Below, piece after piece: positions 1 through 64,000 of a stretch of 64,000 nucleotides of DNA. This DNA is from Alloalcanivorax dieselolei B5 (lineage in GTDB: Bacteria; Pseudomonadota; Gammaproteobacteria; Pseudomonadales; Alcanivoracaceae). Each line of letters starts with the position of its first letter. Positions within the stretch are counted from its first letter, which is position 1. The position numbers and the translations under genes are program-made. The stretch spans positions 1,612,001 to 1,676,000 of the forward strand of contig NC_018691.1 in NCBI RefSeq assembly GCF_000300005.1, written 5' to 3'. A model generated the notes under the pieces. That model did no database searches, was not told the origin of the DNA, and worked only from the letters and a program-made list of their open reading frames with translations.

Positions 1-1412
1 AGGACCCCAACGAGCGCATCGGCAAGCTGCGCCAGGACCAGTTCGCCTACGAGCAGTACTCGGTGGTGGACACGGTGATCATGGGCCACGAGGAACTGTG
101 GAAGGTCAAGGAGGAGCGCGACGCCATCTACTCGAAAGACGAGATGAGCGAAGAGGACGGCATCCGCGCCGGTGAACTGGAAGCGGAATTCGCCGAGCTG
201 GACGGCTACACCGCCGAGTCCCGCGCCGGCGACCTGCTGCTCGGTGTCGGTATTCCGGTGGAGCAGCATTTCGGCCCCATGAGCGAAGTGGCGCCGGGCT
301 GGAAACTGCGCGTGCTGCTGGCCCAGGTATTGTTCTCCGACCCGGACATCATGTTGCTGGACGAGCCCACCAACAACCTGGACATCAACACCATCCGCTG
401 GCTGGAAGACGTGCTCAACCAGCGCCAGTGCACCATGATCATCATTTCCCACGACCGCCACTTCCTCAACAGCGTGTGCACGCACATGGCGGACCTGGAC
501 TACGGTGAGCTGCGTGTCTACCCGGGCAACTACGACGAGTACATGACCGCCGCCACCCAGGCGCTGGAACGCAAGCGCGCGGACAACGCCAAGAAGAAGG
601 CGCAGATCGCCGACCTGCAGCAGTTCGTCAGCCGCTTCTCCGCCAACGCCTCCAAATCCAAGCAGGCGACCTCGCGGGCCAAACAGATCGACAAGATCAA
701 ACTGGAGGAGATCAAACCCTCCAGCCGTCAGAACCCGTACATCGTGTTCGAGCAGGAGAAAAAGCTGTTCCGCAACGCGCTGGAAGTGAAGAGCCTGGCG
801 AAAAGCTTCGACGAGGAATTGTTCTCCGGACTGGATCTGCGTGTGGAAGTGGGCGAACGCATCGCCATTATCGGCCCCAACGGCGTCGGTAAATCCACCT
901 TGCTGCGCTGCCTGGTCGGCGACCTGGAACCCAGCGCCGGCGAAGTGAAATGGTCGGAAAACGCCACCCTGGGCTATTACGCCCAGGATCACGCCGCCGA
1001 CTTCGAGGAAAAACTGAACCTGTTCGACTGGATGGCCCAATGGGGCAAACCCAGCGACGACGAGCAGGTGATTCGCGGCACCCTGGGCCGGCTGCTGTTC
1101 TCCTCCAGCGAGATCAACAAAACCGTGGACGTGATTTCCGGTGGCGAGCAGGGCCGCATGCTGTTCGGCAAGATCATGCTGCAACGGCCCAACATCCTGC
1201 TGCTCGACGAACCCACCAACCACCTGGACATGGAGTCCATCGAGTCGCTCAACCTGGCGCTGGAAAACTACCCCGGCACCTTGCTGTTCGTCAGCCACGA
1301 CCGCGAGTTCGTCTCCTCCCTGGCCACCCGCATCATCGAACTGACGCCCACCGGCATCGTCGACTTCCACGGCAACTACGAGGACTACCTGCGCAGCCAG
1401 GGCGTGGTCTGA
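1..1412 (+). CDS. ybiT: ABC-F family ATPase, YbiT-like (5' end outside window)
   Basis: The reading frame is open from base 3, so the start lies upstream of the window. ABC-F proteins are soluble twin-ATPase factors that act on the ribosome rather than in transport. The first half carries the atypical signature [16 protein letters not shown] instead of a classical LSGG, followed by the Walker B stretch [11 protein letters not shown]; this swap is typical of the YbiT subgroup. A charged linker ([12 protein letters not shown] onward) joins to the second ATPase with Walker [10 protein letters not shown], signature [12 protein letters not shown] and Walker [15 protein letters not shown]. The protein ends [13 protein letters not shown], as YbiT does. 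The exact ribosomal role of YbiT is poorly known. No partner gene is visible; a REP hairpin and the convergent pirin gene follow. Confidence 0.93.
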
Positions 1413-1439
1413 TCCAGCCATGCAATGCGCAGGTACCTC

Positions 1440-1510
1440 ATTCGCTGCCAAGGCAGCTTCCCACAGACCGGACTACGTAGCCGCTGTGGGAAGCTGCTTA
1501 AGCAGCGAAT
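1440..1510. repeat. REP-like inverted repeat
   Basis: Two 27-base arms (1440-1466 and 1484-1510) are inverted copies with three mismatches, separated by 17 bases. The outer ends read attcgctg and the inner ends cccacag/ctgtggg. It belongs to the same family as the hairpins at 2971, 20450, 48746 and 56400. It lies between the convergent ybiT and pirin genes and could act as a transcript 3' stabiliser or terminator. Confidence 0.75.
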
Positions 1511-1558
1511 AGCGAGTTACTTGGTATCTCCAAGACCAGTGGGCTGGCGACAGCGCCC

Positions 1559-2257
1559 TCAAACCACATCCACCAGCACCACCTCGCTGTCCGCCTCGGC
1601 GCTGACCGTCAGCCGGGTTTCGTCGTCGATGGCGAGACCATCCCCGGCTTCCGCCAACACACCGTTGACGCGCACCCGGCCCTTGGCCGGCACCAGATAG
1701 GCCTTGCGCCCCGGCGCCAGCTCGTAGACCGCCTCCTGACCGTCATTCAGCGTCGCCGCCACCACCCGGGCGTCGGCCTGGATCGGCAGCGCTCCGTCTG
1801 CCGCCGGATCACCGCTGGCCAGGATCACGAACCCGCCGGCCCGGTCACCCTTGGGAAACGGCTTGCTGCCCCAGGTGGGCGGCAGGCCCGTGGCGTTCGG
1901 GATGATCCAGATCTGGAAGATGCGTGTCTCGGTCTCCTCCAGGTTGTACTCGCTGTGGGTGATCCCGGTGCCCGCGGACATCACCTGCACATCGCCGGCC
2001 TCGGTGCGGCCCTTGTTGCCCAGGCTGTCCTGGTGGGTAATCGCGCCTTCGCGGACGTAGGTAATGATCTCCATGTCCCGGTGCGAATGCGGCGGGAAGC
2101 CGGTCTGCGGGGCGATGGTGTCATCGTTCCACACCCGCAGTTCGCCCCAGTGCAGACGCTCCGGATCATAATAGTTGGCGAAGGAAAAATGGTGCTTGGT
2201 ATCCAGCCAGCCGTGCCGGGCACCGCCCAGTTCATTAAAGGGTCGCAGTCTGATCAT
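1559..2257 (-). CDS. Pirin family protein (YhhW-like bicupin)
   Basis: 232 residues, the usual size for a bacterial pirin. The N-terminal cupin has the metal-site motif FPPHSHRDMEIITYV (about residues 53-67), then the block EAGDVQVMSAGTGITHSEYN that is characteristic of pirins. A second, degenerate cupin follows. Family members are metal-dependent and some act as quercetin dioxygenases, but most physiological substrates are unknown, so the name should stay at family level. The start is an ATG with aggaag upstream on the minus strand. The gene is monocistronic, divergent from the SRPBCC gene and convergent with ybiT. Confidence 0.88.
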   Translation of the reverse strand: MIRLRPFNELGGARHGWLDTKHHFSFANYYDPERLHWGELRVWNDDTIAPQTGFPPHSHRDMEIITYVREGAITHQDSLGNKGRTEAGDVQVMSAGTGITHSEYNLEETETRIFQIWIIPNATGLPPTWGSKPFPKGDRAGGFVILASGDPAADGALPIQADARVVAATLNDGQEAVYELAPGRKAYLVPAKGRVRVNGVLAEAGDGLAIDDETRLTVSAEADSEVVLVDVV

Positions 2258-2472
2258 AATGTCTTCCTTATGTTCTCCTACTAGGGCCCAGGCATCGGTG
2301 CCTGACCGTTCGATGGCATCACTTTAGAATCGGACGGACTGATGAAAAACAGAGAAAAGTGACGACATTGAATCGGATTATTCGATGGTTTGCTCCGGCG
2401 TGCGGCCAGTGTCGAAATGGCCGGCCGGCAGCCGACTAACCGGCATTCAGAGATCAAAAAAGGAGAACACCC

Positions 2473-2925
2473 ATGTCCGGCAACACTGTTCGTCTGCACC
2501 GCGTCCTGCGCGGCACCCCCGACCGCGTCTACCGCGCCTTCATCGACCCGGACGCCATGGTCAAATGGCTGCCGCCCCATGGCTTCACCGGTAAGGTTTA
2601 CGACATGGACGCCCGCGAGGGTGGCGGCTACCGCATGACCTTCACCAACTTCACCACCGGCAAGAGCCACGCCTTCGGCGGCCGCTTCGTGGAACTCAAA
2701 CCCAATGAACTGATCCGCTACACCGACCAGTTCGAGGATCCCAACCTGCCCGGGCAAATGCAGGTCACCGTCACCCTCAAGCAAGTGCTGTGCGGCACCG
2801 AAGTGCACATCACCCAGGAAGGCGTCCCCGAAGCCATCCCGCTGGAATTCTGCTACCAGGGCTGGCAGGAATCCCTGATCCAACTGGCGCAACTGGTGGA
2901 CCCGGAAATCCCGGACGAGGGGTAA
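2473..2925 (+). CDS. SRPBCC (AHSA1/START-like) domain protein
   Basis: 150 residues forming a single SRPBCC fold. It opens with VRLHRVLRGTPDRVYRAFIDPDAMVKWLPP, a pattern matching the AHSA1 family (a helix-lined hydrophobic pocket opening with a VYRAF..P..M.KW motif), and it ends with WQESLIQLAQLVD, the C-terminal helix typical of the family. The ligand is unknown. A clear ribosome site (aaggagaac) precedes the ATG. The gene stands alone, with the pirin gene divergent upstream and a REP hairpin directly downstream. Confidence 0.85.
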   Translation: MSGNTVRLHRVLRGTPDRVYRAFIDPDAMVKWLPPHGFTGKVYDMDAREGGGYRMTFTNFTTGKSHAFGGRFVELKPNELIRYTDQFEDPNLPGQMQVTVTLKQVLCGTEVHITQEGVPEAIPLEFCYQGWQESLIQLAQLVDPEIPDEG

Positions 2926-2970
2926 GCCCGAACTCCGCCCTCCGTCAATGTACCGTCTATCTGTTTCCCC

Positions 2971-3045
2971 CTGTAGGAGCCAGCCCTGCTGGCGAATTTT
3001 TCTCTCCTGAGAGCCCTGATTCGCCAGCAGGGCTGGCTCCCACAG
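2971..3045. repeat. REP-like inverted repeat
   Basis: Arms at 2971-2997 and 3019-3045 are inverted copies with a single t/c difference near the outer end. The inner core is a variant (cagccctgctgg) of the family seen elsewhere in the window. It lies just after the SRPBCC gene. Confidence 0.78.
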
Positions 3046-3152
3046 CTTCATACCAACCAGCCCCGCCGTAACTCAGCCCCGAACACCCCCCCATGCCCGC
3101 CCTCCCACCGGATGTGGTAGCGTTCGTGAAGCGCCCGCTCACAGGAGGCCCC

Positions 3153-3590
3153 ATGCCCGACGCACAGCTCCCACCCAACGCAAAAGAATGGCTGCAGGCC
3201 TTCATCGGCGGCTTCATCGCCACGTTGTTGTTCCATCAGGGCATCGTCGCCTTGTTCTGGCTGGCCGGCCTGATCCCGGCGGCGCCCTGGAATATGAGCC
3301 CGGTGCCGCCGTTCGGCATTCCCAAAGTCCTGTCCCTGGCGTTCTGGGGTGGTGTTTGGGGGCCTCCGATATGGTGGCTGATCCGCCGCTGGCAGGGCCT
3401 GCGTCATTGGCTTGGCGCCCTGATCGCCGGCGCCATCGGCCCCACCCTGGTGGCCATGTTGGTGGTGTTTCCCCTGAAAGGCCTGGACGTCAGCGCCAAC
3501 ACGGTGGTGGGCGGCCTGATCGTCAACGGCGCCTGGGGGTTGGGGCTGGCGGTGTGGATGCGGCTTGTGTTCACTCGAAAAATGGTTTGA
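3153..3590 (+). CDS. Small hydrophobic membrane protein, unknown function
   Basis: 145 residues with about four membrane-spanning stretches: FIGGFIATLLFHQGIVALFW, VLSLAFWGGVWGPPIWWLI, ALIAGAIGPTLVAMLVVF and VGGLIVNGAWGLGLAVWM. I chose the ATG at 3153 because acaggaggcccc sits directly upstream; an in-frame ATG at 3093 would add 20 residues without a good ribosome site. I recognise no named family. The gene ends 12 bases before the AbiE operator palindromes, so the abiE promoter starts almost inside its 3' end. Confidence 0.75.
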   Translation: MPDAQLPPNAKEWLQAFIGGFIATLLFHQGIVALFWLAGLIPAAPWNMSPVPPFGIPKVLSLAFWGGVWGPPIWWLIRRWQGLRHWLGALIAGAIGPTLVAMLVVFPLKGLDVSANTVVGGLIVNGAWGLGLAVWMRLVFTRKMV

Positions 3591-3601
3591 GAAAAAGAGT
3601 T

Positions 3602-3697
3602 TTTGCGGCGAAAATCGCCGCAAATTATTTGACTTTCAAACTTCAAGGGACAAAATGGTTTGGTGTTCTTCAAATTTGCGTCGATTTTCGCCGTAAA
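3602..3697 (+). promoter_or_regulatory. Probable abiE operator: two copies of a 23-bp palindrome
   Basis: 3602-3624 is a perfect palindrome with arms tttgcggcga and tcgccgcaaa. 3675-3697 is the same sequence in the other orientation with two mismatches. A flanking motif (aaaatggttt) also repeats, giving a degenerate 73-bp direct repeat, about seven helical turns. A TTGACT (3629-3634) lies between them as a possible -35. AbiEi antitoxins are known to repress their own promoter by binding a pair of inverted repeats, which is the arrangement seen here. Confidence 0.68.
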
Positions 3698-3715
3698 TAG
3701 GGATGAGGGTAAACC

Positions 3716-4489
3716 ATGAGTCTGTCTTCCCCCTCGGAATGGGCCGCCAGCCTGCCCATGGGCCAGGTGGCCACCCGCCAGTGGCTGCAGGCCCGTGGGG
3801 CGTCCCGCCATGCCCTGGACAATGCGCTGAAATCCGGACGTCTGATCGCGCCGGCCCGCGGCCTGCTGGCGCGTCCGGGCCTGCCGGTGACCTGGGAAGG
3901 CGTGGTCGCCTCGCTGGACCGGATGATGCCGCACCCGGTCTATGTGGGCGGGCTGTCCGCGCTGGAACGGTCGGGGCTCGGCCATTACGTGACCATGGCT
4001 TCCCGGGTTCACCTGTATTCACCCGGGCCGACGCCGGCCTGGCTGGCACGGCTGCCGGTCGGGGTGGACTGGGTGTGGCACGTCACCACGCGGCTGTGGG
4101 ACCAACAGGCCCTGCAAGACAGCGGCAGCGTTCGCGAACAGCGCACGCCTACCGTGGAGGGCTGGCCCATGGCCTCCCCGGAACAGGCGTTCCTGGAAGT
4201 GCTGGCGGACGTCCCCGAGAGCGTCAGCTTCGAACACGCGGATAATCTGATGCGCGGCCTGAGTGCCTTGTCGCCACGCCGGCTGAATACCTTATTGCAC
4301 GCCTGCCGCCACGTGCGGGTAAAACGTCTTTTCTTCTTCTTCGCCGATCGCCATCCCTATCCCTGGCGCAAACGCCTGGACCCGGCGGACTACGACCTGG
4401 GCTCGGGAAAACGCAGCGTGGTTAGAGGAGGGCGGCTGGACCGCGCTTACCTGATCACCGTTCCGGAAGCCTTCCATGGACAGGAATAA
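3716..4489 (+). CDS. abiEi: Type IV antitoxin / autorepressor, AbiEi family
   Basis: 257 residues. The N-terminal winged-helix part (QVATRQWLQARGASRHALDNALKSG, about residues 19-43) is followed by the AbiEi domain with the recognisable YVGGLSALERSGLGHY and PEQAFLEVLADV blocks. In type IV systems AbiEi does not bind the toxin but counteracts its effect and represses the operon. The ATG at 3716 follows gatgagggtaaacc. The 3' end overlaps the toxin gene by 14 bases, the usual translationally coupled arrangement. Two palindromes upstream are probable operators. The gene looks intact although its partner is frameshifted. Confidence 0.87.
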   Translation: MSLSSPSEWAASLPMGQVATRQWLQARGASRHALDNALKSGRLIAPARGLLARPGLPVTWEGVVASLDRMMPHPVYVGGLSALERSGLGHYVTMASRVHLYSPGPTPAWLARLPVGVDWVWHVTTRLWDQQALQDSGSVREQRTPTVEGWPMASPEQAFLEVLADVPESVSFEHADNLMRGLSALSPRRLNTLLHACRHVRVKRLFFFFADRHPYPWRKRLDPADYDLGSGKRSVVRGGRLDRAYLITVPEAFHGQE

Positions 4490-5398
4490 CCCCTACTACC
4501 GGCAAGTGGCGCTGCTGCTGCAAGTGCTGCCCTTTGTGTTCCGGGAATCCTGCTTCGCCCTCAAGGGCGGCACCGCCATCAATCTGTTCGTGCGCGACCT
4601 GCCACGCCTGTCCGTGGACATCGACCTGGTCTACCTGCCGGACGGTGACAGAGAGCAGGCGCTGCCGGCCATTCACCAGGCCCTAGACCGCATCGCCGAC
4701 GACCTGGAACAGGGGCTGGCCGCCACCGTGACCGCAGCTACCGGCACAAAATCGACTCGCTGCATCTCACCGTGGAACGGAACAACACCGCCATCAAAGT
4801 GGAACTGTCCCCGGTGATGCGAGGCACGGTTTTCCCCGTCGTGAACCGCGAAGTGGTGGCGACCGTGGAGGACGAATTCGGCTTCGCCGAAGTCCCGGTG
4901 GTGGCGCTGGCGGACCTCTACGCCGGCAAACTCTGCGCCGCCTTCGACCGCCAGCATCCAAGAGACCTGTTCGATGTCATGCTGCTGCTTGAGAACGAGG
5001 GCATCGCCGATCAACTGCGCAAAGCGTTTCTGGTCTATCTGATCAGCCACCCCCGCCCGATGGACGAACTGCTGCAACCGCATTGGCGGCCCATGCGCGA
5101 CGTCTTCGCCGGCGAGTTCAGCGGCATGACACTGCGCCCGGTCACCCTGGAGGAATTAAGAAAAGCCGGAACCCAGGCCTTGAACCAGCTCCTTGCGCAA
5201 CTGACCGACCCGGAAAAACGCTTTCTCTGCAGTCTCTACCAAGGACCTCCGGATTGGGCGGCGCTGGGCATCAGCGGCATCGAGAACCTGCCGGCGGTGC
5301 AATGGAAGTTGCGCAATATCGAAAAGATGACGCAAGAGAAGCGGCGCAGCGCGCTGATGGCGTTGCGGCGTGTGCTTTCGATGGGGGATGTCGGGTAG
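4476..5398 (+). pseudogene. abiEii: AbiEii nucleotidyltransferase toxin gene, interrupted by a frameshift
   Basis: The first frame runs from 4476 and contains the DUF1814 nucleotidyltransferase core: FALKGGTAINLF and LSVDIDLVYLP, the GGT and SxDxD catalytic motifs. Homology then jumps to another frame, which carries YRHKIDSLHLTVERNNTAIK from 4739 and later DLYAGKLCAAFDRQHPRDLFD, the second conserved block, ending at 5398. The break is at about 4731-4735, where one C seems missing (accgc in place of acccgc). The first frame alone would give 113 residues. The rejoined product would be about 307 residues, normal for AbiEii. Either the toxin is inactivated, leaving only its antitoxin/repressor, or the base is a sequencing error. 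Confidence 0.85.
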
Positions 5399-5440
5399 GT
5401 AAATTTCTATCAAGTCTGAGGCGGTTTGGAAGGAGGGGAC

Positions 5441-5484
5441 TTGACGAGACCCATTTTGGGGATGATAGTACCCAAAATGGGTCT
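5441..5484 (+). promoter_or_regulatory. Promoter overlapped by a perfect 14-bp inverted repeat
   Basis: Arms agacccattttggg (5447-5460) and cccaaaatgggtct (5471-5484) are exact inverted copies around a 10-bp spacer. A TTGACG (5441-5446) and GATAGT (5464-5469) with 17-bp spacing make a plausible sigma-70 promoter. One arm fills the promoter spacer and the -10 falls in the palindrome loop, so a bound repressor would block polymerase. The first gene, starting at 5499, encodes a winged helix and is the obvious candidate repressor. Confidence 0.7.
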
Positions 5485-5498
5485 TAAAGAGGCATGCA

Positions 5499-6095
5499 AT
5501 GGCTCTGACACTGGGCGATGCCCTGTTTACCAAAACACAGCAGCGCGTGCTGGGCCTTTTCTTCAGCGTGCCCGACGCGCGCTTCTACACCAACGACATC
5601 CTGCGCCGGCTCGAAATGGGGCGGGGCACCGTGTTGCGTGAACTCGATAAACTGGCCCAGGCGGGCATCCTGTCGCGGACCCGCGAAGGCAATCAAAACT
5701 ACTATCAGGCCAACACGGACTCTCCGGTGTACCCGGAGTTACTGGCGATTGTCCGTAAAACCTTCGGTGTTGCCGAGGTATTGCGCGGAGCTTTGCAACC
5801 GATTGAAGATCGGCTGGTGCTGGCGTTCGTATATGGATCGCTGGCCAAAGGGACGGAAGATAAGAACAGTGATATTGATCTGATGCTGGTGGGGCAGGGT
5901 CTGGCCTATAGCGAGGTTATGAACTGCCTGCTGCCACTGGAGTCTGAACTGATGCGACCGGTCAATCCCTCCATCTATACACCGGAGGAGTTGAATCAGA
6001 AGCGGGCGCAGGGGAACAGCTTTATAGAACGGGTTATGGAACAACCTAAATTATGGGTGAAGGGAAGCGATGATGACCTGGACGGCATTGGATAA
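5499..6095 (+). CDS. Winged-helix + nucleotidyltransferase (MNT) protein, probable antitoxin/autoregulator
   Basis: 198 residues in two parts. Residues 1-75 form a winged helix (FTKTQQRVLGLFFSVPDARF, then GRGTVLRELDKLAQAGILSR). Residues about 95-180 form a minimal nucleotidyltransferase with FVYGSLAKGTEDKNSDIDLM, so the GS motif and both metal-binding aspartates are present. In MNT-HEPN (type VII) modules the MNT protein neutralises the HEPN toxin by adding AMP groups. Here the fused DNA-binding domain and the palindrome over the promoter suggest it also represses the operon. Its 3' end overlaps the HEPN gene by 26 bases. Confidence 0.82.
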   Translation: MALTLGDALFTKTQQRVLGLFFSVPDARFYTNDILRRLEMGRGTVLRELDKLAQAGILSRTREGNQNYYQANTDSPVYPELLAIVRKTFGVAEVLRGALQPIEDRLVLAFVYGSLAKGTEDKNSDIDLMLVGQGLAYSEVMNCLLPLESELMRPVNPSIYTPEELNQKRAQGNSFIERVMEQPKLWVKGSDDDLDGIG

Positions 6096-6498
6096 TCTGG
6101 TGAAAACCGGCGGCCTTAAACAGGAACCGCCCGACCAACAAGAATTCGATGGCATGGTGCAAGCCGCCCGGCGGCGCCTTCAGGATGCACATCTCAGTGG
6201 GTTGTCGGAGGAGGGCAAGTTCAGCTTTGCCTACGGCGCCGCCCATGCCTTGTCACTGGCCGCCTTGCGTTGGCACGGCTACCGCTCCGGCAATCGCTAC
6301 CTGGTCTTTCAATGCCTGGAACATACCCTCGGGCTGGAAAGCAGCCAATGGCGACTGCTCGATCTGTGCCACAAGCGGCGGAACCAGGCGGAATATGAGG
6401 GGCATCTGGATATTTCATCGCAACTGATCGACGACCTGCTGGCGGTGACCGAAGAGGTGCTGGAACGGGTCGAGAAGTTGGGCGACATCAAGGAATGA
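6070..6498 (+). CDS. HEPN-domain protein, probable toxin partner
   Basis: 142 residues, all-helical, with a C-terminal HEPN-type motif KRRNQAEYEG (about residues 106-115). HEPN toxins are usually RNases with an R-x4-6-H active site. In this subgroup, resembling SAV_6107-type HEPN, the motif is RNxxEY and lacks the His, so catalytic activity is uncertain. Two adjacent ATGs (6070 and 6073) are possible starts, both after agggaagcg. Overlap with the MNT gene implies coupled translation. Directly after its stop the same frame continues into a helicase remnant. Confidence 0.75.
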   Translation: MMTWTALDNLVKTGGLKQEPPDQQEFDGMVQAARRRLQDAHLSGLSEEGKFSFAYGAAHALSLAALRWHGYRSGNRYLVFQCLEHTLGLESSQWRLLDLCHKRRNQAEYEGHLDISSQLIDDLLAVTEEVLERVEKLGDIKE

Positions 6499-6621
6499 CC
6501 CGAGGGGCTGGAGTTCAACACCGTGGTGCTGGTGGGCCTGGGTGACTTGAGGGATGACGGGGAGAACCTGGATAATGAAGTGCTGCTGTTGTATGTGGGG
6601 ATGACACGGGCGTGGCAGTAG
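6499..6621 (+). pseudogene. Remnant of the C-terminus of an SF1 (UvrD/Rep-like) helicase
   Basis: In the frame of the preceding stop codon the sequence reads EGLEFNTVVLVGLGDL, then LLYVGMTRAWQ and a stop. These match helicase motifs V (KGLEF..V.L.G) and VI (LLYVAMTRA) of UvrD-type superfamily 1 helicases, separated by only about 14 residues. No start codon, Walker A or other helicase motif is present upstream, so this is a short relic left by a deletion. It suggests that a larger defence or repair gene once occupied this island. Confidence 0.68.
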
Positions 6622-6714
6622 CTCTTTCTGACGGGAGAGTGGAGAGAATCGATTTGGGGAGGTTTGCAAACATGGATAGTTTTCAAATGTGTTTAGGGGA
6701 GTAGAAAGAAGGGG

Positions 6715-7599
6715 GTGAAAGTGGTTCTGAGTGAGATTGAGGCTGGGTTCTCTATTTGGGGTAGGTTGCAAAGACTATGGAAAAAAGCGCGTCCAGAGAA
6801 ACCTGTTCCAGATATTGTTGAAAAGTTTTTAATGGTATTTCAAATCCATGGGGTTTACGGAAATCAGATTCCGCGATTCTTCGGTCACGGTCTCAGTATT
6901 GCTGATATCCAGGTCAGAGAAAAACTACTGGAAAAAATAGACGATAGAATGCTGGATGACGTATGTGACTTGTTCGCAGTTCGTAGGGAGTGGTTTGATG
7001 GTGTATCAGACAAAATTTACCCGACTCACGATTTTTACAAAAACCCTAAAGGGTTTGGTTTATTGATCGAGAATATTATATCTAAAAATGCAGGAAACAG
7101 GCTTTCGGGCTGCCTTTTGGCTGTAGAAGATAGTAAATATCCAGATCCTGCATTACTTATCCTTCAAGAAGAGATCGGTGGTATTGGGGAGGTGCCGATC
7201 TATCGCTTTCACATATGTAACAACTGGTCATTTTCTTATTGGAGATCGAGGGCTGATCTGGTTGCTTGTATCGCGCAAGCTGAAAACAATGGCGTTTATA
7301 TCCATGGCGTTTACCAGGATAGAGCATACATTAAGAGGCTAGGTGGAGGTTTGGAACTCCTGGGATGGAAGGATGAAGGTGTACATGGAATAAGAGGTAA
7401 AATTTGGTATCCAGAAGACATGCTTTATGATCCTGAACTTTATTTAAAAGATGTTGGCTCTTTTGATGGAGGGGCTGAGTTGGTATTGGCATTGGAGCGT
7501 TGGTTGAAATGGGCCGATTTGGGTCTGATGAAAACAGAAAATATACCAGATCCGTCTATTGATAGGTTTCAAGAAAAGCTGGAAGAGATTTGCCGATAA
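6715..7599 (+). CDS. Orphan AT-rich gene, unknown function, possible N-terminal HTH
   Basis: 294 residues, markedly AT-richer than every neighbour, a sign of recent transfer. I do not recognise the whole protein. Residues about 38-105 (IHGVYGNQIPRFFGHGLSIA, then a segment ending LFAVRREWFDGV) look like a helix-turn-helix-type region that ends by naming a downstream domain boundary; this is inference. The remainder has a mixed alpha/beta look with many aromatic residues (RFHICNNWSFSYWRSR) and no obvious catalytic motif. The start is GTG at 6715 after agaaggg; a GTG two codons on is an alternative. It lies in the toxin-antitoxin island, 122 bases before zeta, and could be cargo or part of that module. 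Confidence 0.6.
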   Translation: MKVVLSEIEAGFSIWGRLQRLWKKARPEKPVPDIVEKFLMVFQIHGVYGNQIPRFFGHGLSIADIQVREKLLEKIDDRMLDDVCDLFAVRREWFDGVSDKIYPTHDFYKNPKGFGLLIENIISKNAGNRLSGCLLAVEDSKYPDPALLILQEEIGGIGEVPIYRFHICNNWSFSYWRSRADLVACIAQAENNGVYIHGVYQDRAYIKRLGGGLELLGWKDEGVHGIRGKIWYPEDMLYDPELYLKDVGSFDGGAELVLALERWLKWADLGLMKTENIPDPSIDRFQEKLEEICR

Positions 7600-7721
7600 T
7601 GAATTGGGAGGTGAGAGGCTATACTCTCATCACCGCCAGGTTTCATGCCTTATCTTAGGCTCCAAGTTCAGATCTGATGCCTTGGATATTTCGATTTCAT
7701 ATCTTGGGAGGGCGGCGGCAT

Positions 7722-8447
7722 ATGGTGGGTCAACTTAGTGAGGATGAGTCAGAGCTTCAGGAAGAGGCGATTGCCTACGCAAGAAAGAATAAGAAGAAGA
7801 TTGGTCGTCGCCTAACGGACACTTCCCGTTTTGTGCCTGAAAAGTCCCCGGTGTCTGTGTTCATGGCGGGCTCTCCTGGGGCGGGGAAGACGGAAGCCTC
7901 CATCGAGTTGCTCGAAAGCGTTAAGGGCGAAGGTGGTGATATTCTGCGTATTGACCCTGACGAGCTTCGTTCCGAGTTGCCGGGTTATTCCGGTGGTAAT
8001 TCCTGGCTCTTCCAGGGCGGAGTCTCGATTCTGGTTGAAAAAGTGATCGACTTGGCTCTGAAGCAACAACAGAGCTTCCTGCTGGATGGCACTTTGGCCA
8101 GATATGATGTCGCCAGGCGAAACGTTGAACGTTGTTTGAGAAAAGGCCGTTTCGTACAGATCCTGTATGTCTACCAGGAGCCCATACTGGCTTGGGATTT
8201 CGTTCAGGCGCGGGAGGCCAGGGAAGGTCGACGAATACTGCCGGAAGACTTTGCAGATCAATACTTTACGGCTCGTGAAGTGGTGAATCGGCTTAAGGAT
8301 GAGTATCTCGATATCCGGGTGGATTTACTGTTGAAGAACCGAGATGGCTCCCACCGGTTTTACAAAGCCAACGTGGAGCGAGTTGACAATTATATTCCCG
8401 AGAAATACACTCGCGCGGACCTTGAGCGGATGCTCGGACTGGATTAG
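7722..8447 (+). CDS. Zeta toxin family kinase
   Basis: 241 residues. Zeta/PezT toxins phosphorylate UDP-N-acetylglucosamine-type sugars and block wall synthesis. The P-loop VFMAGSPGAGKTEASIELL is at about residues 46-64, followed by ILRIDPDELRSELPGY with the catalytic Asp region, and FLLDGTLARYDVARRNV with a substrate-site Asp. I prefer the ATG at 7722 (ggagg ten bases upstream) over the in-frame ATG at 7677, which lacks one. No epsilon-type antitoxin gene precedes it. A 52-residue gene follows nine bases after the stop and a strong terminator closes the pair. Confidence 0.85.
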   Translation: MVGQLSEDESELQEEAIAYARKNKKKIGRRLTDTSRFVPEKSPVSVFMAGSPGAGKTEASIELLESVKGEGGDILRIDPDELRSELPGYSGGNSWLFQGGVSILVEKVIDLALKQQQSFLLDGTLARYDVARRNVERCLRKGRFVQILYVYQEPILAWDFVQAREAREGRRILPEDFADQYFTAREVVNRLKDEYLDIRVDLLLKNRDGSHRFYKANVERVDNYIPEKYTRADLERMLGLD

Positions 8448-8456
8448 GGTGGAAAC

Positions 8457-8615
8457 ATGCTGAAGAAATCGCCCCCCGTCGTGGAATCGACCCCGTTTTC
8501 TGATTTCATCCGAAACGCCTCCTCCGCGGAGCGTAAACGGGTGTATGGCCGTGTGCTCAAACGGGCATCCGAACGGCAGAATCGCCTTGTAGGGGAAGCC
8601 AGCAAGGCAGGGTGA
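8457..8615 (+). CDS. 52-residue protein downstream of zeta, possible partner/antitoxin
   Basis: Small gene starting ATG nine bases after the zeta stop, with agggtgg as ribosome site. The product starts MLKKSPPVV, has a central segment FSDFIRNASSAERKRVYGR and ends with a basic helix; most of it should be helical and positively charged. I recall similar FxxFIRNAS..EK..VY small proteins next to zeta-type kinases, but cannot verify this here. The position in a closed two-gene unit ending at the 8643 terminator suggests a joint function, either as an unusual downstream antitoxin or an accessory factor. Confidence 0.6.
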   Translation: MLKKSPPVVESTPFSDFIRNASSAERKRVYGRVLKRASERQNRLVGEASKAG

Positions 8616-8642
8616 TAAGCGTTCAGGTTTGTAGATAAAGAA

Positions 8643-8670
8643 AACCCCGGTGGATAACCGGGGTTTTTTT
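8643..8670 (+). terminator. Rho-independent terminator of the zeta unit
   Basis: Stem aaccccgg/ccggggtt with a 7-base loop, followed by a run of seven T in total. It ends the zeta plus small-gene transcript. Confidence 0.88.
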
Positions 8671-8678
8671 GTGACCAC

Positions 8679-8707
8679 CGTCCATGGCGGCCACCCTTCG
8701 GGCCGTC
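8679..8707. repeat. 29-bp dispersed repeat just after a terminator
   Basis: This 29-base stretch recurs at 56232-56260 with one difference (gcggcc against gcggtc). Both copies lie about ten bases beyond the T-run of a Rho-independent terminator. Its function is unknown; no reading frame is conserved. Confidence 0.6.
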
Positions 8708-8721
8708 ACTCTCGTGACGTC

Positions 8722-8745
8722 AAAAATCGCTCCCGGCGATTTTTT
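8722..8745. terminator. Bidirectional terminator-like hairpin
   Basis: Stem aaaaatcgc/gcgattttt with a 5-base loop and T-rich tail in both directions. It lies between the convergent zeta unit and fadA and can serve either strand. Confidence 0.65.
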
Positions 8746-8780
8746 GTTTCCAATCTCGTTCTTGGCAGGCAAGACCCGAA

Positions 8781-8807
8781 ATACCTCGCCCTGAGAGGGC
8801 GAGGTAT
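8781..8807. terminator. Strong 12-bp hairpin downstream of fadA
   Basis: Perfect arms atacctcgccct and agggcgaggtat around a 3-base loop. It has no long T-run, so it may protect the fadBA 3' end or pause polymerase rather than terminate alone. Confidence 0.55.
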
Positions 8808-8846
8808 TCCCCCCAGAAAAGAGGGGGTCTCTAGAGTGGTTAGGAC

Positions 8847-12194
<3,348 letters not shown>

Positions 12195-12282
12195 AAGATT
12201 GCTCTCCAGTCCCAAAGTCCGCGGCGTGTCGCCGCATTTGGTGAGCCTGCTTCCGCCTCCGTGGAGGCCCGTGTGCCAGCAC

Positions 12283-12298
12283 GTGAGTAAACACTCAC
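12283..12298 (-). promoter_or_regulatory. Candidate operator upstream of fadBA
   Basis: gtgagtaaacactcac is a 16-bp inverted repeat (6-bp perfect arms, 4-bp centre), 89 bases upstream of the fadB start. Fatty-acid regulators such as PsrA/FadR bind short palindromes at fad promoters. The match here is by position and symmetry only, so the regulator is not identified. Confidence 0.42.
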
Positions 12299-12430
12299 AT
12301 GAATGGCGAAACCGATTAAGGGGCGCCAAGTATAAGAAAGCGAAGGCGGTTTATTTAGCCTCTTTTGTGACTTTATGGTCGGCCACCGTGTTGTCATCGG
12401 TTCCACCAACGCCCTGGCCCTGTAAATGCA

Positions 12431-12462
12431 TTGACCCAGTATACCCGTCGACCCTGTATACT
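12431..12462 (+). promoter_or_regulatory. Candidate recJ promoter
   Basis: TTGACC (12431-12436) and TATACT (12457-12462) lie upstream of recJ, with a long 20-base spacer; TGTATA two bases earlier gives 18. The rest of the 304-base gap between fadB and recJ shows no gene. Confidence 0.38.
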
Positions 12463-12498
12463 CAGCCCCCGCTTCAAATTGATGAAAGGTTGTCCGCC

Positions 12499-14196
12499 GT
12501 GGTCCGTGCTTTCCCCACCATTCGCCGCCGTCATGTGGAAATCCCCGCCGGGCTGGCCGAGGTGCCGCCGTTGCTGGCACGAATCCTGGCGGCGCGGGGT
12601 ATGAGCGGCGCCGAGGAGCTGGACCTGAGCCTGAACCGCCTGCCGCACCCGCGTCAATTCGGTGGTCTGGAGCAGGCGGTGGCGCTGCTGCTGCAAGCGC
12701 GGCGCGAGCATTGGCGGGTGTGCGTGGTGGGCGATTACGACGCCGACGGCGCCACCGCCACCGCCCTGATGGTAAAGGGCCTGCAACAGCTCGGCTTCGT
12801 CCGTCCCGACTATTTGGTGCCGGACCGCTTCGAGTACGGCTACGGCCTGTCGCCGGCCATTGTCGACCTGGCCCGGGAGCGTTACCAGCCGGATTTGTTG
12901 ATCACCGTGGACAACGGCATCGCCAGCATCGATGGCGTGGCGGCGGCCCGGGCCGCCGGTCTGCGTGTGCTGATCACCGACCACCATTTGCCTGGCGACA
13001 CGCTTCCCGACGCCGACGCCATTCTCAACCCCCGTCTCTGCGACGAGGGCTTTCCCGCCGCCAACCTGGCCGGTGTTGGCGTGGCCTTCTATGTGTTGAT
13101 GGCGTTGCAGAGCGCGCTGGAATTGCGCGGCCGGGTGGTGGACCTGCTCGATCTGGTGGCGCTGGGCACGGTGGCGGATGTGGTGGTGCTGGACGGCGCC
13201 AACCGCATTCTGGTGGAGCAGGGGCTGCGCCGTCTGCGCGCCGGCCAGGGCTCACCGGGGGTGCGTGCGCTGCTGAGGGTGGCGGGCCGTGATCCCGCGC
13301 GAGTCGTGGCCGCCGATCTGGGCTTCGCCGCCGGGCCGCGCCTCAATGCCGCCGGGCGCCTCTCGGACATGAGCCACGGCATCGAGTGTCTGCTGGCGGA
13401 GAGCGACGCGGAGGCCGAGCGGCACGCCCAGGAGCTGGACACCATCAATCGAGAGCGGCGCGGCATTGAGCAGGGCATGCGCGAGGCCGCCATGGCCGAG
13501 GTGGCACGGCTCACCGGACCGACGCCGGCGGCGCTGTGCCTGCATGGTGACGACTGGCACGAAGGGGTGGTGGGCATTCTCGCCTCGCGGGTCAAGGAGG
13601 CGCTGAACCGGCCGGTGATCGCCTTTGCTCCGGCCCGGCAGCAGGGGCTGCTGAAGGGCTCCGGCCGTTCCATTCCCGGCCTGCATCTGCGCGATGTGCT
13701 GGACGCGGTGGCCACCGGCCATCCCGGTCTGCTGCAGAAGTTCGGCGGCCACGCCATGGCCGCCGGGTTGACCCTGGAACGCCGCTATCTGGCCGAGTTC
13801 ACCGAGGCGTTCCAGGCGGCGGTGACGGCCCAGGCCGACGAGGATGTGTTTCTGGACGTTATCGACACCGATGGCGAGCTGGGCGAGGTGGATATCACTC
13901 TGGCCAACGCTGAACTGCTCAGCCACCGTTTCCCCTGGGGCCAGGGGTTCCCGCCGCCGCGTTTCGACGGGGTGTTCGAGGTGCTTAACCACCGGGTGGT
14001 GGGGGAGCGCCACCTCAAGCTGACCCTGGGGTTGCCGGACGTGGGCGCGGCGGTGGACGGTATTTTCTTCAACGCGCCGGTGGCGGACCTGCCCACCCGG
14101 ATTCAGCGGGTGGAGGGCATCTACCGGCTGGAAGTGAATGAATTCCGCGGCCAGCGCAATCCGCAGCTGTTGTTTGAGTATTTGCAGGTGGTGTGA
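12499..14196 (+). CDS. recJ: Single-stranded-DNA-specific exonuclease RecJ
   Basis: 565 residues from GTG 12499 (gaaagg nine bases before); the open frame extends much further upstream but only as noise. RecJ degrades single-stranded DNA 5' to 3' in RecF-pathway recombination and mismatch repair. DHH-superfamily motifs are clear: VCVVGDYDADGATATALM (about residue 78), ITVDNG, VLITDHHLPGD with the DHH triad, and the DHHA1-like FGGHAMAAGLTL (about 415). The C-terminal OB-like part ends QRNPQLLFEYLQVV. It is monocistronic and divergent from fadBA. Confidence 0.96.
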   Translation: MVRAFPTIRRRHVEIPAGLAEVPPLLARILAARGMSGAEELDLSLNRLPHPRQFGGLEQAVALLLQARREHWRVCVVGDYDADGATATALMVKGLQQLGFVRPDYLVPDRFEYGYGLSPAIVDLARERYQPDLLITVDNGIASIDGVAAARAAGLRVLITDHHLPGDTLPDADAILNPRLCDEGFPAANLAGVGVAFYVLMALQSALELRGRVVDLLDLVALGTVADVVVLDGANRILVEQGLRRLRAGQGSPGVRALLRVAGRDPARVVAADLGFAAGPRLNAAGRLSDMSHGIECLLAESDAEAERHAQELDTINRERRGIEQGMREAAMAEVARLTGPTPAALCLHGDDWHEGVVGILASRVKEALNRPVIAFAPARQQGLLKGSGRSIPGLHLRDVLDAVATGHPGLLQKFGGHAMAAGLTLERRYLAEFTEAFQAAVTAQADEDVFLDVIDTDGELGEVDITLANAELLSHRFPWGQGFPPPRFDGVFEVLNHRVVGERHLKLTLGLPDVGAAVDGIFFNAPVADLPTRIQRVEGIYRLEVNEFRGQRNPQLLFEYLQVV

Positions 14197-14203
14197 AAAG
14201 GCG

Positions 14204-14281
14204 CTTGCACGCAGCACGCTCGCACGCGAATGAGGAGGCGGCCATTGGCCGCGCCTTCAATAAAGGACAAGGCGTTGACTG
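14204..14281. repeat. Dispersed ~78-bp repeat, copy 1
   Basis: It shares gcacgcgaatgaggaggcgg, a short ggcc palindrome and a downstream gcgttgac with the sequence at 39417-39492. Both copies adjoin the cacgcaa/gtgttgcg type of simple repeat and lie just after or before a chromosomal gene end. It is non-coding. Confidence 0.55.
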
Positions 14282-14310
14282 AGAGAAAGAGGCCACAACG
14301 CTTTTCGCTG

Positions 14311-14345
14311 CGTGTTGCGTGTTGCGTGTTGCGTGTTGCGTGTTG
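14311..14345 (+). repeat. Tandem heptamer array (cgtgttg x5)
   Basis: Five exact head-to-tail copies of cgtgttg. The reverse complement of the same heptamer is repeated six times at 14825-14866, so the two arrays bracket the gene at 14530 as inverted repeats. The remaining 14346-14529 holds GC-rich inverted segments such as ggccggcc-like and ccggcccaaaaggccgg, but no gene. Confidence 0.85.
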
Positions 14346-14529
14346 CGTTTCAGGTGTCTCCCCCCGGGGACTTTGCTAGCATTGCTCTTCGCGCCTGACC
14401 GCGCCTTAACGATTGCGCGCCCCGCCGCCTTCGCGGCTTGGCGCTAACGCCGGCCCAAAAGGCCGGATTGACCATCCCCCGGCGGCTATCGCCATCCCGG
14501 GGAGCAGCGACCCTTAACGGAGGGGAGAC

Positions 14530-14814
14530 ATGAAAACAATTCACAAGCATCGCCTGGACATCTCGAGCCAGGTGCAGGAGCTGCGTTTGCCCGAGGACGG
14601 CACCGTTCTGCGGGTGGACTACGTGGCCCAGGAAGCCTTGATTTATATGTGGGTGGAAGTGGACGCCGACACCGTCATCGACACGCCGAAGGAAACCCGG
14701 CGCTTCAAGGTGTTCGCCACCGGCAGCGGCATTCCCGACAACGCCCGTTATATCGGCACCACCCTGGATACCCTCAAACCGGAGGCGTATCACGTTTTTG
14801 AGTTGAAGGATTAG
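14530..14814 (+). CDS. Small DUF7352-like protein
   Basis: 94 residues beginning MKTIHKHRLDIS and ending EAYHVFELKD. The spacing and the blocks RRFKVFATGSGIP and ARYIGTTLD agree with the small DUF7352 family, often found in phages and mobile DNA; the function is unknown. A good ribosome site (acggaggggagac) precedes the ATG. It is bracketed by inverted heptamer arrays and unrelated to recJ or prfB, and looks like an insertion between them. The family call is from memory of the pattern, not a search. Confidence 0.62.
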   Translation: MKTIHKHRLDISSQVQELRLPEDGTVLRVDYVAQEALIYMWVEVDADTVIDTPKETRRFKVFATGSGIPDNARYIGTTLDTLKPEAYHVFELKD

Positions 14815-14824
14815 ACGACGCTTA

Positions 14825-14866
14825 CACGCAACACGCAACACGCAACACGCAACACGCAACACGCAA
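14825..14866 (+). repeat. Tandem heptamer array (cacgcaa x6), inverted relative to 14311
   Basis: Six exact copies of cacgcaa. The first 18 bases of this block (14819-14836) are also an exact inverted copy of 14981-14998, so the gap between the small gene and prfB contains a second inverted pair about 145 bases apart. 14867-15078 otherwise holds no gene. Confidence 0.85.
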
Positions 14867-15078
14867 CACGCTGGCACGCAAAGACAGGAGCCCGGCTGAT
14901 GGTAGGCATCATGGTGATTCACTTTCCCGGGTAATCCGGCCTTTCCAACAGGCCCCGGGGCCGGCAAGTATGGCGTGCCGGCGTGTTGCGTGTAAGCGTG
15001 CCCCTCGTCAGTCGCCCCACAAACCGCTAAAATCACCGCCTTTCCCCATTCATTTGAGACGATTCGAGTAGACGCCTT

Positions 15079-16198
15079 ATGGAAGTCAATCCGCTGCGTA
15101 CGCACCTTGCCGACCTGTCCGAGCGCGTGGAAGCGCTTAGGGGGTATCTTTGACTACGCTGTAAAAAGCGAGCGACTGGTCGAAGTAGAAAGGGAACTGG
15201 CCACCCCGGACGTGTGGAACGAGCCGGAGCGGGCCCAGGCCCTGGGCAAGGAGCGGGCGCAACTGGAGCTGGTGGTGAAGACCCTCGACGAGGCCGGTCA
15301 GGGCATCACCGACACCGGCGACCTGCTGGAACTGGCGGTGGAAGAGGGCGATGAAGACACCGTCCCGGAAGTGGAAGCGGACCTGGAGCGGCTCGAACGG
15401 CTGGTGGCGGATCTGGAATTCCGCCGCATGTTCTCCGGCGAAATGGACGCCAACAACGCCTACCTGGATATTCAGGCCGGATCCGGCGGCACCGAAGCCC
15501 AGGACTGGGCGGAGATGCTGCTGCGCATGTACCTGCGCTGGGGCGAGGCCCACGGCTTCAAGACCTCCCTGGAGGAAGCCTCCGCCGGTGACGTGGCCGG
15601 CATCAAGTCCGCCACGGTGCGTTTCGAAGGGCCCTACGCTTACGGCTGGCTGCGTACCGAAACCGGCGTCCATCGTCTGGTGCGCAAGAGTCCGTTCGAC
15701 TCCGGTGGCCGCCGCCATACGTCGTTCACCTCGGTGTTCGTGGCGCCGGAAGTGGATGACAACATCGACATCGAGATCGACCCGGGCAAGCTGCGCACCG
15801 ACACCTACCGCGCCTCCGGTGCCGGTGGTCAGCACGTTAACCGGACCGACTCCGCGGTACGTCTGACCTACGTGTTCACCGATCCGGATACCGGCCAGGA
15901 ACACACCGTGGTCACCCAGTGCCAGTCCGAACGCAGCCAGCACCAGAACCGGGACAAGGCCACCAAGATGATGATGGCCAAGCTCTACGAACTGGAAATG
16001 CAGAAGCGCAACTCGGCCAAGCAGGCACAGGAAAACGCCAAGTCGGACATTGGCTGGGGCAGCCAGATCCGTTCCTACGTGCTGGACGACGGCCGCATCA
16101 AGGATCTGCGCACCAACGTGGAAAGCCACAATACCCAGCAGGTTCTGGACGGTGATCTGGACCGCTTTATCGAAGCGTCCCTTAAAAGCGGGTTGTAA
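15079..16198 (+). CDS. prfB: Peptide chain release factor 2, with programmed +1 frameshift
   Basis: The ATG at 15079 opens a 24-codon frame that stops at TGA 15151-15153. The stop sits in the classic site agggggtatctttgac: an internal Shine-Dalgarno agggggt, then CTT TGA C. Ribosomes slip +1 and continue GAC TAC GCT from 15152 to 16198, for 372 residues. RF2 releases peptides at UGA and UAA; low RF2 raises slippage, giving autoregulation. The RF2 tripeptide SPF is in [16 protein letters not shown], and the catalytic GGQ in [20 protein letters not shown]. lysS follows 62 bases on, the common prfB-lysS pair. Confidence 0.96.
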
Positions 16199-16260
16199 AG
16201 AGAGACGCGGGCTGTAATACCAGGGTCCGCCGCCGGACCGCGAAACAGGTTAGAGAGATA

Positions 16261-17760
16261 ATGGCTGACGAACAGAACACTCCCAACGGTAGCGCCAACG
16301 ACAGCGCCGATGAAAACCGTCTGATCGCCGAGCGCCGCGCCAAACTGGCGGCCTGGCGCGAACAGGGCGCGGCTTTCCCCAATGACTTCCGCCGTGACGT
16401 GCTGGCCGCCGATCTGCAGGCGCAATACGGTGATCTGAGCAAGGAAGAGCTCGAAGGGCGGGACATCCAGGTGGCGGTGGCCGGCCGCCTGATGCTGGAC
16501 CGCAAGGCGTTCAAAGTGCTGCAGGACATGTCCGGGCGGATCCAGATCTACGCCAGCAAGGACGTGCAAAAAGACACCAAGCACTGGGATCTGGGCGACA
16601 TCGTTGGCGTGCGCGGCAAGCTGTGCAAATCCGGCAAGGGCGATCTGTACGTGATGATGGACGACTACCGTCTGCTCACCAAGGCGCTGCGGCCGCTGCC
16701 GGAAAAACACAAAGGCCTCACCGACACCGAGGCCCGTTATCGTCAGCGTTATGTGGACCTGATCGTCAACGACGACAGCCGCCGCGCTTTCCAGATCCGC
16801 TCGCAAGTGGTGGCCGGTATCCGCAATTATCTGGTGGCGCAGGGCTTCATCGAAGCGGAAACGCCGATGCTGCAAGTGATCCCCGGTGGCGCCACGGCGC
16901 GGCCGTTCATCACCCACCACAACAGCCTGGACCTGGACATGTACCTGCGCATCGCGCCGGAACTGTACCTCAAGCGGCTGGTGGTGGGCGGCTTCGAGAA
17001 GGTGTTCGAGATCAATCGCAACTTCCGAAACGAGGGCCTCTCCACCCGGCATAACCCGGAATTCACCATGCTGGAGTTCTACCAGGCCTACGCCGGCTAC
17101 CAGGACCTCATGGACCTCACCGAGGACATGCTGCGCACCCTGGCGCGGGACGTGCTGGGCACCACCGAGATCCAGTACCAGGGCGAGGTTTATGATTTCG
17201 GCAAGCCGTTCGCGCGGCTGTCGGTGTTCGACTCGATCCTCCAGTTCAACCCGGATATGGACGCCGCCGAGCTGGCCGACGAGCAGGGCGCCCGCCGTAT
17301 CGCCGAAGGGCTGGGCATTCCGCTCAAGCCGATCTGGGGCCTGGGCAAGGTGCAGATCGAGATTTTCGAGAAAACCGTGGAGCACCGGTTGAAGGACCCC
17401 ACCTTCATCACCGACTACCCCACCGAAGTGTCGCCGCTGGCCCGGCGCCGGGATGACAACCCGTTCGTCACCGAACGCTTCGAGTTCTTCGTCGGCGGCC
17501 GCGAGATCGCCAATGGCTTCTCCGAGCTCAACGACGCCGAGGACCAGGCCGAGCGCTTCAAGCAGCAAGTGGCGGAGAAGGAAGCCGGCGACGACGAGGC
17601 CATGTTCTTCGACGAGGACTACATCACCGCCCTGGAGCACGGCCTGCCGCCCACCGCCGGCGAGGGCATCGGCATCGACCGGCTGGTGATGCTGTTCACC
17701 AATTCGCCGTCGATCCGGGATGTGATCCTGTTCCCGCACATGCGGCCCCAGGGGCGTTGA
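16261..17760 (+). CDS. lysS: Lysyl-tRNA synthetase, class II
   Basis: 499 residues. The OB-fold anticodon-binding domain (about 60-170) includes [20 protein letters not shown]. Class II motif 2 appears as [20 protein letters not shown] (about residues 250-270) and motif 3 as [16 protein letters not shown] near the C-terminus. It charges tRNA-Lys in the cytoplasm. The start is at ATG 16261 after gttagagagata. It is probably co-transcribed with prfB. A short cagccagc/ggctggctg hairpin at 17761-17782 follows the stop, without a T-run. Confidence 0.97.
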
Positions 17761-17816
17761 CAGCCAGCGGGGCGGCTGGCTGTGGTCACGAAGCGTTGCA
17801 AAGTGAGGCCTTACTA

Positions 17817-17838
17817 AGCTTACACCTGCTGGTAAGCT
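17817..17838 (+). promoter_or_regulatory. Palindrome upstream of tetR, candidate autoregulatory operator
   Basis: agcttac (17817-17823) and gtaagct (17832-17838) are perfect inverted 7-bp arms around 8 bases, a size typical of TetR-family operators. It ends 36 bases before the preferred start at 17875, which is one reason to prefer that start over 17842. Confidence 0.48.
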
Positions 17839-17874
17839 GGAATGGCCATCATTAGCAGAATAACGAGTCGTCCT

Positions 17875-18543
17875 ATGACCACGACCATTCAATACCAAGG
17901 CCGCAAGGCCCGCCGCGCCGGCAGCGAACAGCGCCGGCGCGCCATTCTCGAGGCTGCCCTGACCATCATCGTCCGCGACGGTATCCGTGCCGTGAGGCAC
18001 CGGGCCGTGGCGCGCGAGGCCGATGTGCCGCTGTCCGCCACCACCTACTATTTCAAGGATATCGGCGATCTGATCGCCGACACCTTCACGCTGTTCGCGG
18101 AACGGGCCCTCAGTGATGTGATCGGGCCGTTCCGGGATCAGGCCTTCGCGCTGATCCGGCAGCTCGACGGCGCGCCGATCAATAACGCCGAGCAAAGGAG
18201 CCAGTTGATTGACCAATTGGCGGATCTGACCACGCGCTTTATCCTTGATGAGCTGCAGAACCGGCGCGAGCACCTGATCGCCGAGCAGGCGTTCCTGCAG
18301 GAAGCGATCCTGGACCAGCGGCTGCGGGAGCTGGCGGACCTTTATTTGCAGCAGCAAACGGATATTCTGGTGGAGGCCTGCCGGGCCTTTGGCTCGGACA
18401 AGCCGCAATTGGACGCGGAACTGATCCACGGCCAGATCATGGTCATCGAGGTGCGTCTGCTGGCGCACCCCGAATGGGTGGACGAGTCGTCCCTGCGTAA
18501 CCGGACACGACATTTATTGGACAGGTTGGTACCCCATGTCTGA
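17875..18543 (+). CDS. TetR family transcriptional regulator
   Basis: 222 residues. The N-terminal HTH reads [20 protein letters not shown], then a recognition segment ending [18 protein letters not shown] (about residues 15-68). The C-terminal ligand domain ends with [17 protein letters not shown] homologous regulator sits next to lysS in Pseudomonas, but its ligand is unknown. An ATG at 17842 would add 11 residues but overlaps the operator region; neither start has a strong ribosome site. The gene overlaps ung by 8 bases. Confidence 0.85.
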
Positions 18544-19216
18544 CGCCAAGGCCGCCCTGGAACCGGGGTGGATGAACGTCCTCGCGGCGGAGTTCGACAA
18601 GGATTACATGGTGCGTCTGCGGGCGTTCCTGCGTGAGGAAAAGCAAAAAGGCGAGACCGTGTTCCCGCCGGGCCCGGACATCTTCCGGGCCTTCAACGAT
18701 ACCCCCTTCGAGGACGTCAAGGTGGTGATCCTGGGCCAGGATCCGTATCACGGGCCGGGCCAGGCCCACGGCCTGTGTTTCTCGGTGCAGCCGGGCGTGC
18801 GGGTGCCGCCGTCCCTGGTCAATATCTTCAAGGAAATCGAACGGGATCTGGGCATTCCCGCCCCCGATCACGGCAATCTGGAGCCCTGGGCCAAACAGGG
18901 CGTGCTGTTGCTCAACGCGGTGCTTACCGTGCGCGCCGGCCAGGCCGCCTCCCATCAAAAGCAGGGCTGGGAAGAGTTCACCGATCAGGCCATCGACCAC
19001 ATCAACCGCGAGCGCGAGGGCGTGGTCTTCATGCTGTGGGGCAGCTACGCGCAAAAGAAAGGACGCCTGATCGACCGTCGGCGCCACTGCGTGCTGACCG
19101 CGCCGCACCCGTCGCCACTGTCGGCGCATCGCGGTTTTCTCGGGTGCGGCCATTTTTCCCGTGCCAACCAGTATTTGATTCAACAGGGCAAGACCCCGGT
19201 GGATTGGGCCCTTTAA
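18536..19216 (+). CDS. ung: Uracil-DNA glycosylase
   Basis: 226 residues. It removes uracil from DNA, starting base-excision repair. The water-activating loop [20 protein letters not shown] is at about residues 62-81 and the leucine-intercalation motif [20 protein letters not shown] at about residues 184-203. The start overlaps the tetR stop by 8 bases, suggesting co-transcription with the regulator. The adjacent 116 bases to the next gene contain no clear terminator. Confidence 0.96.
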
Positions 19217-19332
19217 CGGCTTTTTGCAACACCCGGGGGCTTTCCATGGTTTGATACTTTTCAGATCGACGGTTTCTCCAATCGATTCTTTTTCTATCGG
19301 GATTTCTATCGGAAAAAGGAGCCCGTGCCGGC

Positions 19333-20439
19333 ATGACCGACACCGTTCAGTTTCAGGAATTGCCCACCGCCTCCGGCCATGTGATTGGCCGCGCCACCCT
19401 TAACGCCCCCGCCGCTCTCAATGCGCTCAGTCTGGAGATGATCGAGTCACTGAGCCGGCGGCTGGACGACTGGCAAAACCGTGACGACATCGTCGCGATC
19501 TGGCTGGAAGGCGCTGGTGACAAGGCGTTTTGCGCCGGCGGTGATGTGGTGGCCCTGCACCGGGCCATGGTGCGCCACGCGGGCAAGGACCGGAACCCGG
19601 AAGTGGAGGCTTACTTCGCCGCCGAATACCGGCTCGACTACCGCCTGCACCGCTCGCCGGTACCGGTGATCTGCTGGGCGGACGGCCTGGTGCTCGGTGG
19701 CGGCATGGGCCTGATGCAAGGCAGCACCTTCCGGCTGGTGACGGCAAACAGCCGGCTTGGTATGCCGGAAATCAACATCGGTCTGTACCCGGACGTGGGC
19801 GCCAGTTGGTTCCTCAATCGCCTGCCGGGCCGTACCGGTTTGTTTCTGGGCCTCACCGGCGTTCATCTCGATGCCCGTGACGCGTTGGATCTGGGGCTGG
19901 CGGACCGCTGCCTGGACCAGGACGCGGAGCACCTGCTGGACGATCTCGGCGGCCAGAGCTTCACCGGCGAGCGCGCCGCCGACAACTCCCTGCTGTTTCG
20001 TTTCTTCCGCGACGCTGCCCACTATCCGCTGCAGTTGGACGGCGCCGTCAGCGCGCGCCGTAATCTTATCGACCGTTGGTGCGACGGCGCTGACTTGCCG
20101 GAAGTGGTGGATACCCTGCTGGCGGCGAAGGAGTGCGACAGCTGGCTGGACAAGGCCCGCGCCAACCTCACCGGCGGTTGTCCGCAAACCGCTTTCCTGG
20201 TGTGGGAGCAACTGCGCCGGGCGCGTTATCTGTCGCTTGAGGATGTGTTCCGCATGGAATGGACGCTGTCGGTGCAATGCGCGCTGCACGCGGATTTCCG
20301 TGAAGGCGTGCGCGCGCTGCTGATCGACAAGGACGGCAAACCGCGCTTCCGCCACCGCAGTGTGCATGAGGTGCCGGCGGGGTACATCGACACTTTCTTC
20401 AAAAACCCGGCGCCGCAGCATCCGCTGGCGGATTTGTAG
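19333..20439 (+). CDS. Enoyl-CoA hydratase/isomerase family protein (3-hydroxyisobutyryl-CoA hydrolase type)
   Basis: 368 residues, about 100 longer than plain crotonases, as in 3-hydroxyisobutyryl-CoA hydrolases of valine catabolism. The oxyanion-hole region is GAGDKAFCAGGDVVALHRA (about 61-79), and WADGLVLGGGMGLMQGSTFR (about 115-134) holds the second backbone NH site. MPEINIGLYPDVGASWFLNR carries the Glu and Asp of the hydrolase active site. The C-terminal extension ends FRHRSVHEVPAGYIDTFF. An ordinary hydratase role is possible. It is monocistronic; a REP pair follows. Confidence 0.85.
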   Translation: MTDTVQFQELPTASGHVIGRATLNAPAALNALSLEMIESLSRRLDDWQNRDDIVAIWLEGAGDKAFCAGGDVVALHRAMVRHAGKDRNPEVEAYFAAEYRLDYRLHRSPVPVICWADGLVLGGGMGLMQGSTFRLVTANSRLGMPEINIGLYPDVGASWFLNRLPGRTGLFLGLTGVHLDARDALDLGLADRCLDQDAEHLLDDLGGQSFTGERAADNSLLFRFFRDAAHYPLQLDGAVSARRNLIDRWCDGADLPEVVDTLLAAKECDSWLDKARANLTGGCPQTAFLVWEQLRRARYLSLEDVFRMEWTLSVQCALHADFREGVRALLIDKDGKPRFRHRSVHEVPAGYIDTFFKNPAPQHPLADL

Positions 20440-20449
20440 GCTCCAGGAA

Positions 20450-20525
20450 GGTTCGCCTGCAGGGCAGGCTCCTACAGCGGCTTCGTCAGCGAGTTTTTTG
20501 TAGGAGCCTGCCCTGCAGGCGAACC
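20450..20525. repeat. REP-like inverted repeat
   Basis: Perfect 27-base arms at 20450-20476 and 20499-20525 around 22 bases. It carries the family core gcctgccctgcaggcg and sits just after the hydratase gene. Confidence 0.8.
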
Positions 20526-20631
20526 GCCCCATAAATACCAGTGATAATGAGTATGCCCGCATTGCGCTGGTGCCCCGCGCCGCCGGGCGTTAGGGTTAGG
20601 CTCCTTCTTCGTTCCAAGCAGGGAGCTAGGC

Positions 20632-21633
20632 ATGTCTTTCCAGCATTACAGCTTGATTCAAGCGCCCATGGCCGGCGGTATCAGTGGTGCCCGTTTCGTC
20701 GCCGAAGCGAGCCGGGCCGGCGCGCTCGGTTCGGTGGGCGCCGGCTATTTGAGCGGCGCCGCGATCCTCGAGTCGGCCCGGGGGGTGCGCGACGCCGGCG
20801 GCGATGCGTTCGCCATCAATCTGTTTATCCCGCCGTCGCAAACGCCGGACGCCGAACAAGTGGTAAACGCAAAGGCGGCGCTGCGTTCCTGCTATGCCGC
20901 CGCCGGCGTGGCCATGCCGGAACAGTTCGCGCCGCTGCCGTCTTTTGACGAGCAGTTTGAAGCGGTACTGGAAGCGCGGCCGGCGGTGTTTTCCTACACC
21001 TTCGGCCGTCTGCCCAGGGATCGCATGGACGCCTGCCGCGCGCGCGGTATCGTCCTGGTGGGCACCGCCACCAGCGTGGCGGAAGCGCAAGCGCTGGCCG
21101 AGGACGGCGTCGATGCGGTGGTACTGCAAGGCGAGGAAGCCGGCGGCCATCGCGGGAGCGTCGACCCGCTGGCACCGGGCATGGCGCTGGACGCTCTGCT
21201 GGCGGCCTGCCGGCAAGCGGTGTCGCTGCCGTTGATCGCCGCCGGCGGTTTGATGGACGGCGCTGACATGGCGCGGGTGATGCGTGCCGGTGCCGCCGCC
21301 GCGCAACTGGGCACGGCGTTTCTGCGCTGCCATGAAGCGGACACGGCGGAAGTCTGGAAACAACGGCTGGCGGACGCCGGCCCCGGCGCCACCGGCGTCA
21401 CCCGCGCGGTGTCCGGCCGCTGGGCACGAGGTCTGGCCAACGCCTGGATGGATGAGCGCGCCCCCCAGGACATTGCCCCCTACCCGGAACAACACCGCCT
21501 GACCTCCCCCTTGCGCAAAGGCGCCGGCGCCGATTGGAAAAGCCTCTGGGCCGGCACCGGCGCGCACCGTTCCCGGGAGATGCCGGTGGCGGAGTTGGTG
21601 CGGACGCTGGAAGAAGAATGGAAAAGCAGTTGA
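20632..21633 (+). CDS. Nitronate monooxygenase family protein
   Basis: 333 residues forming an FMN-dependent TIM barrel of the 2-nitropropane dioxygenase family. It begins with IQAPMAGGISGARFVAEASR, the N-terminal flavin-side motif, and has VVLQGEEAGGHRGSVDPLAP with the family His and the phosphate-binding glycine turn LIAAGGLMDGADMARVMRAG (about residues 204-223). It oxidises nitroalkanes such as propionate 3-nitronate. A ribosome site (agggagctaggc) precedes the ATG. The last codons (AGC AGT TGA) coincide with the left end of repeat element A. Confidence 0.9.
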   Translation: MSFQHYSLIQAPMAGGISGARFVAEASRAGALGSVGAGYLSGAAILESARGVRDAGGDAFAINLFIPPSQTPDAEQVVNAKAALRSCYAAAGVAMPEQFAPLPSFDEQFEAVLEARPAVFSYTFGRLPRDRMDACRARGIVLVGTATSVAEAQALAEDGVDAVVLQGEEAGGHRGSVDPLAPGMALDALLAACRQAVSLPLIAAGGLMDGADMARVMRAGAAAAQLGTAFLRCHEADTAEVWKQRLADAGPGATGVTRAVSGRWARGLANAWMDERAPQDIAPYPEQHRLTSPLRKGAGADWKSLWAGTGAHRSREMPVAELVRTLEEEWKSS

Positions 21634-21967
21634 TAGTTGACAGTGGACAGCGAAAAACAAAATTAGCCGCTGTGGGAAGCTTGCCTGCAAGCGAATGGGG
21701 GTTCGCTTCAGCGTTTGGCAATATTCGCCTGCAAGCAAGCTCCCACAGAAAGGAAAGATTGATCCGAGAGAAAAGAGGCCGCGTCCAGGGTTTAGGCGCG
21801 GCCTTTTGGTTTATAAAGATGAAAAAATAATGGAGCAGTGCCAGAACTCGAAAGTTGTGAATTCGCAAATAGCCTTTGCAAGATCGCAAAGTGTGCTTTG
21901 GTCCAGTCTTTATCGCTGTCAACTGTCCACTGTCAACTGCTTTTGTTGTCCACTATCAACTGTCAAC
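21628..21967. mobile_element. Composite palindromic element, copy A
   Basis: The left end runs agttgatagttgacagtgg then acagcgaaaaac. The centre has a REP stem-loop (arms 21670-21696 and 21723-21748). The right end, 21911-21967, repeats the left sequence in inverse, partly doubled. A hairpin with loose ggccgcg/cgcggcc arms lies at 21777-21806. Genes on both sides end inside the element: the nitronate monooxygenase stop on the left and the ygfZ stop on the right. There is no coding capacity. It fills the gap between these convergent genes. Confidence 0.72.
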
Positions 21968-22918
21968 TTTCTTCGGTAGCTCATAAGGCAAATCGAGCGA
22001 CGTTACGTTCAGCGCCTGATCATCAGCGAACAACTCTCCTTCATGGTCCAAACGCACCACCGCGAGCAGGCGGGGGGTGGGTTCGCCGCGGGCGCTGTCG
22101 ACCACTTCGCCGACGGCGCGGCCGTCGGTGTTGCGCAGAGGTTGTCCCGGGGAGAGGGGCGGGCCGTTGTAGGTGAAGGCGGCCATGCGTTGCTTGAGCT
22201 TGCCCTTGAAGTGCATGCGCGCCACCACTTCCTGGCCGGTGTAGCAGCCTTTGTTGAAGCTGACGCCGCCGAGCAGGTCGTAGTTGAGCACCTGGGGCAG
22301 GAACAGATCCTCGCCGCCGGGGTAGATCTGGCCTTCGCCGGCGCCGATATCGAGAAAACGCCAGCCCTCGCCGTCGACCGGGGTGCGGCTTGCCCGCTTA
22401 AGTTGCGCCCGGCTCAGTTCCGCCAGGGCGTCGTCAGCGCCGATCACCAGCAATTGCTCGGTGAGCGGATAACGCAGCAGGGTCAGGCCATCATGGTGGC
22501 GGCCGTGGCCTGCTTCCGGCAGCGGCAGGCCGGTTTGCTCCAGCGCTCCGGCCAGTCCGATCACGCGCAGATCCTCCGCCACTTCAAACGTCACCTTGGC
22601 GCGCAGGCGGTATTTTTCCAGGCAACGGATCACCGTCTCGGCCATGGTCGCCGGGCACAGGATCAGATAGCCCTGGTCATCGCGGATCAGGCGCAGGCTC
22701 ACCAGGCCCCGGCCTTTCAGCGACAGATGCATGGCGGCATGGTGCTCGCCCTGGTCGATCCGTTGCAGGTCACAGGTGAGTTGCCCTTGCAGATAGGACC
22801 CCGCTTCCTCGCCGCGCACCCGCACCACCGCCAGATGGTCGCAGATCGCCAGGGCCGGTGTGGTAACGCCGCCGTTGGCGGGGGAGAGTTCAGCGATCAA
22901 AGAAGACCAAGCGCTCAT
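21956..22918 (-). CDS. ygfZ: Folate-binding Fe-S cluster repair protein YgfZ
   Basis: 320 residues. It is a tetrahydrofolate-binding GcvT relative that helps maintain enzymes with Fe-S clusters. The signature KGCYTGQEVVARMHFKGK is at about residues 222-239 (family K-G-C-Y-x-G-Q-E). I prefer MSAWSSL at 22918 over an ATG 10 codons upstream, since the longer start has no ribosome site or homology. The C-terminus, KKVDS and stop, is written by the right end of element A. E. coli has ygfZ divergent from sdhE (ygfY)-ygfX, and the same layout is kept here, but with an insertion between them. Confidence 0.92.
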   Translation of the reverse strand: MSAWSSLIAELSPANGGVTTPALAICDHLAVVRVRGEEAGSYLQGQLTCDLQRIDQGEHHAAMHLSLKGRGLVSLRLIRDDQGYLILCPATMAETVIRCLEKYRLRAKVTFEVAEDLRVIGLAGALEQTGLPLPEAGHGRHHDGLTLLRYPLTEQLLVIGADDALAELSRAQLKRASRTPVDGEGWRFLDIGAGEGQIYPGGEDLFLPQVLNYDLLGGVSFNKGCYTGQEVVARMHFKGKLKQRMAAFTYNGPPLSPGQPLRNTDGRAVGEVVDSARGEPTPRLLAVVRLDHEGELFADDQALNVTSLDLPYELPKKVDS

Positions 22919-22979
22919 AGTGTTCCCGGTTGTTGGCTGGTCACACATGATAGGGAATCGGGGTGGGTGCTGTCAGCCG

Positions 22980-23250
22980 AAGAGCCTGTTTAAGGTCTCT
23001 ACGCCGCCGCGTTGCCGCTGGAAAAGCCGCCAGACGACGTCATGGACTGCAGGCTCTGGTGGGTCCAAAGTCAAAGGCCGGGGCGTCGTCTGGCGGCTTT
23101 TCCAGCGCAACCCGAAGGGCCGGGCCCCTTTTTCCGCCAGGCCGCGATTACGCTTGTTTATGTAGAATGACTACACCGCACAATCGGAATCACGACCTGA
23201 CGAAAAAATGAACTCCGGCGCGGTGGCGTAGAGACCTTAAACAGGCTCTT
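22980..23250. mobile_element. 271-bp MITE-like element with nested inverted repeats
   Basis: Terminal inverted repeats of about 31 bases (aagagcctgtttaaggtctc at 22980, inverse at 23220-23250) match with a single mismatch. A second inverted pair lies within: 23011-23039 against 23084-23110, with one base missing. No transposase frame is present and no target duplication is obvious. It sits between ygfZ and sdhE, so it separates sdhE from its native upstream region. A tagaat at 23163 could act as an outward -10, but no good -35 is seen. Confidence 0.7.
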
Positions 23251-23313
23251 ACCATATCGCCGGAACGTCGCCTGACATACAATTGCTCGCCTGCAATCGT
23301 ATTGGGGAAAGAC

Positions 23314-23571
23314 ATGTCGCTGGCCGATCTGAAACGTCGTTATCGCTGGCAGTGCCGTCGTGGCGCTTCCGAGGTGGAGGTGGTGCTGTACGGCTATCTG
23401 GATCATCACTTCGAGCAGGATAGCGAGGCCAACCGGGCGCTGTTCCCGAAACTGCTGGAATGCGCGGACGTCGACATGCTGGAGTGGTTCACCGCCCGTT
23501 CGGAACCGCAAGACCTGGAGTTGCGCGCCTATGTCCGGCACATACTCGGCCTCGTTTCCACCCCGTCTTGA
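23314..23571 (+). CDS. sdhE: Succinate dehydrogenase flavinylation factor SdhE
   Basis: 85 residues. SdhE promotes covalent attachment of FAD to the flavoprotein subunit of succinate dehydrogenase and related enzymes. The essential RGxxE motif is seen in WQCRRGASEVEVVL (about residues 12-25), followed by FPKLLECADVDMLEWF. The start is at ATG 23314 with ggggaaagac upstream; a TTG four codons earlier is less likely. It overlaps ygfX by 41 bases, the usual coupled pair. Confidence 0.93.
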   Translation: MSLADLKRRYRWQCRRGASEVEVVLYGYLDHHFEQDSEANRALFPKLLECADVDMLEWFTARSEPQDLELRAYVRHILGLVSTPS

Positions 23572-23965
23572 GCTGGGTCCTTCGGCCTGGCCGCGCCGTC
23601 TGCGCCTTGCCGCTTTGCTGATTGCCGCGCTGGCGCTGTGGCACAGCGCGGTGCCGGCGTGGGCCTTGCCGCCGCTGCTGGTAGGGCTGGCCTGGGGGTT
23701 GTGGCAGTGGACGCCGCCGCAGGTGAGGGCGGTGGCGGTGACCGCCACGGAAGTGACTCTGGTGTTGGAAAATGGGGATCTGGAGGATCGGGGTTCGGAA
23801 GGGCACAGGGTCACGGTGACGGCGCCGTTCCGCGCCTGGACGCCCGGGTCCTGGCTGGCACTGCGCTGCCCCGGCCGGGGCTGGGTCTGGATCTTCGCCG
23901 ACCAGGCCGGGGAGGCGGCGCTCACGCCGCTGCGTCAGGTGCTCTGGCTCAATCGGCGGCGCTGA
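23531..23965 (+). CDS. ygfX: YgfX-like inner membrane protein
   Basis: 144 residues. Two adjacent membrane segments lie at about residues 22-60 ([20 protein letters not shown] and [15 protein letters not shown]), followed by a beta-rich cytoplasmic tail with [11 protein letters not shown]. The size, topology and position directly after sdhE fit YgfX (CptA in E. coli, reported as a membrane toxin paired with SdhE/CptB; that interpretation is disputed). Sequence identity is low in this family, so the call rests partly on context. The 3' end overlaps the end of nadB on the other strand by 17 bases. Confidence 0.75.
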
Positions 23966-25586
23966 CCGGCGAAAGGGCGCCCTCGTGCAGGGGGCTGTTG
24001 TCCGGCACCAGAACGCTGTCACGTGGCGGATCCTGGGGGCCGGGAAACTCGCGCATGAAATGCAGGCCCCGGCTTTCCCGGCGCTGCAGCGCCGAGCGGA
24101 TGATCAGGTCGGCGATCACCACCAGGTTGCGCAGCTCCAGCAGATCGTTGCTGATGTGGTAGTTGCTGTAATAGTCGCTGATTTCCTTCTGCAGCAAATC
24201 CACTCGGTGCTGCGCCCGCTCCAGCCGTTTGACCGTACGCACGATGCCCACGTAGTCCCACATGAAGCGCCGCAACTCATCCCAGTTGTGGCTGATCACC
24301 ACGTCTTCGTCGGAGTCGGTGACCAGGCTGTCGTCCCATTCCTCGGCGCCGCGCGGCAGCGGCAGACCGGCAAGGTGCTCGCTGATGTGGCGGGCCACGG
24401 AGCGGCCGTACACCAGGCATTCCAGCAGGGAATTGCTGGCCATGCGGTTGGCGCCGTGCAGGCCGGTGAAACTGGTTTCGCCCAGCGCGTACAGACCGGG
24501 CAGGTCGGTTTCGCCGTTCTCGTTGATCATCACCCCGCCGCAAGTGTAATGGGCCGCCGGCACCACCGGGATCGGATCGCGGGTGATGTCCAGACCCAGT
24601 TGCAGGCACTTGGCGTAGACGGTGGGGAAGTGCTCGATGATGAAATCCGCCGGCTTGTGGCTGATGTCCAGATACAGGCAGTCGGCGCCCAGGCGCTTCA
24701 TCTCGTGGTCGATGGCGCGGGCCACCACGTCCCGTGGCGCCAGTTCCGCCCGTTCATGGAAGCGCGGCATGAAACGTTCGCCGTTGGGCAGCAGCAGTTT
24801 GCCGCCTTCGCCACGGATCGCCTCGGTGATCAGGAAGCTCTTGGCCTTGGGGTGGTACAGGCAGGTGGGGTGGAACTGCATGAATTCCATGTTCGCCACC
24901 CGGCAGCCGGCGCGCCAGGCCATGGCGATGCCGTCGCCGGTGGCCACGTCCGGATTGGAAGTGTACAGGTACACCTTGGAGGCGCCGCCGGTGGCCAGCA
25001 CCACCGAGCGGGCCAGAATGACATCGGTTGCGCCGCTGCGGATATCGTGCACATAGGCGCCGCAGCAGCGCCGCTCGCCATTGTGCACCTGGGTGATCAG
25101 GTCCACCGCCACCCGGTGTTCGAACCGTTCCACATTGGTTTTTTCCTTGACGCGGTCGATCAGCGTGCTGGAAATCGCCACGCCGGTGGCGTCGGCGGCG
25201 TGGATGATGCGCCGGTGGCTGTGGCCGCCTTCGCGGGTCAAGTGGTAGGGCAGGGGCGCGTCCTGGCCGCCGGGCATGCGGGTGAAATCCACCCCTTGTT
25301 CAATCAGCCAGCGGATCGCTTCCGGGCCGTTTTCCACGGTGAACCGCACCGCGTCGTCGTGGCACAGGCCGGCGCCGGCCACATGGGTGTCCTGGACATG
25401 GCTGTCCATGGAATCGGATTCATCCAGCACCGCCGCCACGCCGCCCTGGGCGTAATAGGTGCTGGCGTGGGTCAGTTCACCCTTGGAAAGCAGTGCCACG
25501 CGGGCATCGTCGGGCAGGCGCAGGGCCACGGTCAGGCCGGCGGCGCCGGAACCGATGATCAGAACGTCGTAATGAAAGGTTGCCAT
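23949..25586 (-). CDS. nadB: L-aspartate oxidase
   Basis: 545 residues. It oxidises L-aspartate to iminoaspartate with FAD, the first step of NAD synthesis. The FAD dinucleotide fold is [16 protein letters not shown] (residues 6-21). The substrate block [20 protein letters not shown] (about 119-138) and the flavin contact [20 protein letters not shown] (about 350-369) identify this subgroup rather than succinate dehydrogenase. The C-terminal helical domain is present. It is divergent from the sigma-E operon, as in Pseudomonas and E. coli (nadB-rpoE). Confidence 0.96.
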
Positions 25587-25954
25587 AGCTATCCGCGGTT
25601 ATCCGCGCCGCCGGCTCGACACCGTGACCGGGGACGATACGCAAAGCGGCGGATTATGGAGGTGAATTGTTGAACCATTGTGAAAACCGGCCATGTTCAG
25701 GGAGGCCAGTATAGCGGTCCAGGTAACTCCTGTTACAATACCGCGCTTCAATCCTGGCTGGCGGCGCCGAATTCGCTCCGGCACGGCCAGGGCAAGGCGA
25801 AGAACGCGACGTTCCGGGGGGCACAGTGCTTCTGCAACACCAGCTCACGACGGGAAAAACAGGGCCATCGGCGCCTGGTCGGTATGCGCCGCGCGTGCCG
25901 TGCCGACGGGATGCCGCCGCTCGTCTTGCCACGACCACCCCGAAGGAGTGCTAG
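25587..25954. other. nadB-rpoE divergent intergenic region, no gene seen
   Basis: 368 bases without a supported gene. It should contain the nadB promoter and the sigma-E operon promoters. A short gtaac/gttac inverted pair lies at 25723-25736. I could not assign a sigma-E -35/-10 with confidence. Short open frames here have no ribosome sites. Confidence 0.5.
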
Positions 25955-26539
25955 GTGTCCGACGAACAGTTGGTCAAAAAAGCCAAGATTGGTGATCAGC
26001 GCGCCTTCGAAGTGTTGGTACTGAAGTACCAGCAACGCATTTTCGCTCTCATCAGCCGTTACGTCCGCGACCAGGATGAGGTCCAGGACGTGGCTCAGGA
26101 AGCCTTTATCAAAGCCTGGCGCGCCTTGCCGCGGTTCCGCGGTGACAGTGCCTTCTATACCTGGCTTTACCGCATCGCCGTCAATACCGCCAAGAACCAT
26201 CTGGTGGCCCAGGGGCGCCGTCCTCCGGGCACCGACCTGGATGCCGCCGAGGCGGAACAGTACAGTGGTGCGGAAATCCTGCACGAGATTGGAACCCCTG
26301 AGTCCCATGTGTTGTCTGAGGAGCTGGAGGCAGTAATCCACCGGGCCATCGAGGCACTGCCCCAGGAACTCAAGACCGCCGTGACCCTGCGTGAATTCGA
26401 GGGCCTCAGCTATGAGGACATCGCGGTGGTCATGGAATGTCCGGTGGGAACGGTGCGTTCGCGCATCTTCCGGGCTCGGGAAGCCATCGACGAGGCGGTG
26501 CGGCCCCTGCTAGGGTCGCAACGTGGAGACAAAGGGTGA
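25955..26539 (+). CDS. rpoE: Envelope-stress sigma factor RpoE/AlgU
   Basis: 194 residues from a GTG start with cgaaggagtgctag upstream. It is an ECF sigma factor controlling envelope stress and, in Pseudomonas, alginate genes. Region 2 includes RIFALISRYVRDQDEVQDVA and FYTWLYRIAVNTAKNHLV; region 4 includes LKTAVTLREFEGLSYEDIA and CPVGTVRSRIFRARE. It is first in the rpoE-mucA-mucB-mucC-mucD operon. It is probably autoregulated and held by MucA until envelope stress. Confidence 0.96.
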   Translation: MSDEQLVKKAKIGDQRAFEVLVLKYQQRIFALISRYVRDQDEVQDVAQEAFIKAWRALPRFRGDSAFYTWLYRIAVNTAKNHLVAQGRRPPGTDLDAAEAEQYSGAEILHEIGTPESHVLSEELEAVIHRAIEALPQELKTAVTLREFEGLSYEDIAVVMECPVGTVRSRIFRAREAIDEAVRPLLGSQRGDKG

Positions 26540-26543
26540 GGTC

Positions 26544-27134
26544 ATGAAACGGGACTTTGAAGTGTTGTCCGCCCTGCTGGACGGTGAAACCAATGAATTC
26601 GAGACGCGGCGGGTGCTGCGGGATCTGGATACGCTGGATGAGAGCGATCTGGATACCCTGGCCCGTTGGCAACTCACCCGTGATGTGATGCATGGCCAGG
26701 CGGTTCGGCCGGTGCCATCGTCCTTTAACGCGCGTCTGTCCGAGGCGCTGGCGGCGGAATCGGCGCCGGCGCGCCGGTCCGGCCTGGTGGGTGGTTTCGC
26801 CCGGGTGGCGGTGGCCGCCTCCGTGGCCGCGGCCACCGTGGTGGGCTGGCAGTACTGGAGTGGGCCCTCCGGCTCTTCCCTGTCTTCCGGCGCGCCGCAA
26901 AACACCCTGGCCGCCAATGATCAGCGCATGAGCCGTCCGTTCGGCGATCTTTCGCTGGTGTCGCAAAGTGCCCGTGGCGGTGCCGGCGCGGTGCCGGTGC
27001 AGGTCAACGCGGCCCAGCCGCGGGTCAACGCCATGCTGATGCGGCACAGTGAGTTCGCCGCGCGCCACAGCGGGCAGGGCATGATGCCTTATGCCCGTCT
27101 GGTGAGCATGGACGCCCGCAACGGAGCACGCTAA
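26544..27134 (+). CDS. mucA: Anti-sigma-E factor MucA/RseA
   Basis: 196 residues from ATG 26544, after ggtgaggtc. The N-terminal cytoplasmic domain that clamps the sigma factor includes LSALLDGETNEFETRRVL and WQLTRDVMHG. A single membrane segment (ARVAVAASVAAATVVGWQYW, about residues 85-104) is followed by a periplasmic tail ending PYARLVSMDARNGAR. Regulated proteolysis by AlgW/DegS-type and RseP-type proteases would release the sigma factor. It starts 4 bases after rpoE. Confidence 0.94.
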   Translation: MKRDFEVLSALLDGETNEFETRRVLRDLDTLDESDLDTLARWQLTRDVMHGQAVRPVPSSFNARLSEALAAESAPARRSGLVGGFARVAVAASVAAATVVGWQYWSGPSGSSLSSGAPQNTLAANDQRMSRPFGDLSLVSQSARGGAGAVPVQVNAAQPRVNAMLMRHSEFAARHSGQGMMPYARLVSMDARNGAR

Positions 27135-27137
27135 CGA

Positions 27138-28118
27138 ATGCTGCGAACCCTCGCTTTTGGTCTGACCCTGATCGCGCCGCTGCCGGCGCTGCTGCTCGCC
27201 CCGCCGGCCTCGGCTCAGGAAGCCCCCGCGGCGACCCTGCTGCAATCCATGTCCGAGGCGTCCCGGCAACTCAACTATAAAGGCCGTTTCCTCTATCAGT
27301 TTGGTGCCGAAGTGAGCACCATGGAGGTGAGTCATGCGGTCTTCGACGATCATCAATATCAGCGTCTGACCCATCTCGACGGCCGCCTGGTGGAAGTGCT
27401 GCGGCGTGGACCGGAACTGGTTTGCCTGCATTCCAACGGCACCCTGACCCGGATCTCCGACGACGCCGACGGCTCCCCGCTGGAATTCCAGGACCGGCTG
27501 GCGAGCGCCATCCCTTCCCAGTACAACGTTCTCCTCGACGGTGACGGCCGCGTCGCTGGCCGATCGACCCTGCGCGTGCGCGTGGCGCCGCTGGACAACC
27601 ACCGTTACGGTTACCGGCTGTGGCTGGATGACGAAAGCAAACTGCTGCTGAAGTCGGAAATGGTGGATGGCAACGGCCTGGCGCTGGAGCGAGTGGAATT
27701 CGTCACCCTGGATTTGAGTCCCGGGCTGCAACGGGCAGACTTCGATGTGCCCGAGACCCACAGCGAACGGGCCCTGGAAAACGTGGCGTCTTCCCGGCCC
27801 GGTAATTTCGTCATTGAGGCGCAGTGGCTGCCCGGCGGTTTCGAGGCCGTGGATCAGGACTGGCGCCGTGTCGACACGGTGGCGGATCCGGTGGCGGCAC
27901 AGAGTTACAGTGACGGTCTCGCCACCTTCACCGTTTTCGCCGAAGCCACCGACGGCGCCAGCCCCGAAGAGGGGGTCAGCCGGGTCGGTCCCACCGTGGC
28001 GATCAGCCGCCACACCCAGAACGGGCCAGTTACCTTCCTTATGACCCTGGTGGGTGAAATCCCCCAGCCCACGGCCGAACGGGTCATGCAATCAATACAG
28101 GTCTCCACGGCGCAATGA
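27138..28118 (+). CDS. mucB: Periplasmic regulator MucB/RseB
   Basis: 326 residues with a cleavable signal peptide (TLIAPLPALLLAPPASAQEA). It binds the periplasmic part of MucA and shields it from the site-1 protease, responding to lipids and lipopolysaccharide. The body has the MucB blocks SRQLNYKGRFLYQFG, LLDGDGRVAGRSTLRVRVAP and FVIEAQWLPGGF. It starts 3 bases after mucA and overlaps mucC by 4 bases. Confidence 0.94.
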   Translation: MLRTLAFGLTLIAPLPALLLAPPASAQEAPAATLLQSMSEASRQLNYKGRFLYQFGAEVSTMEVSHAVFDDHQYQRLTHLDGRLVEVLRRGPELVCLHSNGTLTRISDDADGSPLEFQDRLASAIPSQYNVLLDGDGRVAGRSTLRVRVAPLDNHRYGYRLWLDDESKLLLKSEMVDGNGLALERVEFVTLDLSPGLQRADFDVPETHSERALENVASSRPGNFVIEAQWLPGGFEAVDQDWRRVDTVADPVAAQSYSDGLATFTVFAEATDGASPEEGVSRVGPTVAISRHTQNGPVTFLMTLVGEIPQPTAERVMQSIQVSTAQ

Positions 28119-28576
28119 TCGAGGAGCACGGGCGCGTGGTGGCACGGGAGCCCGGCGCGATCTGGGTGGAAACCGTGCGGGCCGGTGTCTGTGATGCCTG
28201 CCAGGCCCGTAAGGGCTGCGGCCATCGTCTGATCAATCAAAGCGGCGGGCAGCGTGCCCGTCTTCGCGTGTTGACCCGCGACACTTTCCAGGACGACGAG
28301 GAAGTGGTGGTGGGCATTCCCGAAGGCGCTTTGCTGCGCGGTGCTCTGTGGGTTTACGCTTTACCCCTGGTTTTACTGTTTGCGGGCGCTTTGCTCGGCG
28401 GCGCCTTGCCGTTGCCGTTCGACGGCGCCGCGCTGTTCGGGGTGCTGGGCCTGCTGCTGGGTTTCATCATCAATCGTTGGCGCGATCGCGGTGATCGCGG
28501 CCGGGCGTATCAACCAACGGTCCTGCGCCGCCGTCCGGTGCGGGAGGATGGGGCGGTCAGGATCGTTTCGCCATAA
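28115..28576 (+). CDS. rseC: RseC/MucC family membrane regulator
   Basis: 153 residues. The N-terminal cytoplasmic part has a cysteine cluster (VCDACQARKGCGHRL) shared by the RseC family, possibly a redox or metal site. Two membrane segments follow (ALWVYALPLVLLFAGALLGG and AALFGVLGLLLGFIINRW), and the tail is basic. RseC modulates sigma-E activity and has a link to reducing power (Rsx/Rnf) in some species. It overlaps mucB by 4 bases in the operon. Confidence 0.9.
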   Translation: MIEEHGRVVAREPGAIWVETVRAGVCDACQARKGCGHRLINQSGGQRARLRVLTRDTFQDDEEVVVGIPEGALLRGALWVYALPLVLLFAGALLGGALPLPFDGAALFGVLGLLLGFIINRWRDRGDRGRAYQPTVLRRRPVREDGAVRIVSP

Positions 28577-28628
28577 CCGCTGTCAGCACAAGACACACTA
28601 GACTCCATCGATGCACAGGGAGCTTTCC

Positions 28629-30098
28629 ATGGGAATGATTCAACACTATTTGTTGCCGCCGCTGCTGGCGGTGGGGCTGGTGATCGCCGGTTGCGGTGGT
28701 TCGGAGCAACAACAGGCGCCGGCGGAACAGCCCAAGGCGGCCTCGCCAACCCAGGCGCAGCCGTCTTCCCAGCCGCTGGTCACCGGCCTGCCGGACTTCA
28801 CTGCGCTGGTGGAGAAAGAGGGCCCGGCGGTGGTCAACATCAGCACCGTCACCCACCGTGACGCCAGCGACCGGCAACAGCAAATGGAGCAGCTGCCGGA
28901 ATTCTTCCGCCGCTTCTTCGATGAATTCGGCGGCGGCATGCCGGAACAGGAGGACGTCCGCTCCCTGGGCTCCGGCTTCATCATCTCCAGCGACGGCTAT
29001 GTGCTGACCAACAATCACGTGGTCGCCGACGCCGACGAAATCGTGGTGCGCCTGCAGGACCGCCGGGAGCTGGATGCCGAACTGGTGGGCGCCGATGAGC
29101 AGAGCGACCTGGCCCTGCTCAAGGTGGAGGCTTCCGACTTGCCGGTGGTCAACATCGGCTCCTCCGAAAATCTCAAGGTGGGCGAATGGGTGCTGGCCAT
29201 TGGCGCGCCGTTCGGCTTCGACAGCTCGGTGACCGCCGGCATCGTCAGCGCCAAGGGGCGCAGCCTGCCATCGGACAACTATGTGCCGTTTATCCAGACC
29301 GACGTGGCCATCAACCCTGGCAACAGCGGCGGGCCGTTGTTCAATCTGAACGGCGAAGTGGTGGGTATCAATTCCCAGATCATCAGCCGCTCCGGCGGTT
29401 ACATGGGGCTCAGCTTCGCCATCCCCATGGACATGGCCATGGATGTGGTGGAACAGCTCAAGGACACCGGCAAGGTGAGCCGGGGCTGGCTCGGCGTGCT
29501 GGTCCAGGAGGTGGACCGGGATCTGGCCGAGTCCTTCGGCCTGGAGCGGCCCATGGGGGCGCTGGTGGCCCAGGTGGTGGACGGCTCGCCGGCCGCCGCC
29601 GCGGGTTTGCAACCCGGTGACGTGATCATCGAGTTCGATGGTCATCAGATCGAGCGTTCCGGTGACCTGCCGAAGGTGGTCGGCACCATCAAGCCGGACA
29701 GCGAAGTAGACCTGACGGTGATGCGCGACGGCGGCAAGAAAGACTTGTCCGTGACCGTGGGCCAATTGCCCGAGGATCCGCGCCAGGCCGCCGCCGGCGG
29801 TGGTGGCGAGGATGCCCAGGGCGGCGTGCTCGGCCTGCAGGTGCGCGACGCCAGCGCCGCCGAACTGGCCCGCGCCAAGACCGATCACGGTGTCGTCGTC
29901 GCCAAGGTGGAAGAGGGCCCGGCCCGCACCGCGGGCGTTCGCAGCGGCGATATTCTGGTGTCTCTCAATAACCAGCCGGTCAAGGACATCGACGCCTTGC
30001 AGGACATCGTCAAGAACCTGCCCGAGCAGGGCACCGTGCCGGCCCTGGTCAACCGCGGCGGCAACGCCCGCTTCATCGCCCTCAAGCTGGGGCAGTGA
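28629..30098 (+). CDS. mucD: Periplasmic serine protease MucD/DegP, predicted lipoprotein
   Basis: 489 residues from ATG 28629 (agggag six bases before). The protease domain shows the triad His in YVLTNNHVVADADEIVV, Asp in EQSDLALLKVE and Ser in NPGNSGGPLFNLNGEVVG. Two PDZ domains follow (RGWLGVLVQEVDRDL onward, then VVVAKVEEGPARTAGVRSGD). It degrades misfolded periplasmic proteins and damps the sigma-E response. Unusually the signal peptide ends in VGLVIAGC with Cys22, a lipobox, followed by a Q/A/P/S-rich linker, so it may be anchored to a membrane, unlike soluble P. aeruginosa MucD. It is last in the sigma-E operon. Confidence 0.93.
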   Translation: MGMIQHYLLPPLLAVGLVIAGCGGSEQQQAPAEQPKAASPTQAQPSSQPLVTGLPDFTALVEKEGPAVVNISTVTHRDASDRQQQMEQLPEFFRRFFDEFGGGMPEQEDVRSLGSGFIISSDGYVLTNNHVVADADEIVVRLQDRRELDAELVGADEQSDLALLKVEASDLPVVNIGSSENLKVGEWVLAIGAPFGFDSSVTAGIVSAKGRSLPSDNYVPFIQTDVAINPGNSGGPLFNLNGEVVGINSQIISRSGGYMGLSFAIPMDMAMDVVEQLKDTGKVSRGWLGVLVQEVDRDLAESFGLERPMGALVAQVVDGSPAAAAGLQPGDVIIEFDGHQIERSGDLPKVVGTIKPDSEVDLTVMRDGGKKDLSVTVGQLPEDPRQAAAGGGGEDAQGGVLGLQVRDASAAELARAKTDHGVVVAKVEEGPARTAGVRSGDILVSLNNQPVKDIDALQDIVKNLPEQGTVPALVNRGGNARFIALKLGQ

Positions 30099-30171
30099 TC
30101 ATCGCGGTCCTTTCCATTCCTTTCCATGGACGAAAGGACCACGATCGGCCTGCCTGATGCGGTTTATGGCG

Positions 30172-30200
30172 CCCGGCGACCAACAACTTTGGTTGCCGGG
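30172..30200 (+). terminator. Stem-loop between mucD and lepA
   Basis: Arms cccggcgaccaa and ttggttgccggg pair with one wobble around a short loop. A further 9-bp pair (ggtcctttc/gaaaggacc) spans 30106-30140. Neither is followed by a T-run, so this is a weak terminator or lepA leader structure. Confidence 0.4.
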
Positions 30201-30252
30201 TGCATAATCCGCTAGAATCGCCCTCCATCGTTTCGTTCCCTGGCGGCAATTT

Positions 30253-32052
30253 GTGACCGACATTACCCATATTCGCAACTTCTCCATCATCGCCCACATC
30301 GATCACGGCAAATCCACCCTGGCGGACCGCTTCATCCAGACCTGTGGCGGCCTCAGCGATCGGGAACTGAAGGAGCAGGTTCTCGATTCCATGGATCTTG
30401 AGCGCGAGCGCGGCATCACCATCAAGGCGCAAAGCGTGACGCTGCACTACACCGCTCGCAATGGGGAAACCTACCAGCTCAACTTCATCGATACCCCCGG
30501 CCACGTGGACTTCTCCTACGAGGTGTCCCGCTCGCTGTCGGCCTGCGAGGGGGCCTTGCTGGTGGTGGACGCCGCTCAGGGGGTGGAAGCGCAGTCGGTG
30601 GCCAACTGTTACACCGCCATCGAGCAGGATCTGGAAGTGCTGCCGGTACTGAACAAGATCGACCTGCCGCAGGTGGAACCGGAACGGGTGATCGAGGAAA
30701 TCGAGGAGATCATCGGCATCAACGCCATGGACGCCTGCCGGGTATCGGCCAAGACCGGTGTCGGTATCGATGATTTGCTCGAGCAACTGGTGGAGCGCAT
30801 CCCGGCACCGGAAGGGGAGCGCGGCGGCCGTTTGCAGGCGCTGATCATCGATTCCTGGTTCGACAACTACATGGGCGTGATCTGTCTGGTGCGGGTCAAG
30901 CACGGCCGCCTCAAGAAAGGCGACAAGATCGTGGTCAAATCCACCGGCCAGACCCATGTGGTGGACAGCCTGGGGATTTTCACTCCCAAACGCACCGAAA
31001 CCCGGCATCTGGAAGCCGGCGAGGTGGGCTGGGTCAGCGCCACCATCAAGGACATTCACGGTGCGCCGGTGGGCGATACCCTGACCCACGCCAACAGCCC
31101 GGACGTGCCGGCGCTGCCCGGCTTCCAGAAGGTCAAACCGCAGGTCTACGCCGGCATGTTCCCGGTCTCCGCGGACGACTACGAGGACTTCCGCGACGCG
31201 CTGTCCAAGCTGGCGTTGAACGACGCCTCCCTGTTCTACGAGCCGGAAACCTCGGACGCGCTGGGCTTCGGCTTCCGCGTCGGCTTCCTCGGCATGCTGC
31301 ACATGGAGATCATCCATGAGCGGCTGGAACGGGAATACGACATGGACCTGATCACCACGGCGCCCACCGTGGTGTACGAATTGATGCTCAGTGACGGCAG
31401 CCTGCTGTACGTGGACAACCCGTCCAAGCTGCCCGAAGGCAACAAGATCGAGGAATTCCGCGAGCCCATCGCCCGCGTCAATATCCTGGTGCCGCAGGAA
31501 TACGTGGGCAACGTGATCACCCTGTGCGTGGAGCGCCGCGGTGAGCAGAAGGGCATGCAGTACCTGGGCAAGCAGGTGTCGTTGGTGTACGACATTCCCA
31601 TGGCCGAAGTGGTGTTGGATTTCTTCGATCGGCTGAAGTCGGTGAGCCGGGGCTTCGCCTCCCTGGACTACGCCTTCGAGCGTTTCCAGGCCACCAAACT
31701 GGTGCGGGTGGACGTGCTGATCAACGGCGACAAGGTCGATGCGCTGGCGATGATCTGCCACCTGGATCAATCCGCCCATCGCGGCCGGGTGCTGATCGAG
31801 AAGATGAAGGAACTGGTGCCCCGGCAGATGTTCGACGTGGCGATCCAGGCCGCCATCGGCAGCAAGATCATTGCCCGCCAGACGGTGAAGGCGCTGCGCA
31901 AGAACGTCACCGCCAAGTGTTACGGCGGTGACGTGTCTCGTAAGAAGAAGCTCCTCCAGAAACAGAAGGAGGGCAAGAAACGGATGAAGCAGGTGGGCAA
32001 CGTGGAAATTCCCCAAGAGGCCTTCCTTGCCGTGCTGAAGGTGGATGACTGA
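30253..32052 (+). CDS. lepA: Elongation factor 4 (LepA)
   Basis: 599 residues from a GTG start. It is a translational GTPase acting on ribosomes. G-domain motifs: [15 protein letters not shown] (G1), [20 protein letters not shown] (G3) and VLNKIDLP (G4). The family C-terminal domain ends with [17 protein letters not shown]-like sequence (here [20 protein letters not shown]) and [20 protein letters not shown]. It overlaps lepB by one base (TGATG), the classical lepA-lepB pair. Confidence 0.97.
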
Positions 32053-32840
32053 TGGATATAGATATTGGCTTCTGGTTGACCCTGGCGCTGCTGGTCACCG
32101 TGGTGGTATGGATACTCGACCGGCTGTTTAAACTGCGTCAGAGAGGCGGAAGTCTGGGCAGCACGGTGGAGACTTCGAATTCGTTGATTTCGGTGTTCTT
32201 CGTGGTGCTGGTGATCCGCTCCTTCGTGGTGGAACCGTTCACCATCCCCTCCGGCTCCATGCTGCCGACCCTGGAAGTGCACGACTTCATTCTGGTCAAC
32301 AAATTCGCCTATGGGCTGCGCCTGCCGGTGACCAACACCAAGATCCTGGAGACCGGCGAACCGGAGCGCGGTGATGTGATGGTGTTCAAATTTCCGGAAA
32401 ACCGTGCTCAGAATTTCATCAAACGAGTGATCGGTCTCCCCGGTGATGAAGTGGAAGTGCGTGATAATGTGGTGTACGTCAACGGTGAAGCGGTGCGGCG
32501 CGACCTGATCAAAAACGGTAGCAACAGTCAGGCGTGGCGCCGTGAGTATATCGAGGTGCTCGGCGAACATTCGCATCTGATTCGCCAGGAAGGCCCGGTC
32601 AATCCGTACACCGGAGACAAGGTCATTCCCCGCAACACCCAGGGCAAGTGGCAGGTACCCGAGGGGGAGTACTTTGTCATGGGTGACAACCGGGATAACA
32701 GCAACGACAGCCGTTTCTGGGGCTTCGTCCCCGAGAATCTGGTGGTGGGCAAGGCGTTCCTGATCTGGATGCACTGGGAACCGTTCTTCTCGCTGCCCAG
32801 CTTCTCCCGCAACGGCGCGATCGACAAAGTGGAGACATAA
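32052..32840 (+). CDS. lepB: Signal peptidase I
   Basis: 262 residues. It cleaves signal peptides from exported proteins. N-terminal membrane anchors (FWLTLALLVTVVVWILDRLF and NSLISVFFVVLVIRSFVV) are followed by box B FTIPSGSMLPTLEVHDF, with the catalytic Ser, and box D NFIKRVIGLPGDEVEVRDN, with the catalytic Lys. Box E reads VMGDNRDNSNDSRFWGFVP. It overlaps lepA by one base and is followed at once by the DUF4845 gene and rnc. Confidence 0.97.
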   Translation: MDIDIGFWLTLALLVTVVVWILDRLFKLRQRGGSLGSTVETSNSLISVFFVVLVIRSFVVEPFTIPSGSMLPTLEVHDFILVNKFAYGLRLPVTNTKILETGEPERGDVMVFKFPENRAQNFIKRVIGLPGDEVEVRDNVVYVNGEAVRRDLIKNGSNSQAWRREYIEVLGEHSHLIRQEGPVNPYTGDKVIPRNTQGKWQVPEGEYFVMGDNRDNSNDSRFWGFVPENLVVGKAFLIWMHWEPFFSLPSFSRNGAIDKVET

Positions 32841-32844
32841 CAAC

Positions 32845-33222
32845 ATGAAAGGGCGCGCACGTCAGGGGGGGCTTTCCCTATTGGGTTGGATCGTGGTGCT
32901 GATCGTTCTGGCGGTGTTCGGCACCGCCGCGTTCCGCATGGTGCCGGCGTATATGGAGTACAACACCATCAAATCGGCGACCGTTTCCTTGCTTGGCGAC
33001 AGCAAGACCGCGCTGATGTCGGAGCGGGAAATCCGCGACGCGCTGAGCAAGCGTTTCATCATCAATCAGGTCAATGCGATCACCGCCAATGACCTGGTGG
33101 TGAGTAAGGAAGGCGGCCGTGTTTCGGTGGCGGTGGATTACGAAGTCCGTGAGCCGCTGTTCTACAATGTGTCCGTGGTGATGACGTTCCAGGACACATT
33201 CAGCAAATCGGCGGCGCCGTGA
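32845..33222 (+). CDS. DUF4845 membrane protein
   Basis: 125 residues with one N-terminal membrane segment (GWIVVLIVLAVFGTAAFRMV) and a periplasmic domain ending VSVVMTFQDTFSKSAAP. Its opening QGGLSLLGWIVV resembles a pilin-like class III signal, a feature of DUF4845 proteins. It is commonly found between lepB and rnc in gammaproteobacteria; the function is unknown. It overlaps rnc by 4 bases. Confidence 0.87.
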   Translation: MKGRARQGGLSLLGWIVVLIVLAVFGTAAFRMVPAYMEYNTIKSATVSLLGDSKTALMSEREIRDALSKRFIINQVNAITANDLVVSKEGGRVSVAVDYEVREPLFYNVSVVMTFQDTFSKSAAP

Positions 33223-33905
33223 TCGAACACCGTGAGCGTTTGGAAAAGGCCCTGGGCTACCGTTTCAGCGATGGGGAGCGGCTGGAACTGGCGTTGACCC
33301 ATCGCAGCGTCAGCCGGCGTCACAATAACGAGCGGCTGGAATTCCTCGGTGACGCCCAGCTCAGCCAGATCATTTCCACCGAACTGTTCCACCGTTTTAC
33401 GGACGCGGCGGAAGGGCAACTGACCCGCATGCGCGCCTCGCTGGTGCGTGGCCAGACCCTGGCGGAAGTGGCCCGCGAGCTGGGTCTGGGGGAATACCTG
33501 ATTCTGGGCGGCGGTGAGCTGAAAAGCGGCGGCCACCGGCGTGACTCCATCCTGGCCGATACCCTGGAAGCGCTGATCGGCGCCATGGTCATTGATGGCG
33601 GTGAAGACGCCTGCCGCGAAGTCGTGCTGAGCTGGTTCGAAGCCCGGCTGGCGGCGATCAGCCCGCAGAGCGTGCGCAAGGACGCCAAAACCCGCTTGCA
33701 GGAATGGCTGCAGGCGCGCAAATATGAATTACCCGTCTACGGCGTGCTGTCGATCAGCGGCCAGGCGCCGAAACAATCCTTCGAGGTGGAATGCGAACTG
33801 AGTGGCTTGAAGAAAACCTTCCGTGCCAGCGGCCCGAGCCGCCGGCGTGCCGAGCAGCAGGCCGCGGAGCAGGCTCTGGAGTGGCTGGAGCAGACCTATG
33901 AGTGA
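33219..33905 (+). CDS. rnc: Ribonuclease III
   Basis: 228 residues from a GTG start. It cuts double-stranded RNA, including rRNA precursors. The catalytic signature HNNERLEFLGDAQLSQII is at about residues 32-49, and the second acidic site ADTLEALIGAMVIDGG at about 112-127. The C-terminal dsRNA-binding domain spans about 155-225 (KTRLQEWLQARKYELPVYGV onward). One variation is the DAQLSQII ending of the signature, where DSVL/DAVL is usual. The rnc-era overlap is 8 bases. Confidence 0.96.
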   Translation: MIEHRERLEKALGYRFSDGERLELALTHRSVSRRHNNERLEFLGDAQLSQIISTELFHRFTDAAEGQLTRMRASLVRGQTLAEVARELGLGEYLILGGGELKSGGHRRDSILADTLEALIGAMVIDGGEDACREVVLSWFEARLAAISPQSVRKDAKTRLQEWLQARKYELPVYGVLSISGQAPKQSFEVECELSGLKKTFRASGPSRRRAEQQAAEQALEWLEQTYE

Positions 33906-34806
33906 ATCCCGTCGCTGCGGTCTGGTGGCGATCATCGGCCGCCCCAACGTGGGCAAATCCACGCTGATGAACCATTTGATCGGCCAGAAGGTGAGTATCA
34001 CCTCGCGTAAGCCGCAGACCACCCGTCACCGTATCCACGGCATTCTGACCCGGGACGACTGCCAGATCGTGTTCGCCGATACCCCGGGCATCCATACCGG
34101 CCAGCAACGGGCACTCAACCGGGCCATGAACGAAGCGGCCATGTCGGCGTTGTCCGATGTGGATGTCATCTGTTTCATGGTGGACAGCGACAAGTGGAAT
34201 GAAGGTGACGAGCACGTACTGTCATTGCTGGCCCGGGCCGGCGACATTCCGGTGATCCTGGTGGTCAATAAAGTGGATCGCCTGGACGACAAAGCCGCCA
34301 TGCTGCCGTTGCTGGACAAACTCAACCAGCGTCACGATTTCGCCGAAGTGATTCCGGTGTCCGCGCTGGGCGGACACAACCTGGACGTGTTGGAACAGGC
34401 GCTGGTTTCCCGCTTGCCGGAAGGCGATTTCTGGTTCGACGAGGACCAACTCACCGATCGCAGCCTGCGTTTCATGGCGGCGGAAATCATCCGCGAAAAA
34501 GTGGTCCGGCAACTGGGTCAGGAAGTCCCCCATCAGGTCACCGTGGAAATCGACCTGTGGGAGGACGGACCCCGTGTCACCGACATCGCCGCCACCATTC
34601 TGGTGGAACGGCGCGGGCAGAAAAAAATTCTCATCGGCGATAAAGGCGAGCGCATCAAGAGCATCGGCACCCAGGCCCGCCGCGACATCGAAAACCTGAT
34701 CGAGCGCCGCGTCATGCTCAATCTGTGGGTGAAGATCAAGGCTGGCTGGTCCGATGACGATCGCGCCCTGCGTTCCCTGGGCTATGACGACTCGCGACAA
34801 TCCTGA
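33898..34806 (+). CDS. era: GTPase Era
   Basis: 302 residues. It is a Ras-like GTPase for 30S maturation that binds the 3' end of 16S rRNA. Motifs: VAIIGRPNVGKSTLMNHLIG (G1), RKPQTTRHRIHGI (switch), VFADTPGIHTG (G3) and LVVNKVDRL (G4). The C-terminal KH domain includes RGQKKILIGDKGERIKSIGT. The ATG at 33898 lies inside the end of rnc. Translation is probably coupled to rnc and to recO, which overlaps the 3' end by 23 bases. Confidence 0.97.
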   Translation: MSESRRCGLVAIIGRPNVGKSTLMNHLIGQKVSITSRKPQTTRHRIHGILTRDDCQIVFADTPGIHTGQQRALNRAMNEAAMSALSDVDVICFMVDSDKWNEGDEHVLSLLARAGDIPVILVVNKVDRLDDKAAMLPLLDKLNQRHDFAEVIPVSALGGHNLDVLEQALVSRLPEGDFWFDEDQLTDRSLRFMAAEIIREKVVRQLGQEVPHQVTVEIDLWEDGPRVTDIAATILVERRGQKKILIGDKGERIKSIGTQARRDIENLIERRVMLNLWVKIKAGWSDDDRALRSLGYDDSRQS

Positions 34807-35476
34807 CGGCGCCAACGGCCTCGAACCGGCCTGGCTGCTGCATCGCCGGCCGTTCCGCAACACCAGTCTGATTCTCGACCTGTTCCTGCCCGGCGGCGGC
34901 CGGGTCGGCGCGGTGGCCCGCGGTGGCCGTCGTAACCCGGCGCTGGCGCCGTTCGTGCCGCTGTGGGTGCAATTGCAGCAGGGCAGCGGCGAACTCCATA
35001 CCCTGCGTCAGGTGGAACCGCGCGGCGTGGCCGTCGCCCTGAGCGGTAACGCCTTGTATTGCGGCTTCTACCTCAACGAGCTGCTGGTACGCTTGCTGCA
35101 CCGCGACGATCCTCATCCGGACCTGTGGCCCGCCTACGAACACACGTTGAACGAGCTGAAAGGCGACACGCCCCTGGATGTGTCCCTGCGCCGTTTCGAA
35201 ATGGTGCTGCTGGAAGAGGTGGGCTACGGCCTGGTGCTCGAACACGATGGCGAAGGGCAACCGCTATCGCCGGAACTGCGCTACGGCTGGGTGCCGGACC
35301 TGGGGCTGATACCCAACAAAAACGGCCACTCCGGCGCCGACCTGCAAGCCCTGGCCGAAGACCACTGGAGCCCGGCGGTCCGCCGCATGGCCAAACAACT
35401 ACTGCGCGAAGCCCTGGCGCCACACCTGGGCGGAAGACCGCTGAGGAGCCGCGAATTATTTCGCGGCACCAGCTAA
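34784..35476 (+). CDS. recO: DNA repair protein RecO
   Basis: 230 residues from ATG 34784. It is a RecF-pathway mediator that loads RecA. The N-terminal OB fold includes PAWLLHRRPFRNTSLILDLF and RVGAVARGGRRNP. The middle contains NALYCGFYLNELLVRLLHRD and SLRRFEMVLLEEVGYGL, typical of RecO. The zinc-binding cysteines of some RecO proteins are absent, as in other gammaproteobacteria. It ends the lepA-lepB-rnc-era-recO run; pdxJ, which normally follows on the same strand, is here inverted. Confidence 0.92.
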   Translation: MTTRDNPDGANGLEPAWLLHRRPFRNTSLILDLFLPGGGRVGAVARGGRRNPALAPFVPLWVQLQQGSGELHTLRQVEPRGVAVALSGNALYCGFYLNELLVRLLHRDDPHPDLWPAYEHTLNELKGDTPLDVSLRRFEMVLLEEVGYGLVLEHDGEGQPLSPELRYGWVPDLGLIPNKNGHSGADLQALAEDHWSPAVRRMAKQLLREALAPHLGGRPLRSRELFRGTS

Positions 35477-35640
35477 CAGCAAAAAAACGATTTTTAGCCG
35501 CTGTGGGAGCTTGCCTGCAAGCGAATGGGGTGCGCTCGGGCGTTTGGCAATATTCGCTTGCAGGCAAGCTCCTACAGTGGCTAAAGACCACCTGTTTTTG
35601 TTTTTCGCTTTTCGCTGCCAACTGTCCACTATCAACTATT
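35477..35640. mobile_element. Composite palindromic element, copy B
   Basis: The REP stem arms are 35501-35526 and 35552-35577, with a loop reading cgctcgggcgtttggcaat. The right end (35614-35638) is the common gtcaactgtccactatcaac type with one change; the left end is eroded (aacagcaaaaaaac). It lies between convergent recO and pdxJ; the pdxJ stop codon falls inside its right end. Confidence 0.7.
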
Positions 35641-36360
35641 CTTTATGATTTCCCGCATTTCCCGCACCGCCTCATGCAGGCCGCTGATGACTGCCTGGGC
35701 GATAATGGCGTGGCCGATGTTGAGTTCGTTGATGCCAGGGATGGCGGCGATGTCGCGGGTGTTGTGGTAGTGCAGGCCATGACCAGCGTTGACGATCAGT
35801 CCGGCGTTCAGACCCAGTGCCACGCCTTCTCGTACCCGTTCCAGTTCCGCCAGCCGTGCCGCTTCGTTGGTGGCGTCGGCATAATGCCCGGTGTGGATCT
35901 CGATGGCCGGGGCGCCACAGCGACGGGCTGCTTCGATCTGCGTGGCGTCGGCGTCGATGAACAAGGACACTTCGATGCCCGCTTCGCCCAGGCGGTCGCA
36001 GCAGGCCTTGATCCAGGCTTCGTTAGCGGCCACGTCGAGACCGCCTTCGGTGGTCAGTTCTTCCCGTTTCTCCGGTACCAGACAGCAATGAGCCGGACCA
36101 ATGCGGCGGGCGATGCCGACCATCTCCTCGGTGGCCGCCATTTCCAGATTCATGCGGGTTTGTAGTGTTTGCGCCAGCAGCTCTACATCACGATCCTGGA
36201 TATGGCGCCGGTCCTCGCGCAGGTGCACCGTGATCCCGTCGGCCCCCGCCTGCTCCGCCACCAGCGCCGCCTGCACCGGCTCCGGATAACGGGTGCCGCG
36301 GGCCTGTCGCAGCGTGGCGATATGATCGATATTGACGCCGAGAAGAACGGAAGAAGGCAT
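35632..36360 (-). CDS. pdxJ: Pyridoxine 5'-phosphate synthase
   Basis: 242 residues starting [20 protein letters not shown]; the longer frame upstream runs into element C. It condenses aminoacetone phosphate with deoxyxylulose phosphate to form pyridoxine phosphate. Signature blocks: [19 protein letters not shown] with the active-site His, [18 protein letters not shown], and [20 protein letters not shown] with the phosphate loop. The gene is on the minus strand and bracketed by elements B and C. In Pseudomonas and E. coli pdxJ follows recO on the same strand. No strong ribosome site is seen. Confidence 0.95.
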
Positions 36361-36419
36361 GGGGATGAGTACCGTGGGTTGGAAATGAACCGATATGATA
36401 ACGGAAAAGGCAATTGGAA

Positions 36420-36629
36420 GTTGACAGTTGATAGTGGACAGTTGACAGCGAAAAAACGAAAACAACAGGCCTCCTTAGCTACTGCGGGAAGCTTGCTTGC
36501 AAGCGAATGGGGGCCCTCAGACGTTTAGCAATATTCGCTTGCAGGCAAGCTCCCACAACGGCTGAAGATCGAGCTTCTTTGTCTTTATTGTTTTTCGCTG
36601 TCAACTGTCCACTATCAACTGTCAACTGT
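36420..36629. mobile_element. Composite palindromic element, copy C
   Basis: The left end, from 36420, reads gttgacagttgatagtggac then agttgacagcgaaaaaac. The REP arms are 36482-36508 and 36532-36556. The right end (36590-36629) is the inverse of the left, with 29 bases nearly identical. It lies between pdxJ (start side) and barA; the barA stop codon lies in its right end. This is the best-preserved copy for defining the ends. Confidence 0.75.
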
Positions 36630-39329
36630 CTTTCCGTGTTCTTGCACTTGCTCAATCTCCGCCAATAACTGCCCCACCAAGGCATCCAACTGCGCTTCCG
36701 GCTGATGGCCCTTGAGGCCTTCCTCGAGGCGGCGGGCGGCTTGTTCCAGGCGCGGAGTGCCGCAGTAGCGGGTGGCGCCGTGGAGGCGGTGGACCCGTTC
36801 CAGCAGCTCTTCCAGGTCGCCGCTTTGCGCCAGGTCACGAATGCCGGGGCCGTCCTGTTCCAGATTGTTGAGCAGCATCTCGAACATGTCGCGGGCCAGG
36901 GCGTCGCGGCCGCCGGCGCGTTTGCGGCCCAGTTCCTCATCCACCACCGGGGTGTCCGGCTCGATGTCGATGTCAGCGGTCTTGTTTTCCGATTGTGCCG
37001 GTGTGCTGCTTTGTCGACCGAGAACCCAGCGCTCCAGAGTATGGCGAAGCTGCTCCTCGGTGATCGGTTTGCTCAGGTAGTCGTCCATGCCGGCGGCCAG
37101 CAGGGCGCGCTTTTCGTTTTCCAGGGCGTGGGCGGTGAGCGCGATGATCGGCGTGCGCTGGCTTTCGCCTTCCCGCTCACGCAGGGCCAGGGTGGTTTCC
37201 AGACCGTCCATGCCGGGCATGTGCACGTCCATGAAAATCAGGTCGAAGGTGCCCTGGCTGAACGCCTCCAGGGCCTCCTGGCCACCGGCGCAGGGCACCA
37301 CCTCGGCGCCCAGTTCCTCGAGAAAAATGCGCGCCAGTTTGAGATTGCCGGGATGATCGTCCACCACCAGCACGCGCGGATGGTAGCCCAGGGGCGTCAG
37401 CAATTCCTGGTGGCGGGAGCGGTCGCCGCCCAGGCCGCTCAATTCCAGCAGAGCATCGCGCAAGCGGCGGCGGGTGGCGGGTTTGCCCAGCACCCGGCAA
37501 TGGGGCTGGTCGGCCAGTTCGTCGGCCAGATAGTCGCCGTTGTTGGCCAGCACCAGCACCGGTGCCTGACTGTGCCGCGCCAGCCGCTGGATCAGCGGGG
37601 CCAGCCCCACCGGGTCGCGGGTCATGGCCGGCACGCCGACCACATAGAAATCGGTTTCCGGCAGGTTCTCCGCCGCCAGATGTGAATCCAGCACGTCCAT
37701 GCCCTGGATTTCGCTGATCCGCATGCGCCAGCCGGAAAACATATGGTACAGACCCAGGCGGGCGTACTCGCTGGCTTCCACCAGCGTTACCGACAGCCGC
37801 GCCAGCTCCGCCGGCGGTGATTCCGGGCGGGTGCCCACATCGCGCTCGCAGCGCAGCGTGAACCAGAAGGTGGAGCCCTGGCTGGGGGTGCTGTCGATGC
37901 CGATCTCGCCGCCCATGCCTTCCACCAGACGCTTGGAGATGGCCAGCCCCAGCCCGGTGCCGCCGGCCCGGCGGCTGGCGCTCTGGTCGGCCTGGGTGAA
38001 GGCGTTGAACAGGCCGCGCTGCACGTCCTCGCTGAGCCCGTTGCCGGTGTCGGTGACGGTGATCTTGACCACCGCCTCGGCGCCTTTCTGCTCCTCCAGC
38101 ATGGCCCGTACCACCACCGAACCGTGCTCGGTGAATTTGATCGCGTTGCTGACCAGGTTGGTGAGCACCTGGCGGATGCGCAGCGGGTCGCCGAGCAGGT
38201 GGGAGGGCAGATCGGAATAGATGATCGCCGCCTGCTCCAGGCCTTTCTCCTGGGCCAGTGGCGCCAGCATGGTCTGCACGTCCTCGATGATGTCGTGCAG
38301 GTTGAGGGGAATGTGTTCCAGCGACAGGCGCCCGGCCTCGATCTTGGAGAAGTCGAGGATGTCGTTGATGATCGACAGCAACGCCTCGGCGCTCTTGCGG
38401 ATGGTGTTCAGATAATCCTGCTGGCGGGGCGACAGATCCGAGCGTTCCAGCAGCCGGGTGAAGCCGATGATGCCATTCAGCGGTGTGCGAATCTCATGGC
38501 TCATGTTGGCCAGGAACTCGGACTTGATCTGGCTGGCCTTGAGCGCTTCCTTGCGCGCCATGTCCAGTTCGATGTTCTGGATTTCGATGGTCTCCAGGGT
38601 TTCGCGCAAATCCTGGGTGGCCTGATCCACGTTCTTCTGCAGCTCCGCCTGGGCATCGTCCAGGGCGCCCACCATATTGCGCAGGCCGTCTTCCAGATCG
38701 GCCAGTTCGCCCAGGGCGCCGGTCTTTGGCGGTGGGCTGAGATCGCCGTCGCGGACCCGCCGCACGGTGTCCAGCAGGCCGCCGATGGGCAGGGTGACCT
38801 GGGCCGCCAGTCGCGAGGCGGGAATCAGCGCCAGCGCCATCAGCAGCATCACCACGCCGAACATGGTGAGCATGGATTCGAGGATTTCCACGTACTGGCC
38901 CTGGCGGGAAAACTCCACCGTCAGCAGCTGATTGGGGCGGCCCGGCAGGGGGCGGACCAACTGCCAACTGGAGTCGGTGAGCAGCCGGGCGCCGCCCACC
39001 TCATTGGTTTCACTGCGTTCCACCGGCCGCAGCCGTGGCCCCGCGTGCAAATGCCAGCCGGCACGGTGATCGGCCAGGCTGGTGGCGCGGACATCCGGTT
39101 GTTCCAGCAACTCGCGCAGCAACTGGTCGCGGGAGGTGTCCGGCATTCCTTCCAGGGCGGCCAGCCGGGCGGCATAGCTGTCGATGATCAATTGCTGACG
39201 CAGCGCATCGTCCACGCGCAGTTCCAGAATACGATTGATCAGCGCATAGCCGCCGACCACCAGCGCCGCCAACAGGGCGGGCAGGGCGGTCATCGCCATG
39301 ATGCGGGTGCGCAGACTGGAGCGGGCCAT
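36615..39329 (-). CDS. barA: Hybrid sensor histidine kinase BarA/GacS
   Basis: 904 residues. It is the sensor of the Gac/Rsm (BarA/UvrY) pathway. Order: membrane segment near residue 12-30, periplasmic sensor, second membrane segment ([20 protein letters not shown], about 155-175), HAMP, coiled coil, HisKA with [20 protein letters not shown], HATPase with [10 protein letters not shown] and [10 protein letters not shown], a degenerate receiver, a receiver with [13 protein letters not shown] and [13 protein letters not shown], and a C-terminal HPt with [13 protein letters not shown] response regulator (UvrY/GacA) is not in the window. The C-terminus TVDS and stop come from element C. Confidence 0.96.
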
Positions 39330-39416
39330 ATTCGCCTTATTGCTATTCGGTGGCGGTCATTATGCCGGAGTTTGCGGTGGCTGCCAGTGGCGGGGGGAGG
39401 CTTGTCCGCTTACACG

Positions 39417-39492
39417 CCGACACGCAACACGCTTGCACGCGAATGAGGAGGCGGCCAGAGGCCGCATTTGCTGGTTATTAAAAGCGTTGACA
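39417..39492. repeat. Dispersed ~78-bp repeat, copy 2
   Basis: It matches 14204-14281 in gcacgcgaatgaggaggcgg, the ggcc palindrome and gcgttgac, with short differences in the middle. It is immediately preceded by cacgcaacacgc, the same heptamer motif as near copy 1. Confidence 0.55.
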
Positions 39493-39516
39493 GGGCTGCC
39501 TAGCCTGGGAACCTTC

Positions 39517-39596
39517 GTGCCAGCGTGCCAGCGTGCCAGCGTGCCAGCGTGCCAGCGTGCCAGCGTGCCAGCGTGCCAGCGTGCCAGCGTGCCAGC
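39517..39596 (+). repeat. Tandem octamer array (gtgccagc x10)
   Basis: Ten exact head-to-tail copies of gtgccagc, 42 bases before the cysM start. The array is open in the cysM frame (reading VPACQRAS repeats, period 24 bases), but there is no start or ribosome site that would make it coding. Such exact arrays change copy number by slippage and could alter cysM transcription. Confidence 0.9.
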
Positions 39597-39638
39597 GAAC
39601 TATGGGCCCGCCATCGGGCTTGGGCTACAATGCCGCCC

Positions 39639-40538
39639 ATGAACTACAAAACCATTGAATCCACGGTCGGTAATACGCCGCTGGTGCGGCTGCGGCGGCT
39701 GCCGGGGAACACGACGAACACCATTCTGGTGAAGCTGGAAGGCAATAATCCCGCCGGTTCGGTGAAGGATCGCCCGGCGCTCAACATGATCCGCAAGGCG
39801 GAGGAGCGCGGCGAGATCCAGCCGGGGGACACGCTGATCGAGGCCACCAGCGGTAACACCGGCATTGCCCTGGCCATGGCGGCGGCCATGCGCGGCTACA
39901 AGATGACGCTGATCATGCCGGCCAATCAGAGCCAGGAGCGCCGCGACGCCATGGCCGCCTACGGCGCCGAGTTGATCTCGGTGAGCGCCGAGGAGGGCAT
40001 GGAAGGGGCGCGGGATCTGGCCCAGGCGATGCAGGCGCGTGGCGAAGGCAAGGTACTGGATCAGTTCGCCAACCCCGACAACCCGCTGGCGCATTATGAA
40101 TCCACCGGACCGGAAATCTGGCGCGACACCGGCGGCGGCATCACCCATTTCGTCAGCTCCATGGGCACCACCGGCACCATCATGGGCTGCAGCATGTATT
40201 TGAAGGAGCAGAACCCGGCGATTCAAATCGTTGGCCTGCAGCCCTCCGACGGCGCATCGATTCCCGGTATTCGCCGCTGGCCCAAGGAATACCTGCCGAG
40301 CATCTACGATGACGCGCGGGTGGATCAGGTGATCGACATGACCCAGCAACGGGCCGAGGACACCATGCGCCGTCTGGCCCGGGAAGAGGGCATCTTCTGC
40401 GGGGTCTCCTCCGGTGGCGCGGTGGCCGGTGCCCTGCAGCTTTCCGAACAATTGGAAAACGCCGTGATCGTGGCAATCGTCTGTGACCGGGGCGACCGTT
40501 ACCTGTCCACCGGTGTGTTTTCCTCCGGTCAGGAGTAA
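39639..40538 (+). CDS. cysM: Cysteine synthase B
   Basis: 299 residues. It is a PLP enzyme making cysteine (or S-sulfocysteine) from O-acetylserine. The PLP lysine is in NNPAGSVKDRPALNMI (about residues 35-50), the substrate loop is EATSGNTGIALAMAAAMRG, and the PLP phosphate loop is GTTGTIMG. RRWPKEYLPSIYD and the absence of the CysK C-terminal extension favour CysM. ATG 39639 is preferred; ATG 39630 is in frame. There is no clear ribosome site. It is divergent from barA, with the octamer array in the promoter gap. Confidence 0.94.
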   Translation: MNYKTIESTVGNTPLVRLRRLPGNTTNTILVKLEGNNPAGSVKDRPALNMIRKAEERGEIQPGDTLIEATSGNTGIALAMAAAMRGYKMTLIMPANQSQERRDAMAAYGAELISVSAEEGMEGARDLAQAMQARGEGKVLDQFANPDNPLAHYESTGPEIWRDTGGGITHFVSSMGTTGTIMGCSMYLKEQNPAIQIVGLQPSDGASIPGIRRWPKEYLPSIYDDARVDQVIDMTQQRAEDTMRRLAREEGIFCGVSSGGAVAGALQLSEQLENAVIVAIVCDRGDRYLSTGVFSSGQE

Positions 40539-40545
40539 GCAGGGC

Positions 40546-41325
40546 ATGAACGTACTGGTTTTTGATATCGAGACCATCCCGGACCTGGACGGCGGTCGCC
40601 GTCTCTATGATCTGGACGGGCTCAACGACAAGGACACCGCCAGCGCGCTGTTCAATCTGCGCCGTCAGGAAAACGGCACCGAGTTCCTGCGTCTGCACCT
40701 GCATCGGATCGTGGCGATCTCGGTGGTGCTGCGCTCCGCCCAGGGCATCAAGGTCTGGTCCCTGGGGGACGAGGCCAGCAGTGAAAAAGAACTGATCGAG
40801 CGCTTTTACGACGGTATCGAACGGTTCACGCCGCAGCTGGTGAGCTGGAACGGCGGTGGTTTTGATCTGCCGGTGCTCAACTATCGCGCGCTCAAGCATG
40901 GCGTGGTGGCGCGGCGGTTCTGGGAAACCGGCGGCGAGGACACCAGCTTCCGCTTCAACAATTACATCAGCCGCTATCACCAGCGCCATCTGGACGTGAT
41001 GGACCAACTGGCCATGTTCAACGGCCGCGCGGTGGCGCCGCTGGATCAGATCGCCTCGCTGCTCGGCTTCCCCGGCAAGATGGGCATGAGCGGCGCCAAG
41101 GTGTTCGACGCCTTCCAGGAAGGCGATATCAAAGGCATCCGCGACTACTGCGAGACCGATGTGCTCAACACCTGGCTGGTGTTCCTGCGCTTCCAGTTGA
41201 TGCGCGGCGAGATCGACGCCACCGGCTACCAGGCGGAACTGGACCTGTTGCGTGATTATCTGCAAGCCGAGAACCTCCCGCATTTCCAGGCGTTCCTGGA
41301 GACCTGGGAATCCGTTGACGGTTGA
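40546..41325 (+). CDS. Predicted 3'-5' exonuclease (DnaQ-like, PolB exonuclease-related)
   Basis: 259 residues. Exonuclease motif I is VLVFDIETIPDLDGGR (residues 3-18, Asp and Glu), motif II is LVSWNGGGFDLPVLNYRALK (about 100-119), and motif III is IRDYCETDVLNTWLVF (about 200-215, YxxTDxxxT type). This is the family often annotated as WlaX-like or DNA polymerase B 3'-5' exonuclease type. The cellular substrate is unknown. The ATG is at 40546 with gcaggg upstream, 7 bases after cysM, so probably co-transcribed. The final codons GTT GAC GGT TGA belong to the left end of element D. Confidence 0.87.
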   Translation: MNVLVFDIETIPDLDGGRRLYDLDGLNDKDTASALFNLRRQENGTEFLRLHLHRIVAISVVLRSAQGIKVWSLGDEASSEKELIERFYDGIERFTPQLVSWNGGGFDLPVLNYRALKHGVVARRFWETGGEDTSFRFNNYISRYHQRHLDVMDQLAMFNGRAVAPLDQIASLLGFPGKMGMSGAKVFDAFQEGDIKGIRDYCETDVLNTWLVFLRFQLMRGEIDATGYQAELDLLRDYLQAENLPHFQAFLETWESVDG

Positions 41326-41527
41326 TAGTGGACAGTTGACAGCGAAAGACAAAAAACAAGAGCAGGGAGGGTGATCTTCAGCTGCTGTAGGAGCTTGCCT
41401 GCAAGCGAATATTGCTAAACGCCCGAGCGAACCCCATTCGCTTGCAGGCAAGCTCCTACAGCGGCTAAAGATCGAGCTTTTTGCCTTTTTCTTATTCGCT
41501 GTCAACTGTCCACTATCAACTGTCAAC
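41318..41527. mobile_element. Composite palindromic element, copy D
   Basis: The left end runs gacggttgatagtggacagt then tgacagcgaaagac. The REP arms are 41385-41410 and 41436-41461, with the loop inverted relative to copies A-C. The right end is 41499-41527. It separates the exonuclease gene from rlmD and ends 13 bases before the rlmD ATG, where no ribosome site is seen. Confidence 0.75.
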
Positions 41528-41540
41528 TCAATTGCATTTT

Positions 41541-42887
41541 ATGGCCCCACGTCGCAAGAAAAAACTGCCGGAAACACCGGTGGCCGCCACCATTGAATCC
41601 CTCAGCCACGATGGCCGGGGGATCGCCCGTCTGGACGGCAAAACCACCTTCATCGACAACACCCTGCCCGGCGAGGAAGTGATGTTCAAATTCACCTACC
41701 GGCGGCGCAAGTTCGACGAGGGCCGGGCGGTGGAGATTCTGTCGCCGTCACCGGACCGGGTCACGCCGCCCTGCGAGCACGCCGGCCTGTGTGGCGGCTG
41801 CAGTCTGCAGCACGTGGCGCCGGAACGGCAGATCGCGCGCAAGCAGGCGGTGCTGGAGGAGCAGTTGGCCCATTTCGGCGGCCTGGCCCCGGAGCGCTGG
41901 CTTGATCCGCTCACCGGGCCGGTCACCGGCTATCGCGCCAAGGCGCGCATGGGCGTGAAATACGTGGAGGGGCGCGGCGAGACGCTGGTGGGGTTCCGCG
42001 AGAAGCGCAACAGCTTCATCGCCGATCTGCGCCAATGCGAAGTGCTGATACCGGAAGTGGGGCACCGCTTCATGGACTTCCGCGCCCTGATCGACGGCCT
42101 CGAGGGACGCAGCCGTATTCCGCAGATCGAAGTGGCCCGTGGCGATGGTCCGGTGGCCCTGATCGTGCGCCACATGGACCCGCTCAGCGAAGCCGACCAG
42201 CAGCGGCTGCTGACGTTCTGCCAGCAATGTGACTTCCATCTGTACCTGCAGCCGGGCAACGAATCCACCGTGCACCGGGTATGGCCGGAACAAGGGGAAG
42301 AGCGCCTTTACTATCGTCATGCGGATCCGCGTTACCCACAGGCGGATGTGGAACTGGCGTTCCACCCCACCGATTTCACCCAGGTCAACAGCGATATAAA
42401 CCAGCAAATGGTGCCGTTGGCATTGGATTTGCTGGAGATCGCCCCGGATCATCAGGTGCTGGACCTGTTTTGCGGCCTCGGCAACTTCACCGTGCCGGCG
42501 GCCCGTCGCGCCGCCCGTGTGGTCGGCGTGGAGGGCAGCGAGGCGATGGTCCGGCGCGGTTACGAGAACGCCCGCCGCAACGGCCTGGACAACCTGGAGT
42601 TTCACGCCTGGGACCTGTTCCAGGCGCCACAGGGGCAATCCTGGGCGCAACGGCGGTATGATCGGGTGTTGCTTGACCCACCACGCAGCGGAGCGCTTGA
42701 AATGGTGCGGCTAATGCCCCAATTCGGTGCGCGCCGTCTGGTGTATGTATCTTGTAACCCGGCGACCCTGGCGCGCGATGCCGGGGAACTGGTGAGCCGG
42801 GGTTACCGTCTTAAGGCGGCGGGTGTGATGGATATGTTCCCCCATACCGCCCACGTCGAGTCGATCGCGGTGTTCGACCGCGATTGA
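41541..42887 (+). CDS. rlmD: 23S rRNA (uracil(1939)-C(5))-methyltransferase
   Basis: 448 residues from ATG 41541. The TRAM domain (ATIESLSHDGRGIARLDGKT, about residues 14-33) is followed by the 4Fe-4S ligands PPCEHAGLCGGCSLQHVAPE. The SAM site is QVLDLFCGLGNFTVPAA (about 308-324), and the catalytic Cys is in LVYVSCNPATLARDAGEL after LDPPRSGA. It methylates U1939 of 23S rRNA. The order cysM-exonuclease-rlmD-relA-mazG resembles Pseudomonas. The upstream 13 bases (caattgcatttt) carry no Shine-Dalgarno, apparently because element D abuts the start. Confidence 0.95.
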   Translation: MAPRRKKKLPETPVAATIESLSHDGRGIARLDGKTTFIDNTLPGEEVMFKFTYRRRKFDEGRAVEILSPSPDRVTPPCEHAGLCGGCSLQHVAPERQIARKQAVLEEQLAHFGGLAPERWLDPLTGPVTGYRAKARMGVKYVEGRGETLVGFREKRNSFIADLRQCEVLIPEVGHRFMDFRALIDGLEGRSRIPQIEVARGDGPVALIVRHMDPLSEADQQRLLTFCQQCDFHLYLQPGNESTVHRVWPEQGEERLYYRHADPRYPQADVELAFHPTDFTQVNSDINQQMVPLALDLLEIAPDHQVLDLFCGLGNFTVPAARRAARVVGVEGSEAMVRRGYENARRNGLDNLEFHAWDLFQAPQGQSWAQRRYDRVLLDPPRSGALEMVRLMPQFGARRLVYVSCNPATLARDAGELVSRGYRLKAAGVMDMFPHTAHVESIAVFDRD

Positions 42888-43125
42888 TGGCGCGCCGGCC
42901 CGGCCGGCGGCGATGAACCGATTGAGTGCAAATCGGCACAGGATGCTGGTTTGCCGGGCGAGGGCCCGATGGCCGGGTACGGCGGTCGGGCCAGCGGATT
43001 GATAACGGGACGGCCAGGGCTGGTCCGTCCGGAAGAATGCGCGGTCATCAGCGTGCCCCTCCGATAGGCGTTATCGGGGCGGTCATCGATGGTGATCCGG
43101 CGCCAAGACATCACGGAGGTATGCC

Positions 43126-45363
43126 ATGGTCACCGTCCGGCGGCAGCAACCCCTGGAAACCCCGAGCCATGACTGGCAGGCATGGCTTGAGCAGTTACAG
43201 AAGCGCACCGTGGTGCGCGACGCGGACACCCTGGCGCGGGCCTGCGCCAGGGCCGAACAATGCGAACTGGCCGGCAACGCGGCCGGCGCCAAATGGCCCT
43301 ATGGCAAGGGCTGCCTGACCATCGGTCTGGAAATGGCGGATATCCTCGCCGACCTCGGTGCCGATACCGAAACCCTGCCGGCGGCGGTGTTGTACCGGGC
43401 GGTCCGCGAAGGGCAGATGTCGCTGCTGGAAGTGGACAAGGAGTTCGGCGAGCGGGTGGCGCGGCTGATCGAGGGCGTGCTGCGCATGGCCGCCATCAGC
43501 ACCGTGCTCAACCCCACCCGCAAGGCGGTGCTCGGGCAGCAGGACGGCCAACTCGACAATGTGCGCAAGATGCTGGTGGCGCTGGTGGACGACGTGCGCG
43601 TGGCGCTGGTCAAGCTGGCCGAGCGGACCGTCATCATCCGCGCGGTGAAGGAGTCGGAGCCGGAACGCCAGCGCAAGGTGGCCCAGGAGATCTTCGATAT
43701 CTACGCGCCGCTGGCCCACCGTCTCGGCGTCGGTCATTTGAAGTGGGAGCTGGAGGACCTGTCCTTCCGCTACCTGCAACCCGGGGCCTACAAGAAGATC
43801 GCCAAGCTGCTGGACGAGAAGCGGCTGGACCGCGAGCACTACATCGAAAAAGTGATCGAGGATTTGCGCGGTCATCTGGAGCGCAGCGGCATCCGTGGCG
43901 CCCAGGTGTACGGCCGGGCCAAGCACATCTATAGCATCTGGCGCAAAATGCAGAAGAAGCACCTGGAGTTCGGCGAGGTCTATGACGTTCGCGCCGTTCG
44001 CGTATTGGTGCCGGAGGTGCGTGACTGCTACGCCGCGCTGGGGGTGGCGCATTCGCTGTGGAAGCACGTGCCCAAGGAGTTCGACGACTACATCGCCAGC
44101 CCCAAGGACAACGGCTACCAGAGTTTGCATACCGCGGTGGTCGGCCCGGAACGCAAGATGCTGGAAGTACAGATCCGCACCTTCGATATGCACGAGGAAG
44201 CGGAACTCGGCGTGTGCGCTCACTGGCGCTACAAGGAAGGCTCCAAGGTGCGCCGTGGGCAGAGCGACTACGAGCACCGCATCGCCTGGCTGCGCCAGGT
44301 GCTGGAATGGCAGGAAGAACTGGGCGACAACGCCAAGAGCGTGGTCGACGAGCTCAAGCACGGTCTGACCAGCGAACGGGTCTATGTATTCACCCCGGAT
44401 GGCCACGTGGTCGATCTGGAAGCCGGCGCCACCCCGGTGGACTTCGCCTACCATATCCACACCGAGGTGGGGCACCGTTGCCGGGGCGCCAAGGTCAACG
44501 GCCACATCGTGCCGCTCAACTACACCCTGAACACTGGCGAGCAGGTGGAGATCCTCACCACCAGGGAAGGGGGCCCCAGCCGTGACTGGCTGACGCCGTC
44601 ACTGGGCTATGTGGCCGCTTCCTCCACCCGGGCCCGCATCCAGCAGTGGTTCAAGCGCCAGGACCGCGATGTGCACATCGCCCAGGGCAAGGCGATGCTG
44701 GAGCGGGAAATGTCACGGCTGGCTCTGGATCGCATCGACCTGGACCTGCTGGCACCGCAGCTCAATCTGAAAAGCGGTGACGATGTGCTGGCCTCGCTGG
44801 GCGCCGGCGATCTGCGCCCGGGTCATGTGGTCAATCAGGCCCAGGCGCTGTCGCCGGACAACCCGCAACAGGAACTGGCGTTCGTGCCGGCGCGCTCGCG
44901 CGCATCGGCGTCCGGTGACATCACCATCCACGGGGTGGGCAACCTGCTCACGCAGATGGCCAAGTGCTGCCAGCCGGTGCCGGGCGATCCGGTGATGGGG
45001 TTTATCACCCAGGGGCGCGGGGTCACCGTGCACCGGGCGGACTGTCCGAACCTGCTGGCGATGCAGGGCGAGGAGCCGAACCGGGTGATCGAGGTGAGTT
45101 GGGGCGAGGCGGACCGCATCTTCTATCCGGTGGATGTTTTCCTGCGCGCCTGGGATCGTCAGGGTCTGCTGCGCGATGTGATCGCGGTGCTTTCCAATGA
45201 GAAGGTCAATGTCACCGCCGTGCATACCCAGTCCCATACCGAGGACAACACCGCCACCATGCTGCTGACCCTGGAGATTTCCTCGCTGGGTAACCTGGGC
45301 AAGGTGCTGGCCAAGCTGGACCAGCTCAAAGGGGTGCTGGAAGTGCGGCGCTACAAGAAGTGA
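43126..45363 (+). CDS. relA: GTP pyrophosphokinase RelA
   Basis: 745 residues. It makes (p)ppGpp from ATP and GTP at stalled ribosomes. The N-terminal pseudo-hydrolase has AAVLYRAVREGQ where SpoT has HD, so hydrolysis is lost. The synthetase contains VPKEFDDYIASPKDNGYQSL, the acidic EFDD type seen in RelA. TGS (ERVYVFTPDGHVVDLEAGAT), the zinc-finger region (MAKCCQPVPGDPVMGFIT) and a C-terminal ACT domain follow. A good ribosome site (cacggaggtatgcc) precedes the ATG. The 238-base gap from rlmD shows no gene. mazG follows 43 bases on. Confidence 0.96.
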   Translation: MVTVRRQQPLETPSHDWQAWLEQLQKRTVVRDADTLARACARAEQCELAGNAAGAKWPYGKGCLTIGLEMADILADLGADTETLPAAVLYRAVREGQMSLLEVDKEFGERVARLIEGVLRMAAISTVLNPTRKAVLGQQDGQLDNVRKMLVALVDDVRVALVKLAERTVIIRAVKESEPERQRKVAQEIFDIYAPLAHRLGVGHLKWELEDLSFRYLQPGAYKKIAKLLDEKRLDREHYIEKVIEDLRGHLERSGIRGAQVYGRAKHIYSIWRKMQKKHLEFGEVYDVRAVRVLVPEVRDCYAALGVAHSLWKHVPKEFDDYIASPKDNGYQSLHTAVVGPERKMLEVQIRTFDMHEEAELGVCAHWRYKEGSKVRRGQSDYEHRIAWLRQVLEWQEELGDNAKSVVDELKHGLTSERVYVFTPDGHVVDLEAGATPVDFAYHIHTEVGHRCRGAKVNGHIVPLNYTLNTGEQVEILTTREGGPSRDWLTPSLGYVAASSTRARIQQWFKRQDRDVHIAQGKAMLEREMSRLALDRIDLDLLAPQLNLKSGDDVLASLGAGDLRPGHVVNQAQALSPDNPQQELAFVPARSRASASGDITIHGVGNLLTQMAKCCQPVPGDPVMGFITQGRGVTVHRADCPNLLAMQGEEPNRVIEVSWGEADRIFYPVDVFLRAWDRQGLLRDVIAVLSNEKVNVTAVHTQSHTEDNTATMLLTLEISSLGNLGKVLAKLDQLKGVLEVRRYKK

Positions 45364-45406
45364 AACGCCGATTCGCATACCAGCGATGTATCACCAGGAG
45401 GTTTCC

Positions 45407-46201
45407 TTGAGCACGGACAACAACGCGACCAGCGCCATCGCGCAACTGCTGGATATCATGGCGCGGTTGCGGGATCCGGAGGACGGCTGTCCCTGGGACC
45501 TGAAGCAGAACTTCGACACCATCGCGCCTTATACCATCGAGGAAGCGTTCGAGGTGGCCGAAGCCATCGCCCGCCGGGATTACGGCGAGCTCAAGGAAGA
45601 ACTGGGTGATCTGTTGTTGCAGGTGGTGTTTCACTCGCAGATGGCCAGGGAAGCGGCGTTGTTCGACTTCGAGCAGGTGGTGCGGACCCTCAGCGATAAA
45701 ATGGTCCGCCGGCATCCCCACGTGTTCGGCACCGACCCGGCCGCCGATGAGCAGGCGGTGAACGCCAACTGGGAGGCGATCAAGGCCGAGGAGCGGCGAG
45801 CCAAGGGGCGTGAGCATGGCAGCGCGCTCGACGGCGTACCGGAAGGGCTGCCGGCTTTGCAACGTGCCACCAAACTGCAAAAGAAAGCGGCTAAGGTGGG
45901 GTTTGACTGGCCCGGACCGGCGCCGGTGCGGGCCCAGGTGGAAGCGGAGTGGGCGGAGCTGGATCAGGCCCTGGACGGTGGCGATGCCACCGCCGTGGAG
46001 GACGAGTTCGGCGATGTGCTGTTTTCCCTGATCAACCTGGCCCGCCATCTGAAACTGGATCCGGAACAGGCGCTGCGTCGCGCCAACGCGAAGTTCGAAC
46101 GCCGCTTCCACCACATGGAAACCGTCAGCTCGTCACCCCTGAGCGGGCTGAATACTGAACAACTGGAACAACTCTGGCGCCACGCCAAGGATCAGGAGTA
46201 A
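45407..46201 (+). CDS. mazG: Nucleoside triphosphate pyrophosphohydrolase MazG
   Basis: 264 residues from TTG 45407, chosen because caggaggtttcc sits directly before it; the ATG seven codons earlier would place that site inside the gene. MazG hydrolyses NTPs and can lower ppGpp effects. Tandem MazG domains: the first with MARLRDPEDGCPWDLKQNFD and EEAFEVAEAIARRDYGELKE, the second with VEDEFGDVLFSLINLARHLK, both carrying the acidic EEVxE/ExxD metal motif. The relA-mazG order is conserved and fits a stringent-response role. Confidence 0.94.
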   Translation: MSTDNNATSAIAQLLDIMARLRDPEDGCPWDLKQNFDTIAPYTIEEAFEVAEAIARRDYGELKEELGDLLLQVVFHSQMAREAALFDFEQVVRTLSDKMVRRHPHVFGTDPAADEQAVNANWEAIKAEERRAKGREHGSALDGVPEGLPALQRATKLQKKAAKVGFDWPGPAPVRAQVEAEWAELDQALDGGDATAVEDEFGDVLFSLINLARHLKLDPEQALRRANAKFERRFHHMETVSSSPLSGLNTEQLEQLWRHAKDQE

Positions 46202-46418
46202 TTCCCCCGACGCCGCTGATGACGGCGCCCCGCGGGCTTCGTCATCTGTCTGTCACGTCCCATCTCGCGGTTGTGAAATAAAAACTTCACATAAAAGCAA
46301 CTTTTCCGTCATTCGCTCTCCCCATACTCCGCCCCCAAGCAACCAGGATGTTCGCGCGGCTTCCGCTCGACGTCTTCCGTGCTGTTTTTAACTTGCCTGA
46401 TTGATAGGAGATGCTGCG

Positions 46419-47429
46419 ATGAAAAAGAATTTGCTCGCGATCGCTGTGGGGGCGGCCGTCGCTCTGCCGGGTCTGGCCCTGGCGGACGGTCCTACCGTCT
46501 ACGGTAAAGTGAACATTTCACTGGAAAACCAGGAAAATGAAATCGGTCAGACCGGGAGTGTGGACGACGATTGGTCCCTGAACAGCAACGCTTCCCGTGT
46601 TGGTATCAAGGGCGACTTCGACCTGGACTTCGCTGGTCTGAAGGCGATCTACCAGGCGGAATATCAAATCTCCGTTGATGGCGATGATGACGAGTTCAGC
46701 CAGCGTAATATCTTCGGTGGTTTGGCCGGCGACTTCGGTGTGCTGAAAGCCGGTAAGTTCGACACCCCGACCAAAGTCGCCCAGGGTAAAGTGGATCAGT
46801 TCAACGATCTGCAAGGCGATATCAAAAACATCATGGCCGGTGAAAACCGCGCTGGAAACATCATCCAGTACAGCACTCCGACTCTGGGTGAGATGGTTAC
46901 CATCCACGGTGCTTTCATCCCGGGTGAAGGCGAAGACCTGGACGGCGACGGCCAGGAAGAAAACGATCTGGCGGATTCTTACTCCATCGCGATCATCGCC
47001 GAGCAGGGCATCTTCTACGGCGCTCTGTCTCATGACGCCGACATTGAAGACGACCTGGTTGTCGACAGCACTGGCGGTACCACTCTGGATATCACCCGCG
47101 CCGCGGTGATGCTGAAGCCGGGTAACGTGGAACTGGGCGCTCTCTACCAGATCGCCGAAGAATCCGAAGGCGATGGCGAAGACCAGTCCTTCCTGGTCAG
47201 CGGTGCCTACAAGATCGACCGCTGGAAACTGAAAGCCCAGTACGGCATGACCCAGGGCGATCAGAACGACGACGAAGCCACTCTGATGGCGGTCGGCGCC
47301 GACTACAAACTGGCTAAAGCCTCCAAGGTTTACGCCTACTTCTCCCAAGTGTCCTATGAACCGGATGCCGCCGGTGAAGAAGACCGTGACGACACCACCT
47401 TCGGTGTGGGCATGGAGCACAAGTTCTAA
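46419..47429 (+). CDS. Acidic outer membrane porin (gram-negative trimeric porin type)
   Basis: 336 residues. A signal peptide (KNLLAIAVGAAVALPGLALA) precedes an N-terminal strand GPTVYGKVNISLE, typical of Burkholderia/Alcanivorax-like porins, and loop-rich strands continue to a terminal FGVGMEHKF with C-terminal Phe as required for Bam recognition. The protein is strongly acidic, rich in D and E, as expected for a marine species. ATG 46419 follows ataggagatgctgcg. A terminator follows at 47479. The 217 bases upstream are AT-rich and likely hold its promoter. The substrate is unknown. Confidence 0.9.
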   Translation: MKKNLLAIAVGAAVALPGLALADGPTVYGKVNISLENQENEIGQTGSVDDDWSLNSNASRVGIKGDFDLDFAGLKAIYQAEYQISVDGDDDEFSQRNIFGGLAGDFGVLKAGKFDTPTKVAQGKVDQFNDLQGDIKNIMAGENRAGNIIQYSTPTLGEMVTIHGAFIPGEGEDLDGDGQEENDLADSYSIAIIAEQGIFYGALSHDADIEDDLVVDSTGGTTLDITRAAVMLKPGNVELGALYQIAEESEGDGEDQSFLVSGAYKIDRWKLKAQYGMTQGDQNDDEATLMAVGADYKLAKASKVYAYFSQVSYEPDAAGEEDRDDTTFGVGMEHKF

Positions 47430-47478
47430 AGAATACGGACTCACGTCCTGAAGTTTCCTCGAAGCAAGTGACAGCCTT

Positions 47479-47505
47479 GCCCGCCTTCCCGGCGGGCTTT
47501 TTTTT
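47479..47505 (+). terminator. Rho-independent terminator after porin 1
   Basis: Stem gcccgcc/ggcgggc with a small loop, followed by eight T. Confidence 0.9.
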
Positions 47506-47597
47506 GCAGGGGCGGCGCTTCTTTGACCCCGCTCATTGGTCCTGTCATCAAATCGTCATATAGTGTGCTCCCATTTTCATGCGAGGGAGCAGGGATC

Positions 47598-48680
47598 ATG
47601 AATACCACACACCGCAAACTCATTCCGGCATTGCTGGTTTTCCTGCCGGCATCGACGCTGGCCGCGCCGCAGTTTTATGGTCGCATCGATATTGCACTGG
47701 AAGGCACCGACGACTATCCAAGCCGTTCTTTGTCCTCGGCGCTCGATGACATGGGCAGCGGCGATTCGCCATTACGCGACGGCTGGTTCGTGGAAGCCTA
47801 TAACTCCTATCTGGGTGTGCGTGATGAAGTGCCTCTGGATGTGGGCGGTCTGTCACTGATCTACCAGTTCGAAGCCGGCTACGACGTCGACGGAGACAGC
47901 AGCGACACCTTCACCACCCGCAACAGCTATATCGGTCTGGCCACGCCCTGGGGGCGGGTTTTCGCCGGTCGTTATGACAGTCTGGTCAAGCAGGCCGAGG
48001 GCAAACTGGATCAGTTCAACAACACCGGCGCCGACATGCAGACGGTGTTCACCAGCCAATATCGCAACAGCAATACCCTGAACTGGGTGAGCCCGAACCT
48101 GGGCAACCTGGTGCTGAAAGCCCAACTGGCGCCAGGCGAACAGGATGAGTTGGGGACGCCGCCCTACGACGAAACCAAGGATGGGCTGGCCGATATTTAC
48201 GCGCTGTCCGCCACCTGGAATAGCGATGCTCTGTACGCCGCGCTGGCCTACGAACACGGCTACACCGAGAGAGCACTGCCGGCCCCGGTGAGCCTGAATG
48301 TGCCCGCGGACCGGGATGTGTTGCGCGGGGCTTTGGGAATGCGGGTAGGTAACCTGTCTCTGGGTGCGATCGTTGAGGAGCTGCGTCTGGATCCGGACTA
48401 TCCTGGTGCCAGCCGTCTCGACGGCACTTCCTATTTGCTCAGCGCCGGCCTGGCCATGAGCCCGCGCCTGACACTGAAAGCACAGGGTGGCCGCTTCGAC
48501 AGCGACGATCTGGGATACACCCTGACCACCGGCACCGTCGGCGCGGATTACAAACTGGGCGCCCAGACCACGGCCTATACGCTGCTGTCGGTGTCCGATG
48601 CGGACGTGGACGATGACGCCGCCGGTTATGATGACGGCAAGGGCGGGCTGGTATCAGTGGGGTTGGCGCACAAGTTCTGA
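47598..48680 (+). CDS. Second outer membrane porin, diverged paralogue
   Basis: 360 residues from ATG 47598 (gagggagcagggatc). The signal peptide is LIPALLVFLPASTLAAPQFY. It shares with the upstream porin the AP..YGR.DIALE opening, the motif GRYDSLVKQAEGKLDQFN (against GKFDTPTKVAQGKVDQFN) and a final VSVGLAHKF. The two therefore arose by duplication, but identity looks moderate. Tandem porins of this type could allow different expression. A REP pair follows 65 bases after the stop. Confidence 0.87.
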   Translation: MNTTHRKLIPALLVFLPASTLAAPQFYGRIDIALEGTDDYPSRSLSSALDDMGSGDSPLRDGWFVEAYNSYLGVRDEVPLDVGGLSLIYQFEAGYDVDGDSSDTFTTRNSYIGLATPWGRVFAGRYDSLVKQAEGKLDQFNNTGADMQTVFTSQYRNSNTLNWVSPNLGNLVLKAQLAPGEQDELGTPPYDETKDGLADIYALSATWNSDALYAALAYEHGYTERALPAPVSLNVPADRDVLRGALGMRVGNLSLGAIVEELRLDPDYPGASRLDGTSYLLSAGLAMSPRLTLKAQGGRFDSDDLGYTLTTGTVGADYKLGAQTTAYTLLSVSDADVDDDAAGYDDGKGGLVSVGLAHKF

Positions 48681-48745
48681 TCGCAGTCCGTGGGCCGCTG
48701 GTGCGCGACCTTGAGGATATGAATTAGAGGTATCCACAAGGTGTT

Positions 48746-48810
48746 TGTAGGAGCTTGCCCTGCAAGCGAATTCTTTGGAGCCCAATTCGCTTGCAGGGCA
48801 AGCTCCTACA
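48746..48810. repeat. REP-like inverted repeat
   Basis: Perfect 27-base arms at 48746-48772 and 48784-48810, the common gtaggagcttgccctgcaag form. It is almost identical to the hairpin at 56400 and is followed by the same cggcttcgtag tail. Confidence 0.82.
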
Positions 48811-48850
48811 GCGGCTTCGTAGTTTCCTTGTGGGAGGTGTCCGGTTATAC

Positions 48851-48877
48851 AAAAAACGGCCCCTGATGGGGCCGTTT
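48851..48877 (-). terminator. Rho-independent terminator of fabAB
   Basis: Stem aaacggcccc/ggggccgttt with loop tgat; on the minus strand it is followed by six T. It is 20 bases after the fabB stop. Confidence 0.85.
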
Positions 48878-48896
48878 CTGATCGTGCTGGTCGGGA

Positions 48897-50114
48897 TCAG
48901 CCCTGCCAGCGTTGCAGCGCCAGGGTGGCGTTGGTGCCACCGAAACCGAAGCTGTTGCTGATCGCCAGATCCGGGGCGCGCTCCAGCCGTTCGATAAGGA
49001 TCGGCAGCCCCTCGGCCTGCTCATCCAGATCCTGGATGTTGGCGGAAGCGGCGGTGAAGCCGTCGCGCATCATCAGCAGGCAGTAGATGGCTTCCTGTAC
49101 GCCGGTGGCGCCCAGGCTGTGGCCGGTCAGGCTCTTGGTGGAGCTGATGCCCGGCACGGTGCCGCCGCCGAACACCTCGCGAATCGCCTTTAACTCCGCC
49201 ACGTCACCCACCGGGGTGCTGGTGCCATGGGCGTTGATGTAATCCACCGGGGTGTTCACCGTGGACAGGGCCTGGCGCATGCAGCGCGCCGCGCCTTCAC
49301 CGCTGGGCGCGACCATGTCGTAGCCGTCGCTGGTGGCGCCGTAGCCCACCACTTCCGCGTAGATACGCGCGCCACGGGCCTTGGCGCGCTCCAGTTCCTC
49401 CACGACCACCATGCCGCCGCCGCCAGCGATGATGAAGCCGTCACGGCTGGCGTCATAGGCCCGCGATGCGGTTGCCGGAGTGTCGTTGTACTTGGTGGAG
49501 AGCGCGCCCATGGCGTCGAACAGACAGCTCAGGGTCCAGTGCTCTTCCTCGCCACCGCCGGCGAACACCACATCCTGCTTGCCCATCTGGATCTGCTCCA
49601 CGGCATTCCCAATACAATGGGCGCTGGTGGCGCAGGCGGAGGTGATGGAGTAGTTGATGCCCTTGATCTTGAACGGCGTGGCGAGGCAGGCGGACACCGT
49701 GGAGGCCATCACACGCGGCACCATGTAAGGGCCGATGCGTTTGACGCCACGGGAGCGGGCAATATCCGCCGCTTCCACCTGATTCTGGGAAGAGTGCCCG
49801 CCGGAGCCGGCGATCAGACCGGTGCGCTCGTTGCTGACCTGGCTGTCTTCCAGGCCGGAATCGGCGATCGCCTGTTGCATGGCCACATAGGCGTAGGCCG
49901 CGGCATCGCCCATGAAGCGGCGGCTTTTGCGGTCGATCAGCGCTTCCAGATCAATTTCGGGGCTGCCGGCGATCTGACTGCGCATGCCCTGAGCCTGATA
50001 TTCCTCCTTGAAACGGATGCCGGAGCGTCCTTCGCGCAGCGCAAGAGAGACGGTATCGGTATCGTTGCCCAAACAGGAAACGATGCCCATGCCGGTAATA
50101 ACGACGCGTCGCAT
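48897..50114 (-). CDS. fabB: Beta-ketoacyl-ACP synthase I
   Basis: 405 residues. It elongates acyl-ACP and is essential for unsaturated fatty acid synthesis. The catalytic Cys is in [17 protein letters not shown] (about residue 163); the two His are in [13 protein letters not shown] and [17 protein letters not shown]. The start [18 protein letters not shown] is typical. It lies 8 bases after fabA in the fabAB operon. The shift from nearby stress genes to this operon has no obvious functional link. Confidence 0.97.
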
Positions 50115-50122
50115 AATGACTC

Positions 50123-50653
50123 CTAGAAACCTTCCGTCGAGGTGAACAGGCCCACACGCAGGTCGTCGGCCTGGTAAATGGGTTTACCGTCCACGGACAC
50201 CACCGCATCGGCGAGGCCCATGGTCAGTTTGCGGGCGATGACCCGCTTGATATTGATCTGGTAGGTCAGTGTCTTGGCGGTGGGTAGCACCTGGCCGGAG
50301 AATTTGACCTGACCCACACCGAGGGCGCGTCCGCGACCGGGGTGGCCGAGCCAGCCCAGGTAGAAACCGAGCAACTGCCAGGTGGCGTCCAGGCCGAGGC
50401 AGCCGGGCATCACCGGGTCGGATTCGAAGTGGCATTGGAAGAACCACATATCCGGGTGGATATCCAGTTCGGCGACCACTTCACCGCGATCATGGGCACC
50501 GCCGGTTTCGGCAATGCGGGTGATGCGGTCGACCATCAACATGTTGGGCAGCGGCAGGCGGGCGTTGCCCGGGCCGAACAGTTCGCCATGGGCGCAGGCG
50601 AGCAGTTCGTCGCGCTGATAGGATGATTGTCTTTCTACGTTAGTGTTACTCAA
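50123..50653 (-). CDS. fabA: 3-hydroxydecanoyl-ACP dehydratase/isomerase
   Basis: 176 residues if started at TTG 50653 (ggagag ten bases upstream); an ATG 11 codons earlier is in frame but gives an untypical N-terminus. It dehydrates 3-hydroxydecanoyl-ACP and isomerises the product, starting unsaturated fatty acid synthesis. The active His is in [20 protein letters not shown] and the Asp in the same block. The sequence closes with [12 protein letters not shown]. First gene of fabAB. Regulation by FabR/DesT-like factors is likely in relatives, but no site is called. Confidence 0.95.
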
Positions 50654-51254
50654 ATCTTTGACTCTCCACACAGGCCAATTCGGCAATGGCGTCCCAACGG
50701 GGATAAAGACCGGCGTCCATGATTGCTGAGCTAGTATGTTTTTGAGCGAGTATATGGATGCCCGATGACGGTTTGACTGCAGAATTAAGACATTTTGCCA
50801 TGCAGAGTCACCATACTAGCAGACCCGAAATGACCGGGACGAACGTAAGCGTCTCAAAATATGTCCAGCATCGCCGGCCCTGGCGGCCCGCCGCGCCGGG
50901 CGTCGGGCTTGCATTGCGGCGGCGTTGTGCCGATCATGCGCCGGCGGCTGAAAGCTCCGCGGGGCCAGCCGCCAGTCTAATCTATTGTGGGGCAGGACCC
51001 CGCCGTCTCAAGGTGTCATCTTCGGACATTCGGTCGCGTGATTGACCGACCCGGGCCCAATCACCGGATCAGGCAAAAAAATGATCCGTGACAGGGCAGG
51101 GGGACCGATTTCAGGGAACCCTGGGGCGGCGCGGCCATCGAATCCCCTCGGTGCCGTGAAACGGCAACGTGAAACAACAACAGAGCGCGCGGCCGTTGGC
51201 TCCCGGATGGCCGTTCGGGCCGATCCTTCCCAGGCGTGTCTCAGGAGGTAACTG
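50654..51254. other. fabA-ccmF divergent intergenic region, no gene seen
   Basis: About 600 bases. The fabA-proximal 200 bases are AT-rich and should hold its promoter; a repeated agtatg/agtata lies at 50731-50756. The ccmF-proximal part is GC-rich, with small inverted pairs (tgattg/caatca at about 51040-51064 and ggatca/tgatcc at 51065-51086). Open frames here lack support, and there is no ccmABCDE. Confidence 0.5.
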
Positions 51255-53210
51255 GTGGCGGCGGAAATCGGACATCTTTCCCTGTGGGTGGCATTGGCGG
51301 CATCCCTGGTCCTGGCGATCTTTCCCCTGATCGGCGTCCACCGTGGCGTATTGGCCTGGCAACGCTATGCACGGCCGCTGGCCTGGCTGCAATGGATGGC
51401 CATGACCGCGGCCATCGTGGCGCTGGGCTACAGCTTTTATATCAACGATTTCTCCATCACCTACGTGGCCAACCACAGCAATTCCGAATTGCCACTGGGC
51501 TACCGCCTGTCGGCGATCTGGGGCGGTCATGAAGGGTCGTTGTTGTTGTGGGGCTGGATGTTGGCGGGCTGGACCGCGCTGGTCGGGCTGCTGAGCCGCA
51601 GCGTGCCGTTGCCCATGGTGGTGCGGGTGTTGTCGGTGATGGGCATGATCGCGGTGGGCTTCCTGGCTTTCATGCTGTTCACCTCCAACCCCTTCGATCG
51701 GGCCCTGCCCTGGTTCGTTATCGACGGCGCGGACCTTAATCCGCTGCTGCAGGACCCCGGCCTGATCGTCCATCCGCCGATGCTGTACATGGGCTACGTG
51801 GGCTTCGCCGTGGCGTTCGGTTTCGCCGTCGCCGGCTTGCTGGAAGGCAATCTGGATCCGGCCTGGGCGCGCTGGGCCCGTCCCTGGACCACGGTGGCCT
51901 GGTGTTTTCTTACCGTCGGTATCGCGCTGGGCTCCTGGTGGGCCTACTACGAACTGGGCTGGGGCGGCTGGTGGTTCTGGGACCCGGTGGAAAACGCCTC
52001 GCTGATGCCCTGGCTGGCCGGGACCGCGCTGATCCATTCCCTGGCGGTGAGCGAGAAGCGCAACCTGTTCCGCGCCTGGACCGTATTGCTGGCGATCATC
52101 ACCTTCTCGTTGAGTCTGCTCGGCACTTTCCTGGTGCGTTCCGGAGTACTCACCTCGGTCCACGCCTTCGCCAATGACCCCAGCCGCGGTGCTTTCATTC
52201 TCGCTTTCCTGGTGGTGGTGGCCGGCGGCGCGCTGACTCTGTTCGCTCTGCGCGCCGGCCGGCTGTCCGGGCAGGGCGGTTTCAAGGCGATGTCCCGGGA
52301 GAGCTTCCTGCTGGGCAACAACCTGGTGCTGCTGGCCGCCACCTTCGTGGTGCTGATGGGGACCTTGTTCCCCCTGCTGGGCGAGGCCATGGACATCAAG
52401 GTGTCGATCCGCAGCCCCTACTTCAACGCCTTCTTCGTGCCTCTGACCCTGCTGCTGATCCTGCTGATGGTCCCCGGCATGATGAGCAATTGGAAGCGTC
52501 AGGCCGGCAAACCACTGGTGCGCCGTCTGCTGTGGCTGGCGCCGGCGGCCCTGATCGGCGGCTGGCTGGGCGCGCGGCTGCCCGGCGCGACACCCTGGCC
52601 CGGTACCCTGGCGTTGATTCTGGCGCTGTTCCTGGTATTCGCCCATCTGGATGACGTGGTGCGCCGGGCTCTGGCCTATAACCAGGGGCTGTTCGCCGGT
52701 CTGCGTAAACTGACCCGTTCCTATATAGGCATGGTCGTGGCCCATTGCGGGCTGGCGGTACTGGTGGCCGGCGTCACCGTGGTCAGCTTCCATGAGACCG
52801 AGCGGGATGTTCGCATGCGTCCCGGCGATGTGGCGGAAGTGGGCGGTTATCGTTTCGAATTCGAGAGTCTCAGTGATCCGGTGGGGCCGAACTATCAATC
52901 CCAGAAAGGCCACTTCCTGGTCAGCCGGGACGGCCGTCCGGTGACCGAAATGAATCCGGAAAAACGCACCTATCGGGCCTCCGGCCAGGTGATGACGGAA
53001 GCGGCGATCGACGGCCGGCTGATGCGCGATCTTTATGTGGCGCTGGGTGAGCCCCTGGGCGATGACGCCTGGGCGGTACGCATCTATCACAAACCGATGG
53101 TGCGCTGGATCTGGCTGGGTGCCCTGGTCATGGCGCTGGGTGGTGCCCTGGCACTGTCCGACCGGCGTTACCGCAAACCCATGGGAGGAGTAGCTGGTGA
53201 ACAGGCCTGA
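51255..53210 (+). CDS. ccmF: Cytochrome c heme lyase subunit CcmF
   Basis: 651 residues from a GTG after caggaggtaactg. It is a polytopic inner membrane protein that, with CcmH/CcmI, attaches heme to apocytochrome c. The tryptophan-rich WWD domain is visible as GSWWAYYELGWGGWWFWDPV (about residues 220-240), with preceding GGHEGSLLLWGWML and following FLVRSGVLTSVHAFANDPSR. Periplasmic heme-binding His residues are expected in family positions. It overlaps ccmG by 14 bases. The operon here begins with ccmF, not ccmA. Confidence 0.95.
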   Translation: MAAEIGHLSLWVALAASLVLAIFPLIGVHRGVLAWQRYARPLAWLQWMAMTAAIVALGYSFYINDFSITYVANHSNSELPLGYRLSAIWGGHEGSLLLWGWMLAGWTALVGLLSRSVPLPMVVRVLSVMGMIAVGFLAFMLFTSNPFDRALPWFVIDGADLNPLLQDPGLIVHPPMLYMGYVGFAVAFGFAVAGLLEGNLDPAWARWARPWTTVAWCFLTVGIALGSWWAYYELGWGGWWFWDPVENASLMPWLAGTALIHSLAVSEKRNLFRAWTVLLAIITFSLSLLGTFLVRSGVLTSVHAFANDPSRGAFILAFLVVVAGGALTLFALRAGRLSGQGGFKAMSRESFLLGNNLVLLAATFVVLMGTLFPLLGEAMDIKVSIRSPYFNAFFVPLTLLLILLMVPGMMSNWKRQAGKPLVRRLLWLAPAALIGGWLGARLPGATPWPGTLALILALFLVFAHLDDVVRRALAYNQGLFAGLRKLTRSYIGMVVAHCGLAVLVAGVTVVSFHETERDVRMRPGDVAEVGGYRFEFESLSDPVGPNYQSQKGHFLVSRDGRPVTEMNPEKRTYRASGQVMTEAAIDGRLMRDLYVALGEPLGDDAWAVRIYHKPMVRWIWLGALVMALGGALALSDRRYRKPMGGVAGEQA

Positions 53211-53775
53211 TCGTGGTGAGCTGCGCCGTCAGCGCGGCGTCAGTCTGTGGGTGTTCCTGCCGCTGGTGGCTTTCGTGGCCCTGGCGGTGTTGCTGGCCAG
53301 CGGCCTGGGCCGCAACCCGGAAGAGCTGCCGTCGAATTTGGTGGGCAAGCCGTTGCCGGCGTTTCAGCTGCCTTCCTTATTAGGTGAACGGACCATCACA
53401 CCGGCCTCCCTGCGGGACCAGAACTGGAAATTGCTGAACGTCTGGGCCACCTGGTGCCCGACCTGCTACGTGGAGCACCCCTATCTGCTACAACTGGCGG
53501 CCCGGGGGATCCCCATCATCGGACTCAACTACAAGGACGAGACCGACGCGGCGCGGGACTATCTGGCCAATCTGGGCAACCCCTACAGCGAAGTGGTGGT
53601 GGATCATGACGGTCAGTTGGGGCTCGACCTGGGCGTTTACGGCGCACCGGAAACGTTCCTGCTGAATCCCGAAGGGCGGGTGGTATTGCGACACGCCGGC
53701 GATCTGAACGAGCGGGTGTGGGAAGAAAAATTCCAGCCCATTCTCGACCAGGCCAGAACCGGGGGAGAACAGTAA
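53197..53775 (+). CDS. ccmG: Thiol:disulfide interchange protein CcmG/DsbE
   Basis: 192 residues, GTG start. One N-terminal membrane anchor (SLWVFLPLVAFVALAVLLAS) precedes a periplasmic thioredoxin fold with the redox motif NVWATWCPTCYVEHPYL (CPTC). CcmG keeps apocytochrome c cysteines reduced for heme attachment. The cis-Pro loop is in YGAPETFLLNPEG. It overlaps ccmF, and its TAA shares a base with the ccmH ATG. Confidence 0.95.
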   Translation: MNRPDRGELRRQRGVSLWVFLPLVAFVALAVLLASGLGRNPEELPSNLVGKPLPAFQLPSLLGERTITPASLRDQNWKLLNVWATWCPTCYVEHPYLLQLAARGIPIIGLNYKDETDAARDYLANLGNPYSEVVVDHDGQLGLDLGVYGAPETFLLNPEGRVVLRHAGDLNERVWEEKFQPILDQARTGGEQ

Positions 53776-54182
53776 TGCGCCTCTTGTTGTTGCTCTTGTT
53801 GACGATGCTGGGGCAGGGCGCCCTGGCTGCCATTGACGTCTATCAATTCGACACGGAAGAGCAGGAAACCCGTTTCCGCGTGCTGACCGAGGAATTGCGC
53901 TGCCCCAAGTGTCAGAACCAGAGCATCGCCGATTCCGACGCCGGGATCGCCCAGGACATGCGTGAGCGGGTGGCGCGAATGATCCGGGAAGGGCATGACG
54001 ACCAGGCCATCGTCGACTATTTCGTTGACCGCTATGGTGACTTCGTCAGTTACCGGCCACCGGTGAACGCCCAGACACTGGTGCTGTGGCTGGGACCGGC
54101 GATCTTGCTGTTGCTGGGCGGCGGCACCATCGTGATATTGATCCGGCGGGCCAGCCGCCGGGTGGAGGATGACGAGCAATGA
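53775..54182 (+). CDS. ccmH: Cytochrome c maturation protein CcmH (N-terminal type)
   Basis: 135 residues from ATG 53775. The signal peptide is MRLLLLLLLTMLGQGALAAI. The redox motif LRCPKCQNQSIADSDAGIA (LRCxxC) is at about residues 43-61, and a C-terminal membrane segment is LVLWLGPAILLLLGGGTIVI. It presents reduced apocytochrome to CcmF. It is the short CcmH form, with the TPR domain encoded separately as ccmI, overlapping by 4 bases. Confidence 0.93.
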   Translation: MRLLLLLLLTMLGQGALAAIDVYQFDTEEQETRFRVLTEELRCPKCQNQSIADSDAGIAQDMRERVARMIREGHDDQAIVDYFVDRYGDFVSYRPPVNAQTLVLWLGPAILLLLGGGTIVILIRRASRRVEDDEQ

Positions 54183-55207
54183 CCTTCCTGCTTGCGGTGC
54201 TCGGTGCCGTCCTGCTGATCGCTTTGCTGTCCATGTTTCTGTTATGGCGGCGGGAAACCCGCCGTGACGGCGACCGTGCTTCCTGGTCCGGCCTGGCTCT
54301 GCCGTTGCTGGTGGTGGTGCTGGGCGGGCTGGGTTATCTGAGCCTGGGCTATCATCCGGAAACCGCCCAGTGGCTGAGCGACCGCCGTGAACTGAGCGAC
54401 GCCGCCCGCCGTGTGATCCAGGGCCAGCCGCCGGAAATCGACGATGACAATCTGAGTGCCGCCGCCTTTGCCCGGGTGCTGCAATCCGAAGTGGTCCGTG
54501 AGCATCAGACCATGGGTGGCTGGTACGCCCTGGGCCTGTTGTACGACCAACTGGGTGCTCCGGCCCAGGCCGAGGAGGCGGCGCGCCGGGCATTGTTTCT
54601 CGAGCCCGATGACGATGCCGCTCGTCTGCTGCTGGCGCGGTCTCTGATTCAGGCCAACGAAGGCCGTCTCAGCGACGCCGCCGAAGCGGAAATCCAGAAA
54701 GTGCTGGAGGCCTATCCGCAGCACGACGGGGCCTGGATGCTGCAAGCCATGGCCGCCAGCCGTGCCCATCGTTATGAACTGGCGTTGCGGTCCTGGCAGG
54801 CGTTGCTCGCCCGCCATGGCGAGGGCGAAGCCGGTGACCTGCTACGGCAGGGCAAGGCCAATACCGAACGGCAATTGGCCAAAGCGCGGCAACTGGATGA
54901 TCTGCGTATCACCGTCAATGCCGGTGACGTGGCCGCCGGCGGCACTCTGTTCGTGTTCCTGCGCCAGGGTGAGCAGGGTGGTCAGCCGTTGGCGGCCCGC
55001 CGTGTGCTGGTGGAGCGATTCCCGGCCACCGTGGTTTTGCGCCGTGATGACTGGCTGCAGTCTTATCCGGCGGACCTGTCCGATTTGCGCGCCGGCGCTC
55101 GCTATACTCCGGCGCCGGGTTCCAGCGTCGACGAGGCGGGGCTCAGAGTGGCGCCGAAACCGCTACGCGGCTCGCCACCGCAGGCGGAGTTGACGCTGGG
55201 GCAGTAG
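54179..55207 (+). CDS. ccmI: Cytochrome c maturation protein CcmI (TPR protein)
   Basis: 342 residues. Two N-terminal membrane segments (LAVLGAVLLIALLSMFLLWR and LALPLLVVVLGGLGYLSLGY) are followed by periplasmic TPR repeats (about residues 100-230, TMGGWYALGLLYDQLGAPAQ and PDDDAARLLLARSLIQANEG). The C-terminal domain (LRITVNAGDVAAGGTLFVFL) is CcmI-like. CcmI is the chaperone for apocytochrome c. It ends the ccmFGHI unit. Confidence 0.9.
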   Translation: MTFLLAVLGAVLLIALLSMFLLWRRETRRDGDRASWSGLALPLLVVVLGGLGYLSLGYHPETAQWLSDRRELSDAARRVIQGQPPEIDDDNLSAAAFARVLQSEVVREHQTMGGWYALGLLYDQLGAPAQAEEAARRALFLEPDDDAARLLLARSLIQANEGRLSDAAEAEIQKVLEAYPQHDGAWMLQAMAASRAHRYELALRSWQALLARHGEGEAGDLLRQGKANTERQLAKARQLDDLRITVNAGDVAAGGTLFVFLRQGEQGGQPLAARRVLVERFPATVVLRRDDWLQSYPADLSDLRAGARYTPAPGSSVDEAGLRVAPKPLRGSPPQAELTLGQ

Positions 55208-56162
<955 letters not shown>

Positions 56163-56196
56163 CACACGCCCGCGAACCTCATTCATGAGAGGTTGG

Positions 56197-56223
56197 AAAA
56201 GGAGCCATACGGCTCCTTTTTTT
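56197..56223 (+). terminator. Rho-independent terminator of adk
   Basis: Stem aaaaggagcc/ggctcctttt, loop atac, followed by three more T. Confidence 0.92.
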
Positions 56224-56231
56224 ATGCCCGT

Positions 56232-56260
56232 CGTCCATGGCGGTCACCCTTCGGGCCGTC
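56232..56260. repeat. 29-bp dispersed repeat just after a terminator (copy 2)
   Basis: 28 of 29 bases match 8679-8707, and it too lies about ten bases beyond a terminator. No gene is predicted. Confidence 0.6.
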
Positions 56261-56399
56261 GCAGAGCAACGTTTAAAATGGCTTCCGGCCACTGCTGTCC
56301 CATAGTTTCGAGAGACCCTGACACCCTGGCTTCTGCATTCCAGGCAGCGCCGTACCAACAGGTCTCGGGGATATGAATGCAGAGGTTGCTACAAGGCCG

Positions 56400-56472
56400 C
56401 TGTAGGAGCTTGCCCTGCAAGCGAATCGGGCTTTCGGCCAAAGGAATTCGCTTGCAGGGCAAGCTCCTACAG
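56400..56472. repeat. REP-like inverted repeat
   Basis: Perfect 27-base arms at 56400-56426 and 56446-56472, the same form as 48746 including the cggcttcgtag tail. Confidence 0.82.
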
Positions 56473-57102
56473 CGGCTTCGTAGTCTCCTCCGTGGGAGAG
56501 CAATCATCGTGTGGGCGTGCCGCAGGTCGTCCCAAAATTGTGGGACAGCCGTGGCTCTCGGCAATTTTTTATGCCCTCGGTCCGTAAAGGGCTCCCTTTT
56601 CTCATGCCCGGGCGGCGGTCGCCAGGTTAATCAATGCGGTTGTCGCATCTGCCTTTCCCGTTTCTTCCATGTCGGTGTCACGGTGATTCCGATGGGGATG
56701 TTGGTTTCTTTATATTCCCACCGCCCTCGCATGTTTCCTTTTTTTCCGCTCACCCGCCTCTTAGAGCCTGTCTCAGTGCCACCGGCGGTAACACTTCGTT
56801 GCGTTCCGTAAAGCAAAGTGGCGAGAGGGGAAGCGTGTCGCCATTCAACAATCCGGCGGGAAATGGAATGCGGACGACGCCGTATTCGATCCGCGGACAA
56901 AGCTTCTTTTCGTTATTGTCGGCTATGGCGGAGTGAAAAGAGCAAGTGTTTCCGTCGCCGCTGAAGAGCGATGGAAATCTTCTTTTGTTTTCTTTTTACG
57001 CGATCGCGCATCGATCTGATTAAATAATGTACCAAGTGATTTTTTTTTATGCTATTTTCCGATTGTCGAAGTAAGTGACGTCATAGGATTAGGAGATCGA
57101 TC
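56473..57102. other. Long intergenic region before the histone-like gene, no gene seen
   Basis: A small inverted pair gtccca/tgggac lies at about 56529-56546. The last 150 bases are AT-rich with a poly-T and tatgctat at about 57047, probably the promoter of the histone-like gene. Reading frames in this stretch overlap each other and have no start signals. Confidence 0.5.
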
Positions 57103-57807
57103 ATGGCACAAGCAAAGAAAGCCGCAGCGCGGAAGAAAACAGCGACCCGTAAAAAGGCCGCTACCGCCAGCAAAGCACCGGCGGTTCCGAAGTCCGTAAG
57201 CAACGCGGAAGCGAAAACCAAACTGCAGGAAAAAGCGGTCGGCCAGGCAGAGAGGAAAGTTGCCCAGGCACAGGCCAAACTGGATCGCCAGAAGAAAAAA
57301 GTGGATACGGAGAATGGCAAGCTGGCCAAGCTCCGCACTGATCTGGCCACCAAGCGCGACAAGGCGAAAGGAAAAGCCACTGCCGCCGCCAAGCGCGCCG
57401 TCGACACCGCTCGTGGCAAACTCAACACTCAACGTTTGAAACTGCAGGACCTGCGCGGTGAAGCGAAACTGATTCGCGCGGAAATCCAGGCCGGCAAAAA
57501 AGTGGTGACCCGCGAGAATAAAAAGCTGCGTACTGCTCAGCGCAATTTGACCAGCAAGCTGCGTGAATACCAACGCAAGCTGGCCAAGAAAGAGAAGGCC
57601 GAGCAGAAGAAAGCGGAGCAAAAAGCGAAGCGCGCGGCTCGCAAGAGCACCGCCAAGAAGTCCGCCGCGAAAAGAACCACCGCTGGTAAGAAGACCACGA
57701 CCCGGGCCAAAACCAAAAAGGCAGCGACCCGCAAGACCCCGGCGCGCAAGAAAGCCGCTCGTCGTGCTCCGGCGCGCAAGAAGGCCGCCACCGGCAGCGC
57801 AAGCTAA
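57103..57807 (+). CDS. Histone H1-like / AlgP-type basic protein
   Basis: 234 residues, extremely rich in Lys, Ala and Arg. The middle (about residues 35-165) is a long coiled coil, for example QAERKVAQAQAKLDRQKKKV. The C-terminal 70 residues are repeats of AARKxTAKK/ARKKAARRAP type, like the C-terminal tail of histone H1 and of Pseudomonas AlgP, which binds DNA. An AlgP-like role in gene regulation is suggested but unproven, and low complexity makes homology weak. A good ribosome site (ttaggagatcgatc) precedes the ATG. A gapped hairpin follows at 57822-57851. Confidence 0.78.
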   Translation: MAQAKKAAARKKTATRKKAATASKAPAVPKSVSNAEAKTKLQEKAVGQAERKVAQAQAKLDRQKKKVDTENGKLAKLRTDLATKRDKAKGKATAAAKRAVDTARGKLNTQRLKLQDLRGEAKLIRAEIQAGKKVVTRENKKLRTAQRNLTSKLREYQRKLAKKEKAEQKKAEQKAKRAARKSTAKKSAAKRTTAGKKTTTRAKTKKAATRKTPARKKAARRAPARKKAATGSAS

Positions 57808-57821
57808 GTCCCTTCGATAAC

Positions 57822-57851
57822 TCCGGCCCCGTCTCAATGACGGGGACCGGA
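57822..57851 (+). terminator. Hairpin after the histone-like gene
   Basis: Arms tccggccccgt and acggggaccgga pair with one bulge around a 7-base loop. It lacks a T-run, so it is at best a weak terminator. Confidence 0.5.
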
Positions 57852-58022
57852 ACTCCCTTCCGAGCCTGATCTCTCTTTCGTTCCGGAGCCGGCAGCCACC
57901 GGGGCCGGGGCGAGCGGACGGCAAACCGACCTGGAATCGCGTCAACACGCCCTTGGAGACAGAAGGGCTTCCCATGCCTTTTCGCACCATGCCTGTGCAA
58001 TAATTAGATCAAAGAAACGTGT

Positions 58023-58041
58023 TGATAATAATTCGCATTAG
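58023..58041 (+). promoter_or_regulatory. Fur-box-like sequence upstream of bfd
   Basis: tgataataattcgcattag resembles the Fur consensus GATAATGATAATCATTATC at about 14 of 19 positions. It sits about 40 bases before the bfd start, the expected place. bfd is iron-repressed in many bacteria. Confidence 0.58.
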
Positions 58042-58080
58042 AGTTAACCTGCTTTCCAGAGATTGAGGAGTAGGTGTGGC

Positions 58081-58317
58081 ATGTACGTTTGTCTCTGCAA
58101 CGGCATCACTGACGGTCATATACGGGAAGCGGCCATGAATGGCTGCGACAGCCTGCGTGATCTTCGTCGGGAACTTGGGGTTGGCAGTCAGTGTGCCAAA
58201 TGTGCCCGCCACGCCCGTCAGGTACTGCGTGATACCCGTAGCGCGGTAGCGGCGACCTCCGTCTCTGTTTCATCTGATCGGCCGGTTGCGGTGCAATATT
58301 GGCCGCAGCCGGCCTGA
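58081..58317 (+). CDS. bfd: Bacterioferritin-associated ferredoxin
   Basis: 78 residues. It carries a [2Fe-2S] cluster and delivers electrons to bacterioferritin for iron release. The four ligands are in MYVCLCNGITDGHI (CxC) and LGVGSQCAKCARHARQVLRD (CxxC). A gaggag lies about ten bases before the ATG. The C-terminal SSDRPVAVQYWPQ is a divergent tail. It is directly upstream of bfr (142-base gap) and preceded by a Fur-like site, as expected for low-iron induction. Confidence 0.9.
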   Translation: MYVCLCNGITDGHIREAAMNGCDSLRDLRRELGVGSQCAKCARHARQVLRDTRSAVAATSVSVSSDRPVAVQYWPQPA

Positions 58318-58341
58318 TCTCTTGAGAAAGGTCGGTAAAGA

Positions 58342-58358
58342 CTGATTCTCATTTGTAT
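58342..58358 (+). promoter_or_regulatory. Possible Fur-like site upstream of bfr
   Basis: ctgattctcatttgtat matches the second half of a typical Fur box and lies about 100 bases before bfr. Weaker than the bfd site. Confidence 0.35.
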
Positions 58359-58459
58359 AACTACTTGTATTCATTGGAATTTTTTCCGATACCCCTTGCC
58401 CGTGCCGGGCTATTGCTGAACAATATTGGCACCCCCAAATACCGGCACGGAGACCACCC

Positions 58460-58939
58460 ATGAAAGGCGACAAGAAGGTTATCGAGCACCTGAATCGGGC
58501 GCTGGGTAATGAGCTGATTGCGATTAACCAGTATTTCCTGCACGCCAAAATGTACAAGGATTGGGGACTTCACGCTCTGTATGAGAAGGAGTACCACGAG
58601 TCCATCGATGAGATGAAACACGCGGACTGGCTTATCGAGCGCATTTTGTTCCTGGAAGGGCTGCCGAACCTGCAGGACCTGGGCAAGTTGATGATTGGTG
58701 AAAACACCAAGGAAATGCTCGCCTGCGACCTCAAGCTGGAACACTTGGCCGTGCCGGACCTGCGTGAAGCCATGGCGTATTGTGAGTCAGTGCGGGATTA
58801 CGTCAGCCGGGATCTGTTCCGCCGCATCCTGGAAAGCGAGGAAGAGCATATTGACTGGCTGGAAACGCAGTTGGGGTTGATCGACAAAGTGGGTCTGGAA
58901 AACTACCTGCAGAAACAAATGGAAACTGCGGAAGACTGA
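58460..58939 (+). CDS. bfr: Bacterioferritin
   Basis: 159 residues. A 24-subunit iron store with heme at subunit interfaces. All ferroxidase ligands are in place: Glu18 ([10 protein letters not shown]), Glu51 and His54 ([10 protein letters not shown]), Glu94, Glu127 and His130 (ESEEEHIDW); the heme ligand Met52 is also present. The start [19 protein letters not shown] is standard. It works with bfd in iron release; both sit just before the tRNA-Arg gene. Confidence 0.97.
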
Positions 58940-59034
58940 TCGCGCAACTTTTAGCCGCTCTTCCCTTGACTCTCAAAAGGGCTTTGGGAATAATGCGCAG
59001 CCTCTCAGGGCGACACGCTCTGGAGACCATTAAA

Positions 59035-59111
59035 GCGCTGGTAGCTCAGTTGGATAGAGCATCTGGCTACGAACCAGAAGGTCGGGGGTTCGAATCCTCC
59101 CCAGCGCGCCA
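59035..59111 (+). tRNA. tRNA-Arg (anticodon ACG)
   Basis: 77 bases folding into a cloverleaf: acceptor gcgctgg/ccagcgc, D arm, anticodon arm tctgg/ccaga with loop ctacgaa (ACG), T arm ggggg/cctcc, discriminator G and encoded CCA. The 3' part is copied in degenerate form at about 59274-59293, and a 60-bp duplicated segment starts just downstream. Confidence 0.95.
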
Positions 59112-59123
59112 TACAAACAAAAG

Positions 59124-59148
59124 CGGCTCCCTTTAGGGAGCCGTTTTT
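59124..59148 (+). terminator. Terminator of tRNA-Arg
   Basis: Stem cggctccct/agggagccg with a 2-base loop, then five T. Confidence 0.88.
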
Positions 59149-59383
59149 GTTTGTATCGTACTGCGGGAGTTATTCAGCAGAACCCCCCGGTTCGACCAGC
59201 CCGGCTTGCCGGGCGCAGGGCGTCATCGCTTGCGATGACGGGGCGTAGCCCCGAGCCGCCGAAGGCGGTGAGCCCATCCTCCCCGCGCCATACCTTTCCG
59301 TTCACGCCGCGCCTGCTACCGTGTAGGGAGCCGTTTTTGTTTGTATCGTACTGCGGGAGTTATTCAGCAGAACCCCCCGGTTC
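59134..59383 (+). repeat. 60-bp direct repeat with period 190, next to tRNA-Arg
   Basis: 59134-59193 and 59324-59383 are identical. The duplicated unit includes a degenerate copy of the tRNA 3' end (atcctcccc then gcgccatac at 59276-59293, short by three bases). The second copy of the terminator has lost its left arm. It suggests a 190-bp tandem duplication of the tRNA 3' region followed by decay, or a relic attachment-site pair. The remaining 59384-59636 shows no gene. Confidence 0.72.
59199..59268 (+). repeat. Four back-to-back tight hairpins
   Basis: In 70 bases there are four adjacent stems with 2- or 3-base loops: gcccggc/gccgggc, cgtcatcgc/gcgatgacg, cggggc/gccccg and ccgcc/ggcgg. All lie between the two 60-bp repeats downstream of tRNA-Arg. 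No coding frame is apparent. Confidence 0.7.
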
Positions 59384-59636
59384 ATAGAACGCGCTTGAAT
59401 GTCGACAACTTCCCAATATCCACAACGAAGAACTTTTCTCCTGAACACCTCAAAGCCCCATTAACACGGTCTCTCCGACCGTGAGCCGAAAAAATCGTCC
59501 AATCCGCCATCTTGCCTGTTGTCGACAATGCCGCTACATTGCGCCGCACAAGAGTTGGCTTTCGCTGCCCAAAAGGCGGCTGAAATATGACGAGGCCGTC
59601 AAGGCCCGACGCTGAATCCTACAGGGGGAGCGCCTG

Positions 59637-59882
59637 ATGACCGCATTACTGTCCCAGGGTCTGGAGTTGATGCTGCTCGGTATGGGCGTGGTGATGACCT
59701 TCCTGCTGATTCTGGTGGGTGTGATGGTGACCATGGCCGCGCTGATTAACCGATTCGCGCCGGCTGCCACGGCGCCGCCCGCCGCTACGGACAACCCGGC
59801 TTGCTCCGCCGAACAACCGTCTCCGCAAGTTCTGGCCGCGATTCAGGCCGCCATTCGACAACATCGGGCTACCCGCCCCTGA
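59637..59882 (+). CDS. oadG: Oxaloacetate decarboxylase gamma subunit
   Basis: 81 residues, the small membrane subunit of the Na+-translocating oxaloacetate decarboxylase. One membrane helix ([20 protein letters not shown], about residues 9-28) is followed by an Ala/Pro-rich linker and the C-terminal segment [17 protein letters not shown]. It lacks the extra His-rich zinc tail of Klebsiella OadG. It starts after agggggagcgcctg and is the first gene of oadGAB. Confidence 0.87.
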
Positions 59883-59899
59883 GCCGATCGGAACCTCCC

Positions 59900-61675
59900 A
59901 TGACCGCGACCCAACCCCTGCGCATTACGGATGTCGTCCTGCGCGACGCCCATCAGTCCCTGCTGGCCACGCGCCTGCGTCTGGATGACATGCTGCCGAT
60001 CGCCGAGAAGCTCGACCAGATCGGTTATTGGTCTCTGGAATCCTGGGGCGGGGCCACTTTCGATGCCTGCATTCGTTATCTCGGCGAAGATCCCTGGGAA
60101 CGCATCCGGGAACTGAAAAAGGCCATGCCGAACACGCCGCAGCAAATGTTGCTGCGCGGGCAAAATTTGCTCGGCTATCGCCATTACGGTGATGACGTGG
60201 TGGACGCCTTTGTCGAGCGCGCGGTGAAAAACGGCGTGGATGTGTTCCGTATCTTTGATGCCATGAACGATATGCGCAATATCGAGCGCGCGGTGGCGGC
60301 GGTGATCAAGCAGGGCGGGCACGCCCAGGGCACCATCGCTTACACGGTCAGCCCGGTGCACACCCTGGAAGTGTGGGTGGAGCAGGGCAAACGGATCGAA
60401 GCCATGGGCGCCGATTCGGTGGCGATCAAGGACATGGCCGGGCTGTTGACCCCCAATGTCGCTTATGAACTGGTGAAGCGTCTCAAGGCGGCCTTGTCGA
60501 TACCGGTACACATGCATTGTCACGCCACCACCGGACTGTCCACCGCCACCGCGTTGAAAGCGGCGGAAGCCGGCATCGACAACGTGGACACGGCGATTTC
60601 CTCCATGTCGATGACTTACGGGCACAGCCCCACCGAAACCGTGGTGGCGATGCTGCAGGGAACGGAACGGGACACCGGGCTGGATCTGAAGCGGCTGGAA
60701 GATATCGCCGCTTATTTTCGCCAGGTGCGGCTCAAGTACGCCCGCTTCGAAGGCAGCCTGCGTGGTGTCGACTCACGCATTCTGGTGGCGCAGGTGCCTG
60801 GTGGCATGCTCACCAATATGGAAAGCCAACTGCGTGAGCAGAACGCGGAGGACCGCTTCGATGAGGTGCTGGAAGAAATCCCCCGAGTGCGCAAGGACCT
60901 CGGCTACATTCCACTGGTAACGCCCACTTCGCAGATCGTTGGCACCCAGGCGGTGCTGAACGTGCTTGCCGGTGAGCGCTACAAGGCGTTGAGCAAGGAA
61001 ACCCGTGGCGTGCTGCGCGGCGAATACGGCCTGGCGCCGGCGGCGTTCAACGCCGAATTGCAGGCACGGGCACTGGAAGGCGACGAGCCGGTGACCTGCC
61101 GTCCGGCGGATCTGTTGGAGTCCGAATTGCCGCGGTTGCAACGGGAACTGGAACAGAAAGCGCAACAGCAGAATGTCACGCTGGCACAGGGCGAGCAGCG
61201 TCTGGACGATGTGCTTACCTATGCACTGTTTCCCCAGGTGGGCCTTAAATTCCTGGCCAATCGTGGCAATGCGGAGGCCTTCGAGCCCGCACCGGAAGCG
61301 GCCGGCGATGGCAAAGGCGAGGGGACCTATACCGTTACCGTGGACGGGCAGCGTTATGTGGTGTCGGTGGCCGATGGTGGCGACATCGAGGGCCTGCGTC
61401 CGCTGACGCGGGACAATGACGACAGCCAATCCTCGGCGCGCTCTACTGGCGCTACCGGCGGCGATCCGCTGAGCGCGCCGCTGGCTGGTAACATCTTCGA
61501 GGTGCTGGTCAAACCCGGACAAAAAATCGAACAGGGACAGAAAGTCCTGGTGCTGGAAGCGATGAAGATGGAGACCGATGTGTCCGCCCATCGCGCCGGC
61601 ACGGTGCGGGAGGTCTGCGTCAAAAGCGGTGACGCGGTGGTGGTGGGCGACGTCCTGCTGGTCATAGGAGACTGA
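59900..61675 (+). CDS. oadA: Oxaloacetate decarboxylase alpha subunit, biotin protein
   Basis: 591 residues from ATG 59900. N-terminal carboxyltransferase domain with [20 protein letters not shown] and the metal ligands in [20 protein letters not shown]. The C-terminal biotinyl domain has [14 protein letters not shown] with the biotinylated Lys. It transfers CO2 from oxaloacetate to biotin; OadB then releases CO2 while pumping Na+. An open frame upstream of 59900 is not coding. It follows oadG and precedes oadB by 3 bases. Confidence 0.96.
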
Positions 61676-61678
61676 TCC

Positions 61679-62977
61679 ATGGAAGCCCTGCTCAGTCTCT
61701 GGCACAGCACCGGCTTGTATCACCTGACCTGGGGGCAGGCGGTGATGATCGGCGTCGGTCTGGTGTTGTTGTATCTGGCCATCCGCAAGAATTTCGAGCC
61801 GCTGCTGCTGGTACCGATCGGTTTCGGCGGCATTCTCGCCAATATTCCGGTGGCCGGGTTGGCGGAGTCGGCGGTGAGCCAAGCGCTGCACTTCGGTGAC
61901 AGTGCCTTGCTGGCGCAGATGGCTTCCGCTCTTGGCGTCGACCCGGCGGCGGGCATGGACGCTCTGATGCGGGCCTATCACAACGCGGCGCCGGCGCTGC
62001 AGGCGCAACTGCACAACCTGGCCACCGATGCCAATTTCAGCGACGGTCTGCTGTATCTGATCTATACCGTCGGCCTCACCACCGGCGTGTTCCCGTTGCT
62101 GATCTTCATGGGCGTCGGCGCCATGACCGACTTCGGCCCGCTGCTGGCCAATCCGCGCACTTTGTTGCTCGGCGCCGCCGCCCAGTTCGGCATATTCGCC
62201 GCGCTGCTTGGTGCCTTGGCGCTGAACGCGGTGGGCATGGACTTCTCTCTCGCCGATGCCGCCAGTATCGGCATCATCGGTGGCGCCGACGGCCCCACCA
62301 GTATCTACGTCACCGCCCGCCTGGCGCCGGATCTGCTTGGCGCCATCGCCGTGGCCGCCTATTCCTATATGGCATTGGTGCCGCTGATCCAGCCGCCGGT
62401 GATCCGCCTGCTCACTACCCGCAAGGAGCGGGAAATCCGCATGGAGCAGTTGCGTCCGGTGGGGCGCCTGGAAAAAATTCTGTTCCCGGTGTTGCTACTG
62501 ATCCTGGTGGCCTTGTTGTTGCCGGACGCGGCGCCGCTGTTGGGCATGTTCTGCTTCGGCAACCTGATGCGCGAGGCCGGGGTGGTCAGCCGGCTGGTGG
62601 ACACCACCAGCAACGCCCTGATCAACACGGTGACCATCCTGCTGGGGCTGGCGGTGGGCGCCAAGCTCAGCGCCGAAAGCTTTCTGGTGCTGGAGACCCT
62701 GGGCATTTTGCTGCTGGGGTTGGCGGCTTTCGTGATCGGCACCGCCTCCGGTGTGCTGATGGCCCGTTTGATGAACGCCGTCGGTAAAGTGCCGGTGAAT
62801 CCGATCATCGGCGCCGCCGGGGTCTCCGCGGTACCCATGGCGGCGCGGGTGGCCAATCGGGTGGGGCTGGAATCCAATCCGCACAACCACCTGCTGATGC
62901 ACGCCATGGGGCCCAATGTGGCCGGCGTCATCGGTTCGGCGGTGGCCGCCGGTGTGCTGTTGAACATGGTGGGCTGA
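61679..62977 (+). CDS. oadB: Oxaloacetate decarboxylase beta subunit, sodium pump
   Basis: 432 residues, polytopic inner membrane. It decarboxylates carboxybiotin and exports Na+. Family blocks: [35 protein letters not shown], the Asp-containing [20 protein letters not shown], and [20 protein letters not shown]. Standard length for OadB. Such a sodium pump fits a marine organism, where Na+ gradients drive transport. Confidence 0.96.
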
Positions 62978-63021
62978 CATCGCTATCGGTATCCTGGGGC
63001 CCCCTATAACCACTCCGGGTG

Positions 63022-64000
63022 ATGATGAACTCCACGTGGCTTGATGCCCTGATGCTCCGTTTCCACCGCCTGCGCTACCTGTGGGCGGTGGGCAGCTTTC
63101 TGCTCGGCCTGAGCAGCTATTTCCTGGTGGAACGCAAACCCTGGCTGGCCACCGTGCTGACGGTGATTCTGGTGACCACCTGGCTGGCGCTGCTCACCGA
63201 GGGCCTGTGGTCGCGGTTTTTGCGCGGCCCGGCCATGCAGAAGCTGTCCCAGGGGGCGTTGAAACTGATGCTCCAGGGGGTGCACCAGGAAGCCTTCTTC
63301 TTCACACTGCCGTTCATCCTGCTGCAATGGTCCGGCGGCGCCGCCTATGTGCTGTTCACGGGCCTGGTGATGGTCAGCGCCCTGGTCAGTATTGTCGATC
63401 CGCTGTATTTCCGTCTGGCGGCGCAGCGGGCCCTGTACTTTGGTTACCACGCCTGGGCGCTGTTCGTGGCGTTGCTGGTGTTGTTACCGCTGACCGTCAA
63501 GGTGCCCACCAACCTGGCCCTGGATGGCGCCGCCATTCTCACCGCCCTGGTCGCGCTGCCCAGCTTCTGGCGCGTGGGTGGGCCCAGGCGGCTGTATCGC
63601 TGGGTGGTACTGGTGCTGCTTTCCCTGGCCATTGCCAGTGTGCCGCTGTGGGGCGCCCGGCTGGTGCCGCCGCTGACCCTGTCATTGGAACACCGGGCCA
63701 TGGCGCTGACGCTCAATCGAGAGCGGCGTGAGCCGCTGGTGACCGGTACCCGCTTCGAGGTCGCCGAGCTGAGTGGCGGGCTGTACGCGTATACCGCGAT
63801 CCGCGCTCCGTTGGGGCTGGGTCAGCCGGTCAGCCATTACTGGTACCACGATGGCCAACTGGTGGACCGGATCGGCCTGGCGCTCACCGGTGGCCGGCAG
63901 GAGGGCTACCGCACCTGGTCCCATAAACGGCATTTCCCGGAACATGCCGAAGGCCGCTGGCGGGTGGAAGTGCGAACCGGCCGTGGGCAGGTGATCGGTG
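63022..64000 (+). CDS. DUF5924/DUF2914 membrane protein (3' end outside window)
   Basis: The frame is open from ATG 63022 (or 63025) to the window end. It starts MMNSTWLDALMLRFHRLRYL and has about seven membrane helices over the first 220 residues (FFFTLPFILLQWSGGAAYVL, YHAWALFVALLVLLPLTVKV, RWVVLVLLSLAIASVPLWGA). A soluble part then begins with PVSHYWYHDGQLVDRIGLAL and HKRHFPEHAEGRWRVEVRTG, the pattern of DUF2914. The function of both domains is unknown. It lies 44 bases after oadB, possibly as a separate unit. Confidence 0.78.
   Translation, partial: MMNSTWLDALMLRFHRLRYLWAVGSFLLGLSSYFLVERKPWLATVLTVILVTTWLALLTEGLWSRFLRGPAMQKLSQGALKLMLQGVHQEAFFFTLPFILLQWSGGAAYVLFTGLVMVSALVSIVDPLYFRLAAQRALYFGYHAWALFVALLVLLPLTVKVPTNLALDGAAILTALVALPSFWRVGGPRRLYRWVVLVLLSLAIASVPLWGARLVPPLTLSLEHRAMALTLNRERREPLVTGTRFEVAELSGGLYAYTAIRAPLGLGQPVSHYWYHDGQLVDRIGLALTGGRQEGYRTWSHKRHFPEHAEGRWRVEVRTGRGQVIG

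Follow-up and report, generated by a model that had tools for sequence, protein, structure and literature searches.

Dozens of palindromic elements in oil-degrading marine bacteria carry arms of tandem seven-base units (heptads) whose start coincides almost exactly with the stop codon of the neighbouring gene. An arm is a 31-bp array of four units, AGTTGAC AGTTGAT AGTGGAC AGTTGAC, followed by AGC, and two arms lie inverted around a variable interior, which is a REP doublet, a GC hairpin, a small ORF or almost nothing.

Elements of the window

The window, a 64,000-nt stretch of the genome of Alloalcanivorax dieselolei B5 (NC_018691.1, positions 1,612,001 to 1,676,000), contains all four elements that an earlier note on this DNA had claimed (Table 1). 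Element 1 proved richer than described, having two nested right arms and a GC-rich hairpin besides its REP doublet. The five gene ends said to stop inside arms were all seen, and the count rises to six with recO: each of the six gene 3′ ends facing the four elements stops in an arm, and the other two element ends (36419 and 41528) face gene starts. At the same recO end, three relatives (G012, G001 and G011) carry arrays longer than the left-arm remnant of element 2. A search of the window with Rfam at gathering thresholds returned one tRNA and nothing else.

Table 1 Heptad-armed elements and related arrays in the window
Feature	Position	Strand	Description
Element 1	21628–21968		Left arm, REP doublet, GC-rich hairpin (about 21775–21806), two nested right arms
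Element 1 left arm	21628–21651	+	Three heptads + AGC; nitronate monooxygenase stop TGA 21631–21633, offset +6 from arm start
Element 1 inner right arm	21918–21938	-	
Element 1 outer right arm	21948–21968	-	ygfZ stop 21956–21958 (+13)
Element 2	35471–35637		Degenerate left arm, REP doublet (about 35500–35583), right arm
Element 2 left-arm remnant	35471–35480	+	One heptad + AGC, AGCTAACAGC; recO stop TAA 35474–35476
Element 2 right arm	35617–35637	-	pdxJ stop 35632–35634 (+6)
Element 3	36419–36627		Two full four-heptad arms around REP doublet
Element 3 left arm	36419–36449	+	Faces pdxJ start, 58 bp away
Element 3 right arm	36600–36627	-	barA stop 36615–36617 (+13)
Element 4	41313–41528		Two full four-heptad arms around REP doublet
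Element 4 left arm	41313–41343	+	PolB-type 3′-5′ exonuclease gene stop 41323–41325 (+13)
Element 4 right arm	41501–41528	-	Faces rlmD (rumA) start, 51 bp away
Weak, irregular ACGC-type array	14203–14229	+	Directly after stop 14194–14196; read by eye
(ACACGCA)n array	14823–14871	+	8 bp after stop TAG 14812–14814; same class, unit without stop codon

Architecture and heptad families

Intact inverted pairs of <2 kb make up 37 of the 56 entries from the B5 genome, and their 31-bp arms are terminal inverted repeats of the kind by which MITEs are recognized. The four unlike units follow one another in one exact sequence in 46 of 74 B5 arms. Just beyond both arms, the 74 ends of the 37 pairs share the outer flank consensus GCYTTT (AAAGGC on the incoming side). 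Across the collected loci, which were mostly chosen for heptads, there were 355 period-7 runs and 5 period-8 runs.

Among distinct arrays of three or more units, exactly four units were counted in 260 of 278 AGTKGAY, 72 of 96 AGTKAAY and 15 of 27 AGTTNAA arrays. The four-unit form is not universal: for AAGCTNC and ACGCNNC arrays the mode is three units and the longest have nine, and pure heptad tracts extend to 18 units. Four heptads span 28 nt. A single base per unit separates the consensus 31-mers of AGTTGAC and AGTTAAC, and AGTKGAY, AGTKAAY and AGTTNAA units contain no run of three G. The AAGCTNC family was found in none of 229 genomes in a class-wide search, which says little about near relatives because only two of the other genomes drawn belonged to the same order.

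Anchoring at stop codons

Among the B5 elements collected, the stop is positioned between -17 and +13 bp relative to the arm at 72 of 76 stop-facing arm ends (ygfZ, faced by two arms, enters twice), which upholds the earlier proposal of an element tied to gene 3′ ends. The corresponding count for start-facing ends is 4 of 17 (Fisher p = 2e-9). A second gene-finding rule placed 58 of 65 B5 arm ends near stops and, in the loci of named relatives, anchored 97 of 110 stop-facing ends. The arm starts 2–17 nt past the native stop, overlaps it, or extends over the final codons and provides a TGA in either of two frames. Anchoring extends to further families over all collected loci (AGTKAAY, 69/75; AGTTNAA, 11/15; ACGCNNC, 14/15; AAGCTNC, 6/10).

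About a third of the B5 stop-facing ends (26/76) take their stop from the arm's own TGA. A stop is met inside an arm in just two of the three reading frames, and all 26 in-arm stops lie at +6 or +13; the third, stop-less frame was never found among the B5 elements, for which the random-frame probability is 2.6e-5 if in-arm stops are treated as independent. No chosen gene ended >27 bp past an arm start, in a search that reached 120 bp past each arm. The earlier note had made much of the stops being always in the same frame; they do share their frame context, but this is no independent evidence, because the TGA in AGTTGA always has AGT before it. Its suggestion that the ends evolved to supply a stop holds as a description of those 26 ends but finds no support as a purpose: AAGCTNC and ACGCNNC arrays, whose units contain no stop codon, also lie near native stops (20/25), the stop never being inside the array, and supplying a stop is therefore not the root cause. 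C-termini differ, where readable, from those of orthologues without the array, the exonuclease ending in WQKGAADV in the distant relative G003 and in WESVDG here.

Same gene ends in related species

The sister species G001 and G011, with flank identities of 95–96%, carry mostly AGTTAAC-family arrays at the same gene ends, usually with unrelated interiors. At 20 B5 sites, G011 has 16 AGTTAAC-type arrays, 1 AGTTGAC-type, 1 unclassified and 2 sites with none, and G001 has 14, 4, 0 and 2, respectively; the more distant G012 has 4, 14, 1 and 1. The AGTTGAC type thus occupies 1 of 20 sites in G011 versus 14 of 20 in G012 (p = 4e-5). Genome-level family counts agree with this site comparison, and G001 nevertheless holds both families. 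In the distant G003, any heptad array was present at 3 of the 20 sites, one of them unclassified.

Interiors at the same site lacked homology in 10 of 13 comparisons between B5 and G011 and in 8 of 12 between B5 and G001, against 138 of 171 for different B5 sites. Because same-site interiors are about as unrelated as those of different sites, these data suggest that whole elements, not arms alone, have been exchanged. Same-site interiors were related in 7 of 13 comparisons with the more distant G012, above the null (p = 0.009); the difference between G012 and G011 (7/13 versus 3/13) was not significant (p = 0.23). The cleanest pair of empty and filled junctions (locus L143 versus the window at about 40525, flanks 85% identical) has a pattern of replacement, not of simple insertion.

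REPs and transposases

Some of the elements contain an inverted REP doublet; depending on which of two rough patterns is applied, 28 or 32 of the 52 stop-facing ends are of non-REP type. The earlier note had proposed a search for a linked RAYT-type transposase. Of five Y1 transposase loci in the genome, two were scanned and called RAYT, and one of them (L241; NF047646 match, 132 bits, cut-off 80) is bordered by REPs of the same class as those inside many elements; the five loci have no AGTTGAC-type arm out to a distance of about 1 kb. A RAYT was rejected as the writer of the arms. Three 1.4-kb copies were also rejected as autonomous elements: their interior holds apparently one same two-ORF IS of about 1.2 kb, which we read as a separate, nested insertion, and no other transposase-bearing copy between the same ends was noticed among the elements looked at. 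No direct repeat of at least 3 bp was found at the junctions of the 37 pairs, so that insertion as such is not demonstrated.

Origin of the elements

It is unlikely that survivorship alone accounts for the placement, with elements landing anywhere and purifying selection sparing only insertions at 3′ ends that are dispensable and offer a prompt stop. Such filtering would fit the absence of the third frame (26/26 in-arm stops in two frames, P = 2.6e-5), the scatter of start-facing arm ends, and the compactness of the genome, where the median heptad-free gap is 48–49 bp between convergent and between +/+ neighbours and 97 bp between -/- neighbours. If elements inserted uniformly into the heptad-free gaps of these loci, however, 11–36% of ends would lie within 17 bp of a stop, against the 95% seen, which bears out the earlier argument that random insertion would not align the stops; nor do the other copies in B5 fall at random positions and frames. 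Free REPs in the same loci are unanchored (6/30 within 17 bp of a stop; p = 2e-14 against the arms), and sister species carry arrays at the same gene ends. Free REPs also weigh on a reading of the elements as REPINs with extended ends, mobilized by a RAYT transposase: 20 of 36 REP clusters in B5 loci are free of arms and not stop-anchored. Despite the REP-flanked RAYT, we consider this reading very improbable, given the many elements lacking a REP and the lack of an arm near the five Y1 transposases.

Alternatively, arrays born by slippage at 3′ ends could have grown in place, been inherited with the site and been homogenized by gene conversion, with no mobility, which we regard as possible though doubtful. 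Polymerase slippage is cited as a proposed cause by Rehm et al. (PMC4692102). Sites are common at 95–96% flank identity and rare in G003 (3/20), AGTTGAC and AGTTAAC 31-mers are one base apart per unit, pure tracts reach 18 units, and at the exonuclease site G005 has a GACGTCN array similar to the native GACGTCTGACG of G003, all of which would suit growth in place. Against it stand the unrelated same-site interiors in G011 and G001 (10/13 and 8/12, close to the null) and the one exact order of four unlike units in 46 of 74 B5 arms. Rather doubtful, too, is the proposal that gene 3′ ends in this bacterial family are inheritable slots at which a dedicated process writes heptad-armed palindromes at stops and swaps whole elements by lineage for another heptad family across most slots. 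Under it, the AGTTAAC family of G001 and G011 would have displaced the AGTTGAC family in place.

A possible common transcript end

Our tentative reading, for which doubt slightly outweighs belief, is of dispersed palindromes with heptad-array arms that are anchored at 3′ ends and may give the flanking genes a shared transcript end. Each of five elements folded is predicted to form a very long RNA hairpin (-44.6 to -146 kcal/mol, no shuffled control). A canonical hairpin with a T-run was detected at 14 of 52 B5 element ends, compared with 16 of 147 ends lacking heptads (p = 0.01). The other 38 of 52 element ends had no canonical terminator by the rough finder used, and REP-type ends had the fewest (3/20). 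In E. coli, a terminator is reported to act fully only when >27 nt separate it from the stop (PMC4824070). The stop-to-hairpin distance does not stand out here, the medians at heptad-free ends being 70.5 nt (6 convergent ends) and 31.5 nt (10 co-directional ends).

If the transcript-end reading is right, copies would arrive preferentially at gene 3′ ends, and selection would then purge copies disrupting a gene, a promoter or the end of a reading frame, which would explain the missing third frame. The array, occupying the first ~30 nt past the stop, would hold the terminating ribosome clear of the hairpin that follows, and the giant stem, together with the U-rich sequence beside it, would end or protect the transcripts of both flanking genes; occupants may later be replaced by copies of the heptad family active in that species. 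Arms at start-facing ends count against the spacer role, because no spacer is needed there.

Relation to known systems and implications

The earlier note knew of no described element like this one, but GGGAATC heptads hugging stop codons had already been described in Xanthomonas (PMC4692102); for AGTTGAC-type arrays in Alcanivorax, no description was found in the literature searched. Rehm et al. (2015) reported that heptameric repeats in Xanthomonas and Nostoc, GGGAATC and GGGGA(C/T)T, prefer positions on the coding strand shortly after a stop and in some cases overlap the ORF; inverted convergent pairs are common (70 and 75 cases), mostly at the same gene pairs in two species with varying sequence; the Xanthomonas repeats mostly have four units, which the authors relate to G-quadruplexes (PMC4692102). 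The present arrays likewise consist of tandem seven-base units, mostly four (260/278 AGTKGAY arrays), lie on the coding strand 3′ of ORFs near or overlapping the stop (72/76 B5 ends) and form inverted convergent pairs (37/56 B5 entries). Unlike those repeats, their units have no G-runs and cannot form G-quadruplexes, they fall into several families, of which different species carry different ones at shared sites, their arms bound a variable interior, and they are placed with a precision of a few bases, two of the three frames meeting the stop.

Geobacter metallireducens also has dispersed tandem heptanucleotide elements, of four (49 copies) or five units and putatively regulatory; unlike here, the four-unit elements also occur inside genes, and the accessible part of that account mentions no stop anchoring (PMC2700814). 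REP doublets, the interior of many elements here, recall REPINs as reported (PMC3116915; PMC12306157), and in E. coli, REPs lying no more than 15 nt from a stop reportedly influence translation (PMC12306157); unlike in REPINs, the heptad arms are not part of REPs, and free REPs here are not stop-anchored. The elements resemble bidirectional intrinsic terminators in lying between convergent genes, in the GC hairpin of some interiors and in the U-rich outer flank, but most interiors lack a canonical terminator by the rough finder. Their arms, at about 31 bp, far exceed the usual terminator stem in length, as do their loops of about 100 nt.

Because the same stop-hugging layout of inverted pairs, mostly of four units, occurs with sequences incapable of forming quadruplexes, it says that position, palindromy and perhaps length, rather than G-tracts, would be what matters. 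Since sister species carry different families at shared gene ends, comparisons of close strains can test how such repeats originate, and the elements show that a repeat can rewrite the C-terminus of a protein.

Palindromic elements with heptad-array arms

The elements end in 31-bp arms, each made of four heptads followed by AGC (AGTTGAC AGTTGAT AGTGGAC AGTTGAC AGC); the two arms are inverted relative to each other and enclose an interior that varies in content. In titled public genomes, scanned with records of the window's own genome possibly excluded, the exact 24-base end sequence turned up in 107 stretches; the hosts of the 80 matches listed were all Alcanivorax, Alloalcanivorax or Alcanivoracaceae/Pseudomonadales MAGs. 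For the genome holding the window (1,612,001-1,676,000 of a single contig of 4,928,223 bases), 44 stretches around the listed genome matches, together with the window, gave at least 56 entries, selected via one heptad family and the listed places only: at least 37 intact pairs and at least 19 single arms whose partner was absent or degenerate. Pairs in this own set and the named loci measured 78-462 bp, apart from three copies near 1.4 kb that hold a nested insertion sequence; no target duplication was found at the junctions of the own intact pairs. The nested sequence appears to be one and the same in three own elements and is presumably of IS3 type, so the elements or their interiors may be landing sites for insertion sequences.

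Coordinates of elements and associated features (L-numbers, fetched loci)
Feature	Location	Remark
Element 1	window 21628-21968	two entries, owing to nested right arms
Element 2	window 35471-35637	
Element 3	window 36419-36627	
Element 4	window 41313-41528	
pdxJ segment between elements 2 and 3	window 35471-36627	inverted in G001 and G011 (L162, L164), recO joined to pdxJ start
Second heptad family, (ACACGCA)n after a stop codon	window 14194-15000	recurs inverted at 14297-14345; shorter copy near 14985
Another stop, then irregular ACGC-type array	window 14194	
Two-ORF insertion sequence	L012:3260-4490; L023:7975-9200; L039:3580-4810	approximate
Element with small ORF inside	L014:3578-4039	also L177, L196, L248
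RAYT gene flanked by REPs of the element-interior class	L241:1007-1468	
GATNCAG and AAGCTNC-like repeats at the same gene ends	L217, L221 (G003)	each with inverted partner
Very long pure heptad tracts, about 10 to 20+ units	L091:5067-5209; L055:3256-3332	also places in G002 and G005

Arms are anchored at gene stops

Genes were called by codon usage for this analysis, and stop offsets are relative to the arm start (minus, before the arm; plus, inside it). The earlier note had five window genes ending in arms; these were borne out, but the number was an undercount, recO joining nitronate monooxygenase, ygfZ, pdxJ, barA and a PolB-type 3′-5′ exonuclease to make six. Their common frame, offered as evidence, is a property of the heptad, since the codon preceding TGA in AGTTGA is necessarily AGT. 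Of the arm ends in the own entries, 76 faced a gene stop (ygfZ entered twice, for two nested arms) and 17 a gene start. The stop lay within −17 to +13 bp of the arm start at 72 of the 76, before the arm in 42, overlapping its first bases in 4 and inside it in 26 (+6 in 14, +13 in 12), with four outliers at −68, −69, −144 and −230. Start-facing ends ranged from −7 to −506, only 4 of 17 falling within 17 bp (Fisher p = 2e-9). A second gene-finding rule placed the stop within −20 to +27 at 58/65 own ends, 97/110 in named loci and 12/12 in other fetched stretches, counts that are non-independent, as sites are common by descent and some titled records and congeneric genomes appear to be identical assemblies.

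If insertion were uniform over those gaps in the own loci that lack heptads (30 between convergent and 149 between co-directional genes), 11% (length-weighted) to 36% (unweighted) of ends would lie within 17 bp of a stop. Palindromic stem-loop repeats (REPs), which occupy many interiors, also form clusters outside heptad elements (20 of 36 in the same loci); the 30 stop-facing ends of these arm-free clusters were scattered from −229 to +4, with 6 within 17 bp against 72 of 76 for the arms (p = 2e-14), so the anchoring belongs to the arms and not to the REPs. Nor is it confined to arrays that can supply a stop: AAGCTNC and ACGCNNC arrays contain no stop codon, yet 20 of 25 stop-facing ones lay within −20 to +27 (6/10 and 14/15, respectively), none of the 25 having the gene stop inside the array, which makes stop anchoring more general than stop supply. 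No gene was found to enter an arm in the third reading frame, the one without a stop: all 26 own in-arm stops fell in the other two (P = 2.6e-5, assuming random frames and independent sites), and no gene among those chosen ran more than 27 bp past the arm start in a search to 120 bp beyond each arm. Selection against read-through would be a simple reason.

Heptad families and unit number

In loci picked mostly for the AGTTGAC family, a period scan counted 355 runs at period 7 against 4, 5, 4 and 2 at periods 5, 8, 10 and 11; period 13 gave 8 runs and period 14, twice 7, gave 226, and the 37, 33 and 56 runs at periods 6, 9 and 12 probably reflect coding DNA. The period-7 runs comprised 264 of the AGTTGAC family and 91 others, including one masked N stretch, and the families found were AGTKGAY, AGTKAAY, AGTTNAA, AAGCTNC, ACGCNNC, GACGTCN and GATNCAG. 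Four units predominate in AGTKGAY (260/278), AGTKAAY (72/96) and AGTTNAA (15/27) arrays, and three are commonest in AAGCTNC (11/19) and ACGCNNC (15/29). The very long pure tracts of relatives suggest that slippage expansion continues alongside the fixed four-unit form.

Exact three-unit matches in 13 congeneric genomes (G000-G012), both strands; overlapping matches within one array tallied separately
Family	Matches	Zero	Reversed-pattern control
AGTKGAY	G000 150, G012 97, G007 73, G001 30, G006 14, G010 10, G011 9, G005 4, G008 2	G002, G003, G004, G009	0-10
AGTKAAY	G008 78, G010 72, G011 58, G001 48, G006 40, G012 13, G007 12, G004 3	G000, G002, G003, G005, G009	0
AAGTTNA	G002 111, G005 85, G009 75, G003 40, G006 7	other eight	0-13
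AAGCTNC (owing much to few very long tracts)	G005 119, G002 81, G010 13, G006 7, G008 5	other eight	0

Arms and interiors at the same gene ends in relatives

Relatives were searched for the 3′ ends of 26 genes next to own elements, and 20 sites were fetched from each of four genomes, the sets differing between genomes and the sites being non-independent by descent; G011 and G001 are the closest sisters.

Arrays beside the stop at 20 sites per genome ("unclassified" heptads have a chance rate of about 5%; "none" refers to the tested end, site k1 in G011 and G001 keeping its other arm)
Genome	AGTTAAC-type	AGTTGAC-type	Unclassified	Other families	None	Median flank identity
G011	16	1	1		2	95.2%
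G001	14	4	0		2	96.2%
G012	4	14	1		1	92.7%
G003 (distant)			1	2	17	83.7%

Interiors lacked homology to their own counterparts in 10/13 comparisons with G011, 8/12 with G001 and 6/13 with G012, against 138/171 between own elements at different sites. Relatedness exceeded this null in G012 (p = 0.009) and not in G011 (p = 0.72) or G001 (p = 0.27); G012 and G011 did not differ significantly (p = 0.23). The mostly unlike arm families and non-homologous interiors of G011 and G001, small as the numbers are, make it look as if arms and interiors alike had mostly been exchanged while the gene end stayed occupied. The same interior was inverted in 2/13 comparisons of G011 with G001 and in 6/19 of own with titled loci, the latter fetched by the AGTTGAC pattern, and the inversion of the pdxJ segment in both sisters points to the elements as recombination points.

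The small ORF inside the L014 element encodes what we take to resemble a 23S rRNA intervening-sequence/four-helix-bundle protein. This interior is near that of G012 and far more diverged in G011 and G001 despite their closer flanks, as if the cassette had been exchanged whole.

At the exonuclease site of the window, both sisters likewise carry the AGTTGAC family. Direct evidence for a new arm comes from one locus, L143, where a partnerless arm present in neither the window nor L107 (flanks 85% identical) took the place of the last codons and a short gap, supplying the stop.

Exonuclease C-termini, translated by eye
C-terminus	Genomes	Array
WESVDG*	window, G011, G001	
WESVDS*	G012	
WEGS*	G007	
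WEAASN*	G006	
WEAAGN*	G008, G010	AGTTAAC type
WQKGAADV*	G003, G009	no three-unit array
SDV*	G005	inside GACGTCN array

Known heptad arrays and a transcript-end model

The elements belong to the kind of heptad array described in Xanthomonas and Geobacter. For two Xanthomonas genomes, Rehm et al. 2015 report 186 and 183 arrays of GGGAATC; most have four units, and they often lie near stops on the coding strand or overlap them. Inverted convergent pairs number 70 and 75, and the authors tie the arrays to G-quadruplexes while leaving their function unresolved (PMC4692102). Geobacter metallireducens has 49 four-heptad elements (PMC2700814). To this kind the present elements add units that form no quadruplexes, anchoring that is precise to the base and can donate the stop, an interior with defined bounds, and occupation of fixed sites by different families. 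Two REP-associated Y1 transposases (RAYTs), at L241 (NF047646, 132 bits) and L240 (86 bits; cut-off 80), may account for the REP interiors, though seemingly not for the arms.

Owing to the 31-bp inverted arms, predicted hairpins over whole elements reach −140 kcal/mol (214 nt, L015), −146 (window element 4) and −44.6 (78 bp, L050), in folding of the native sequences only. The six bases outside both arms have the consensus GCYTTT (74 ends, 37 pairs), giving an A/G-rich strand on entry and a T-rich strand on exit, in the likeness of a bidirectional terminator. By our own finder, a canonical hairpin with T-run occurs at 14/52 element ends against 16/147 heptad-free ends (p = 0.01). Eight of the 14 lie 64-80 nt past the stop; median distances at heptad-free ends with a hairpin are 70.5 nt (6 convergent) and 31.5 nt (10 co-directional), so this spacing is not distinctive. 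A study in E. coli found that the ribosome represses a terminator placed close after a stop codon, full activity requiring a distance of more than 27 nt (PMC4824070); four heptads make 28 nt. We favour, as a model, that the element would be a transcript-end structure common to its flanking genes, in which the heptad array may act as a built-in spacer between stop and hairpin.
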